This document shows, one piece after another, positions 1 to 64,000 of a DNA stretch of 64,000 bases. How positions within the stretch are numbered: the first letter of the stretch is position 1; every line of letters begins with the position of its first letter. Source of the DNA: Siphonodentalium dalli (taxonomy: Eukaryota; Mollusca; Scaphopoda; Gadilida; Siphonodentaliidae). A program made the position numbers and the translations under genes. A model generated the notes under the pieces. The model ran no database searches and was not told the origin of the DNA. It saw only the letters and a program-made list of their open reading frames with translations. The DNA is taken from contig CP136061.1 in NCBI GenBank assembly GCA_032622095.1, positions 5,218,734 through 5,282,733 on the forward strand. Reading direction: 5' to 3'.

Positions 1-62
1 AATGAAACTCACTATTACTATCAGAATTACTTAACTTGTTCTGAGTTCTGAAATTTCCGGGT

Positions 63-80
63 GGGGGGGGGGGGGGGGGG
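63..80. repeat. (G)18 homopolymer
   Basis: An uninterrupted run of 18 G. A similar 23-G run is at 34484-34506. The lengths are likely to be inexact in the assembly. Confidence 0.9.
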
Positions 81-528
81 CACCTTTGTGATTGTTATCC
101 ACTCTGGAAGTTACATGGTTTCTGTGACATTCGATTCCTTTTTTAGGAACCGCCGGCAGTCCGTCATGCATTCCTATTCTTATATTGTTTGTATGTTTGG
201 CTATTCATAACACTGAAATTAATGGTTATTTTCGTTCTAATGAACTCACAATTATTATAACCTTGACAATTTGACATCGCCGAGATATGTGCTGGTATTG
301 AATACATGTACATTGTGCTCATTAGTCATTACCGGTGGTTTATGGTGGACATTATTAGCATAAAAATTGCATGAGCCAAGTATTTTAATCAACAGATTCA
401 ACACCCACCCAATATTACGGAATACGGTACATCCACTGTTGATATTAGGTACGATTAATCGATTATACATGTAAATCGATTATTGACAACCGATTATCGA
501 TTATCAAAATAAATAATCATGGCACCTC

Positions 529-655
529 TAATCAGAATCTATTCAGGGGATGTCCACCTTGGGGAAACCCCAACTGCACCTTTGAATCAGAATCTGTTCA
601 GGGGGTGTCCACCTTGAAATTCCAACTGCACCACCCCCCTTGAATCAGAATCAGA
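529..655. repeat. ~56-bp tandem repeat, two units plus a partial
   Basis: AATCAGAATCTRTTCAGGGG with TGTCCACCTTG recurs at ~530 and ~585; AATCAGAATCAG starts a third unit at 643. Confidence 0.75.
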
Positions 656-1916
656 CCAAATACATGTTTTTGCATAATTCCATTTGGAGCCCCTTGCACC
701 TCAGTGCTCTGGCCTAATATCATATATATTCATAAACCATGGTTCTATATATTGCCTGTATGAGACCATTCAGTTATTTTTACCTGAAAAATTGCATAAA
801 TTATAACATCTAGCGGTCTAACTCCAGACAAATGCACACGGCTACGGACAAGAGACCAGGACACATCGGGCTGTCCATGGTTTTTCGGCCCGGGGTGAGA
901 AAATTTTGCAAACTGTTGGGGAAACCCGGGCAAAGCGGATTGCCCGGGCAAAGCCGATCACTATTATTATACCCCCTTTTAAGAAAAAAGGGGGGTTTAC
1001 TGTTTTGCACCCGTCCGTCCGTCTGTGTGTACCGTACATACGTCCGTCCTATGTCTGTTCATGTCATAACTTGAACAGAAGTGTTCGGAGCCTCGGATCT
1101 CAATGAAATTAGGTTTGGATGTTCACTACTATGAGCACATTAAATGGAGGGTTCCATCGTTTTGTTCGGATTTTCCATTCTAGAGTTATTCATCTTTGTT
1201 TATCTGGAATAGTGGCTTTTTGGTCCGTCTGGTGTATGTTCATATCGTAACTTCAACAGTTGTGGTGGGATCTCAACCAAATTTGGTGTGGATGTTCACA
1301 ACTACCCTGTATGAGGACATTAAATAGAGGGTTCCATTGTTTTGTTCGGATTTTCCATTCTAGAGTTATTCATCTTTGTTTATCTGGAAATGTTGGATTT
1401 TTTGTCCGCCTGGTGTCTGTTCATGTCATAACTTGAACAGTAGTGCTCGGATCTCAATGAAATTGTGTATGGATGTTCACTACTATCAGGGCATTCAATA
1501 GAGTGTTCCATCGTTTTGTTCGGATTTTCCATTCTAGAGTTATTCATCTTTGGTTATCTGGAAATGGTGGCTTTTTGGTCTGTCTGGTGTCTATTCATGT
1601 CGTAATTTCAATAGTTGTGCTGGGATCTCAATGAAATTTGGTATGGATGTTTACAACTATGAGGACATTAAAAAGAGGGTTCCATCGTTTTGTTCGGATT
1701 TTCCATTCTAGAGTTATACATCTTTGTTCATCTGGAAATGATGGCTTATTGGTCCATCTTGTGTCTGTTCATGTCGTAACTTCAACAGTTGTGCTGGGAT
1801 CTCAATGGAATTTGGTATGGATATTCACTGCTATGAGGACATTCAACAGGGGGTTTCATTGTTCTGTTCCGCTTTTCCATTATAGAGTTATTCATCTTTG
1901 TTTATCTGGAAATGTT

Positions 1917-4140
1917 TTTTTTTTTTTTTTTTTAAATGTTTATTGATTGAGGAATGTCAAATACAGAATGTTCAATAGCATTGATAAGTGCATACAGATA
2001 TGGCATTCCTCGCGTTCACACATATCTCTTTCTTACTGCACGCACTCGCCTGGCTCACAGCATTCGCACACCAGTGGTATAAAGTTATACAATACATAAA
2101 TATATGCATATGCTTAGTATATATATAGTAAATGTATTATAAATATGTCGGATGTTTCGGATGGACTCAACTCTCAACATAGAGGCTATCGTGGAGATGG
2201 TGGTAGATAGTATATGTTTTAACTGACTGCGTGATAATCGATAGGAGTCTCAAATATTAAAGTAACTTTGTCGAAATTTTTATTAAGTCGCCTGTTTGTT
2301 TAAAGCTTTTTCTATAAAGAACCAGTTTTTCAAGAATTCTGAAAGTTTCGATTGACATCGTGCTGTATATTTTTCGCAATCGTATCTATATGCCAACTCT
2401 TTGAGGAAAACATTAACAGACAAAGTGATTGGTTTAAATTTAGACCGATATATATATTGTTTAATTAGGAGCCAGAGCAAGTTTGTAGTATAGTTTTTAC
2501 TAATGGGTGGTGTGCCAAGAATCATCGTCATATTTGTGGGATAAAGATTTATATCATTATTTTTACCCCAATTACAGATATCTCTAATAAATGCCTGCAC
2601 ATGACAACAATCCCAAAAAATGTGGTTGATATCTTCCTTTTCACTTTTACACCTATCACATTTGCCATCTTGTCTTATATTAGAAATGTGTAGAAAGTTA
2701 TTAGTTGATAATATTCTAGAATTTATTCGGAATTGTAGCCATTGTAGCTTGGTGTCAGGCGTCGTGAGAAAGGGTAGTTTATCATATGTAAATAATGTAC
2801 TTCCCATATCAGGAAACTGTGATTGCCATTTTGTGCGCGCTTTAGTCATAATTTGAGAATCGTTCAAAGTTTTGTAAAAATCTTGTCCTCCCCGCGAATT
2901 TTTAAGCAAAGTGATGAAGTTAGTGGGTAGAATGGGGTAAGAAACTCGAGTTATCTGTTGGCCAAGCTTTTTTGCTGTTGATTTTATTTGGTGCTGTATA
3001 GTGTTTACAGTGATGAAGTCTGTGCGTATATTAAATGTCTTATGTATGGCTTCTTGTGAAAGAAAAGAACCTTTACTATCTAGCATATCATTTACATACA
3101 TAATCCCTTTTTCGCGCCAAGAAGTGAAGTTTATTACCTTTCCATATTGTTTTATATTTGAATTATTCCACAGCGTACATGTGGATATATTGCAATTGTT
3201 CACATTTTGTTGTAAAAATTTGACAAATGATAACAAAACGTCATGCCAGAATGGATTTGTGAATTTCTTTGCCTGTTTCTCTAAATAGCCATGCTCATAT
3301 GTAAGGAACATGGGGTCTTCGCATAATGGAATATCTGTGAGGGGCATCCACTTGGCGCTCTTTGTTATGAGGCGTCTCACCCAAGTTATTTTCATTGACA
3401 GCATAAAATTATTGACATTAACCATTTTCAAGCCACCGTTTTTGTAATCTTGGCATACAACTTTGCGTTTCACTCGATCACGTTTTGAATTCCATAGATA
3501 ATTATAGAGCATAGTGTCCAATTTTTTCATAAATGTTTTATCGGGATTTGGAAGTGACACGAAAAGGTGTGTTAATTTTGGGAGTATAAGTGATTTTATT
3601 ACAGTTATTCGACCAATAGGTGTCAGTAATCGGTGTTTCCATGTCTCAATCAGTCGTTTCACATCAGCAAATTTTGTATCGTAGTTGATTTTCATTTTGT
3701 CAAGATGTGTATCAAAATGAATACCTAGAAGATCAAATGAGCTATCAAATCTGATACCAAGATCCGAGCATATACCATCTCTACGCCCAGTATAACTACC
3801 TATCCACGATGCCTGACACTTGCTAGGGTTAATTTTTAAACCGGAAAGATTTGCGAACAGTGTTAGTACATTGTATACTTCCCTTAGGCTTTCTTCTCTG
3901 CCGTCTAAAATGAGAGTTGTGTCGTCTGCATACTGTGTGATTTTGTATTCAAAATTGCCGAGGTTTATACCTTTGATGCGTTTATTAGATTTAATCATGA
4001 TAGCTAAGATTTCTGCGCATATCAGAAAAATATAAGGCGAAATTGGGTCACCCTGCCGACAGCCACGGTTTAGTTGGAAACTCTGAGATATATGTCCATT
4101 TATCAGAATAGATGAGTTGATATTTGTGTAGAAAGTATAA
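1917..4140 (-). mobile_element. 5'-truncated L1-like non-LTR retrotransposon
   Basis: Minus-strand insertion bounded by a 14-bp target-site duplication, TATCTGGAAATGTT, at 1903-1916 and 4141-4154. The 3' end has an A-tract (poly-T on plus, 1915-1933) preceded by AATAAA (minus, 1937-1942). The 5' end is truncated inside the reverse transcriptase. About 350 bp of 3' UTR separate the stop at 2283 from the tail. It lies inside the ~175-bp tandem array, so it is younger than that array. Confidence 0.88.
2283..4140 (-). CDS. L1-like ORF2 fragment: reverse transcriptase core and C-terminal zinc knuckle
   Basis: About 619 codons stay open without a stop. The fragment starts just before the RT motif GCRQGDPISPYIFL, then carries the catalytic YADD (codons at 3921-3932), the thumb region, and a C-terminal CDRCKSEKEDINHIFWDC knuckle (C-x2-C-x8-H-x4-C, plus 2611-2668) as in L1-clade ORF2. 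The endonuclease and the RT fingers are missing because of 5' truncation. The open frame runs 26 codons past the LINE boundary into flanking repeat DNA up to 4217; those residues are not LINE sequence. An intact frame suggests a recent insertion. It cannot transpose on its own. Confidence 0.85.
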
Positions 4141-4640
4141 TATCTGGAAATGTTGGCTGTTTGGTGCATCCGATGTCTGTTCAGCTCATAAATTGAACAG
4201 TAATGTTCGGATCTCAATGAAATTTTGTATGGATGTTCACCAATATGAGGACATTTACATGTAGTGGCACATTCAAATGTTTTTTTGTTTGTTTTTTGTT
4301 CCGTAGTTATTCATCTTTGTCTATATGAAAATGTTGATTTCTGGGTCCATATGTCTGAGTATAGCCATGATAAGTTATAGATGTGCCCACACTAGGCGGT
4401 ATGCCACGAGGGGGTATGCACCGGACGACAGTCCATCTCTTGTTCTTTCAATACTATCAAATTATTCCTTATCTATCGGTATTTTAGAATAAGGTCGTTT
4501 CGTGTTGGGTTAGTTTTTATATATTTCCACAATACATGTGTGGAATAATACAATATGACAATTTGCTAAATTCGATAGGGCACCCGCGTAATGCCCCAGA
4601 CTGTAAAAAGATGTGCTGTGGGCAAAGCGGATCATTCATA

Positions 4641-7600
4641 CCATGACTAACTTCCGACACACATGCGTAGATTAAGTGAATTTGGACAAATCTAATAAGA
4701 TGGTTCGATAAAACTCGTGCCTTGTCGGAGCATATCCATAATTGAAAACTTTGAACGTTAGAAAAAACGCTATTTTAATTATTTGCAATAAATATGAGGT
4801 GTGCATGAATTTTTTTCGGGATTTACAGCTGGCAGTTGCCGCAAAAAATCTCGAGATTAACGGGGTCTTTACGTGGTGTTATATGATGCTGAGAAGTTCA
4901 TTTAATGACAAAATTACGATCAGCCAATTAGGCTGGTTAAACAACACATGTGGCGGCCCACATCGGTTTCATTTGCGGCCCAACCACATATACCCCCTCC
5001 CCCACGGCCTCGGGCCCATCAGGAATTTTTCTGGTCTCCCGATCGGCCAGTCAGCCTCTGAGCTTGTTATCCCAACTCCCCGGTAGGGTCAGTATTCGGT
5101 CTACTAAATGAGAATTTTTTTTAATTAACTTGTAGGTTGCCTTCTTAACATGTATACGGTACTTGAGAAGTTGAGAGAACATTGCTGCATTTGCAGGTGT
5201 TGCTCTTATGCACATGCCCATCTTCAGAACTTCTATTATTTCCCATATTGCGATAAATATGATGCAATACGATACATGTATTATTTGAAATGTACATGTA
5301 TAGCGGTACACTGGATTCACGATGAATCTTTACTGGCCGACAGTTTAGTAATGTACCGGTAGTACGGTAGATCTGTTATTGATCAATCTGATGAATATCC
5401 TAATATGTAATTAGCCTCCTGGCACATTAGTTATTTTTATAAATCTTACTGCTACATGTAATGTGCAAATATTGTATTGTTCCGAATTAAGTCAAGCGAT
5501 CAGATGGCATCGTTCAAATAGTTCAGTGTTTGAGTGACTGACATTACATGAAAATATAAAGGCAAAATGCATTTAATATATTTTATTCCAATATACGGCA
5601 CAGTAACATGACGACTTATGTTATTGTGACTGACATTACACAAACCTTTCGAAGATACATGGCAACTGGATTTCAAATTTAATTTATAGAAGTGAATATA
5701 TATATATGCATTGCTGATTTGTCTTACATACTAGTAAATGTACATGTTACACTGACTTATTAACTCTCTTGATAAAATTACTATTTCTGCACAAACATAA
5801 CAAAATATTTGGTGTCACACTTGTACTGTAACAGTCTGCTGATCTCAGTGATCTGTTTTCAAACAAAGACAAAACAATTTGTTCAATTGTATCCAATGAA
5901 CCTTATTTGTTCAAGTTATCAAGGGCGGATCTTGCGCTTAATATTGCTAACATGCAACATGTACATGCATATATATACACAGCGGTTTACTTAATCTGAC
6001 TCAAGTACAGTTATTTCAACTGTGGATGCATGCATATCCATGCAAGGGCGAAAACAACATCCTGTGATGTGTGCGCGCCCCGCGTGGACTCTTTTCGCCA
6101 TGCAGAGCACAATAATTATGTTGACATTTTGTTTCTGGGCGTCAAGGTTTAGGCGCCCAAAGTTTTTCTATAAACATAGATATAGCAATTCTAACTGTGG
6201 TGTCAAATTTGTCAGCACAAATGCATGTTTTGAAGCCATGATTGAATTGAAATATGTATCCAATGCATATGGTCCACCCGGTGGTCCCGGGCCCATTTAT
6301 TGCACAAATTGATCTAGCTGTAAGCATGTAGCTGCATAATTATATTTTAGCTGACCAATTACATTTAGTAGTATTTTGAACATGTACATTGACATTTGTA
6401 CCGGTAATCAGCAGTGTTGACACTGCCATATATTTTGAGGACATACTAGTATCACTGGTGTGAAGCCACAGGACATTTAATCTGCATGCACGACCCTCCA
6501 TATAGCATACCGTATGGCCATGTTTATAGAGTACACTTGTGTGATGTACCCAGTCCTGGTGCAGTTTTGGGTAGATTAGATGTATTTTCATTGTAAATTG
6601 GAAATTGCATTGGAAATTGATATGCGAATACATTTAAAATCTAGTCTTGATTGACAGCTGTCTTGTTTCAATAGACGTCTGATAACAGCTGCGGGCATCT
6701 TGATATAAAATTAAGCTGAATAAGCTCCACCCCTCGACCCGCGGTTTGTTAGGATGACATTAACTAACACGAACACTGACATGCGTGTTGGTAGCACATT
6801 TTTCGTAAACAATGGAACTAAATTGAAAATCAAGATTAACTCTACTTGAAAACGAAATGATTCAAGGCTAAATCATAACATTTAACCTCATTGAGTAAAA
6901 GCACAAGAAATGAGAGTCTGCGCGCTCCGTATATCAAGATAAATCGACCGAATTGATAGATGCACGATATTGGGCAATAAACTGATTGATCACAAAATCT
7001 ACATACATGTATGCATGTACATGTAATGATAGGCCTATATACATGTATATATATATCTGTTAATTCGGTACGGTATTTAACTTACAAGTCATATTTATAG
7101 CTCTGTTAGTTGGGTTGTATGTGCACCGTTGGAAGGTATTTAATATCCTAAATATGTTAATGTTCTTGGGGTTGATGTTATTTCACAGTGTCTGTATCGT
7201 CCAGATGATCCATTCGATTATTGTCCTCACAGTCTTGAAAAAATGTATATTTCTATTGAGACGTATTTTCTCTTATTGCATAAATTATCAAATAAAAACA
7301 AATATACATTGGGTCATAAAATTAATTATGAGCATTGAGCAGAGCCTGGTTGAAATCCTACGGTGTGGCGATTCATACTCGTCTGCGAGCTACTGTCAGT
7401 ACTGATGCCATATATGCATTGTTCTATTAATGGTTTGTACTTTGATGAGGTAAACTGCTCGTAACCTCCATTGTAGAGAATTTCACACCAGGTTCTATTC
7501 ATAAACAAATTAAAAATTGGCATCAAGAACTGTCTTAAACAAATGTCTGTGCGAATGACTGGATCATTGACGACTCGGGCAGACATATACTGGGCAATCC

Positions 7601-8390
7601 TTTTGACAGCGTGTTCTGGGCCACAAACAATAGATATAACAAAACTTCAAAAAATGATATCGGGTCACACTGAGCGTTGATGGGTAGGTTCCTCGACTCG
7701 AATCAATTATTTGTTAACCCCGAAGTCAAAGAAATAGTAATTTATGACGGTCTGATCAGATTGAGTACCTACCTTTAATGTTACACATATCTGCTGCACA
7801 CATAACCACAAATAGCAGCATTGGGTGCGTTTTCAACGCTGAGATAACAGCTTTAAACGCCAATAACCTTACATGTATATTTAGCACCCACTGGTGAGTG
7901 TTATTGACAATATATTGTGCATCTTAAAGGCATACATGTACTCTGGTTTTATTGTTTAATAGCATTACTATTGGCAGTTAATAATGTGATTGTGTTTAGT
8001 AGATTTTTTGGAATTTTGTTGGTTGCATGCATGGGAAGACAACTTTGGTTTAAAAAAATTTAAAAACTTGAAAGCTCTGTATCAGTCCATGAGAACAAAA
8101 TAATTGTTCATAACACTTTTAGAACGGTAGGTCTAGTTTGTTTTATTTATATATTAATGGAAAGCTTTTTCGACATTGATTTCAATTGATTACAAATGTA
8201 AATAGAAATATTAAAGGGGCACACCAGGTTTGATATATTTTTCTTGTACTCTACATGAGATAAAAAGTTTATGTGTACCGGTACCTATATGTATACCATA
8301 GTATGGTGCACATAGTGTCAATGTTTGGCCACTCGTCGTTCGTCCTTCCATCTGTACCGGGTACGTCTGTCTGTCCCTCCATAGACACTT
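4641..8390. other. No gene recognised
   Basis: AT-rich DNA with scattered ACATGTA and ACCGGT palindromes (for example near 5275-5305 and 7003-7025). Short open frames occur, but none has a recognisable domain, splice context or repeat support. Confidence 0.5.
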
Positions 8391-8427
8391 TAGGCAAAAT
8401 GCGATAACTCTAACATTTTCTATTTGA

Positions 8428-8700
8428 TCGAAACCAAATTTTGTACAGTATATACCGGTATATAGGTTTCACATACCAAAATACAGTTCGAGTTCGAATA
8501 TGGGTTTGATCCAAGATTTTTTTTACAGAGTTATGGCCCTTTTTACTTAGAATTCACGCATGCTGCAAAAACTCACACATTTTTTTATCTGATTGACAAC
8601 AAATTTGATATGTGAGATTGTAAGCCCAAAATACAGATCAAGTTCGAATATGGGTTTGATCCGATTTATTTAAAGGAGTTATGACCCCTTTTTTTAAATT
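8428..8700. repeat. 150-bp tandem duplication
   Basis: AGTTCGAATATGGGTTTGAT occurs at 8491 and exactly 150 bp later at 8641, both followed by GGAGTTATG/AGAGTTATGG and CCTTTTT. It follows a CGTCTGTCTGTCCCTCC tract, an arrangement like the tandem element at 1-4.6 kb. Confidence 0.75.
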
Positions 8701-8729
8701 TCAAATTTTAATTTAAAAAAAAATGTTTA

Positions 8730-10190
8730 TCTTGAATTTCCTCGCTCAATTTAACAGGCAAAACATATTAAAAAACTTTTATAATAATAACAAAATTATT
8801 TAATTAAAAAAAAATGTTATTGACACTAATTTGTTTTAATTGTATATCATTAATTAGGTGTGATGTCCTGTTTTGAAAATAGGCAGATTTTATTGCAATA
8901 GTTGCATGTAATATAATGATATCAATATCCAATATCAAGACTGTATGAGTGTACCTTTAATAGATGTCATTCCAAGCGAAATATGTTATTAATTGAGTGA
9001 TGACATATGTTACAATGCTCCAGGGAGTGGTTGTGTGAAGGCAAAGATAAACAACCTGCTTGCTGGATAATTATTTATCCTATCGGTCAAATTGATTAAT
9101 GGCTAAACCATTGGATCTCACAGTGAGAGGTCCTTGTATGAATAGGGACAGAGTTATGAGATTTAAAACGACTCACCCCACCCCAAATACTTTAACCCCT
9201 TATTAAGAAAAATTATATAATATGAGCTTTTGATTTTATGTTTAAGTACTGATATATGTATTACTGTGATCATATCTTTGATCAATTATCAGTTATAGCT
9301 AATCGCTATCGCCAAGGTATGGGTTAAACATCTACCGATCGTGATCGGCCTCTCGTTTTATATTTGGTTCAAATAGGAGCAGAAATGTGAGATTTACCCA
9401 TATGTACCGTATGTGAACTGTTAACCTTGTGGGTTGATTTATGAGCTGGGTTTAGAACCACATAATTGGTGGGAGGGTTTCTGGGATTGACCCCCTAACT
9501 TTGGTATTCAGTGTAAAATATGTTGTAACTAGACCAACAAATGGCCACATTTAGAATATTTCTAACTTTATGAACTTGAAGTACCAGTTGTAAAATTATT
9601 CAATCATGTGAGATTGAAGCCACATGGACATCCATGTTGGTCGGTTGATAGAGGTTTATCGTCGTTTCAGCTACTATGCCATATCACAACATCAGTTTTA
9701 CTGGTTGAATGACCACACTAAAAGTGAATTGCCCCACCCCACCAAACGGGCGCCCATGTTAGTCAGCTTTGGTTCGTTAATTAAGCTAGCTTATGTTCAT
9801 ATTATCAATCTGCGACATTTATATTATCCCTGATAAATACAGTTCCGAGTGACATAAATAGTAGTACTTAATAAATGTCTACTTACTTTATATAGTCGTA
9901 CAGCACATCAGTCTGTATAATCAAAATGCATCACACAAACATGGATGACCACAGGTCACTGAAAATAATTAGTCACAACAATTAGAGTACACAAATACAA
10001 GACTTTTATATATCATTGTTATGGATGCACGTACTCAACATGAGTGTTCGTTGATTCATATGTGCTTAACTCAGTGAGCGTGAACAAACTTTCATTTCTT
10101 ATCGAAATGGCCACGTATCGATCGGAATGGCACACTGATATATCCTCAACTCAGATAAAGGTTGAAAATAGGTCCCGATCTTCGCCCCTG
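8730..10190. other. No gene recognised
   Basis: AT-rich, with poly-A/poly-T patches around 8700-8810; nothing further identified. Confidence 0.5.
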
Positions 10191-10194
10191 TCAT

Positions 10195-10280
10195 GTCGGG
10201 GTTAGAACCCGAGGCAACCTCGTCTAGCCTTGACTGCGATGATCTTAAACACGACCCAACTACCTCGGCCACGGGGACAT
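10195..10280 (-). repeat. tRNA-like sequence, probably a SINE head
   Basis: On the minus strand an A-box-like TGGCCGAGGTAG is followed ~60 bases later by a perfect B-box GGGTTCTAACCCC. The order and spacing fit a tRNA-Ser/Leu-type head. Acceptor-stem halves do not pair and the T-stem has a mismatch, so this is not a functional tRNA gene. Confidence 0.5.
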
Positions 10281-10547
10281 ATTTAAAGGGGATACCCGTT
10301 TTGCAAACATCCAGCCACAATGGGAAGATATTTTCAACAAAGAATTTCTTTGGATCTATCTGGCGGACAATCTTATATTTCACATATCATCATCGTCATT
10401 TTATGTAGGACACGAGCAATTATTAAGGGATAACAGCAACACTGGATCTTGATACATTTGAGAGGTTGAAAATATTTTGTTTCCCCATTTCGGTACAGAG
10501 TACACGCAAACCAGATAGTCAGAGACGTGGAGTTGAGCCGGCCTATT

Positions 10548-10692
10548 GTTGGGTTACAGTAATTAGGATCGTGATAATATTATATTAGAAGCGTTGAGTT
10601 ACAGTAATTAGAATCGTGATAATAGTATATTAGAAGCGTTGGGTTACAGTAATTAGGATCGTGATAATATTATATTAGAAGCGTTGTGTTAC
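10548..10692. repeat. 45-bp tandem repeat, three units plus a partial
   Basis: GTTGGGTTACAGTAATTAG starts at 10548, 10593 (one G changed to A) and 10638, with a partial unit at 10683. The period is exactly 45 bp with very few differences, so it is recent. Confidence 0.9.
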
Positions 10693-11292
10693 CCACATGT
10701 GTGAGTACATGGCGGTTGCCCAAATGACACTTGAGTCCAGGACAAGAGGAACCATGTCTTGCCAACCGGAATCTGACAGAAGCTATAATGACAGGCAAAG
10801 CATCCTGCTGCATAGGCAGTTTCAGAATCAGTCAGAAAGTTGAAATTAAATTAGAAAGAAAGCCCCATGATCTTCCGTGTATTGGGTATCAAGCATACAA
10901 TATATATCTTACCTAAAGTAAAGGTACACGTATATACAGTTATACATTGTCCAAATTTGATCGGTGTTGTATATACACCATCCATACCGGTACAATGACG
11001 TTCATTTCGCGCAAGTATACGATATACATGTATATGTATATGCATGATATATAAAGCACTGACAACTAAATACTAGTAAATAGTAATATATATATACACT
11101 CTTCATTTTGAATTTATTAGTTATGTGTCTATGTTATTATGTCTAGGTTTTCACTATCGCAAAAGGTTTCTATTCTTTGTGTGACGCAGATGTGTCGTTG
11201 TTAAGGCGACACTGATACAAACATCACATATTGTCAATTTTAGTATTCTTATCTATCGGTCGGATTTGTCCAACTTATGAAACGTGTATTTG

Positions 11293-11412
11293 ACTATGTC
11301 GGAACTGGACGTAGTAAATCTTTTCCAAACGTTAGATTCATTCTGTGTTATAAATCTCGTACGGTAAGTCTAACGTTTCGAAAAGATTTACTACGTCCAG
11401 TTGCGACATAGT
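11293..11412. repeat. Foldback (palindromic) element
   Basis: Arms of ~44 bp (ACTATGTCGGAACTGGACG... and its complement) around a ~32-bp spacer, with few mismatches. Non-coding, MITE-like. Confidence 0.8.
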
Positions 11413-11538
11413 ATGTTTAATTATAATGTGGATCCACGACAAAATAGTATGGCAATCAGGTCGTCAGGTTTGCTTACTAACAGATATACAGCAATCGGTT
11501 ATAATTACTGCGAGTACCGGGAGTAGTTAAAAGAGAAA

Positions 11539-12048
11539 TCTCATATATATTTTGAAGACCTCTGTTTGTCTGTATGTTTGTCTGTATGTATATATGTCAT
11601 TTATACAAATCTACGATTCTCGACCGATCGGGACGAAACTTGGTACGTGTGTGTAGTTTGACCAGGCGGTCGTCAACGTCGTATTGGCGAGCCCGTGCGA
11701 CGCACATGCAGCGCATGCGCAGACGAGATCTCGGAAACGGGTGGAGCTATCGACTTGAAATTTGGTATGTGAATGTATCTTGCCCCGGATACGAATTTTA
11801 TCTGGTCGCCGAGCCAGTGCGACGCCAGCTTCGCGCATGCGCAGACGAGATCTCGGAAACGGGTGGAGCTATCGATGTGAAATTTGGTATGTGAATGTAT
11901 CTTGCCCCGGATACGAATTTTATCAGGTCGCCGAGCCCGCGCGACGCCAGCTTCGCGCATGCGCAGACCAGATCTCGGAAACGGGTAGAGCTATCGACTT
12001 GAAATTTGGTTTTTGAATAGCCCGGACAACGTCGGGCTCATCGGCTAG
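11539..12048 (+). mobile_element. Non-autonomous Helitron-like element
   Basis: The 5' end is A|TCTCATATATATTTTGAAG and the 3' end CTAG|T, with a hairpin AGCCCG-GACAACGT-CGGGCT (12019-12038) six bases before CTAG. These are the standard Helitron boundary rules (insertion between A and T, TC start, CTRR end). The body carries a 122-123-bp tandem repeat (three units) each with a GCGCATGCGC palindrome (11711, 11833, 11955). No Rep/helicase. An internally shorter copy lies at 35753-36128 on the minus strand. Confidence 0.85.
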
Positions 12049-12054
12049 TAAGAT

Positions 12055-12160
12055 ATATGAGGGGGACCACCCACCACATCTGGCATCCGGCACCCGGCCT
12101 AAAATCGGGGGTAGAATCTGGAATACTCCATAACAGAGGGTGGCATCCGGAATACTATTT
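12055..12160 (+). repeat. Short dispersed repeat with GGCATCCGG boxes, copy 1
   Basis: Starts ATATGAGGGGGACCACC and has GGCATCCGG twice and GGAATACT twice. The reverse complement of the same layout is at ~29985-30078. It begins only a few bases after the Helitron 3' end at 12048. Confidence 0.6.
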
Positions 12161-12470
12161 ATGCCAATTTAACCCATTTATATATGAACGTTTATAGCTA
12201 AACAACGCGTCTGTAGTATCAAATGTGCAATTCATTCTATATATGACCATATACTCAAAGCTAGAATGAAACGTGGGAGTGCTATGCAAATATCCCTTTA
12301 CGTTGCTCCATTCCGTCTCAATACCACAGCATAAAAAACCTTCCATGGAGGAATTCTGGGTCGGGTTTTAGCCTCTTCAATGATATTTTTGTTTTGAAAT
12401 TCGCCACACCCAACGATGCGGCCCACCGAGTAACACCGTACCCATTGATGATGAGGGGTTTTAGCTACGA

Positions 12471-14805
12471 CTAGCGGGGTTACCCGGCGTTGCCCAGGTT
12501 AATGCGATGTGAAACCATCTGTATGATATGCTGTGGATATTTGTTGGGAATAGAGAACACTCTTGTTCAAAGTGTCATACGTTTTCTCATAAATTGCTTA
12601 TTCAAATAGCATCACAAAACATGATTATTACAGTCATGGAATATAAGTAGTGGCCCACGTTGTCAATTGTCATTCTGTTTATCGCGATTAATCCGTTCCA
12701 CCAATAATGAAGTATTTATTTATTTACAACTGCGTATACGTCATACGTTATAATATGATACATGGACATCATAAAGACATTAGTTCGCATAAATAAAAGA
12801 TGACAATTGGGTTTTACATATTGAGATGCATCAATCAATCTATTGGGTTGGACTAAGATCTCGAGGATACCTGGCTATCATATCTCCATGACGATACAGA
12901 TGTTTTAAAGAAATTTCCAGGTGCTCCTCTGTTCATGGTGCTATATAATGGCTAAATAGTCTCAGTTTCAACGAAATGTTGCTGCGCGGGCATATCAGCC
13001 ACATTTGCCAGACACAGAGCGAGATTTTGAGTTGTTTATGTCAGTCGATGAGTCTGTTCTAAACCCCTTGTCAGATGTCAGTATTGGGAGGATCCTGAAA
13101 AGTCATGTGCTACTAACTGCATTTTATTGTATATCAGAAGAAACTATATATGACTGCACACTGTGACCACTATTTTTGAACAAGCCTTCCATATATCCTG
13201 ACAAATTGTAACTTTTTTTGTGCAAACTGTATTGAATGGAACAGACTCAATTTTGTTATAATATATATGCAATTCTCTGACGGTTCGAGGTCTCTCAGTT
13301 TGCTCGAATATATGTATCTCTTCAATAGAATGATAAATATACGTTTAATGCTTCTTCTATGTATCTCTTTTTGCTAGCTCAGTGTGTGAATGTCCTGATT
13401 GCCATCCCCATATAAATATGACAATTAAGAAGATATAATTGTTCAAGTGACTTATAAGTGGGTTACCATCTGTCGGGATTGTGAAATGTGAACGCCCAAA
13501 TCTCCTTAAAATGACATGGAGATGGCCTGGGTGACTATATATAACTTATATGTGGATATCGGCGAATAGCAATCTTATCTATGATAGTGCATATCCGCTC
13601 GCCATCCGTGACTCAAGCTGCACACACTAAGACTCATTAGAGATTAGAGATGCATATATATGAAATTGGTGAAAATTGGCGAGTATACAAATTCGTATCA
13701 AATTGAAGGTCCCCATATCTCTCACCCATCGGGCACCAATTTGTTATGTCTAAACCACACGATAATATTCCTCGTATTACGGAGAAGAATATGTATAGAT
13801 CTGGTGGAAATCGGCACTAAACATATAGCTATAATGTCCCTCTTCTCTATACACCACTGACTCGAATGGCCCCACTTGTGACACCCTTAAACCACACAAT
13901 TACACTCCTGATATCATGTAGATGATTGTTTATAAGTTTGGTGATAATCGGCGACTAAACAATGATTTTTTTAATCAAATTTGGTGCCAATCCCTCCCTC
14001 CCCATCTCTCACCTAAACAACACCACTATGGCGTCTTTAAATCACACGATCAGATTCCTCGTATCATGGATAAGAACGTGTATCAATTTGGTGGAAATTG
14101 GCGCCAAAATAAATTGTGCATCAATTTTGGTGCCCCTGTCCCTTTCAATACACCCCTGACTCGAATGAGGCCACACTTGGCAGATATAGGCCACACCATT
14201 AGACTCCTCATACCATGGGGATGCTTTTTTTATAAGTGTGGTGGCAATCGGCGACTAAACCAATTATTATCAAATTTAGTGCCCACCCCTCCCAATCTCT
14301 CATCCAAACGACAACAATTTGGTGTTGTTAAATCGCACATTTAGATTCCTTGTATCATGAAGAAGAGTATATATATATTTGGTGGAAATCGGCGCTAAAA
14401 TTAGTTTTATAAATTGTGGTGCCCGTCTCCCCTTTCGTGCAAATCTGACTCGAACGACGCCACTTTTGACATATTTAAACGACACCGTTGTATTCTTCAT
14501 ATCATGGGGATGATTATATGTAAGTTTCGTGGCAATCGGCGACAGAAAAAAAGTCTGCCACTCCCCCTTCCGGGCACCCATGGCGCGAACGGCGCGACTT
14601 TTGCCATATTTAAAACACCCCTTTTCTGCCCCTGACAACAACGGCGTCACTTTAGAAAATTTTAACCCCGACCATTATCATTATCGTAAAAAGTTACTCC
14701 TAGTAGACCCCTTTAGCATCATCTAGATGGTCCCCTGTGAATTTCTATAGAACACAGACAGACAGACAGACATACATTCGCAAATATATATATAGAAGAA
14801 GAAGA
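12471..14805 (-). mobile_element. Possible second Helitron-like element, minus strand
   Basis: On the minus strand the sequence ends ACCTGGGCAACGCCGGGT-AACCCCG-CTAG|T at 12471: a hairpin just before CTAG, as in Helitrons. A possible 5' end A|TCTTCTTCT followed by (CTGT)n lies at 14805. The interior then includes the ~147-bp array. Copy B starts inside this interval and lacks the 3' end. The 3' end is well supported; the 5' end is a guess. Confidence 0.4.
13740..14660. repeat. ~147-bp degenerate tandem array (copy A)
   Basis: Landmark AAACCACAC/AAATCACAC boxes recur at about 13749, 13893, 14040, 14188, 14331 and 14478 (spacings 142-150). Each unit also has TTCCTCRTATCATGG and ATTTGGTGGAAATYGGCG. 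The equivalent array in copy B spans ~26217-27215. Confidence 0.75.
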
Positions 14806-15149
14806 TAATGAAATATTGTTTAAATTTGACACAAAGTCCGCTGTTCAGGGCAGCGTGGTGAACTGAATTGCACCCGGAACGATTAGTCCAGGAGATATTG
14901 ATCGACCTCTGCACGCCCCCCCCCCCGGGACTCAACTTCACCCCACTAATTGTCTTTCTTAATGTCTTCTCTAATTTGTTTCTGTTGAAAACAGTGGCCG
15001 CAGAGACTCCAGACAAGATGACATCCATCATGACGGCCATTTTGTATATGCACCAGGTCTCTTTGATCACCATTATATCAAAGATGATATCACATGTGGT
15101 CTTGTTCCCGCTCGATTCGTTATGCATTACAAATTAGCCAGAAATCCGA

Positions 15150-15990
15150 CACCAGAATCCAATATGGCGGTCAAGATGGCCACCGGAATGTGAAAATATG
15201 CTATTTTTCTGACATTGCACCACCTTTCGTTGGTCTCTGTGGGGAATAGTGGCATCTTGGCGTAAATGTATACATTTGTCGTATAGAAGAGTCATTGGCG
15301 AACACAAGGGGATCATAATATATATTCATTGTGAGATATTATTGTCCGATATCAGGTTTTCCCAAATACCGGTATACTAGGTTAAAGCCGAATCGACGCT
15401 AATAACGCGATGTAATGTTTCGAATCAATGAATATTATTGCCATCATAACAACACCTATGCATATATGTGCAGGAGATACTCGAGCTAGGATTCGTCTTA
15501 TACCTGAGTTGAGGAATATTCGCCCAAATCCAAGATGGCGGCCAATAGGCCACCGAAATAGAAAAATCGCCGAAAATCGCTGATTTTAACTTCAGTGAAC
15601 GTTATTGTCACGACAACTCCATATCTGCTTACTATTGTGAGTTGGGAACACTTAGGCGAAGTACTGTCCTTGTACCATATCCAAATAAAGGTCTCCCAAA
15701 TCCAAAATGACGCCCACAATGGCGGACAGATTTTGAAGAATTACCGAAATTCCCTCATATTCACATCGTTGAGCATTATTGTCGAGACAATTCCACCGAT
15801 TCTTACAGTTGAGTTGGAAATATTGAGGCGAAGTAATTACCTTACATCGCATACAAGACATTGTTTTCCAAATAGAAGATGGCGGCAAAAATTGCGACCA
15901 AAATTTGAAAACATGCCTACATTCATTTACTTTCTTACGATGGGCGTTATTGTTTCGCGATTTCTACCCACCATTACATGTTGATATGGA
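15150..15990. repeat. ~174-bp degenerate tandem array with AAGATGGCGGC boxes
   Basis: AAGATGGCGGCC near 15533, AAAATGACGCCC near 15707 and GAAGATGGCGGC near 15880 are 174 bp apart, and a related box lies near 15163. Each is followed by GTTATTGT...GACAA and GAGTTGGRAA. Copy B counterpart: ~27715-28545. Confidence 0.65.
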
Positions 15991-16047
15991 ATATTGATAT
16001 GAAGTATGTATTCATTTGAGGTTGGCAATTGATACTGTGGGTATATT

Positions 16048-16495
16048 TAATAAATAGAGCATGGCTTGAAGTGAAATACGCCGATATAGTGCATAGTGAG
16101 GTTGTGTAGTTCACGACGCGAAGCGGAGTGAACTACACAACCGCACTATGCACTATATCGGCGTATTTCACGACAAGTCATGCTCTAATTATTATATTGT
16201 ATCGAACAAATGCAGAAATTAAAGGCAAACCACTATTTTCAACTTTTACTAAGTTCAGACAATTGATGTTCGCCTTACTGAAGCTTTAATTTGGATCAGC
16301 GGCGAAATAACAAGTAGTTTCAGAACAAAGTTTGATGTAGTGTTCGTTACTATTTTTAGTTGTCAAAACTACATATGCATAGTGCACGATGGGAGAGACT
16401 TGAAGACGTAGTATACAACTACGACTAATAGAGTCGAGTAGCCAACCAATCGGAAAGCTTGATTTCAATAACAATGTCACTTGAGATACAATATT
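16048..16495. mobile_element. 448-bp insertion in copy A with a 63-bp-arm foldback
   Basis: Absent from copy B, where ATATT runs straight into ATGCATTATGG (28606-28620). In copy A, ATATT occurs on both sides (16043-16047 and 16491-16495), a likely 5-bp target duplication. The left part is a palindrome: arms 16052-16114 and 16128-16190 with few mismatches around a 13-base loop containing GCGAAGC (16118-16124). The right ~300 bp is unique here. No ORF. Confidence 0.75.
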
Positions 16496-16759
16496 ATGCA
16501 TTATGGTCCTCTACGCCTTAGCAGAAAGGCATCCGTCAAATGTCAGGCTTTCAACATTCGAAGCCATATACAGAAGTTTTCCGGGTACGTCAGTGAATTA
16601 GATGAGTATGTGAATTGATGAACCATATATTGAGAAGTGGATGTTTGGGAAGATCACCAGGTGTACATGTTGTTATCCCCATTAGGTCACCAAAGCTGAA
16701 AATACGCAGATAGAGGCCGCCACCGGAAACAACCGGATTAGTGGGACCTTTAACTATTC

Positions 16760-17470
16760 CCCCATAGTAATTCTTAAAATGACTCCTCAAGAGCCATCAG
16801 TCCTATTTAGCTAATATGTACTAACTAATATGGGGTCCTTGTGTTACTTGGAACTCGGATACAGATTTGTTAAAATGAGTTCGACCAATCAAGAAATGGC
16901 ATTTGGTGTATATGGCCTATGGAGAGTTGGGATCAAAAATTGGTTTGAATGGGGATCCACCATTAAAAAAGGGGTTCATGTTAACTTGTAACTTTGCCAC
17001 AGTTCGCAAAGCTTGGGTTATCAGTTGTAAAATTCCAACATGTGCAAAGGAATTGTACGAACTTGAGAGTGTGTTTGCTTCAGTCGAGAGGGAACAGACT
17101 ATGGACTATGTGGGTGTGGGAATCTGGATCATATTTCAAGGTGGACACTCCACTGTTCAACGGAGAGCCTCTAGGCTACGTCCCTCTTTGGGACTATTTG
17201 TTTTTAAGCGAATTTGACAAGTACTAACTCTTATCGTCTTCCGAGTCCCAGTCTTCTCAGTCTTTACATTCTGGTGAGCGTATCCACAGTCATTGACTGT
17301 CTTGTTTAAATATTTGTTCTGTCAACTCGCTCTGAAGCAAAAAATATATCCCTTTAAGTTTCAACAGTACCTATACAACTACATGTATATAGTCAAGCTC
17401 ATTGGAGTAAGCACATTTAAGCTATGAACACTCATGCTGAGTCCGTGCCTATGGTAAACTGTTTCTGCCA
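16760..17470. other. No gene recognised
   Basis: A 104-codon open frame at 16903-17217 has no recognisable domain and lacks splice or conservation support. Confidence 0.45.
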
Positions 17471-17475
17471 TTTAG

Positions 17476-17795
17476 TTTTTTCGCTTACTTCGTTTGTTTT
17501 TTTTCGCTTGCTTCGGTTCCTTCGCGGCGAAGCGAGCGAAATAATATCACAACGAATGAATCGGAGGAAGTGAACAAATCAAACGAAGCAAGCGAAAACA
17601 AAAAACAAACGACGACAGCTTCTATTGTTTTATTTTCGCTTTCGGTTGTTGTTGTAGTTGTTGGGTTTCGGCGGTTCCTTCGCTTGCTTCGGATACTTCG
17701 CGGAGCAAGAGAATGAACCGTCGGAAGCGAAAAAACAACAAATGTCGCACGAATGAACCGAAGGAAGCGAAAAAAACAAACGATGCAAGCGAAAT
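17476..17795. repeat. TTCGCTTGCTTCG-type cryptic simple and palindromic DNA, left of the LINE
   Basis: Variants of TTCGCTTGCTTCG and its complement alternate, giving several local stem-loops; CTTCGCGGCGAAG near 17521-17533 is a perfect palindrome around one base. The same motif family occurs right after the LINE. No coding content. Confidence 0.7.
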
Positions 17796-18175
17796 AACAA
17801 TAGGGCAAGGACTGGTTTGTACTACTCGAGAGCACTAAAGGTTACTGACGAAAAAACCTAGATATTATATCTTCATTGGCAATCCTAACATACATACTAA
17901 TGCAGACGACGTATGTCCCAAGAGACATTGCATTTTTGGTTTTCCTTCGTTTTTACATGATTGAACGTGGCAGCCTAATACCAATCAGTCTGATTGAAAG
18001 GATGCTCACAAAGACATATCATTACATTGACATAGAATCGTCTCTGCATTCCGCAATCAGAATTGGACTGCAGTTAAGAAAGATAACTCGAAATAGGCGT
18101 TTTCGCCATCTCAATGTTCTCAAAAATGTGAAAACATACATTTCAAGAGTGATATAATATTCTATATCCAATATA

Positions 18176-18960
18176 ATGCGAGCTATGATAGAAACACTTA
18201 AATCAATCTTGATGCAAGCATATGCCGTACATTTGAACCCGGGTCCCTCTTTGTCCGATACAAAAACTGATAGAAAATTATCATTGATGTGCCTAAATAT
18301 TCAGAGCATAAAACCCAAACTTGATACATTGTCTGCTGAAATAGTAGACTATGACATCACAGCATTCTCAGAAACATGGCTTTCCAATGATACATCAGAT
18401 TCGGAAATTGCTATTCATGGATTCCATAATCCGGAGAGATTTAATCGCTCATCGCATGGTGGTGGTATCGCAGTATATGTCGCTAATTCATTAAACTCCA
18501 AAAGACACCGAGAATTGGAAACATTCGGTGTAGAATGCGTATGGCTTGAAATTGTAACTCCAACATCGCGCTTTCTGCTTGGAACTTTTTATCGACCACC
18601 GGATTCGCCAGTTCAACTATGGGAGAAAATATATTCTTCGATCGATATGGCAATGGACAATAGCCATTGTTCTCATGTCGTCGTCATTGGGGATTTTAAT
18701 TCAAATGTTCTAGAAACCGAAACAACGCCAATAAGATACATTCGACAGAAAATTGGACTGACACAAATTATCAAAGAACCGACATATTTTACTGAGAGCT
18801 CACTGTCACTTCTCGACTTATGTATGACCAATAAACCACTTCTTGTCGAATCATATGAAATTTTGGACCCTTGTTTTGCTGACCTGGTTCGATATCACTG
18901 CCCAATATTAGTGAAATTAAGTCTAAACGTAGTGAAATCGAATCGCGTCATCAAGCAGCT
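18176..18960 (+). pseudogene. LINE endonuclease domain with degenerate 2A-like motif
   Basis: Residues 16-24 read YAVHLNPGP; the NPGP (18236-18247) is the core of 2A-type sequences found at the start of ORF2 in many CR1-type elements, but the usual acidic D and E before it are lost. Then follow APE-type endonuclease motifs: CLNIQSI, AFSETWL with the catalytic Glu, GGGIAVYV, YRPP, GDFN and DLCMTN. The terminal SDH catalytic motif reads RYH, so the aspartate is missing. The frame is lost near 18940 and continues in another frame at 18973. Confidence 0.78.
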
Positions 18961-18972
18961 GATTTTACTGCA

Positions 18973-19602
18973 ATGAACAATGATCTCCAACAATGGAATT
19001 ATAATTCAGAATTATCTGAGATAGAGTATACACGTATAGCGAGTACGTTAACAGACAACATAAATCACTTAGCCTCAAAATACATACCAAATAAAATAGC
19101 TTCCATACGCCAAGACGAACATAGTTGGATGACTTGCCAAATTCGTAGACTAATTAGACAAAGAAGGCGACTTTATTCAAACGCTAAGCGCAAGAAAACC
19201 GATCATGCCTGGGTCCGATATAAATCCAAAAGAAACGAGGTCACCTCTTGCATAAAGAGTGCCAAGCAGAGACTAACCGATAAAACACAGTCAGCACTGG
19301 GAAATTGTTTCACAGAATCTTCACTTTGGTGGAAAACTATGAATCGACTCATGGGCCCTGACAGAAAAAACATACCGGCATTAAAAAATGGGGATTCAAT
19401 TACAACCAACAATGAATCAAAAGCTGAGATTTTTAATAAATACTTTTGCTCGATTTCTGCCCTCCCGAACGAAGACAGAGTAGAATTACCGCCATTTGAA
19501 TACAAGACTCAATCAAGACTAGATACATTCGTTACCACACGCGAAGAAATATATAAATCACTGAAAAGTGTTCAAACGGCAAAAGCCAGTGGCCCTGACT
19601 GA
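18973..19602 (+). pseudogene. LINE linker between endonuclease and RT
   Basis: Basic linker region (RRLIRQRRRLYSNAKRKK) leading to KASGPD, which is cut by TGA where CR1-type elements normally continue with glycine (GPDGISP). This looks like a single GGA-to-TGA nonsense change; the downstream frame continues at once with ISPRIL. Confidence 0.75.
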
Positions 19603-20643
19603 ATTAGTCCAAGAATATTGAAACTTTGTGCATCCTCCCTAGCTGGTCCACTAGAATTTGCTTTCAAGAAATTTCTTGAAAAATCTTTCTTCCCGCCTGA
19701 ATGGAAATTGGCAAATGTATGTCCCATATACAAAAAAGACGACCCCACCGACCCAAGTAATTATCGCCCAGTTCCTCTTCTCTGTTGCCTGTCCAAAATT
19801 TTCGAAAAGTGTATATACCTTCACATGAATGAATATTTAAGAGATAATATGCTTCTAACAAACCTTCAATCGGGATTCACTCCGCAAGATAGCACAGTAT
19901 TTCAGTTAACAGACGTTTACCATTATATAATATCTTCTCTTGATAATGGCAACGAAATTAGGTGCCTTCTCTGTGATATCAGCAAGGCATTCGATAAGGT
20001 GTGGCATCGGGGCTTACTATTTAAGTTGAAAAGAATGGGAATTGTCGGCCCAACATATGACCTATTACAAAATTATTTGGACAATCGGCACCAGCGAGTA
20101 ATCGTTTCAAACTCGAACTCCTGCTGGAGCTGTGTCTCAGCTGGTGTGCCACAGGGTTCCATACTCGGCCCTCTTCTTTTTTTAATTTACATTAATGATA
20201 TTGTAGACAATGTTACGTGCAATATAAGGCTTTTTGCTGATGATACCTCTTTATTTCTATCCATTGAAGACCCAGTTATTGCCGCAGAGGTAATCAACAA
20301 CGATATTAGTCTGATTTTCGAATGGTCTCAAAAATGGCTAGTGAAATTTAATCCCATGAAAACAGAATCACTTTTAGTATCATGGAAAAATAACATAATC
20401 GTCCACCCTCCCCTTCAGATGTCGGACAAGGATATTGTAGAAGTCGAAACACACAAACATTTAGGTCTTACTTTTAACAGAGACGGTACGTGGAAAGATC
20501 ATGTCACTGATATTGAAAATCGAGCCGCAAGTCGAATGTATATACTGAGGAAATATAAATTCATTCATCCTCGGTATGGGGTAATTGCTCAGTTGAAAAT
20601 TCAACCTCTCTGGAAGATATCCAATACGAGGCTGCTAGATTAG
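19603..20643 (+). pseudogene. LINE reverse transcriptase domain
   Basis: Recognisable RT blocks: NYRPVPLLCCLSKIFEK, GFTPQDST, motif A DISKAFDKVWH, motif B GVPQGSILGPLLFLIYIND and motif C FADD (about 20233-20244). The frame breaks near 20600: LEDIQYEAARLVTGATR and GWDPLSSRR, which belong to the CR1-type thumb, are found in another frame between 20605 and 20720. Confidence 0.85.
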
Positions 20644-21091
20644 TCACGGGAGCAACTAGAAGCTGCAGCAAACAATCACTATTACGGGAAATCGGTTGGG
20701 ACCCACTATCTAGCAGGAGATAAAAAACTAAACTTGTGCAATTTTTTAAAATGATTAGGAGAACCACGCCCCTTACTTATATACTCTAGTTCCTATTGAA
20801 TCTGGAAGTCTAACCAATTATAATTTCAGACAAAAGGGTCTAAGGACTCCCAGAGTTTACGCGACAAGATACGAAAATTCATTTCTTCCAGCTACCGTAA
20901 AATTATGGAACAACCTTCCGCCAAAGGCGAAAGAATGTGAATCTGTCTCTGACTTTAAGAATTTTCTTTTAACCGATCGAATTATCATACCGTCATATTA
21001 TTATATAGCGTACCGAAGACCAAGCCAAATATATTACTGTCGCCTGCGAACAAACTGAAGTAACCTGAAATATGACCTGTTTTGCAATCAT

Positions 21092-21319
21092 TTGAATAAT
21101 AGTCCATTTTGCGACTGTGGAGAATTAGAAACTGCTGAGCACTTCTTACTTCACTGTCCAATATTCGAGCGTGAAAGAATCCGTTATTTAGCCAATCTGA
21201 ATGTGAACTTGAAAGTCAAAATATTACTGTATGGGTCCGTAGATATATCTAATACCAAACATGCCGACATATTCATTGCCGTCCAAAAGTTCATCGACGA
21301 TACCAAACGATTTAACTGA
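21092..21319 (+). pseudogene. LINE C-terminal cysteine/histidine motif
   Basis: CDCGELETAEHFLLHCPIF is the C-terminal C-x-C-x7-H-x4-C motif common in CR1/jockey-type LINEs. It ends with a stop and then the 3' UTR. It is separated from the RT part by stop codons. Confidence 0.75.
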
Positions 21320-21659
21320 CATAATATGGTTATGAACTGTAAAGCGTGAACCAAAAGCCTACATAAAACAAAAATATTGTGCTCTCGTATACTCAAGCAT
21401 GCCAGAGGTGTGATTCTGTGTGAGGGGTAGACTCGCAGCGATTGGCAACGGGATAGGTTGCGGGTGCTTGTGGAACAGGCAATTCATCTTGAGACCCAAT
21501 CAAACCATGATGCAATATATATACTAAGGAAATGGCCACCTATAAGCCTTTGGCTTACTGCCAAATCCTTTTCTCTAATGTTAAATTATTATCGTCCTTA
21601 TATTATGTATTATATGTGCTATTCTTGAGAATAAAATATTGTTTACACTAAATAACAAT

Positions 21660-21805
21660 TGATTTTTTCGCTTGCTTCGTTTGATTTTGTTTCGCTTCCT
21701 TCGGTTCCTTTTTGGCGAAAGAACGGAAATAATTATGATTATTTCGCTCGCTTCCCCGCGAAAGAACCTAAAAATAAAACAAACGAAGGAAGCGAAAGAA
21801 GTATG
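21660..21805. repeat. TTCGCTTCCTTCG-type palindromic DNA, right of the LINE
   Basis: Left part TTTCGCTTCCTTCGGTTCC and right part CGAAGGAAGCGAAAG form inverted arms about 80 bp apart. It is the same sequence family as 17476-17795. Confidence 0.7.
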
Positions 21806-22366
21806 TGGCGGAGACAGGACGCCATAAGTGCCTCCACACATCCGATATATATATAGAACAATAGCTAGTTTACAACGAATGCATTTCACGCACTGACATG
21901 GCTATTGCAGTATTATATTTCCATCTGTGATTTATGAGGGGGTGGAAAATTGACGACCTCAGCACCACTTAAGATTCTGACTTCAGCCTTATTCTGTGAA
22001 AAGGGGGCGGTATTCAAATACACTGTCAGGCTTCAATCACTAACGGACAGATTGTGTTTCACCATCCGAACACAAAGGACGCAGCTGCTAAATACTAATA
22101 TTATGTGACAGTGTCCTATTCAAACTCCTCGACGACTTTCATATTTGGGTTATTCGTATTCAGACTTTCTCAACCTTACTTTGTGGATGCGACACTTGGG
22201 TCCACCAGAGAAGATTTTGTGTTTTTTTAACCATTAGTGTTTAATTGTACACATACATTTGTATAGTGAAGTTGCTCCGAGCACGGTTCGATCAAGAGAA
22301 GAAGAAGATACCGAGACGTGATAATCATATATCGCTGTTGTGTATAGAGGTTACATATTTCTATGT

Positions 22367-22613
22367 ATGGCTGCCCGGTTAGGACTCATCTTTATATTCG
22401 TCATTGCCACCAACATTTTCGGGGATATTATAGAACGTCACTACTATCGCGACCCCAACAAAATTCAAGAAAGTGGATCACTCGTGCAGAGGAGATCGAA
22501 AATCGAATGCGCGGTGGCGTGCTCTCAGGATTCTAGCTGCAAAACGCATTCCTTCAAGAACGGAACGTGTTGGTTGTCAGACAGTGAACAGAACGAGTAT
22601 TCAGAGAATAAAC
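22367..22613 (+). CDS. Exon 1 of a secreted PAN/apple-C-type lectin gene
   Basis: First coding exon of a probable secreted lectin. The chosen ATG begins MAARLGLIF; an upstream GTG in frame and an ATG four bases upstream in another frame are less suitable. Residues 1-19 form a hydrophobic signal peptide (LGLIFIFVIAT core). Residues 20-82 hold one PAN/apple-like module with Cys48, 52, 58 and 68 (spacing C-x3-C-x5-C-x9-C) and the motif KTHSFKNGTCWL, typical of PAN domains, which bind protein or carbohydrate outside the cell. The exon stops at AAAC|GTGAGT, a strong splice donor, in phase 1. The next phase-compatible exon I can find is the lectin exon at 37938. The exon at 63637 is a clear paralog with the same phase and cysteine spacing. 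The domain call rests on cysteine pattern, not on a search; linkage across the 15 kb intron is inferred. Confidence 0.65.
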
Positions 22614-22670
22614 GTGAGTTTAATTTCTCCCTTTAAATCGTGACCGTAATGAAGCACAATGCCATTTTAA

Positions 22671-23097
22671 CCCTTTACCCAACAGAACGGCCCTGTGCCA
22701 ATGCATTCTCTTATATATTCGAGTCGACCATAGGTCGCCTCGCATATATAAGAGAATGCATTGGCTTATCACATATTAAAAATGATAAAATTGTCTAAGA
22801 ATGTAGAAAAATATTATAAGAAATGTAAGAAAAAATTATAAAATTGTTAAAGAATGTAAGATAAAATGGTAAAAAGTGTTAAAAAAGAATTTGTTTAGGC
22901 CAATGCATTCTCTTATATATGCGAGGCGACCTATGGTCGACTCGCATATATAAGAGAATGCATTGGCACAGGGCATAACTGTAACAATCACAATGTGGTC
23001 AATGAACCGGTTCCAATGATATCCATATTTGTATGGTGTTATTGAGACAGACCGAAGATATTTTAGGCTGTTTTTGGCCGCTTTGTTGGGTAAAGGG
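22671..23097. mobile_element. piggyBac-like MITE with nested palindromes
   Basis: A 427-bp non-coding element bounded by TTAA on both sides (22667-22670 and 23098-23101). Terminal inverted repeats start CCCTTTACCCAACA and run ~24 bp to CGGCC. TTAA target sites and CCCTTT ends are hallmarks of piggyBac-superfamily elements. Inside, two ~69-bp hairpins (22697-22765 and 22899-22967) are inverted copies of each other around an AT-rich core. It lies 58 bp after the donor of PAN-lectin exon 1. Confidence 0.82.
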
Positions 23098-23172
23098 TTA
23101 AAGATGTATTATGCAGGATTCATTGCAGACATGCACTTGCAACAACAACAACATACATAGATGATTTCTAAT

Positions 23173-23260
23173 GACTCGCAATTCTATACGTAATTTATTA
23201 ACCGCGCGAGTGGACTAACTTCAATTCGAGCTGAGCTTTTGCGTGGCTCGAATCGAATTG
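23173..23260. repeat. Truncated foldback copy
   Basis: CGCAATTCTATACG and TTATTAACCGCGCGAGT match the left arm of the foldback at 46713. The palindrome centre (AATTCGAGC ... GCTCGAATCGAATT) is present, but the right arm is cut off by a (GAT)n tract at 23260-23278. Confidence 0.55.
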
Positions 23261-23689
23261 ATGATGATGATGATGATTGTTTATTTGTATAATATTTACA
23301 AGCTTATGACAATGGTGATAATAAACCACAGGGGCATGTAACGCGCTCCGCTGTCCACCCCCCTTTTGCACTGCCCATATACGCCGCCCTATATACGCGC
23401 CTTCTTCGCGTTAATGGAACATTATATAGACAAGGGGCTCTGTAGAAATTCAACGTTTCACCATCGCTCGGGAGTCGCACAAATGTGAAGCTATATTATG
23501 CGAAGTAAACATATACAATGATGTAATTTCTTCAACTCAAGTAACTATCAAAAGCCTCCGATTGATAAGGTATGTGTATAATGTATAAATGTGTACCGGT
23601 ATAGGAATATTCCGTGTTTGTCTCATCTTGCAATGTATTGTATTGTTGGGGCGATGGGTGCAATACCGTCACCAAACAAATGCGACAGA

Positions 23690-24745
23690 AGATGATACAA
23701 TCCGAAAACATTCATATGCATTATGTGTCTCGTCAACTCTTGAGAGTTTGTCCTGGATTATTGTTCAAAATGGAATTGAATTATCATCCATGTAGAGGAG
23801 CAAAACAAGTTTATATTTCACGATTTTCGGTCTACTTTCATCAGAAAACTCCGAAATGTTGCCATCTGTAAATTATACCATGACGTTATCATAATGTATA
23901 TCTCGAAGTGGGTACACTTCGATATAATAGCACAAAATAATCGGAGTCTTGCTTTTGTATTCTGCCATACCGAAATTTCTAAAATTGATTTTGTTTCTTC
24001 TGAATTTTGGGGTGGGGGTGACACAATCTACCACCACATAACATCTATGGCAAAGAATGACATCATTATCCTACAATCATATGCAGTATATATTTCCACA
24101 AGTTGCTATATTATATACGGGATCTCCATTCAATGCAATACTGAATAATCGCCTGTTAAGAGGGGCGAAACAACTGAAAATGAATGATTGTTTTGTCTAT
24201 TTTCCACGTAAATTTTTACATCTAACACCGCAATCATGGCATTGCATTACTTTGTATTTATAAGTGTGTAACCTGCTATATCGTAGCACAAACATATCCC
24301 GAATACCTGTTCTTCTGTGTTCATTTGTGCCGAATTTCCCTAAAACAGTGACTTTTTGCTGAATTTTGGGGTGAGGGTTGAAATAATCTTATATAACACA
24401 TGACGTGTTAAATATGATGACATATTCAGCATACTGTCGTATGCGGTATATGTATACGCACTTTTCAAGACTATATACGATATCCCCGGTCAAAACAATA
24501 TTGATCTATCGCCCATTAAGTGAGGCAAAAAAATTGAAAAATTGCGCTGTTTTGTCTATTTTTACAATAAATCTAAAACAAATCTTCGTTATATCAGAGA
24601 GATCGTACCACTATCATAGTAAATATCTAGAGGTATGTAGACTACAATATTATTTTAGCGCAAAATGTTCGCGTTTCTATACTTTTATTTCTCATTTTGC
24701 CGAATTTTACAAAAACAGGGATTTTTGCTGAATTTTGGCACTTAA
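23690..24745. repeat. ~365-bp degenerate tandem repeat, about 3 units
   Basis: CTGAATTTTGG recurs near 24000, 24359 and 24729 (spacings ~359 and ~370). TTTTGTCTATTTT and a CGCCYRTTAAG-like box recur in matching positions. It lies inside intron 1 of the PAN-lectin gene; no coding content. Confidence 0.65.
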
Positions 24746-25148
24746 TCAGCTAAAAATCATCTTTTGCATCATTTGTATATTTCACACCGGGTCCTATCCG
24801 ATGCGGAATGTCATAACCTTCAAAATGATGTATCACAAGCCCGTGTGTGGTGCCGATGGACTAAACTTTCTGAAATCGGTTCCGTCCGCTTCACTATTCC
24901 ACCAATAATGAAGTATTTATTGATTTGCAACTGCGTATACGTCAGACGTTATAATATGATACATGGACATCATAAAGACATTAGTTCGCATAAATAAAAG
25001 ATGACAATTGGGTTTCACATATTGAGATGCATCAATCAATCTAGTGGGTTGGACTAAGATCTCGAGGATACCTGGCTATCATATCTCCATGACGATACAG
25101 ATGTTTTAAAGAAATGTCCAGGTGCTCCTCTGTTCATGGTGCTATATA

Positions 25149-25367
25149 ATGGCTAAATATTCTCAGTTTCAACGAAATGTTGCTGCGCGGGCATATCAGC
25201 CACATTTGCCAGACACAGAGCGAGATTTTGAGTTGTTTATGTCAGTCGATGAGTCTGTTCTAAACCCCTTGTCAGATGTCAATATTGGGAGGATCATGAA
25301 AAGTCATGTGCTACTAACTGCATTTTATTGTATATCAGAAGAAACTATATATGACTACACACTGTGA
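25149..25367 (+). pseudogene. 72-codon ORF shared by both duplicate copies; unknown
   Basis: Starts MAKYSQFQRN and ends ETIYDYTL before TGA. In copy A (12948-13166) the fourth codon is TAG, and the other differences I see change the amino acid (N/S, M/L, Y/C), so there is no sign of purifying selection since duplication. I recognise no domain. It may be an exon relic that was already dead or non-coding before the duplication. Confidence 0.3.
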
Positions 25368-26216
25368 CCACTATTTTTGAACGGGTCTTCCATATAACCT
25401 GACAAATTGTAACTTTTTTTGTGGAAACTGTATTGAATGGAACAGTCTCAATTTTGTTATAATATATATGCAATTATCTGACGGTTCGAGGTCTCTCAGT
25501 TTGCACGAATATATGTATCTCTTCAATAGAATGATAAATATACGTTTAATGCTTCTTCTATGTATCTCTTTTTGCTAGCTCATTGTGTGAATGTCCTGAT
25601 TGCCATCCCCATATAACTATGACAATTAAGAAGATATAATTGTTCAAGTGACTGGGTTACCATTTGTCGGGATTGTGAAATGTGAACGCCCAAATCTCCT
25701 TAAAATGATATGGAGATGGCCTGGTTGACTATATATAACTTATATGTGGATATCGGCGAATAGCAATCTTATCTATGATAGTGCATATCCGCTCGCCATC
25801 CGTGACGCAAACGACACCAAATGTGATTTAATTCATGGTATATCATTAGATAAAAACATGTATGAATTTGTTGGAAATTAGTGCCAAATATATTTGTATC
25901 AGCTTTTGCCTCTTCGATTGTACCGCGTGAAGTTATATATATAACACACAGACAGACCGAAAGACAGACAGCACAATTTGATTTCTTGTATCATTTGAGA
26001 AGAACGTGTCTGAATTTGATGGTAATTGGTACTAAAAATATTTTGTATCAGATTTTGGTGACCCTCCCGTCCCTATTTCGGACTCAAGCTGCACACACTA
26101 AGACTCATTAGAGATTAGAGATGCATATATATGAAATTGGTGAAAATTGGCGAGTATACAAATTCGTATCAAATTGAAGGTCCCCATATCTCTCACCCAT
26201 AGGGCACCAATTTGTT

Positions 26217-27215
26217 GTGTCTAAACCACACGATAATATTCCTCGTATTACGGAGAAGAATATGTATCAATCTGGTGGAAATTGGCACTAAACATATAGC
26301 TATAATGTCCCTCTCATCTCTATACACCACTGACTCGGATGGCCCCACTTGTGACATCCTTAAACCACACAATTACACTCCTGATATCATGTAGATGATT
26401 GTTTATAAGTTTGGTGATAATCGGCGACTAAACAATGATTTTGATAATCAAATTTAGTGCCAATCCCTCCCTCCCGATCTCTCACCTAAACAGCACCACT
26501 ATGGCGTCTTTAAATCACACGATCAGATTCCTCGTATCATGGATAAGAACGTGTATCAATTTGGTGGAAATTGGCGCCAAAAAAATTGTGCATCAATTTT
26601 GGTGCCCCTGTCCCTTTCAATACACCCCTGACTCGAATGAGGCCACACTTGAAAGAAATAAGCCACACCATTTGACTCATCATACCATGGGGATGCTTTT
26701 GTATAAGTGTGATGGCAATCGGCGACTAAACCAATTATTATCAAATTTAGTGCACACCCCTCCCAATCTCTCATCCAAACGACAACAATTTGGGGTTGTT
26801 AAATCGCACAATTAGATTCCTTGTATCATGAAGAAGAATATATATCAATTTGGTGGAAATCGGCGCTAAAATAAGTTTTATCAATTTTGGTGCCCCTCTC
26901 CCCTTTCGTGCAAATCTGACTCGAACGACGCCACTTTTGATATATTTAAACGACACCGTTGGATTCTTCATATCATGGGGATGATTATATGTATGTTTCG
27001 TGGCAATCGGCGACAGAAAAAAATTCTGACCCTCCCCCTTCCGGGCACCCATGACGCGAACGGCGCGACTTTTGCCATATTTAAAACACACCATTAGATT
27101 CCTCATATTATGGGGATGATAATATATAAGTTTCATGGCAATCGCCGACAAATTTTGTTTCTGCCCCTCCCCCTTTTCTGCCCCCGACAACAACGGCGTC
27201 ACTTTAGAAAAATTT
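26217..27215. repeat. ~147-bp degenerate tandem array (copy B)
   Basis: Same units as 13740-14660, with one additional partial unit (27090-27169) that is missing from copy A. Confidence 0.75.
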
Positions 27216-28889
27216 AACACCGACCATTATCTTTCTCGTAAAATGTTACTCCTAGTAGACCCCTTTGGCATCATCTAGATGGTCCCCTGTGAATTTACAT
27301 AGAACACAGACAGACAGACAGACAGACATTCGCAAATATAGATATAAGAAGATAATGAAATATTGGTTAAATTTGACACAGGCAAACACAAATTCCGCTG
27401 TTCAGGGCAGCGTGGTGAACTGAATTGCACCCGGAACGATTAGTCCAGGAGATATTGATCGACCTCTGCACGCCCCCCCCCCGGGACTCAACTTCACGCC
27501 ACTAATTTTCTTTCTTAATGTCTTCTCTAATTTGTTTCTGTTGAAAACAGTGGCCGCAGAGACTCCAGACAAGATGACATCAATCATGACGGCCATTTTG
27601 TATATGCACCAGCCACCAGGTCTCTTTGATCACCATTATATCAAAGATGATATCACATGTGGTCTTGTTTCCGCTCGATTCGTTATGCATTACAAATTAG
27701 CCAGAAATCCGACACCAGAATCCAATATGGCGGTCAAAATGGCCACCGGAATGTGAAAATATGCTATTTTTCTGACATTGCACCACATTTCGTTTGTCTC
27801 TGTGGGGAATAGTGGCATCTTGGCGTAAATTTATACATTTGTCGTATAGAAGAGTCATTGGCGAACACAAGGGGACCATAATATATATTCATTGTGAGAT
27901 ATTATTGTCCGATATCAGGTTTTCCCAAATACCGGTATAACAGGTTAAAGCCGAACCGACGCTAATAACGCGATGTAATGTTTCGAATCAATGAATATCA
28001 TTGCCATCATAACAACACCTATGCATATATGTGCAGGAGATACTCGAGCTAGGATTCGTCTTATACCTGAGTTGAGGAATATTCGCCCAAATCCAAGATG
28101 GCGGCCAATAAGCCACCGAAATAGAAAAATCGCCGAAAATCGCTGATTTTAACATCAGTGAACGTTATTGTCACGACAACTCCATATCTGCTTACTATTG
28201 TGAGTTGGGAACACTTAGGCGAAGAACTGTCCTTGTACCATATCTAAATAAAGGTCTCCCAAATCCAAAATGACGCCCACAATGGTGGACAGATTTTGAA
28301 GAATTACCGAAATTCCCTCATATTCACATCGTTGAGCATTATTGTCGAGACAATTCCACCGATTCTTACAGTTGAGTTGGAAATACTGAGGCGAAGTAAT
28401 TACCTTACATCGCATACAAGACATTGTTTTCCAAATAGAAGACGGCGGCAAAAATGGCGACCAAAATTTGAAAACATGCCTACATTCATTTACTTTCTTA
28501 CGATGGGCGTTATTGTTTTGCGATTTCTACCCACCATTACATGTTGATATGGAATATTAATATGAACTATGTATTCATTTGAGGTTGGCAATTGATACTG
28601 TGGGTATATTATGCATTATGGTCCTCTACGCCTTAGCAGAAAGGCATCCGTCAAATGTCAGGCTTTCAACATTCGAAGCCATATACAGAAGTTTTCCGGG
28701 TACGTCAGTGAATTAGATGAGTATGTGAATTGATGAATCATATATTGAGAAGTGGATGTTTGGGAAGATCATCAGGTGTACATGTTGTTATCCCCATTAG
28801 GTCACCAAAGCTGAAAATACGCAGATAGAGGCCGCCACCGCCATATACATTGTTTGAAACAACCGGATTAGTGGGACCTTTCTACAAAG

Positions 28890-29355
28890 AAGTTTAGAAA
28901 ACTGTGTTGGTGTGAGAGAGATAGATTAATCTGACGAAGAGACGGAAACTGGTCCAGATAATGATGAATGTGGCAAATCAGAATGAACTCAGGTACTGTT
29001 GTTTTGATTCTTGGAAGTCAAACTATGACTATTCGGCGCACCTATATACGGTTACTGCCATTATCGGTGCTTAGTGGATGATAGATTTTGAAATGCCACA
29101 TCACGATTATTAATTGTGGGTTTCCATTCTTCCAGAAGGCTACGACTTATGAGATGGCTTATATTATGTACCGTTTTTGTCCATCGAAATAATGACAAAA
29201 AGTTGAAATTAGTATGTGATAATATCGACTTCTTTTTCATTTCTGGCCACCAGTTTGGTCGCCATCTTGACTGTGAGAATTTGCCAAACTCATTTGAGTA
29301 CTTCATATACATTTTCCATATGAACATGTAATTGTGGGCACAAGGCCCATCGTAA
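28890..29355. other. No gene recognised (intron 1 of the lectin gene)
   Basis: Lies between duplication copy B and the inverted third copy; no structure found. Confidence 0.45.
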
Positions 29356-29359
29356 GAAA

Positions 29360-29720
29360 GTAAAGGAATGTGAGCTTGTTTTCAAATTTCGGCCGCCATT
29401 TTGCCATCTTTGTCGCCATATTGGATTCTGGTATCGGATTTTTGGCAAGGGTTGTATATTAGCATAATATAACGAATCGAGCAGAAAACAAGACCGCATG
29501 TGATATCATTTTCACTATAACGGCGATCAAAGAGACCTGGTGCATATAAAAAATGGAGGTCATGATGGACGCCATCTTGTCTGAAGTCTAATATAACTTT
29601 TCTAAAGGAATTCTGGTTAACCGAAAAAATTAGAGGAGACATTAAGAAAGAAAATTAGTGGGATGAAGTTGAGTCCTGGTGGAGCAGAGGTCGACCAATA
29701 TCTCCTGGACTAGATGCCTC
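29360..29720 (-). repeat. Diverged inverted third copy of part of the duplicated block
   Basis: The reverse complement matches ~14876-15190 and ~27430-27745: shared GTCCAGGAGATATTG, CATGACCTCCATTTT versus CATGACGGCCATTTT, and CCAGAATCCAATATGGCG. It is clearly older than the A/B pair. Confidence 0.75.
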
Positions 29721-29859
29721 AAATTTGAGCGCCATGTTTACTAAGTTAGATTTTCAAGGTCACAAGTCGAAGTCTCAAAAGCGATCGAGTTATCTCTCAT
29801 ACTATACATTTTGCCTTCACCATCTACACTATTGTTGTCATTGTTTTTATTGACGCGGG

Positions 29860-30240
29860 ACTATTGTGAAATGCCGTCGTTCAATGGGAAAATAAAATTA
29901 AATATGTGACAACCATAGTTGAATGCAATAAAAAACACAGTACTAAATAATATCTGCCATTGTATACGAAATATACAGGTTTCGGCATCCGGCGTACTGA
30001 CACTCGGCATCCGGAATACTCTATATTGACCCCGGAATCCGGCGTACGAAAAGGGGGTGGTCCCCCTCATATATAGAACAAGTGAGAGCGCTTCCAGCAT
30101 GGATGTCGTAATACTGAATGCCGGCTCATACGGACCCTGGCTCATACGGACCACCGGCTGATACGGATCTTGGCTCTTACGGACCCTCGGCTTATACGGA
30201 CCCAGGCTGATACGGACCTCAATTAAAATATACAATTTTA
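29860..30240. repeat. GGCATCCGG repeat copy 2 and a 17-bp TCATACGGACC minisatellite
   Basis: 29985-30078 is the inverted relative of 12055-12160 (GGTCCCCCTCATATAT at its right end). Directly beside it, six units of about 16-18 bp, consensus GGCTSATACGGACCC, cover 30121-30220. Confidence 0.7.
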
Positions 30241-30599
30241 TTTATAGTTTCCTTTCATTTAAATAAATTAAAATGGCTACATATATACTAAAATAACAAA
30301 ATATGAATATAATGAGGCACAACAAAAGTGTAACAACGATTCACCAGACGATCATTATTCATACTGTACGAGTAGTCTGTCCACAAGAACATCGTGCAAC
30401 TCTTACCGGTCGTCTCCCTCGTTTTCATCTCCTGTCATCTGTGCATCTTCCCTTCAGAAACATGCTTCAGATCACCACCGGAATTATAAATGCAATTACA
30501 AAAATGTCAATTTAGATTGTGAAATTAAAAATTAATTATGCCGGGATGGTCGAAAGATCGAGTGATCTTCGCCTTCACCCCTGCCAGTCAGCAACAAGA

Positions 30600-31125
30600 G
30601 AACGCATTGGCCTAACAAATGTCATACTATTTGTTATAATTGTTAACATTTATAAGGACAAAATTATAACAAATTGGTAAAGAGTGTAAGAAAAAATTAT
30701 AAAGATGATAAATTTGTTAATGAATATAAGAAATAATGATAAAAGTTGTTGAAGAATATAAGAAAAAACGATAACATTGTTACAAAATGTAAGAAAAAAA
30801 GTAGAAAACAATTAAAATTGTTAAAGAATGTAAGAAAAAATGATAAAAACAATGATAAACATTGTTAAAGTGTGTAGGAAAAAAATATGAGATAAAGTTG
30901 ATAAAGAATGTAAGAACAAAATGATAAAAAATGATAAAGTTGATAAAGAATGTAAGGAAATTCTAAAAATGTTAAAGAATATAAGAAAACATGATAAAAA
31001 TTGTTAAAGAATATAAGAACAAAATATAAAATTTGTTAAAGAATGTAAGAAAATTGATAAAAAATGATAAGAAAAATTGTTAGGCCAAAGCATTCTCTTA
31101 TATATGCGATGCGACCTCCGCTTCT
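30600..31125. repeat. AT-rich ~30-bp minisatellite flanked by GCATTGGCC hairpin sequence
   Basis: Many units of TTAAAGAATGTAAGAAAAAA plus TGATAAAA fill 30655-31080. The left edge has AACGCATTGGCCTAAC (30602-30617) and the right edge GTTAGGCCAAAGCATTCTC followed by TTATATATGCGA (31080-31110). The same hairpin and the same AT-rich unit form the core of the piggyBac-like MITE at 22671-23097, but no CCCTTTACCC ends are present here. Confidence 0.75.
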
Positions 31126-31129
31126 GGTC

Positions 31130-32105
31130 GTCAACGACAAAACACAATTTAGTTTTTATTAAACATAGGTCTAGTTATACGTAATTATTGAGATTATGCA
31201 GTGCTATTCTGAACTAAGTTTAATGAAATAGTTAACCAATACTGGTGGACAAATACTAATCAAAATTATATAAGATAAAACAAGGACATGAAACCAGATT
31301 CGCCGTCACTCAAACAGTCAAGTGAGAGTTTTAACCCTATACTAAAACATCTGTGCATCATCACGAGTAGTTATCCCTTATGGAATGTTCAGATACTAAG
31401 CTCATCACACGACCATTTGATTGATCTTATTATCTAAACATTTCCCCCAATAAATATGACTCCCGTTCATGTTTATTGACCTGGGCATCGTCTGTTTATA
31501 TTTGTATATCCATGAAAATAGACCATTCCGATGTACACTCTAAACTGACTGGAAGAATCCGTTTAGTAGAGAAAGTACACTACAACAATCCCTAATTCTC
31601 GACACTCATGCTGTCGGTGTTGAGTTGGTCACTAGTCCAGACACATTAGGTTTCACTACGGCAAACAATAGGGGAAAGCTAAAATTTTCAGGGATTAATA
31701 AGAACATGTTTATGAACAACTTGGCGAAAGTCCCCTAGAATCCGAGTTGAGTTTTTTTAGATATCATGATTTTTCGTAATGCTGCAAATTCAGACGAAAT
31801 TCCATTAGACCATATGCGAATGCAGTCACATGTAGGCTAATCTATGGACTCAATCTTCACACATATGGCGTCCATCATCATGGAGCAGGTGTCGATAGGT
31901 ATGCTTATTAGCAGTCGATATTCCATAATTGTGATGACATTTATTGCCGAAGAGAACATATAAATCGCAATGGTGATTCAAAATTATCCTAACAAAAGAG
32001 GGCGAATAAAGTTATTCAGACGACAATGAGCTAAAATATGAACAGTGGTTAATACAGAAAAGGAAAGTGATAAGATATATCGAACTATCACCATCCTTAA
32101 GATTG
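31130..32105. other. No gene recognised (intron 1 of the lectin gene)
   Basis: Unique-looking sequence with no ORF or repeat that I can support. Confidence 0.45.
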
Positions 32106-32109
32106 TATA

Positions 32110-33975
32110 GCCGGAAATATAACACTACCCCCTAAAACGTACGCCATGGCTTTGAGCATCTGAAAGGCAAAAATACCACATAATAGTCCTGGCGTTTGGC
32201 GTAACAATTGTGCAAATGGTGATAACACTATGAAACTTGGCACATAGGTTCCTTATACACTATTACACATTTTCAGATGTTTAGACATCGCGGCAGGTCC
32301 TTCCTTGGCAACGGTTGCTAGGAAACTATTACACATCGAAGATATACAAATATGACTGATATTATGGCAGTTTTAACAATCTAACCTACGTCATGCAGCA
32401 TTTGTATTGTGAAAATAATATTAGTTGTTGTTAGAGTGGATCTGGCTGGAAAATTACCATAGTTCTTACTTACAGGGGTGGTAACGGTTGCTAGGGACAT
32501 ACCCGAAATCGAAAAATGCCGAGCTGACTGATATTATGGTAGTTTTGACAAACTAATATAAACTAGGTCATTATCATTTTATGGTGAAACAATTGTAATA
32601 GTTATTGTCAGTGTGGGTTCGACTTTTAATATTACTATATATTTCTGGTAACGGTTGCTAGGGATATACCAGACATAGAAAAATGCACACATGACTGATA
32701 TTATGGTAGTTTTAACAAACTAAACTACCTCATGTAACATTTTTATATTGAAAACAATTATTATAATTGTTGTTAGTGTGAACATGGCAGTAAAGTTGCC
32801 ACATTCGTTACTAACGGGTGGTGTAATGGTTGCTATGGACATATCCACCTTTGAAAACATACCATATGTATGAGTTTCTGGTAATAACTGATATAACTGT
32901 TTCATAATATGGTATTAGTTTCGGGAAATTTACATGACATAATTATTTTATAATATGTCATATTATGCTTATATTGACAATAGTGTATAACTAAATGTTA
33001 TTGTGTTGTGTACTGATGCATTCTCGTGTGACAAATTGGTATTGAGGTTTCATTGGTGCTTGGTAACCACCTACCATTGACAAATCTTCTTTAAACTGAC
33101 AGAATATTCAGTTAGTTTTATCAGAATCACATACATGTGTGGAGTTTATTATTGTTTCTTCCATCAATCGATTATTGGAATACATTTTAATGAGATGTAA
33201 AAATATTGACCCACATTTATGACGATACCACCTGAACCCCCAATGGAATCGGACATTCGCACTACATTTGACAATGACATCCATGCAGAACACTATATCA
33301 CATTGTGGTAGCATCCGCATACTAGTTGCCATACGGTAGGAACTAACTTTGTTTCCTTCCTATCCATGCCATAACTACATTATATGTCAATACATGGCCA
33401 TGAGTCATTTACAAGTCTATATGAGCTCGTACATGAGCGTGGCCTATATATTTCAGATTGAGATACCATGAACTACCCTTTGGAACCGGTGACCATTTCC
33501 CATTTACATGGGCAGCCATGGGCCCATTGCCAACCCATAGGTACTAAGGAACTGCATCCAATGACGTGTCTTAACTACTGTGTCCATGTCATAGAAAGGG
33601 GCCTGAACCAATGATATACTATTTAGGGCTGGTTCTATTGCTTTGACGTATAGACCAGGGTACATATCATGCGTTCATAACTATAGGCACCTGTGTATTT
33701 GCACTACATGTGGTGTTCATATGGGTCCATGGCATATGCATTAATCCGATTCCGGGTAGTTGCCTAGCAACCGTTGCTAAGAAGAGCCTGTCGCAAGTGT
33801 CACCACATGTGAAAATGAGCAGTAGCATATAAGTAACACGTGTACTAAGTTTCATGCTTTTATCCCGCTTTTCACAATTGGTGTGTTTTCTACAACAAAC
33901 ACTTGGACTAGCGGAAGAGCAAAATGTGACCAGAGCCAGTTTAGGGGGTAGGGTTATGTTTTTACAAGTATTGAC
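32110..33975. mobile_element. ~1.9 kb foldback element with ~220-bp inverted ends
   Basis: The left end (ACTACCCCCTAAA at 32125, then ATGAAACTTGGCACA and GGCAACGGTTGCTAGG) is repeated in inverted form at 33750-33970 (TTTAGGGGGTAGGG at 33939). The arms look ~75% similar. The left half has a ~170-bp tandem repeat: TGACTGATATTATGG at 32353, 32527 and 32692, with GGTAACGGTTGCTAGGG between. No coding region; no clear target duplication found. Confidence 0.65.
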
Positions 33976-33999
33976 CACTTATCATAGGTATAGTTGCTA

Positions 34000-35135
34000 A
34001 TCCCGCCTATTGTATTGCAGGAGTGATGTATCAGACAGAAGTTTCTCTTGGTAATAATGGTTTGACAAACGTTGTTTTATTATTCATCTGGATTCCACCA
34101 CGAATGCCTTCAGACACTTTACAGGTCCCTTATTAAAAAAAACGAAGGCATCGTGGACTGCTGCATGAAGTCTCAAATTGGGCCCCGGTCAGTGTTTGCG
34201 CTGGACCGAAAAAAACTTTAGCCAATATTTTAGCCAAATGAAAATTATATTAGCCAAATGAAAAAAACTTTAGCCAAATGTTTTTTGGCCAAATTAAAAA
34301 AAACTTTGGCCAAATTAAATCATCGTTTTCTGGTCGGTTCACAATTAATTACTAAATCGTAAAATCTAACATACACAGGTAAAATACACAATAATTTAAA
34401 TAATTTTGATGAACTAGAAGTATTTTTATATATATCATTTATTAAAAATGTATTAATCTTTATGTGAAAGAGTGATTTGGGGAGGGGGGGGGGGGGGGGG
34501 GGGGGGTAACCTCCACTAAGAACAAATGCAATGTTTAATATGTAGGCTACCATAATGTGAAGTAAGTATTAATAATTACTATATACATGTATATATATCG
34601 GTATAACCTATCAGAAGTTGTGTATGTTTATATACCTGTGTACATGGATGTATATCTTCTACTTTGTCATTTTGACATATTAAAATACCTTAATTATGGT
34701 TATATATAGTATATACAAAAATACAACAAAGTGATGTGGAAAGATACTAATACTTGCTGATAACATGATTTCAGTAAATACAAGGAAGTGTACAGTACAT
34801 GTAGTCATATATGTATGTAATCATGTATGTGTCTTGATTCATGTGTACACTCAGGGGTAAAGTGGCACATGTAATTTATGAAACATTTGTCTATATTAAA
34901 GCATGATGCATTGAGTGTGATCCCAGCACAGTGATACATGTCATACATACAATTTGGTGACCCATCATGGGATTTGTATGCATGTATGTGTTGATTGATT
35001 CACATATCTAAGGGTATTTAAGGTGGCCTATGCCCTTCATGCGACAGTTTTCTATAATCTAAGCAATGTGTTCAGTTCCGATAGTACTAAAGAAATTGGT
35101 AACACATCATGCGATTTGTATATATGTATATATAT
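34000..35135. other. Simple-sequence-rich intron DNA
   Basis: Contains TTAGCCAAATGAAAA-type repeats (34205-34320), the (G)23 run and ACATGTA-rich DNA; no coding content. Confidence 0.5.
34484..34506. repeat. (G)23 homopolymer
   Basis: A run of 23 G in otherwise AT-rich DNA. It follows a TTAGCCAAATGAAAA-type cryptic simple repeat (34205-34320). Confidence 0.9.
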
Positions 35136-35138
35136 ATA

Positions 35139-35752
35139 CTAGCAGGTTGACCCGACTTCGTCCGGGTTGTTCCCTCTCTGCTTTTCGGCGAATTGCGCGA
35201 TTTGACCTTGAATTGTCCATTTTGAAGGTCAAGGTCAGATTTGACACGTCCAAAACACTACCCGGACAAAAGTACCCGACAAAAGTACCCGTCGAAATCC
35301 ATCCTGTTTTACCCGATTTGACCTCGAAATGATCATTTTGAAGGTCAAGGTCATGTCGGGGTCACGATTTGACCCGTCCAAAACACTCAGTGGACAAAAG
35401 TAACCCTATGTATCAAATTTAGTGGAAATCCCATCAAAATTCGCGATTTGACCTTGAATTAACCCGATTTCAAGGTCAAGGTCACGTCGGACGGGCAAAT
35501 GAATAGGCTTATGAGACTCCCCATACGAAATTATCCCTAGACACTATTTGTCATCGAAATCCCGTGATATTCGGGCGTTTGACCTTGAAATGACCCGATT
35601 TCAAGGTCACGTCGCACGGGCAAATTAATATACCCATGTCACTCCCAGGCCGAAAGTACCCCCACATACCAAGTTTCATCAAAATCGGGCCGGCAGTTTT
35701 CGAGTTCATCGCGAACACACACACACACAGATCTTCCAAAATATATAATAGA
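35139..35752 (-). mobile_element. Helitron-like element with TCAAGGTCA repeats
   Basis: Minus strand, 614 bp. The 5' end is TCTATTATATATTTTGGAAG followed by a GT microsatellite; the 3' hairpin ACCCG-GACGAAGT-CGGGT (35150-35167) is followed by CAACCTG and CTAG|T. The interior has direct and inverted copies of TCAAGGTCA and TGACCTTGA. No helicase. The base before its TC is now occupied by the next element. Confidence 0.8.
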
Positions 35753-36128
35753 CTAGCCGATGAGCCCGACGTTGTCCGGGCTATTCAAAAACCAAACTTC
35801 AAGTCGATAGCTCTACCCGTTTCCTAGATCTGGTCTGCGCATGCGCGAAGCTGGCGTCGCACGGGCTGGGCGACCCGATAAAATTCGTATCCGGGGCAAG
35901 ATACATTCGCATAGCAAATTTCAAGTCGACAGCTCCACCCGTTTCCGATATCTCGTCTGCGCATGCGCGAAGCGGGCGCCGCACGGACTCGCCAATACGA
36001 AAACGTCGACCGCCTGGTCAAACTACACACACGTACCAAGTTTCGTCCCGATCGGTCGAGAATCGTATATTTGTATAAATGACAGACATACAGACAAACA
36101 TACAGAGGTCTTCAAAATATATATGAGA
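35753..36128 (-). mobile_element. Non-autonomous Helitron-like element inserted at the 5' end of another
   Basis: Minus-strand, shorter (376 bp) relative of 11539-12048: the same TCTCATATATATTTTGAAG start, the same AGCCCG hairpin and CTAG end, and two TGCGCATGCGCG palindromes (35836, 35958). Its 3' CTAG is followed directly by the TC of the element 35139-35752, so it entered exactly between A and T at that element's start. Confidence 0.85.
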
Positions 36129-36319
36129 TATGTTAATATCGAGGTACCGAGAGGTTGCTATATGCATTGGCTGTACGGGTTACCGATTCAGCTATGTACC
36201 AGTCTTTGACACGACCATAATTTGAAGGGTGATCCATGGCGGCTGTTGGGCTAGTTGTCGCTATTTTTGCTTTTTGTATAGCAACTCAAAAAAAAAAAAC
36301 GTCTTGCTCGTAACAATGA

Positions 36320-37775
36320 TGACTCGCCAAGTTCCAATAATGCTGTGGTATTCCCTCAGTACTTGGTTCTTGGATTTGACCCAAATGTGAAAAGACCTTC
36401 TATTTTTTTTATTTGCGAAACACTACAAAGCATTGCTGGACAATTGAAATATGTTAGACCAATCAGGTCAGGGCCAATAAGTGGCTCTCTCTTGATTCGA
36501 TGCTCAAAGAAAGTTCAGTCTGATGCTCTGCTACAGTTAACAACTATTGCACAAACACCAATATTGGTTACTCCTCACAAGACATAATTATAGTAGCAGA
36601 GCTGTGCCGTGGGCCCTCGGCATAGCTGCTTCTTCGGACATTGAAGGTTGGGTATATGAAGGTAGATATAAGTACCTATGTTACAAATCCATTACGATTT
36701 TTTAAATGCCAGGAATGTTGCCATGGCCAGGAACATTGTAGAAGTAAAAAAACAATGTGTGTACGATGTTCTGTTTCTGGTCATGATCATAAGGATTGTA
36801 CAAATCCTAAATATGTTCGAATTGTCAAGGTTCACATGCTGCAATGGATCGTTCGTGTCCCATATGGGACTATGAATTCAAGATACAAAGATGTAAGGCT
36901 GAAAAACAATTATCGTATATAGATGCTAAGAAAATAGTTGATCTCACATACTCAGCTGCCGTTTTTAGAAAAAAAAGTATGTTGATGCCGGCACTCAGAC
37001 ACAGAGTCAAACAAAACTTGTCGGTATCTCACTAGCCACCCAAGTTCAGGAGAATGATATTATTCCTGTTCCAGTGCCTGTCTCCTGCAGATTTACCATT
37101 TGCTACAAAACAAACAAGGACGTTGATTCCATTGTTCCAAAACAGAAATCTCAAAAATCCGTCAAAAGTTTCGACTCTCAGAACAACAGGTTGAACTTTG
37201 AGTATTCAAACTTCACTACGATGTTTAGAGATAAACTGTCCACTTGGAAGGAGGGGGACTCCTTGAATAGTGAGTGGATTGCGACTGACGAGTGGGCGTA
37301 GGCTCGTCTGACTAATCTACCACTCGATTGTCAACTTGATGAATTGATTAAGATTCACGCCCGATTCAACATATATTATACATATCTTATCAATCATTCA
37401 GGATGCTTGTTTGACAGCTACTTAAAATATTATGGTCTGTCACAGTTTTTTTTACATTAAATTATTTATTTTTGCTGGTTAATTTTATACAGGTTTATAA
37501 CTTGGCTGTTCTCAAAGCAGTATTGCTTTTTTGATATTCTATTTTATATGTGTTTGCACAGTGGCCAGTTTCTTAATAGTCCTGACCCCAATTGAGCACT
37601 CTGGCTCTGATTTTGGGTGTTTTTATTTGTATATATTTAGTTTCAGTTTAGTCCAATTCACGGTTACGTCTATACACAGTTGCTTCGTTTAATTCTGATT
37701 CAGTTTTCTCAGTCGTGATGTGTCCTAACGGCTAAAACTACGTAAAATCCTAAACAAACAAACAAACAAACTATG
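36320..37775 (+). pseudogene. LINE ORF1 (zinc-knuckle) remnant with (AAAC)n tail
   Basis: Frameshifted pieces read VRPIRSG, LIRCSKKVQSDALLQL, TPILVTPHKT, then three cysteine knuckles: FKCQECCHGQEHC, CVRCSVSGHDHKDC and a third that begins in another frame and ends DRSCPIWDYE. This is the nucleic-acid-binding ORF1 of LINEs with CCHC knuckles. ORF1 is followed by a 3' UTR-like stretch and (AAAC)5 at about 37753-37775, with no endonuclease or RT between, so ORF2 was lost or never present in this copy. It ends ~160 bp before the lectin exon. Confidence 0.7.
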
Positions 37776-37937
37776 AAATTCGCTGAGCAATAACTGTGCT
37801 TCGGAATAGAATAACTCTGTTTTCACACGATATAATGAGCTCGACGCCGGTGAAAAACTGCACACTCAGAGAAACAATGTGAGAGGGAGAACCAAAGGAC
37901 CGTGTGCTAGTATTATATATCACCATTTAATTTACAG

Positions 37938-38150
37938 ATTGCCCTACAGATCGAGGTTATAAACTTTTTCCTCTGGGCGGGAAGGGCCACTGCTTGAAAT
38001 ATTACTCGACAAGAGTTACCCAAGTGGATGCTGTGGTCAAATGTAACGGAGATGATGCGCATCTCATAGTCATCGAATCAGAGTCGATGATGAATGATCT
38101 TTACGCCCTGGTGACTGGAGACAGCAAATATTACGACGGAAGTTCGCAAT
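37938..38150 (+). CDS. Exon 2, N-terminal half of C-type lectin domain
   Basis: Internal exon bounded by TTTACAG and GTGAGT. It enters in phase 1 and leaves in phase 1, matching exon 1 and exon 3. Joined to exon 1 it encodes residues 83-153: a CPTDRGYKLF start, Cys84, Cys101 and Cys118, and the stretch HLIVIESE, which corresponds to the conserved LVSIxSxxE of C-type lectin domains. Two cysteines before the core make this a long-form CTLD. The usual WIGL motif is not visible; the region reads YYDGSSQ and continues into exon 3. The nearest upstream sequence is a LINE ORF1 remnant ending at about 37775, so the exon is only ~160 bp from transposon DNA. Confidence 0.72.
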
Positions 38151-38569
38151 GTGAGTACATTCCTATAATACACGATATGTTGTGCGGATCGGGTGTAGAG
38201 TTCTACACCTCGCTACGATATATCGAACACTGCCACATGTCGATTCCCATCAAGTTTTGAATGGTTTTCTCTTCTCACCTCTATGGAAGTCTTATGTGCT
38301 ACCATTGTCCGTTACAAATCAAACAGGAGTTATGGAAGGCGCGGCGATGACCACAAACAACATCAATGGCGTTGAGAAATTGGAAGAAAAAAAATGCGGG
38401 CGACTTAATATGCATGCACACAGATCAATATATTTACGCCGCCTATACTGGCAGTACTAATCTTACCGGAATTGTCAAGTCGAAAAGGACAAAAGCGCCG
38501 CCTACATTATCGTTAGCTTGTTTGCATACGACGTGTTTGAGTGAAAAAACTTTTTACACTTACTTTCAG

Positions 38570-38781
38570 ATGTAAAATGGATGGATGGATCAGACAAGTA
38601 CAACAATAACACCATGTATACATGGGACGGCCGCCGCCTTCCCTTAGAGGCGTGGTGCGACGGTAACCCGGACGATGGGAGCGAGGACTGCATGCGACTA
38701 GATACATACGGAAACAATCGCTACTGGATGTGTGACATTTGGTGCGGCCGCAACGTGTATACCTACTTTTGCCAGTTTTGA
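38570..38781 (+). CDS. Exon 3, C-terminal half of C-type lectin domain and stop
   Basis: Terminal exon after a TACTTTCAG acceptor. It encodes residues 154-223 and ends in TGA. KWMDGS (156-161) matches the WxDGS turn; NPD at 186-188 sits where EPN or QPD carbohydrate motifs lie; EDC (192-194) and FC (220-221) are conserved CTLD cysteine positions. By family knowledge Cys118 should pair with Cys221, and Cys194 with Cys208 or Cys212. The usual WND calcium motif is replaced by CDIWC, so canonical calcium-dependent sugar binding is uncertain. The three exons total 672 nt, exactly 224 codons with stop, which supports the gene model. Exon 3 has 212 nt and the intron before it 419 nt. Confidence 0.75.
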
Positions 38782-38825
38782 AATGCAAGTGCGACTAAGT
38801 AGTAGTTCGTTAAAACAAGGGGGTT

Positions 38826-38831
38826 AATAAA
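38826..38831 (+). promoter_or_regulatory. Poly(A) signal AATAAA of the PAN-lectin gene
   Basis: A canonical AATAAA lies 45 bases after the stop codon of the lectin exon, a short but normal 3' UTR distance. Confidence 0.55.
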
Positions 38832-38839
38832 ACATTTGC

Positions 38840-40200
38840 AGGAGGGAATACCGGGGTGGGTTGGTGCTCGTGAAGGAACATTGCAATTGTTTTACTAATG
38901 ACCTGGTGTGCTTATATTTGACATTTGAAACAGTTTAAAACATATAATAACTGTAAACACACCATCTTATGTTACTCGGACTGTTACTTAGTGGAGATGA
39001 TATTAACTATGGCATTTTGCATTAACGGTTAGGTGAAATACTTCCTTCCTGACACATTTCGGAAAGAAGCTGAGAATTGTAAAACTTAACTAAATAAACT
39101 TGATCTGATGTAACTAAGACCTATGGCTATGAATGGCTAGACAATAACGGTCAGCGCATCAAGCTAATCAGTGAATTATCTGCATGTCTATCAGATGCTA
39201 TCTTTATCGCATAACACCTAAAGTATCAAATTTTGGCATAGCGTCTACTTGTCATTTAATACCTTAGTAGTTGCCCCAGTAGACTAACATGGTATGGAAT
39301 AATTCAGACTATTGAGGAAATAGTTAGAAATTATGGGATTGTGGGTATCCTGCACAATGACCTAGGTTTGATGATATCACCAATTTATCAAAATAATATT
39401 TCCAATTGCAGCCTGTTAAATATCATCTCTATGAATTTATTTTTAAAATATGTCAACTCTAGTTGAATTGGACCTTAACAGCTGATGTGTCATGGATATG
39501 TCTACAACATGTTAACAGTGACTTGAAAGTCAAGATTGAGTTCACTGTCCTGAGATGTTATCAGCTTAAAATGTATTACCGCAAAATAGCTAAAACACAT
39601 GTCAGATTCATGTAATAGCTTGCCGGTGAAAATGGCATATCACTGGATATGTAGAGCATATGTATAATTTGTTTTTTGTAAAATCTGTAGCATTTACCTT
39701 ATACTAGTATTTCATGTGCACATATCAGCTTCCGACGGGTTACTGTATTTGTCCACTACATCGATGCATTAGAATTTCAATTTAGCAGCAGGGAATTGAC
39801 CAACCAGGTAGACCCAGCATAGTATCACCACACACTGACATGGAAACTCCAATGCATGTATGTGGTAGACAAATGCATATTTGCCAGTTTTAACCATTTT
39901 TTTTCTCTCAAATAAAACAGCTTCTGAAACAGGTTAAACTGCCATTTGAAATAAAGGCGAGATAATTTCCCAGTCATACGGGTGATATAAGAAGGTTGTT
40001 TAGACCATAATTTATTAGTTTTATACCATAACTAGTTAAATTCGGTTTGATGAGTCCCCGAAAATGCCAGATGCAAACAAAACTGCATACCTTCGTGCAT
40101 AAGTTTTACTTTACTGGCTAAAAGCTCTGTATTTGTTATAGATTTATTATATGCAAGCTTTGAAACACAACTGTTTTGATAATTACTAATTACACTAACA
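38840..40200. other. No gene recognised downstream of the lectin gene
   Basis: No ORF above background and no repeat structure noted. Confidence 0.45.
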
Positions 40201-40206
40201 CAGCTC

Positions 40207-40820
40207 ATTATAACGGCCAGGAGCCTGTAGGTTGTGTATTTTATACATGATTGTAATAATGTGTGATATACACAAGCGATCAGATGTCGGTGGCCTATGC
40301 ATTTTACACATATTATATGCGATATACAAACAAGCGGTCAGATGTCGGTAGTATTTGTATTGTATACATTGTTGTATACGAAATATATACAAGCAGTCAG
40401 ATGTCGGTAGCCTGTGTATTTTACACATGTTATATGCGATATACAAACAAGCAGTCAGATGTCGCTAGCCTGTGTATTTTACACATGTTATATGCGATAT
40501 ACAAACAAGCAGTCAGATGTCGCTAGACTGTGTATTTTACACATGGTTATATTCGAGATATATACAAAAGCGGTCAGATGTCGCTAGCCTGTGTATTTTA
40601 CACATGGTTATATTTGAGATATATACAAAAGCGGTCAGATGTCGCTAGCCTGTGTATTTTACACATGTTATATGCGATATACAAACAAGCAGTCAGATGT
40701 CGCTAGCCTCTGTATTTTACACATGGTTATATTTGAGATATATACAAAAGCTGACAGATGTCGATAGCTTGTGTATTTTACACATAGTTATATGCGATAT
40801 ATATACAAAAGCTGAAACAA
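40207..40820. repeat. ~60-bp minisatellite, ~10 units
   Basis: CAGATGTCG recurs at about 40281, 40338, 40398, 40457, 40515, 40577, 40637, 40694 and 40756 (57-62 bp apart). Each unit includes TGTGTATTTTACACATG, itself an imperfect palindrome, and a TATGCGATATACAAACAAGC stretch. Confidence 0.9.
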
Positions 40821-41357
40821 AAATACTTTTAATATAGTATATCAACAAGTAATCCATTTGTGTTAAGATGTCGCGTTGTTGGACGACCGGTCATCCGTAT
40901 AGTTTCGACAACACAATTATTACCTCGACGAACAAAACAAAAAATAGTGAATATGGAAATCCATTAGATAACACGTAGTCCATCATGAAGTCGAAAGTCC
41001 AGTCTGTTGCGCGAACAATTTGATTGTGGCTTCAGAATGTTTTTATCGAAATGTATATACGTTCGACCAGACATACCATATGCGTGATATAAATTAGCTT
41101 ATATAACGAATCGTGATCATATAACCATGTTTATATCATGTGAATTATATGGCTCAACACTTGGTACACACTTATTTCAAGCGTATTCGTTGTGAAAAGT
41201 TACATTCTAGTATAAATATTGGCCACAACTAGCCACAACTAATCGTGGAGTTCGCAATGAACAAATCCGCACCAGCCGACCGCTGTACGCAGCATTCCAC
41301 GTCCATGTGAATGTTTCACCATTGTCGGGTACAATGTAATCAGACAACAATAGTACA

Positions 41358-41382
41358 GTATATATATATATATATATATATC
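41358..41382. repeat. (TA)n microsatellite
   Basis: About 12 TA units, 186 bp before the large minisatellite. Confidence 0.85.
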
Positions 41383-41567
41383 ATATGACTTGCGACTGTT
41401 TTTGGACCTCGCGTATTACAAAATTTCAGGTATTATTACATGTAATTAGTACTTAATAGCACCTCCAATAAATGTGATTGGTCAAGTTTTCAAATTGTTA
41501 TTGCGTTTAGTTGTTACATAAAGCTTTAGGTTAAATTCATGCCAGTGTAAATAGAAATATTTCCAAA

Positions 41568-44500
41568 TAGACCCACAAACAATACACCCACAAACAATAC
41601 AACCACGAAAACAATACACCCACAAACAATACAACCACGAAAACAATACAACCACGAAAACAATACAACCACGAAAACAATACAACCACGAAAACAATAC
41701 AACCACGAAAACAATACAACCACAAACAATACACACACAAACAATACACCCACAAACAATACAACCACGAAAACAATACAACCACAAACAATACAACCAC
41801 AAACAATACACCCACAAACAATACAACCACGAAAACAATACACCCACAAACAATACAACCACGAAAACAATATACCCACAAACAATACAACCACAAACAA
41901 TACAACCACAAACAATACACCCACAAACAATACACACACAAACAATACACCCAAAAACAATACAACCACGAAAACAATACACCCACATACAATACAACCA
42001 CGAAAACAATACAACCACAAACCATACACCCACAAACAATACAACCACAAAAACAATACACCCACAAACAATACAACCACAAACAATACAACCACGAACA
42101 ATACAACCACGAAAACAATACAACCACAAACAATACACCCACAAACAATACAACCACGAAAACAATACACCCACAAACAATACAACCACAAACAATACAC
42201 CCACAAACAATACAACCACAAACAATACACCCACAAACAATACAACCACGAAAACAATACAACCACGAAAACCATACACCCACAAACAATACAACCACGA
42301 AAATAATACACCCACAAACAATACACCCACAAACAATACAACCAGAAACAATACACCCACACACAATACAACCACAAACAATACAACCACGAAAACAATA
42401 CAACCACAAACAATACACCCACAAACAATACAACCACAAACAATACACCCACAAACAATACAACCACAAACAATACACCCGCAAACAATACAACCACAAA
42501 CAATACACCCACAAACAATACAACCACAAACAATACACGGTCAAACAATACAACCACAAACAATACACCCACAAACAATACACCCACAAACAATACAACC
42601 ACAAACAAAACACCCACAAACAATACAACCACAAACAATACAACCATGAAAACAATACACCCACAAACAATACACCCACAAACAATACAACCACAAACAA
42701 TACACCACGAAAACAATACAACCACAAACAGTACAACCACAAACAATACAACCACAAACAATACAACCACAAACAATACAACCACAAACAATACACCCAC
42801 AAACAATACACCCACAAACAATACAACCACGAAAACAATACAACCACGAAAACAATACAACCACGAAAACAATACACCCACAAACAATACAACCACGAAA
42901 ACAATACAACCGCAAACAATACACCCACAAACAATACAACCACAAACAATACACCCACAAACAATACAACCACGAAAACAATACAACCACAAACAATACA
43001 CCCACAAACAATACAACCACAAACAATACAACCACAAACAATACAACCACAAACAATACAACCACAAACAATACAACACAAACAATACACCCACAAACAA
43101 TACAACCACGAACAATACACCCACAAACAATACAACCACAAACAATACAACCACAAACAATACAACCATAAACAATACAACCACAAACAATACAACAACA
43201 AACAATACAACCACAAACAATACAACCACAAACAATACAACCACGAAAACAATACAACCACGAACAATACAACCACAAACAATACAACCACAAACAATAC
43301 AACCACAAACAATACAACCACAAACAATACAACAACAAACAATACAACGACGAACAATACAACCACAAACAATACAACCACAAACAATACACCCACAAAC
43401 AATACAACACAAACAATACAACCACAAACAATACAACCACGAACAATACAACCACAAACAATACAACCACGAACAATACAACCACAAACAATACAACCAC
43501 GAACAATACAACCACGAACAATACAACCACAAACAATACAACCACAACACAAACAATACAACCACAAACAATACAACCACAAACAATACAACCACGAACA
43601 ATACAACCACAAACAATACAACCACGAACAATACAACCACGAACAATACAACCACAAACAATACAACCACAAACAATACAACACAAACAATACACACACA
43701 AACAATACAACCACGAACAATACAACCACAAACAATACAACCACAAACAATACAACCACAAACAATACAACCACAAACAATACAACCACAAACAATACAA
43801 CACAAACAATACACCCACAAACAATACAACCACGAACAAAACAACCACAAACAATACAACCACAAACAACACAACAACAAACAATACAACCACAAACAAT
43901 ACAACAACAAACAATACAACCACAAACAATACAACCACAAACAATACAACAACAAACAATACAACCACGAACAATACAACCACAAACAATACAACCACAA
44001 ACAATACACCCACAAACAATACAACCACAAACAATACAACCACAAACAATACAACCACGAAAACAATACAACCACAAACAATACAACCAAAAACAATACA
44101 ACCACAAACAATACAACAACAAACAATACACCCACAAACAATACAACCACAAACAATACAACCACGAAAACAATACAACCACGAAAACAATACAACAACG
44201 AAAACAATACACCCACAAACGATACAACCACGAAAACAATACAACCGCAAACAATACACCCACAAACAATACAACCACAAACAATACAACCACAAACAAT
44301 ACACCCACAAACAATACAACCACAAACAATACAACCACAAACAATACAACCACAAACAATACAACCACAAACAATACAACACAAACAATACACCCACAAA
44401 CAATACAACCACGAACAATACAACCACAAACAATACAACCACAAACCATACAACCACAAACAATACAACCACAAACAATACAACCACGAAAACAATACAA

Positions 44501-45069
44501 CCACAAACAATACAACCACAAACAATACAACCACAAACAACACAACAACAAACAATACACCCACAAACAATACAACCACAAACAATACACCCACAAACAA
44601 TACAACCACAAACAATACACCCACAAACAATACAACCACAAACAATACACCCACACACAATACAACCACAAACAATACAACCACAAACAATACAACCGCA
44701 AACAATACAACCACAAACAATACACCCACAAACAATACACCCACAAACAATACAACCACAAACAATACAACCACAAACAATACAACCACGAAAACAATAC
44801 AACCACGAAAACAATACAACCACAAACAATACAACCACAAACAATACACCCACAAACAGCACAACCACGAACAATACACCCACAAACAATACACCCACAA
44901 ACAATACAACCACGAAAACAATACAACCACAAACAATACAACCACGAAAACAATACAACCACAAACAATACACCCATTAACAATACAACCACGAAAACAA
45001 TACAACCACGAAAACAATACAACCACAAACAATACAACCACGAAAACAATACAACCACGAAAACAATCT
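41568..45069. repeat. 3.5-kb 15/17-bp minisatellite, nearly G-free on the plus strand
   Basis: Around 230 units. The main 15-mers are ACAATACAACCACAA and ACAATACACCCACAA; a 17-mer has CGAAA in place of CAA, and a shortened form lacks CC (ACAATACAACACAA). The plus strand has almost no G. No variant contains a stop in three minus frames or one plus frame, so repeat-made ORFs up to ~1300 codons appear (LFVVVLFVGV-type on minus, TTNNTTTNNT-type on plus). I do not regard these as genes. Confidence 0.95.
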
Positions 45070-45102
45070 CCCTCCATACACTGTTCTCAACGTTCGTAAT
45101 GT

Positions 45103-45462
45103 GGTAAACTAACAATAATACTAACAATAATACTAACAATAATACTAATAATAATACTAACAATAATACTAACAATAATACTAACAATAATACTAACAAT
45201 AATACTAACAATAATACTAACAATAATACTAACAGTAATACTAACAATAATACTAACAATAATACTAACAATAATACTAACAATAATACTAACGATAATA
45301 CTAATAATAATACTAACAATAATACTAACAATAATTCTAACAATAATACTAATAATAATACTAATAATAATACTAACAATAATACTAATAATAATACTAA
45401 CAATAATACTAATAATAATACTAACAATAATACTAATAATAATACTAACAATAATACTAACG
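45103..45462. repeat. 12-bp minisatellite, ~30 units
   Basis: TAACAATAATAC repeated with a few C/T changes (TAATAATAATAC). It lies 34 bp after the end of the 15/17-bp array and has the same strand bias (almost no G on plus). Confidence 0.95.
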
Positions 45463-46002
45463 ATATGTGAGAAACAATCAGAATAATTTAATCGCTTACC
45501 TAGATTTTGAATAATTGTAATTTGTTCATTGGAAACTATCAAACGAGGCGGACAATGTTAAATGATCCACGTTTAAACGCCGAACAATGCAAGTTCACAG
45601 TCCGATTCCAAGTGAAATAAATTTATATGGTGCTACATCTAGTATCGAATTAAACATCTTTGCTTTATTTCAATATTGATCCTGATAATATTTCCTTCCA
45701 TGTTGAAATTCACCAAAAAACAAGTATTTATTCTTCAATACAGGTTATCTAAACAATAATGGGGTATATAAATTCCCAATAAACTGTATTGAGAAACAGA
45801 AATTAGACTCAATTCGTAGAACTATGGTTTTGTTCGGATGCATATATTCGCTTCATAGAGTCGAGAGGTGTCTCATGTATGCGCTTCGTTGAACTTTAAT
45901 TATATCAGTCTAACAAATGTATGCAGTGTCATTGTAGTAAGTCACACGCAAATCAACCCTAGTCGAGTCATATGATAAATAGAATATGAACTTTCTGTTC
46001 CC

Positions 46003-46108
46003 CTCTCATATGAAAGTTATGAAACTCGTCTAGAATTTTCCGTTTTTTGTCTCGGCAAAGACTCGACAAAACGCAACATTCTAAAACTAGTTTCATATGC
46101 GATGAGAG
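46003..46108. repeat. Foldback element, AAACTCGTCT family
   Basis: Imperfect arms CTCTCATATGAAA...GAAACTCGTCTAGAATTTTCC and the complement ending GATGAGAG, around TCTCGGCAAAGA. Related to 51538-51654 and to a partial copy at 46571-46660. Confidence 0.6.
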
Positions 46109-46257
46109 AAACACTCATTCCATATCCTCTATTTAAAAAATTAAACCATAGGTTTGTTTCTTACAATATACACACTTTAAGTATAGTTTACAATAATTTG
46201 ATACATTTCCATTGATTTCTATGTCGTACATTTTATATGCATAATATTTGGAAAGTT

Positions 46258-46500
46258 AATATTCATTATACTTAGTACTGACTGTGTAATGTTGTACCAG
46301 TGAAATTCTTATTTTACAAATCTATATTATCAAGTAAATATCATGTTTATATAAATAACTACATTTGTGTGAATTATCTTAAATATATCTCATTCATCAT
46401 GCATTTTGACATTTTGCTTAATGCCGGTTCAAGTTTACATACATTTTAGGGATATAATATTCATCATAACTGTAATATGTGCACGGTGGCTTATTTATGG
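46258..46500. repeat. ~240-bp direct duplicate, copy 1
   Basis: Shares TTGTACCAGTGAAATTC, TATATTATCAAGTAAAT and TTTTGCTTAATGCCG with 47915-48170. The two copies bracket three foldbacks. Confidence 0.75.
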
Positions 46501-46570
46501 GAGAGTTAATCTTTGTTCGCACATCTACTTTTGATGTGAAAAAAAAGCTCCCCGAGTGCCATCTAAGTAA

Positions 46571-46660
46571 TAGTTCGTGTTCCTATCATGAAATTTATGA
46601 AAGGCTCGGCAAAACGGACAATTCGAGACGAGTCTTAAAATGTTTCCGGTTTTTGTTTGG
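46571..46660. repeat. Partial foldback, AAACTCGTCT family
   Basis: GTTCGTGTTCC, TGAAATTTATGAAA and AATTCGAGACGAGTC match the foldback at 51538-51654; the right arm is missing. Confidence 0.5.
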
Positions 46661-46712
46661 TGTTTTCTATGTCATACATTTTCATGCAAACTTTAAATAG
46701 GTGATCTGTAAT

Positions 46713-46836
46713 GAGTCGCAATTATCTACGAAATGTATTAACCGAGTGCATTAAACTCAATCCGATCGGAGTGTCAGCGAGGCTCCAATCGAATTTAGTG
46801 GACGAGGTTAAGAAATTTCGTATAAAATTGCGACGA
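46713..46836. repeat. Foldback element with GCGAGGC centre
   Basis: Left arm GAGTCGCAATTATCTACG... and right arm ...CGTATAAAATTGCGAC pair over ~55 bp. The centre (46772-46782) contains GCGAGG followed by C, one base different from GCGAAGC. Truncated relative at 23173. Confidence 0.7.
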
Positions 46837-47180
46837 ATTTGAGATCCGTTTTCTCGCATGGAAAAACGATCTCGAAATGGCTGGAGCTAAACATAATTTA
46901 TTTTGATTATTGTATCATAAAGACACCTCCAAACACATATAGTTCAATTTTAAAAGTGACTTGAGTTTGATAATATTGTTCAACCACCCTTATCACGAAT
47001 GTTTATCTCACACTCAACACTAAATTACACAAAATAAATTGAATATCATAATTATATGCTAATTAACATAATAAAGTTCCGGCATTGACATCGGCATGTT
47101 TATAGGAATATAATAAACATAATAATCACTTGATTGGACTGGTGACGTGAAGTAATTCATTGTAGGCAGGAACTTTTGAA

Positions 47181-47319
47181 ATAAAAACACTGCGCGTCGG
47201 CGTGTATAGTATAATTTGACCACAAAGAAACTGATTGTTGGACGACGCGAAGCGGGGTCCTACAATTAGTTTCGGCTGTCAAATTCTACTATACACGCCG
47301 ATTCACAGTGTTTTTTATT
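47181..47319. repeat. Foldback element with GCGAAGC centre
   Basis: Arms of ~60 bp (ATAAAAACACTGCGCGTCGG... and ...CGCCGATTCACAGTGTTTT) around GACGCGAAGCGG (47244-47255). The central 17 bp match the centre of the foldback at 16052-16190 except one base, while the arms are unrelated. Confidence 0.8.
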
Positions 47320-47914
47320 TATTTTTTTAATTCGACTGTATGTTGTTTTTTATCGAAATTGTATTGACAGACGTGCAACCTGCTATATAATAGCCCAGAT
47401 TTTTATCTCTCCGTGGTATGATTTGCAACAAACATTTCGTTTCTTCGAACTGTAGCTTCAAACATGAGGACACTGTTGAACGGCGCCCCCGTTCGGTTGC
47501 TCTCTGGCAGTATTTTGTAGATAATAATTATTTTTGTTCTTTTTAAAATAAAATTTAGTATTAGTAGGAAGCAATTATATGTCCCTTTCGTCAGTCTATA
47601 TCACGATAATTAACAAATTCACTGTGGTTTCAATTATGAGCGTTCTGAAAGTTTGAGGCGTTGGCAGCATTTCGTTTTGTTGTGCTAAAATTCAGAATAT
47701 CTAAAATTGTACCACAAAACGACGTACATGTATCCATGGGAATACAGGCTACTGACCAATCAGAATTGGCCTTGTATGCGGTTTGGGCAAGGTGGTATTA
47801 CAATATATTAGAAAACATTCGAGCGCAATGCGCTCTCGAATTTATGCAACGTCCCTACCTATCATGAATGACTTTACGTTACCAGTTCAATCTCTATATT
47901 TATTTTTAAAGCAA

Positions 47915-48170
47915 ATACTCAATATACTTAGTTATGTAGTGTGTAGTATTGTACCAGTGAAATTCGTATTGTTACAAATATATATTATCAAGTAAATCTC
48001 ATGTCTATATAAATAAGTAAATGTGTGTGAATTATTTTGAATACATCTTATTTAGCGTGCATTCTGACCTTTTGCTTAATGCCGATTCAAGTTTACATTT
48101 CAGATGCTATAATATGCATCATGACTAATATAAGCACCGTGGCTTATATAGAACGGTTAATATTCATCAT
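47915..48170. repeat. ~240-bp direct duplicate, copy 2
   Basis: Second copy of 46258-46500, 1.66 kb away, leading into a short tandem array. Confidence 0.75.
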
Positions 48171-48375
48171 AACTGATATATGCACGGTGGCTTATTTATA
48201 GAATGGTTATTATTCATCATTACTGATATATATGCAAGGTGTAATTTTTATAATATTCACCATAACCGTAATATACGCACGGTCGCTTATTTATAGAACG
48301 GTTAATATTCATCATAACTGATATATATGCAGTTGGCATATTTATAATCTTCACCGTGGCTTATTTATAGAAATG
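48110..48375. repeat. Degenerate ~45-60-bp tandem repeat
   Basis: GCACGGTGGCTTATTTATAG with GTTAATATTCATCATAACTG recurs about five times. A lone relative lies at 46481. Confidence 0.7.
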
Positions 48376-48392
48376 TTAATCTTTGTTCAAAA

Positions 48393-48675
48393 TATGTGAA
48401 CAAACCCCCCCCCCCTACCCCGACTGAGGACATATGTGAACAAACCCCCCCACCCCCTATCCCGACTGAGGATATATCCTACAACCCCCCCCACCCCCTA
48501 TCCCGACTGAGGATATATCCTACAAACCCCCTTATCCCGACTGAGGATATATCCTACAAACCCCCCTATCCCGACTGAGGATATATCCTACAAACCCACC
48601 CCCTACCCCGACTGAGGATATATCCTACAAAGCCCCTCCCCTATCCCGACTGAGGATATATCCTACAAAGTGGAG
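48393..48675. repeat. C-tract minisatellite (~37-52 bp units)
   Basis: About seven units of CCCGACTGAGGATATATCC then TACAAA and a run of 4-10 C. The minus strand therefore has regularly spaced G-runs with G-quadruplex potential. Confidence 0.9.
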
Positions 48676-48698
48676 GATATTCCACCGCACTGTCATAA

Positions 48699-48752
48699 CA
48701 TCGTCGCCCACAGTTACATCGTCGCCCACAGTTACATCGTCGCCCACAGTTT
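48699..48752. repeat. 18-bp tandem repeat x3
   Basis: ACATCGTCGCCCACAGTT repeated three times exactly. Confidence 0.95.
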
Positions 48753-49004
48753 TGAACTCTAACTATGTCCGTTATTTTTGTTTTTCTCGCCTGTACGAAA
48801 TAATGGCCATGTCTACAATTTATACCACAAAGATACCAATTACTAGAATAATGTATATTATAAACATGACGGTGGGGGGATTTCATACATGTAATATGTA
48901 TATGGATGGTGTCGATGTATGTTGAGAAAAATTCAGCCCAAATTCAATTAAGTGGTATGACATCTCCGAAAAGTACATAAACCTTCCCCACTCGTCACAT
49001 CAGA

Positions 49005-51420
49005 AAATGACCGGAATTACCAAAAACGCGTTCATTGCCAACTCAGACAAACATTTTGGGTCGAACAGTTTTGGCTCGAGCTTGAAGGAGTTGGTCAAAA
49101 AGTGGTCCGAACACTGCTCGGGTCGATACACATTGTGTTTTGATGGAATTTACTCTGGGATTGCACTCAGCAATGTGGGACGAACTATTAGGCCAAATAT
49201 GTTTTGGGTCGAAACTGAAAAAAATGGTCGAAAAAAAATGGGAAATTGACGGAACCTAAGCGGCGGTAAAAATGTCGAGTTTGAAAATGTGGATTGAAAA
49301 GTATTTGGAGTCTTCTTGGCCCGGAAGATATCAGAAAATGACCGTAATGTTTGGCCGACGTGGCTATCACCGATTCTGGAGATATACCTGTAATTTCCTG
49401 ACATTCCCTATTTTCTACCCATTTGTTCAGTTTCAACCCAAACATTTTTCGTTCCACATCACTGAGTATGTTCCCAGAGTCATTTCTCCCAAATGCCAAT
49501 GTTTTTTTCGAGCCGAGCAGCGCTCAAACCAAATTTTGACCCACTTGTATAAACTTGACCCAACTTTTTGCTGGCTCAAATTGTTTGGCTGTGAACGACT
49601 TTGGCGTCATCCCGGTCATTTTTCATCAATTTCCATATATTCGACTTTTTTCAGTTTAGATCCACACAATGTTGGACCCATTTTTCGTTCCACGTCACTG
49701 AATACAATCTCAGAATCATGCCAGCTTTCGGCACTTTTCTATCCACTTTTTCAAGCTACCCCCAAATTCTTTTCAGAATAAAATGTTTGGTCGAGGTTAC
49801 TACGGACGATTCTGGAGATATCCCGGTCAATTTCCCGATTGTTCCTACTTTCGACCGAAATCTTTTCGGCACAATGTTTCACTGAGTACGTTCACAGAGT
49901 CATTTCCACCAAATGTTATAGTGTTTCGATCCGAGCAACACCCGGACAACTTTTCGACCTACATTTTGAAATCGACCCAACTTTTTGTCAGCCCAAAATG
50001 TTTAGCCGAGGTGGCTACGAATAATTCTGGAGTCAACCCGCTCATTTTCCATATTTTCGACCCAATTTTTCAGTTTCGACCAAAACATTGTACTGCCCAA
50101 TTTATCGTCTCACACCAATGAGTATGTTCCCAGAGTCATTTCCCCAAATGCCAATGTTTTTCGACCGAGCAGCGTTCGGACCACTTTTCGACCGTGTTTT
50201 TCAAGCTTCGACCCAAACAATTTTCTGGCCAAAATGTTTGGCCGAGGTGGTTTTCAACGAATTTGGGGTCATCCCAGTCAATGTTTTAATATGTTTTGAC
50301 CCAAGCAGCACGTGTACCACTTTTTGACCCGCTATTTAAGACTCGACCCAAAGTCCGCCCAAAATGTTTGGTCGAGGTTGGTATGAACGATTCTAGAGTT
50401 ATCCCGGTCAATTTCCCGATTTTCCCGATTATACTTTCTACGCATTTTCATCCGCCTAATGTTTCGCCAAACATCACTCATTACCAAATGCCAATGTTTT
50501 TCGACCGACCACTTTTCGACGCAAGTTTTTAAACTCGACCCAACTTTTTGTCTGCCCAAAATATTTGGGCGCGGTGGTTACGCTATGAATGATGCTGGAG
50601 TCAACCCGGTCATTTTCCCGACTTTTCCTTTTCTCGACCCATTTTTTCAGTTTCGGCCCAAACATGTTTTGGCCCAACTGTTTATCCCACACCAATGAGT
50701 ATGTTCCCAGAGCCATTTCCCACAAATCCCAATGTTTTTCAATCCGAGCAGTGTCGAAACACCTTTCGACCCAATTTCAGGTTCATCAAAACAATTTTCG
50801 GGCCAATATGTTTGGCCGAGGTGGCTGTGAACGAATTTGGGGTAAATCCTGGTATATCCGGTCATTCTTTTTTATATTTTTCGGCCAGAGCAGCACTCGG
50901 ACCACTTTTTTACCAGCTTATTTAGACGCGACCCAACTTTTTCTCGGCCCAAAATGTTTGGCCAATGTTGCTATGAACGATTCTAGAGTTATCCGGTCGG
51001 TTTCCCGATTTTCCATACTTTCGACCAAATTTGTATCGTCCCAATCTTTGGTCAAGCATCATTGAGTACGTTTTCAGAGTCATTTCCACCAAGTGCCTAT
51101 GTTTTTCGACCCGAGGAGCGCTCGGACCACATTTCGACCCATGTGTTCAAACTCGACCCAACTTTTTGTCAGCCCAAAAGGTTTGGTCGAGGTGGTCATG
51201 AAAGGTTCTGGAGTCAACGCGGTCATGTTCCCGACTTTCCCATTTTTTCAGTTTCGACCCAAACATTTTTCTGCCCAATTTGTCCCAATGTTTTTCGAAC
51301 CTAGCAGCGTTCGGACCACTTTTCGACCAACTTTTTCGAGCTCGACCCAAGTAATTTTCGGGCCGAGGTGGCTATGGAAGATTTTGGGGTCATTCTGATC
51401 ATGTTCTGATATATGACGAA
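49005..51420. repeat. Higher-order satellite array with inverted left edge
   Basis: Related ~195-bp subunits fall into three types by their text after AAAATGTTTGG: A (GATTCT-GAG-TATCCCGGTC; 49349, 49780, 50359, 50950), B (TTCTGGAGTCAACCCG; 49996, 50557, 51176) and C (GAATTTGGGGTCATCC type; 49589, 50229, 50805, 51362). The A-B-C trimer repeats every ~560-620 bp. The left ~300 bp (49005-49300) is in reverse orientation (TTTTGGGTCGAAACTGAAAA). Many short ORFs arise by chance; none looks real. Confidence 0.85.
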
Positions 51421-51537
51421 TAAGGACTAAGGAATAAGGAATACAATTCATGTTGCTAGTACATAATCGATTCTTTCTGATTAATAATCAACATTATCAT
51501 GACATTGTGACTGGTAACCTAAATTTTAGCCTTCTAT

Positions 51538-51654
51538 GTGATAATTCGTGTTCCAATCTTATGAAATTTATGAAATGAGTCTTATTTTGTGGAGTATTTG
51601 GAAAATTCGAGACGAGTTTCAAAACAAATTTCGTGTGAGAGGAACACGAATGTC
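51538..51654. repeat. Foldback element, AAACTCGTCT family
   Basis: TTCGTGTTCC...TGAAATTTATGAAATGAGTC pairs with GACGAGTTTCAAAACAAATT...GGAACACGAA around GGAGTATTTGG. Related to 46003-46108. Confidence 0.65.
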
Positions 51655-52574
51655 ATATCCTGTTTATTTCTCCATTGTCCAAATGTTACCTCAAATTGTC
51701 CAACTGTTGGACATGTCAAACCTGGCATGCGCCTAATGCTGGACAAATTTCCACTAATATCAATTTCAGAATTATAACTAAATATCTAATAAATATGGTA
51801 CTGTTGGTCTAAAAACAACAAATTCCCCATCACCTATTGGTTGGAAAATCAATCAATGACAACAATTATATCCTATATGTGGTGTATAACTTCCAACAAT
51901 TGTGTATCAGGCAGAAGATTTCTAACTGTTGAACAATTTGACGAAGTCGGGAGGGTGTCTGCACAACCACATGCAACCGCACACCCCTTGTCGCCACGTC
52001 CCTGGCTACACCAATAACAATTCACAAAGTCGCTAACTAGTTGGAAATATTTGATTTTATTATTCTATTTGTCTTTATTGTTTAATAAACTATTTTGCAA
52101 AACATGTTTTAATGTATACTTGTCCAGCATCTCGAAGCAGTATATGAACGATATAATTGTAAGTCGATTTAGCGTTCACTTCAAGTGTCTGTTCCGTGCC
52201 GAGCGTGGCATATCCCCGACGCCCAGTTCAGAGAGTGAGTAATATTAAACATTGTTTTTTTCTGAAAGGATGGTCAGTCACTCTTAAGAAATCAATTGAT
52301 AAAACACAGTGTATCCTTTCGCTCATTTTTATTATCACTATAAGATATCGATCCAAAGATATTCAAATCCATATGCTGATCCCGGTGTATATACTTGAAT
52401 AGCAATGCTGGATGTGAAGCAGATAAGGATAATTTTCCTATTTTCAATACGGGAATAACTCTGACAAAATACATGAGAAAACATGTCAGTATCCTTCAAT
52501 CAATCCTTGTCCAGTATAACTCCAAACGGATACAAGTCATTGCTTCTGGAGAAACTGTGCAAACTGCAAGTACA

Positions 52575-53340
52575 AAGTGAACAGTCCAATAAGGGCTATA
52601 ACTCTGTGAACAATGAATGGACGAACCCTGTAGTAAATGGGCACCATTTCCCCATAAACATGCCAAAGCAGTAATGTTCGTACGGACACAAAGTTTCGAA
52701 ATTTCAAAGTAAAATAAGGGTCGTAACTCTGGTATAAATGAATGTACGAAACCCGTAGTATGTGGGTATCCTTTAACCCAAGCTTCGCGATGATATATGC
52801 CCGAGTTACAAGCTGATGTTCGTACCGCGATAAACTCTATAAAATTTCAAGTAAAACAGGGGTCGCAACTCTGGTGAAATTGACTGAAAGAAACCTGTAG
52901 TATGTGGGTATACTTTCCCCAGAGCCGCACTGTCACTGTACCAAAAGCATAACTGAATTAGACGATCCTTGCCCAAGGACCGTAACTGACGGAAATGAAT
53001 GGATAATACCCGTAGTATGTGGGTATTATTTTTACACAAGATATATAATACCAAAGCACAACAAAATCCGATAATCCATACCCGAGTTACAAGCTGAAAC
53101 GTTAGAACGGACATAAAATTCACAAATTTCCAATTCAAAAATTACTCTTGTAAACATGAGTTACGGATCTCGTAGTATGTGGCTATCCTTTTGACCAAAC
53201 TGCGATCACCATACCAAAGGGCAACGATAGCCGATATTCAACACCCGAGATACAAGGTGTTATGTTGATATGTTCGTATGGACGGACGTCCCATCATACA
53301 GACGACTCGACGGACGGACGTTTCTACCCACCGAGGGTAC
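52575..53340. repeat. ~150-bp degenerate tandem array
   Basis: GGGTCGTAACTCTGG-like boxes and CCGTAGTATGTGGGTAT boxes recur four to five times, ending in a GACGGACGG tract (53279-53325). Same style as the tandem elements at 1-4.6 kb and 8.4 kb. Confidence 0.75.
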
Positions 53341-53349
53341 CTTATGTGT

Positions 53350-56300
53350 TTTTTTCTTTCTGTAGTTAATTTCTTATGTGGTTAATTCGTTACTAAGTGG
53401 TTATAATTTTGAGTTCAAAGTGGGTATAAGTGAAACTTGAGACAAATATGTGAGAGGATATCCTAAGTGGTACAGTGCAAATGTGACCATATCTTGAGTG
53501 GTTATTGACTTCCAACAACATAGTATTGCTAAGGCTAAAGGCTTGATGCTTGATGCTCACGTGCACCGCGCTTTATATTTAGCAATATTATTGCATTTTC
53601 ACCAGAATGTTATTGTCAAAGTCTGAAGCATCGAATAGTTGCAAACGTATGTGCTCAATTTCTGAGTTTATTTTAATAGTTTTAATAGTAATGGTTTTGT
53701 CTGCTCCCTGTAGCAGGAATTCATCAAGTGATATGCATGTCAAATAATGGCCCATGCAGTGGATTGTTTCTTCTCAGTGGTAACCACACAAGAGGGACAT
53801 ACCAAGTCCAAGATCGGCCCATTGTGTACCACACAAGGTAGACACCAAGACCAAATTCTGTCTATTTTGGACAAAATATGGACGGACGACGCGTAGGCTG
53901 TATACACTTTAGGATACATACACACCACTTCTGGAAACATTAGAGGGGTCCATATTAAGTTGTAACCACTTAGCAAAAACTTCCCACTATGGCGCCAATA
54001 CCTCGTTATCGATATTGGTATCGGTATGCATAGTACAAGTCGGGATTAACACTGGAATTAACACGATACAAAGAACGGGGTTCTTTGACATTTTAACTCT
54101 CTAGAATGTGTGTGCTATATTCTCATCAAAAAATGTTTGTTGTTAAACGTGTAAAGAATAATATTCGAAGCAGAGGGTATTCGGCAAGCCGAATAGATTC
54201 TTGACAGAATACCCGATGCTGGGAATATTTTCTGACCATCGAAGTTACATTGGAGCCGACTCGCAAATTGGTCTGGTCAACAGCTCTGTCTAGATTACCC
54301 GATGATACCCCTACAATTCCCCAAGGACATTTATTTTAAACAGCGAAAATCAAGACGATTCAACTATTTAATTCGAATCCGCCAGTTGAGGGACGTATTC
54401 GCCGTTTCGCTGTGGATTCAGCTAGCGTCAGCTATATTTCTGTCTAATTTTATTTGTTGTTTATGGTCTTTTTTTTCTTTCGCGATTAAAAGATACCCCA
54501 TCAAATTGGACACCGACGTACGTTAACATTAAATAAGACATTTTTCCATTTTATCAGGTAAATAAAACATAACAAATAATGACAATCAATGATTGTTGTT
54601 ATACATATGCAGCAGCATGCAATACAACACAAGAACATCCTAAATAATGCTTAAAAATGAGTTTTAAAAGGTAATTGTCGAAAACGCTCTTTAATTTTCA
54701 CCGTTATTTGTCGATGCTAAGCCAAAAACTCTCTTTGTCAAATGTGATTTTTTAGAACACAAAACCTGCAAAACTGCCTCATTCAGAAGTCGACAGCTGC
54801 CCACAAGTGGGTTTAGTTGTTCTTTCTAACTGTTGTCTCGTGTAGAAATCGTATCAATAGAAGTGTTATGGTGTCAAATTGGATGATGTATCTTGAATTT
54901 CCAATTGTTGTTTGATAGACACTATTGCTAGCTTAAATTCTTAGTATCGAACTTTGACTTGTGGTTTATGCACTTTATGCTTTTCATTAGCAGGGGGGTC
55001 CAGACCAATGCTCCGAACAGCAGGAAGTTTCATTTCGCACACCCACTGGAGTTAAAGCTTATTGAAATTACACTTCTTCTATTTCCATTTCCTTTTAGAA
55101 AACTAATGTAATAGTTCTTTGTATTTGATGGAATCATATCGCAGCATTGCTCACTCAAAACTTATCCAGCGTATTAGATATATGGGACTATATTTTTATG
55201 GAGCGGAGTACAATTTCCAGGAGGAAGTGATATGGATTGTTTATAAACTGTCAATAATTTCCATACCAGCAACTCTTTTGCATTCCGCATCATTGTCGTG
55301 TCTATACCATGATTTATCGTGTCTATAACATGATTTATCGTGTCTATACCATGATTTATCGTGTATATACCATGATTTATCGGTTGGTCGGCACCGGTAA
55401 AACTGAATTTTCCATCGAAAACCCACAGATAAACGTCCAAAAAATCACACCAAACAATATGTTTATCCCCTAAATTGCATACGTAGGTCGCACCTGAAGA
55501 CGTCCGGATAGCATCATTTTTTGTCAGAATTTATTTGTCAAAAGTTCACAATTGGCACATTTTGTAAGGCACTCTCCACTTTAGTCAGCAGCAACTTGAC
55601 ACCCTAGAATATCTGCTTTTGTTGGCATCAGTGAATACAGTCTCAAAGTACGATATTTTGTCCTCATGCACCACGCTTTTAGAACAACCAATATAATCTG
55701 TGGTGTCGGATGCTTTGGAAATATAACATAAAGCTTACGCCGACCTTTTTTGGCGTTGGAAACATCATCAGTGAATGCCCACTTTGATTTGTTTCATCGG
55801 AATCAAATTACCCAGAATAGTTGTTATGGAAGAATTATAAGAAATTTTAACAACTATCGTGTCCATATTCGCTTTGATCATTTTGGAGAATATTTAAATA
55901 TTGAGAGCTTTGAATTGTCTCTCTCAATACATACTACATATGTTTGATCTACTGTGGAACAGAGACCGACCATTCGCATGCGACAGCAAGGTGGTCAGCC
56001 CTTCATACACATTTATCAATAATTTTAACATCGGCGATACGGTAATTATCAGATATTACACAATCTAAAGTGTGACCGGCATATGGCGTCATCGATGCAT
56101 CTCGTGTAGCCAGAAACATGCCGAGTAAGGGTCATCATGTCGAGAAATGTGTGATGTATCACAGTCCAGGAATTGGAAACATCCCCGTATCGATTATATT
56201 ATCCAAGATTAGACACACGTACGTGTAACTTGTAACGTGTGTTACTATGGTAATGCTATGAATATGCACTGGGAGGGAAAAGTCATGTGATATCACGACG

Positions 56301-57040
56301 CCAAACTTACACGCTAACAAAGCTTGTAAATAACAATCGGTATAGAGAAGGCGAGACAACTCTATTATGTGTATTGGTGATGTTGTGCTCATCCACACAT
56401 TACTAGTACCATGATAAATTAAACAAGTACGTTGATTTTCCGTACTGTTCTAATTACGACGTACGCGTACAAGAAGTCACATTTGGCTTCAATCAAATTA
56501 AAATCATATTGTGTCGGCAAATCTCTGCCTGTACAGCGCTCATCGGTCATTCGGTTAGCAGATTATTATATTATTCCTCTTTGCTAGACGTTTCGTAAAG
56601 CCAGACATAGACGCACAACTGCTGACCTGGTTGACCGTGTACGTGTAGGAGTCGTGGTCACGTGAGTCATATGACATTCGTTGATATATATTCTTTATTG
56701 CCTCCTTTTGAGGAGAGAGGTAATTTGTACATGGTTATTTACAAATACATTGACATAAATCAATAGTTCAAATCACATGCACATGCACTCAATGTATCAA
56801 TATAGACACGTGACGATATACTGATCACATGCGAATGATTGTATATATATATAGTACTCGTAATATGGACTATTTAGAAAACAAATTATACATAAAATGG
56901 ATACGCAAAACGAAGTCACATATATCACACCCGTGTGATCGATGATGGTCACCACTAAGGAATATCTCACATGATAGGTTGTAATGACAATATTCGTCTG
57001 GCTATTGTCCAAAACGATCAGAAACGGCATGGGAAAATAT
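53350..57040. other. No gene recognised
   Basis: Apart from the 21-bp repeat at 55297-55382 nothing stands out. A 74-codon frame at 54302-54526 has a hydrophobic segment but no splice or homology support. Confidence 0.45.
55297..55382. repeat. 21-bp tandem repeat, ~4 units
   Basis: GTGTCTATACCATGATTTATC repeated about four times with one or two changes. Confidence 0.9.
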
Positions 57041-57050
57041 GTATACATAC

Positions 57051-57160
57051 CCCACACCGATTGGCACATTTCCTCGAACATAACGCAGCATTGAAATTAT
57101 GTGGACAAGCTGCAATGGTGGTAGGGTCTTCCTCCCCAGCTAGTATACAGGACTCACACA
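57051..57160 (-). CDS. Candidate cysteine-rich exon
   Basis: On the minus strand a 110-bp open segment lies between an acceptor (ATTCTTGCAG) and a donor (GTATGT). Reading from phase 1 it gives 36 codons with seven cysteines: CESC near the start, then ACPHNF, then LCSRKCANRCG. The C-x3-C-x3-C tail resembles the end of ShK-like or other small disulfide modules, but I do not recognise it with certainty. A diverged copy at about 57880-57995 has lost the acceptor and several cysteines. No neighbouring exon of the same gene is visible, and ending in phase 0 after entering in phase 1 makes it non-symmetric. It could be a relic exon. Confidence 0.3.
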
Positions 57161-57604
57161 CTGCAAGAATATGACATTTATATATAGTTACCGACCTTTT
57201 TTCAAACTCCTATCCCACCCCGATGAAAAATTGCCCAGAGATTGTCGAAAAGATCGAGTGATCTCCTTCTCCCAACGATTGGATATCTGAACACATACAA
57301 TCGTCATGTATGACAAACTTGATGGGGTAGAGTCCGCGAGCTTTAGTACTGTGCGTGGGGTGCCCGGGTGTCTTTACTATTTATGTGGGTGCTGACCGAG
57401 CCCTCAGAACGGTGCCCATGTTATGAGGTTAAATGCTGTTAGTTATTTTAGTTTAACCCGAGTGGCGTTGCAAACAATAATTCTGAATATTTGAGATTAT
57501 GATCTATGGCCATACTATGTTCCTTTATTAAACAAAATTAGTTGCTCTGCCAATGGTACATCACTATACAAGCACAGTGTTTTGTGTATGTTTATTATAT
57601 TTGA

Positions 57605-57995
57605 ATGTTGTTACGATTGTTCGCTCCCGCCAATTCTCCTCTTGGCACGGGCACAGATCGAGGCATGTATTGACAAGTTGATGACGAAGAGTGATGCTGA
57701 TTGATTCCATGGATGCCCATGAGACCGTTCCAAGCCTGAGGGCGGCCCTTTTCATGGCCTACAAATTGCATTAAGAGAGCTGTTGCATTTGCTATATGTG
57801 TTGTTACGATTTTTCTCTCCCGCCCATCCTCCTCTGGGCACGGGCACAGGTGGAAGCATATATTGACAAGATGAATACCCACCCCGATTGGCACACTTCG
57901 TCGAACAAAACACTACATTGAAATTATGTGGCAAGCTGGTGGTAGGATCATCTCCCTCGAGAGTAGCCAGGTCTCACAAAATGCAATACAATGAC
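57605..57995 (-). pseudogene. Decayed duplicate of the cysteine-rich exon plus an ~80-bp duplicated segment
   Basis: 57880-57995 is similar to the candidate exon at 57051-57160 (shared PHNFN and KCAN stretches on the minus strand) but has fewer cysteines and no clean acceptor. Immediately beside it, a segment with GGGCACGGGCACAG near 57836-57849 repeats as GGCACGGGCACAG near 57642, about 195 bp away; each copy spans ~80 bp. These look like local duplications of a former exon region. Confidence 0.3.
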
Positions 57996-58009
57996 ATTCA
58001 GTCTCTCTA

Positions 58010-61000
58010 TGAACTCGCGCACCTTTTCGGTTTTATTCACAATTGATCTTGTGTTAAGGGTAGCGAGTTTATATTTTATTGATAGAATTGTCGGTGGAAA
58101 TTGATATTAAATTGTCTTTATTTCCACACTTCTGTCCTCGCTCATTATTGTCAACTGATCGTTAATTCACGCAGCGTTGGCCTTGTCAGTACTGTGTCTG
58201 TATCAAACGCACAGAGACTTTCACAAGTGGATAAACGCACCTGAGAAATTCACAATAGCTTTGATGTTAACCACTAGAGACTATGGGACAATATCAGCAC
58301 TGTCGTGGGTTGAACCCACGCAGTAACGGGCGATCACATTCTGATAAAGATGAATATCATATCAATTCTACACATACCGCATCAAGCTGTTATTGTATAA
58401 CACTAACAATGCTGTCACTTTTTCACTACAACTACTGTATTACACGGACCGATGCATCAATTTTCATTGAAACATTAATGAATTTCCAGGACTTTGAAAA
58501 CCTTGTCTCTAAGTCATAACCTAGGTATGACGGAGTCTGATATTGTCATGAAAGTTTCAATCCAAACGATGATACACACACGTACTATGAATAGCATGCA
58601 TCAGCACATAATAACTGGACTATTTCATACCTTACACGTTACCAAAATAAGTATGCCAGTTATGCAAGCTTGCCTCGGACGAAATAATATATTTGCAGAT
58701 ATAATGAATCAATCATTATTCAACACAGACCAAATGCCAAGGACCTAGACTAACCAACCTAAATAAGATATTTTAGTGAGCTTTTCAACGATGTGTATCC
58801 TCAATTCGATCACTGTACAATTTCACGTGTAATGTGTTTGTCCACCAATTGGGATTTCGACCACGCCTTGTTTCCTAAAACAGTGGAACCTTAGTTCGTA
58901 ATGCTATGAATCTGAAGCGTACTTCAGTAAGTATTTGTCCGTACATCTACGTGACCTACACCTATCATATAAATGGAAATGTCTGCGAGAGTATGTTATT
59001 GGCCATTTAATTATGTGTTGGTCGAATGTAATATTTGCGGCATGACTTAAATCAACGAAATATGAAAATACAATCTACTGTTTATTTCACGGTATATTAC
59101 TGGCAACTGTACTGCCGATATGAAAGGCACATACATGTATCATGCTCATTCATATACATGGGTACATATACATTTGTGTCTGCAGGTCTGGCCACATATG
59201 ATTATGTATATTTATTCAGACAGTTGTTTCTGGTTTCATTCATAAGTTGTAGACTTATATCAAAGAAAAGCCAATAAGTGAAACAAGGGTACTATAATGC
59301 ATTGTTTCCCGTCTGATTGATATAGCTCTGAGAGCTATACTCGTAGAGCAGGCTGCGTTTGTGTTATTGCTGCGGGCAATAATGGCGGGGTTAATGACCG
59401 ATGCTGGAAACGCCATGGAAGATGGTGCATCGAAACCACAAAAGACAGTTATGTGCGTGACTTATTAGGGTCCAGATCGGAAGTGTTTATAAAACTGGTG
59501 CTATAAGAAATCATGTCATTCTACATATAGCGACACAACATGGCAAGTTGTGTTTTCTTCTGTGCTGTTGGACAGGACTATACATAGTCTTAATTATTGA
59601 CACGAGAACCAGCATCTCACCCTGCAGAAAGCCTCTGTTTTCCGCCACAAAATATATAATATAATCAGAATGGCTTTTTTCTGGCCAGTGGGGACGCCAT
59701 CGTTACTGGGACTGTGCGTATGCTTAAAGATGAATTATCTCTTTAAATAACAAATTTTAAATAGTTGCGTGGGTATCAAATAATAGATATGAACTGAAGA
59801 CCTATTTCCGGAAAAGCTTCTATCAATTAATATTGATTTTATTTCGAATATTAAATCGGGCCCATTTATGTTACTATTTTTAGAACCGACTATTCGGATG
59901 AGACAGTATTGCAACATAGAGCACTGGGCTGTTCCTACGGCGACGCAACGAATGTCAAATGTCACAGATTGGTTGTTTGTATTGTTTTCTTCCACAAATA
60001 TAAGCGATAATGAGTATAATTAACGTTTATTTAAAAGGCACAATATAATTTCTGGTCTCTGTTAACAGTAACCACTATTGTTCGTTAGCTTAACAAACAC
60101 ACCCTTTTATACCAGAAAATATTCGAAATAAAATTAATATTAATCGATAGAAGCATTTCCGGACAGGAGTCTTCGATTCAAATCTAATATTTTATACCCC
60201 GGTAACTATATAATACATGTTTACAAAGAGATAATCCACCTTTAACGTGGTCAGGCCTGATATTATGGAATTAGAACCATAACCGGGAGAGTGGCTCGTC
60301 GTGGCTATTTTCAAAACTTAATTGGATGTTTGTTTTTATTTCTATTGGAGGGACGAATGACAAATCAATTATACGTTCTCAATTAGACCAGACATATACG
60401 AGGGCATTTCTTCGCTCTAAGGAAAGGTGTGCAGAATTACGGAAAATATACACACGATTTTAACAATAGAGATGTGCTACCCACTGCGAACAAATTCTGG
60501 TCAATATGACTAACTTAGAGTTAGTCACAAGTATTTGGGGTCACTTTGACTAACTCACTCCTTTCATTGAGACACTATGACTAACTCTAATGTTAGTTAT
60601 AGTGACTAAATTTCACCAAGAATAACTATTTAATTGTAACACTGCCTTGACTTATGCTTAATACTTATTGCGGAATATGCTATGTCCATGTTTTCGTTGT
60701 TCTATTGAATATATACTTGAACGAATGTAATTGGATGATATAATGGCATATATATCAGAACATCCCTTCCACATCAATTGTCACATTATTAGGATAAAGG
60801 GTTCTTATGCCATGACACCACGTACTCGGGCAAATCAATCAGTGAAACAGAGCTATACCACAAACTAGTGTTATACCTCCCAATAGACCAGTACAGGAAA
60901 CTGTGTTTAAGGGAATGAATTGCACGTTTGTCCTGCTTTCAATTCGGTCTGTGATTCTGGATGCTATATCATCTGGTTGAATATTGAAATTAGTTGCATA

Positions 61001-62780
61001 CAATTTCAACCCAATTACATGTTCACCTTCTCATTGACTCAGAAAAGTTAGTCATTATGACTAACAATTCTTTAGTAGTTATGCTTAACATCGCCATATT
61101 TATTGTGACTAATGTTTTCCCTTAGTCATTGTGATTAAGCTAAGTTAATCATCCTACGGAAAAACAGTTGATAAGCCTCAGTTTGTCGCATTGACTAATT
61201 TTGTTTCTTAAGTTTATAAGTCAATTTAGGATCATTTGGAGCGTATTTTGTTTCAAATAATGCATATATGGGTTTATTTGTGTGTTTGTCATAAGTTCAA
61301 TATGAGTTTATTTTCAGGACAACATGCTGTATAAGAGAGATTCTTTATATTTTGTGAAACAATATTTCTAATGGGGCCTCATCTTGACCATAGTAACATA
61401 AATATGGTGTTTTTGCACTGTTACATCTTTGCATAAAAGGCCTTCGGTGAAAAGTGCACAATTTTGTAAATAATGTGTAATTGGCCTCTCCCATTTACCT
61501 CGGCATACCTTCGTGCAATGTTCGACAGCCCGACCGGTCTAGTCCATATCAAAGTCATATCCATCACGTGATCTATATGATGATCATCATCATGCCAGCG
61601 TCAGAGTCCCGAGAAAATAGTTTTCCAAGAGGTTTTCCACGAACATATACATAAAATGTGGCTATTTTAGAACATGTCTGTGTTGCTCGATCAACAATTC
61701 GTCTTATTATGTGTAACACCAGGGCTTGTATTCACCAAATGGGTTTATTTTATAAACCGGCTATAGTTTATTGGGTAGTGGCTGAATGCTCACATTACGT
61801 CACTAACATTTACGATACACACTATATCGATATGATTGATCCATCCATTCATATTTTCTAATTGTCAATAGACACCGCCTCACGACACATAGCTTTCAAA
61901 TCCTCATTTTGTATCGGCGTTGGTGGACACTTCCCGTAATATATATTTACACTCACACATGCATTCCAGCTGTGGAACATATAGTACGTTGATTGGTGGA
62001 CATTGCATCACGTGACGTTGCACGCAGACCCATACTTGTTTCCATTGTTTGTAGACGCTACTTGCAACCAGCTACGAGAATAACATTGCAAATTCCCACC
62101 AAATGCTCTGTTATTCTGCCCGAAGACTCGGTTGAGTGCAAACATAAGTTGGGTCGTTCCACCCAAAATGTCTGACCAACGTGCATCCGTGCAAGGTTAA
62201 TCAACACCAATTACTTATATTTACATTCAGCCGAGTCAACTGGAGATTAAAAGAGCATTTAGTGCCAATTTCCAACGTCATTCTCGCAGCTCGTTACAAG
62301 TTGCGTCTACACAATACGGAAGCATGTAGCGACATCATGATACTACGCGGTGTGATACGTTTACTATTAAGCGCGCCCGTTTCACAGTTAAATCAAAACT
62401 CGTGTGTGCCAATTGTCCATAATCACATACCGATTGTGAATATACATATGTGTATTTCTATAATCAGAACACATATTTATTATTATTTGATTATTTACAG
62501 TGTACGGAAGCAAGTAGCGACATCACGTGGTGTGTTTTTCTGCCAATGAACGTCATGCATTCATGTTCCACAGCGAGAATATATATTTGTTAAAAGGACG
62601 TGGACGTTTTAGAGCATTATACTAAAAAACACGGGTTTGTTTCGCCGGTGGTGCATTTTGCTTAATGACCTTTCAACGTGTGAATCGATCGCCGTCGAAA
62701 CCACATTGATTAGATAATCATATGATGCCGCCATGTCTATGCGATCGACGACCACAGTTGGCTTAGCACCGAGCCTTCCC
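58010..62780. other. No gene recognised
   Basis: Mostly unique AT-rich DNA. Short GACTAAC/GTTAGTC inverted motifs cluster at 60508-60610 and 61045-61150. A GTGGGTTGAACCCAC palindrome at 58307-58321 resembles a tRNA T-arm without the rest of a tRNA. Confidence 0.45.
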
Positions 62781-62787
62781 TGTATAT

Positions 62788-62911
62788 ACAGCCTGGACTA
62801 TATATAACCCAGCTGGTGAATACGAACCATGGTGTTACCCATATAGCTTCGCGTTGAGTCTCGCCAGGTATAAACTATCTGGACTCTATATAAACCAAGT
62901 TGGGGAATACG
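62788..62911. repeat. ~88-bp spaced duplicate containing TATATAAAC boxes
   Basis: CTGGACTATATATAACCCAG at ~62791 and CTGGACTCTATATAAACCAA at ~62879, each followed by a GGGAATACGA/GGTGAATACGA block. It lies ~730 bp upstream of the second PAN exon, too far for a simple core promoter. Confidence 0.55.
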
Positions 62912-63636
62912 AGTCAGATTTTTCGCTTGTGTATTTGGGGCATATGAACAACGAAAATGTGCTTTTAACACGATATTCTTGGAATGTTTTTTTGTTGTTG
63001 TTAGAAGCAATGGCGGAAATAGATTGCACCATTACCATATACTGCGTGTTTCCTTACACCATATAGTTTACGGTGTCGCAGTATGATGCGCAAATCCAAT
63101 TGATCTGCTTCAAATTCACATAATCGACTCGAAACGCGAGTAGGCGCAGTAAGCTGTCACACATCCGATACACTTTTCTTCTTCAAAGGAGCGACATTAT
63201 TATAACATGTTCGTCGATATTTCTTTGTCAGAAAACAAGATCTATACTCCATGACTACATTGCAAAGTGAGATAAACCGTACACCAATCAGATATCGTGC
63301 TCTCCAAATCACGTGATAGTGATATTGTTATATATCGCGCCCTCATTTATGTCGATATATCTGGGTAAGAACGATTCGCCACGATGAACGATGAGGTCAA
63401 ACCGACGAACCATTCACCAGTCAGATATCGTGCGCTTTGCATCAGTGCTACTACTATTTCGCATATCATCACAACAATGTTGGGTTGATATAGTCTTATA
63501 GCAGATTACATCAGTTATTTATTCCGCCTATGATTCAAATTGAAAGCACAACTGGACAATTCGAAGCGTTTTGTTGTTGATTTGAGTTGTTTTATCTCTA
63601 TGACTCGTGTTTCTACATTCGGCTAGCTCAGTCTAG

Positions 63637-63880
63637 ATGCATTTGTGTATTCAAGGAGTTTTGTGTTTCTTACTGTGTGTACGTATATCGGAGGCGAACT
63701 TGTTCACATCCGGACACATTTCAAATGTGACGGGAAATCTAATTTCGAAGACAAATGCCGCATCCGATGTTGATTGCGGTGGACAGTGTGCAGCAACAAA
63801 GGGATGTAACTCCTTTTCGTTCATTGAAGCTGTCTGCTACAAAATGAGCGCCTTCGGTGGCAATTTCAGGCTGTATACAG
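63637..63880 (+). CDS. Exon 1 of a second PAN-domain gene (partial)
   Basis: First coding exon of a gene that continues past the window. The ATG opens a signal peptide (core GVLCFLLCV, cleavage probably near residue 20) followed by a PAN/apple-like module with Cys47, 51, 57 and 67. This is the same C-x3-C-x5-C-x9-C spacing as the exon at 22367, shifted by one residue. CNSFSF is a typical PAN core. The exon is 244 nt long and ends in phase 1 at ACAG|GTAAGAA, against 247 nt and phase 1 in the other gene, so the two are paralogs and a lectin domain may follow downstream (inference). The sequence just after the donor repeats the donor motif about every 22 bp to the end of the window. Confidence 0.68.
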
Positions 63881-64000
63881 GTAAGAATCCTACTAAATGC
63901 AGGTAAGAATCGAACTAGTTACATGTAAGAATCGTACTGGATACAGTAAAGAGTCGTACTACATACAGTTCAGAATGGTACTACAAACAGGTAAGAAATA
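63881..64000 (+). repeat. 22-bp tandem array carrying repeated splice-donor motifs
   Basis: Units begin at 63881, 63903, 63925, 63946, 63968 and 63991, a period of 21-23 bp. The unit consensus is close to GTAAGAATCGTACTACAYAC followed by AG. The first unit starts with the GT of the exon donor. At least 63881, 63903 and 63991 keep AG|GTAAGAA; 63925 reads AT|GTAAGAA; 63946 and 63968 are degraded. The array continues past the window. Confidence 0.85.

Follow-up and report, generated by a model that had tools for sequence, protein, structure and literature searches.

How can two palindromes carry nearly the same turn on arms that do not match one another? The question is raised by P1 and P2, which lie in the 64,000-nucleotide stretch of DNA analysed here (the window); in a host genome described as animal-like, their arms are mutually unmatched and their tips are identical bar one base of 17. 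An earlier note on this DNA had claimed two palindromes at 16052-16190 and 47181-47319, with a common 17-bp centre and GCGAAGC at the turn. Both are present at essentially those places (16048-16194, limits taken from an ungapped scan, and 47179-47320), and the common centre was borne out, with 16 of its 17 bases in agreement on or near the axis.

16048..16194, no strand assigned: palindrome P1, arms of 65 nt either side of the core, 60/65 arm positions paired
16113..16129, + strand: P1 core, 17 bp, ACGACGCGAAGCGGAGT, GCGAAGC at 16118-16124, centred on the axis
47179..47320, no strand assigned: palindrome P2, arms of 63 + 62 nt, 52/64 aligned arm columns identical
47242..47258, + strand: P2 core, 17 bp, ACGACGCGAAGCGGGGT, GCGAAGC at 47247-47253, 0.5 nt off the axis

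P1 (147 bp) and P2 (142 bp) are both non-coding, palindromic along their entire length and closed by a 3-nt loop, and their outer ends are alike in being A/T-rich. Folded as single-stranded DNA, the region of P1 reaches -70.9 kcal/mol (z -18.8) and that of P2 -45.5 kcal/mol (z -10.2), with 0 of 200 shuffles equally good in each case. Mismatches between the arms occupy 5 of 65 positions in P1 and 12 of 64 columns in P2. The two folds begin alike: each has a GAA triloop on a CGC/GCG stem, followed by two mispairs whose positions coincide. The centre of the heptamer departs from the palindrome axis by 0 in P1 and by 0.5 nt in P2.

The sequence on the two axes, ACGACGCGAAGCGGRGT, differs between P1 and P2 by a single base. 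Two palindromes would agree at 16/17 bases or more with a probability of 6.6e-7 per comparison under a model that keeps pairs paired at the base composition of the window, and 2.8e-5 after correction for 2 orientations x 21 pairs of 7 palindromes; the core common to P1 and P2 thus exceeds chance. When a 15-base part of the 17-mer was used as a pattern, the sole other match in the window within 3 mismatches had 3. Both palindromes have their mispairs at the same two pairs of the core (GA against GA, GA against GG). Directly outside these mispairs P1 has 15 unbroken pairs, counting the AC/GT of the core, and P2 has one unpaired position 4 pairs past its mispairs, so that its arms are not clean beside the core. 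Because the same mispairs occur in P1 and P2 while the arms differ between the loci, the 17-bp tip looks older than the arms now paired around it.

No reliable similarity between the arms of P1 and those of P2 was found by local, global, end-anchored or core-anchored alignment. In the four cross pairs of arms, the local score was reached by 180 to 430 of 1000 shuffles; for the inner arms, 64 to 389 of 1000 reached the global score. Summed global alignments gave p ~0.037 with both ends anchored, and 0.16-0.19 when anchored at the core with free outer ends. A wrong-strand control outscores the true strand in all four alignment settings, and the arm alignments therefore give no evidence of relationship. 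The copies of a MITE family share their ends and arms, whereas P1 and P2 share their centre. No shared terminal sequence was recognised, as neither the ends nor the arms are reliably alike, and on this ground P1 and P2 are not established as one MITE family.

The pattern that had been proposed for these elements, a conserved turn with variable arms, describes P1 and P2, with 16/17 of the core in agreement and the arms unalike; it fails for two further palindromes of the window, which are related through their arms.

46703..46846, no strand assigned: P3, a palindromic element of another kind, with GCGAGGC 5.5 nt from the axis, outside the pattern of P1 and P2
23154..23270, no strand assigned: P4, a truncated relative of P3, 87/118 aligned columns identical, running into a GAT microsatellite

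The arms of P3 and P4 are identical at 76 of 100 columns, and the turn is no better kept (11/18). The earlier note had extended its claim to GCGNRGC turns, counting GCGAGGC and GCGTGGC among them. This extension was not upheld, for the heptamer lies off the turn in P3 and P4, two of its four examples: the folded P3 has AGC as its loop, to the left of GCGAGGC, and in the fold of P4 GCGTGGC straddles a 9-nt loop and the stem. Among the other palindromes, P5 (11293-11412) has no GCGNRGC turn, and P6a and P6b carry the heptamer 9 nt off the axis. In the window as a whole GCGNRGC occurs 21 times against 10.5 expected, a count reached in 0 of 100 shuffles; four of these occurrences belong to a 122-bp tandem repeat or to the inverted copy of that repeat, and two to P6.

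Evidence on how P1 came to its place is provided by a duplicated unit of ~4 kb, one copy of which contains P1.

12696..16751, + strand: copy A of the ~4-kb duplicated unit, carrying P1 and the 297-bp element
24897..28881, + strand: copy B of the unit, without P1 and the 297-bp element
28602..28614, + strand: empty site GGGTATATTATGC in copy B, with one ATTAT only (28608-28612)
16196..16492, no strand assigned: 297-bp MITE-like element adjoining P1, with 8-bp TIR ATTGTATC/GATACAAT and ATTAT on both sides

Copies A and B are 94-99% identical across 17 blocks of 200 bp within the unit (mean 97.2%). Since neither P1 arm is found at the empty site of copy B, P1 was most likely inserted, arriving with both arms; judged from these sequences, an insertion is the most likely origin, as opposed to construction in place by inverting local DNA. 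That P1 arose in place as an inverted duplication was considered and rejected: copy B has neither arm, and self-BLAST matches P1 nowhere else in the window. We take the difference to be a gain by copy A; that copy B instead lost P1 precisely is less probable. The 297-bp element has a 5-bp target duplication, ATTAT, at 16191-16195 and 16493-16497, in the place where copy B has ATTAT once. For P1 the target duplication is 3-4 bp at best, by eye, and the flanks of P2 show no clear one. It is possible that P1 and its neighbour form a single 443-bp element with an ATATT duplication, but a nested insertion is preferred because the neighbour is bounded by an 8-bp TIR and an ATTAT duplication of its own. 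There is also a hint that P1 may already have been imperfect on arrival, as the copy of an older palindrome: the divergence of its arms (5/65) exceeds that of copies A and B at p 0.036 when the latter is taken as 2.8%, the mean of the 17 in-unit blocks, and at p 0.26 with the overall alignment divergence of 5.3%, which takes in flanks outside the unit.

The explanation that we favour, tentatively and at slightly less than an even chance, treats P1 and P2 as mobile elements of a MITE- or foldback-like type, short, non-coding and palindromic, formed around a common older 17-bp hairpin core; copying round this core would have produced the arms or maintained their match. As a single strand the core folds alone into the GAA loop, the CGC/GCG stem, the two mispairs and then AC/GT. 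One arm could then be copied from the other round the turn, either with the 3′ end of the core acting as a fold-back primer or by template switching during replication. Such copying would leave arms that match within a locus and not across loci, and would spare the mispairs beside the turn. In favour of this explanation stand the common core, the same mispairs, the likeness of the arms within but not between loci, and the absence of P1 from copy B. Against it, the copies are only two, P2 has neither a clear target duplication nor clean arms beside its core, and arm lengths so nearly equal (65 vs 63/62) would be more natural in a plain family than after independent capture of the arms. The arm-copying step and the mobility of P2 are what we infer; the earlier description as mobile foldbacks is supported for P1, whose absence from copy B is most simply explained by insertion, and extends to P2 by inference only.

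The principal competitor, less probable but a serious one, is one ordinary palindromic MITE family, in which P1 and P2 would be old subfamilies with diverged arms, mobilised by an unseen, end-reading transposase, and in which the centre would have been kept by sampling chance or mild constraint. The near-equal arms, the A/T-rich outer ends, the p of ~0.037 with both ends anchored and the probable insertion of P1 all agree with it, as does the arm-based kinship of P3 and P4 in the same window, which is what such a family would lead one to expect. It has to contend, however, with the lack of reliable arm similarity and the higher wrong-strand scores, and with outer ends, needed by such a transposase, that show no clear likeness, against a centre in agreement at 16/17; moreover, a match between arms within but not between loci would still call for arm-to-arm correction or compensating change. 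Convergence, whereby long palindromes are pressed toward a very stable tip so that unrelated ones end on GCGAAGC, seems to us quite improbable. That heptamer has been reported as an extraordinarily stable hairpin turn (cited in PMC11292364, of which passages were covered), but the agreement reaches beyond it, to 16/17 bases and two mispairs at the same places, and the other tight palindromes, P3, P5, P6a and P6b, do not end on it. Least probable of all, and hardly credible, is an artefact of sequencing or assembly, for example a fold-back chimera or a hairpin adapter. Such an adapter would leave one constant hairpin on differing arms, yet the arms contain mismatches (5/65 and 12/64), the cores differ by one base, and P1 adjoins the 297-bp element in an apparent nested insertion.

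It is improbable, though less so than convergence, that the turn is itself the functional part, with a hairpin-reading enzyme that would recognise the GCGAAGC tip together with its mispairs. HUH transposases read the mispaired hairpins of IS200/IS605 and REP elements, and the tip is the sole part demonstrated as common to P1 and P2. A mispaired hairpin is present in both; no HUH-type protein was found among the nine translated stretches scanned (46 stop-to-stop frames were listed). Helitrons have a 3′ hairpin with CTRR close behind; in P1 and P2, inspection of both strands by eye showed no CTRR in the 10 nt beyond the core. For a link of the turn with transposition or replication, no enzyme, end structure or further copy was found. 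A search for the 17-mer gave 13 sites on 12 stretches in IMG/VR and 82 sites on 79 stretches in GTDB genomes, 95 in sum; at ≤1 mismatch, 1 to 8 sites per genome occur among 12 genomes searched. In a first count, which included the two window sites, 20 of 97 had an anchored arm score of at least 3, compared with 3.6% of 1940 random positions. At least 3 contiguous flanking pairs are found at 8 of the 95 outside sites (1.5 expected; 1/2000 flank permutations as high). Bacterial hairpin tips were rejected as strong support when this excess shrank to 5/77 (1.2 expected; 19/2000 permutations) on removal of 18 near-identical sites, the representative being the first met and not the best paired. Of the dereplicated sites, 2/77 have 5 of the first 6 positions paired (0.28 expected; 65/2000 permutations), and 4 contiguous pairs occur in 1/77, as by chance (546/2000 permutations). 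The occasional use of the 17-mer as a prokaryotic or viral hairpin tip with other arms thus lends weak support to a function of the tip, against which the best anchored arm score outside the window is 5.5, vs 48 for P1 and 28.5 for P2.

Longer patterns with the inner arms of P1 or P2 had 0 matches in IMG/VR; a 17-mer taken from an arm of P1 hit one contig there, in which no palindrome was seen by eye. One RT stretch of the window used as bait yielded 10 candidate stretches and no confirmed relative; Rfam gave 0 matches at the gathering score, and a tRNA search none.

Several known systems resemble P1 and P2 in part. The small bacterial hairpins that bear the 17-mer, which we take to be REP-like, are similar in that a few have exactly this 17-mer at the tip, but their arms comprise only a few base pairs and no link to the window was found. 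Palindromic MITEs such as human Made1 (passages of PMC1784062) are likewise short, non-coding and an inverted repeat throughout; P1 and P2 have the terminal inverted repeats of such elements, and one of the two duplicate loci carries P1. The inverted repeats of the Drosophila foldback transposons Tetris and Galileo also fold back, but the ends of Galileo are long and internally repetitive (passages of PMC4079207, PMC3573991), compared with 147 and 142 bp around a 3-nt loop here, and none of 43 tandem arrays (minimum score 50) falls in P1 or P2. A precedent for the copying step, with the tip as seed, is the extension of a short 3′ hairpin into an inverted copy: in the parts of these papers covered, foldback inversions in yeast are attributed to ssDNA hairpins that are lengthened at the 3′ end (PMC7467729), and self-priming by Pol theta starts from two terminal base pairs (PMC11292364). 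Both copy DNA beside a break, whereas P1 was apparently brought in with both arms. In addition, Pol theta is credited with inverted insertions of small size, 3 to 30 bp in mammalian cells, which in Drosophila start best with a 6-nt loop, in contrast to the 65-nt arms of P1 on a 3-nt loop (PMC11292364, same passages). In the open-access literature nothing was found for ACGACGCGAAGCGG, and only a myxobacterial host paper for CGCGAAGCG with inverted repeat; by title, nothing relevant appeared for GCGAAGC with hairpin and transpos-, nor, apart from PMC11292364, with palindrom-. The passages covered of a hairpin survey of 118,019 genomes (PMC13155455) contain nothing on tip sequence.

A broader reading, which we regard as unlikely but worth stating, is that of a class of mobile palindromes set by the hairpin tip and not by the ends, in which an inherited, ultra-stable 17-bp tip would repeatedly build new arms by self-primed copying. 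The open-access literature searches, a scope that leaves RepBase-like libraries and most subscription papers outside, found no description of such a tip-defined family. Transposon families are normally recognised by their conserved ends. If the reading is true, a palindrome family that shares only its turn would escape end-based searches and would offer a testable case for how palindromes in animal genomes gain and keep matching arms.

P1 and P2 are palindromes that carry ACGACGCGAAGCGGRGT, a 17-bp core with GCGAAGC at the turn, on the axis of both, and each folds far better than its own shuffles.

P1, 16048-16194: ungapped palindrome; beyond the 17-bp core, 60 of its 65 arm positions pair
P2, 47179-47320: palindrome; its aligned arms agree in 52 of 64 columns

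From the turn outward the two begin alike, with a GAA loop, three pairs, two mispairs and then pairs again. Their cores agree at 16 of 17 bases; the chance of this is about 7e-7 for one comparison, rising to about 3e-5 when corrected for two orientations and 21 palindrome pairs. Between the arms of P1 and those of P2 no relationship was detectable: local scores were reached by 180 to 430 of 1000 shuffles, and alignments anchored at both ends gave p of about 0.037, with a wrong-strand control scoring still higher.

Among the four palindromes that an earlier note had offered as examples of a conserved turn, P1 and P2 stand, whereas P3 and P4 do not. In P3 (46703-46846), GCGAGGC lies 5.5 nt from the axis rather than on it, and its relative P4 (23154-23270) matches it with 87 identities over 118 columns, divided into 76/100 outside the turn versus 11/18 within it. 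Judged by this alignment, it is the arms that relate P3 and P4, and conservation of the turn is no higher. The turns of P5 (11293-11412), P6a (22697-22765) and P6b (22899-22967) differ from that of P1 and P2; in P5 the arms are 44 bp long (95%) and the 32-nt spacer lacks GCGNRGC. This pattern, proposed in the same note as a generalisation of the turn, is found 21 times in the window versus 10.5 expected; part of the excess comes from 6 of these sites, which lie in P6 or in a tandem repeat and its inverted counterpart. The element at 22690-22974 is bounded by terminal inverted repeats of 79 bp that are themselves palindromes (33-bp arms), and between them lies a ~31-bp tandem array, rich in A/T, of a type present again at about 30640-31117. 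Direct repeats (82%) at 46245-46497 and 47901-48150, about 1.66 kb apart, enclose both P3 and P2 and might represent a terminal-repeat element or a dispersed satellite.

P1 lies in one copy of a duplicated unit of ~4 kb.

Copy A, containing P1: 12696-16751
Copy B: 24897-28881

The copies are 12.2-12.6 kb apart and show copy-number differences; the unit has internal tandem repeats of ~290 bp and 135 bp, and a diverged inverted piece is found at 29281-29712. At GGGTATATTATGC copy B is uninterrupted, and the alignment there gives copy A a surplus of 448 bases, made up of 443 bp and a repeated ATATT. This extra DNA consists of P1 followed by a 297-bp element with the TIR ATTGTATC and ATTAT on either side, ATTAT being single in copy B. 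By this comparison P1 is most likely an insertion, and the simplest history would have the 297-bp element enter ATTAT and P1 enter the left edge of that element, making a duplication judged by eye at 3-4 bp. Had copy B instead lost this DNA, the loss must have ended exactly at the outer duplication of the 297-bp element. Copy B is without either P1 arm, and therefore neither was copied from the present P1 flank. The P1 arms differ at 5/65 positions and the copies by a mean of 2.8% over 17 blocks inside the unit, a mean that leaves out the first block (30.5%), which extends outside it. The arm difference gives p 0.036 against 2.8% and 0.26 against the overall 196/3732, and hints that P1 was imperfect already on arrival.

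Since the core mispairs occupy identical places in P1 and P2 while the arms are unlike, the core, mispairs included, appears to have existed before the arms came to pair as they do now. This would be explained if one arm was copied from the other round the hairpin, with the tip too tight for recopying, so that old mispairs were retained. The core might have primed its own extension and so captured new arms; alternatively, an old family's arms might have corrected one another beyond recognition. Capture would be allowed by established biochemistry: an account of yeast foldback inversions has 3' hairpin ends extended (PMC7467729), and Pol theta is described as self-priming from two terminal pairs (PMC11292364); the outer end of the P1/P2 core, beyond the mispairs, is exactly two pairs, AC/GT. 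Against capture, the inverted insertions described in the latter source are short, with a preference in Drosophila for a 6-nt loop, and the arm lengths of P1 and P2 are nearly equal.

The data comprise the 64 kb of the window and the results of scanning prokaryotic and viral collections. The window has a eukaryotic character, and its repeats read as animal-like, to judge from its GC (38%), reverse transcriptase matches in two stretches (RVT_1, E 2.2e-16 and 5.2e-30), numerous tandem repeats (43 rows) and the finding of no tRNA and no Rfam match in its 64 kb. At 41573-45465, tandem units of 15 bp and 12 bp (CCACAAACAATACAA, ACTAACAATAAT) form an array of 3.9 kb with long stretches open in several frames, ascribed to the repetition. 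In contigs of IMG/VR and GTDB the 17-mer was located at 95 sites; none has arms comparable to those of P1 and P2 (best anchored score 5.5 versus 48 and 28.5). Some sites are at the tip of small hairpins whose arms differ, examples being found in Bacteroidales MAGs (L071, L072, L086) and in a Clostridiales MAG (L039, L070) whose genome has 8 sites with at most one mismatch. At least three contiguous flanking pairs occur at 5 of 77 dereplicated sites, against an expectation of 1.2 and with a count this high in 19 of 2000 permutations, and four at 1 of the 77, not above chance; these counts faintly suggest that the 17-mer suits hairpin tips in general, and are not taken to mean homology with the window. 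A Clostridiales MAG has spaced repeats like TCAAAAACGGMGCGAAGCGGAGTTTTTG (L109, about 1906-2280; also L096, L112), with AAGGAGG or similar some 20 nt further on, which look like its own repeated small hairpin.

Insertion most likely lies behind one (P1) of the two valid examples. P1 and P2 may belong with palindromic MITEs or foldback DNA as a variant, the unusual trait of which would be its conserved centre.
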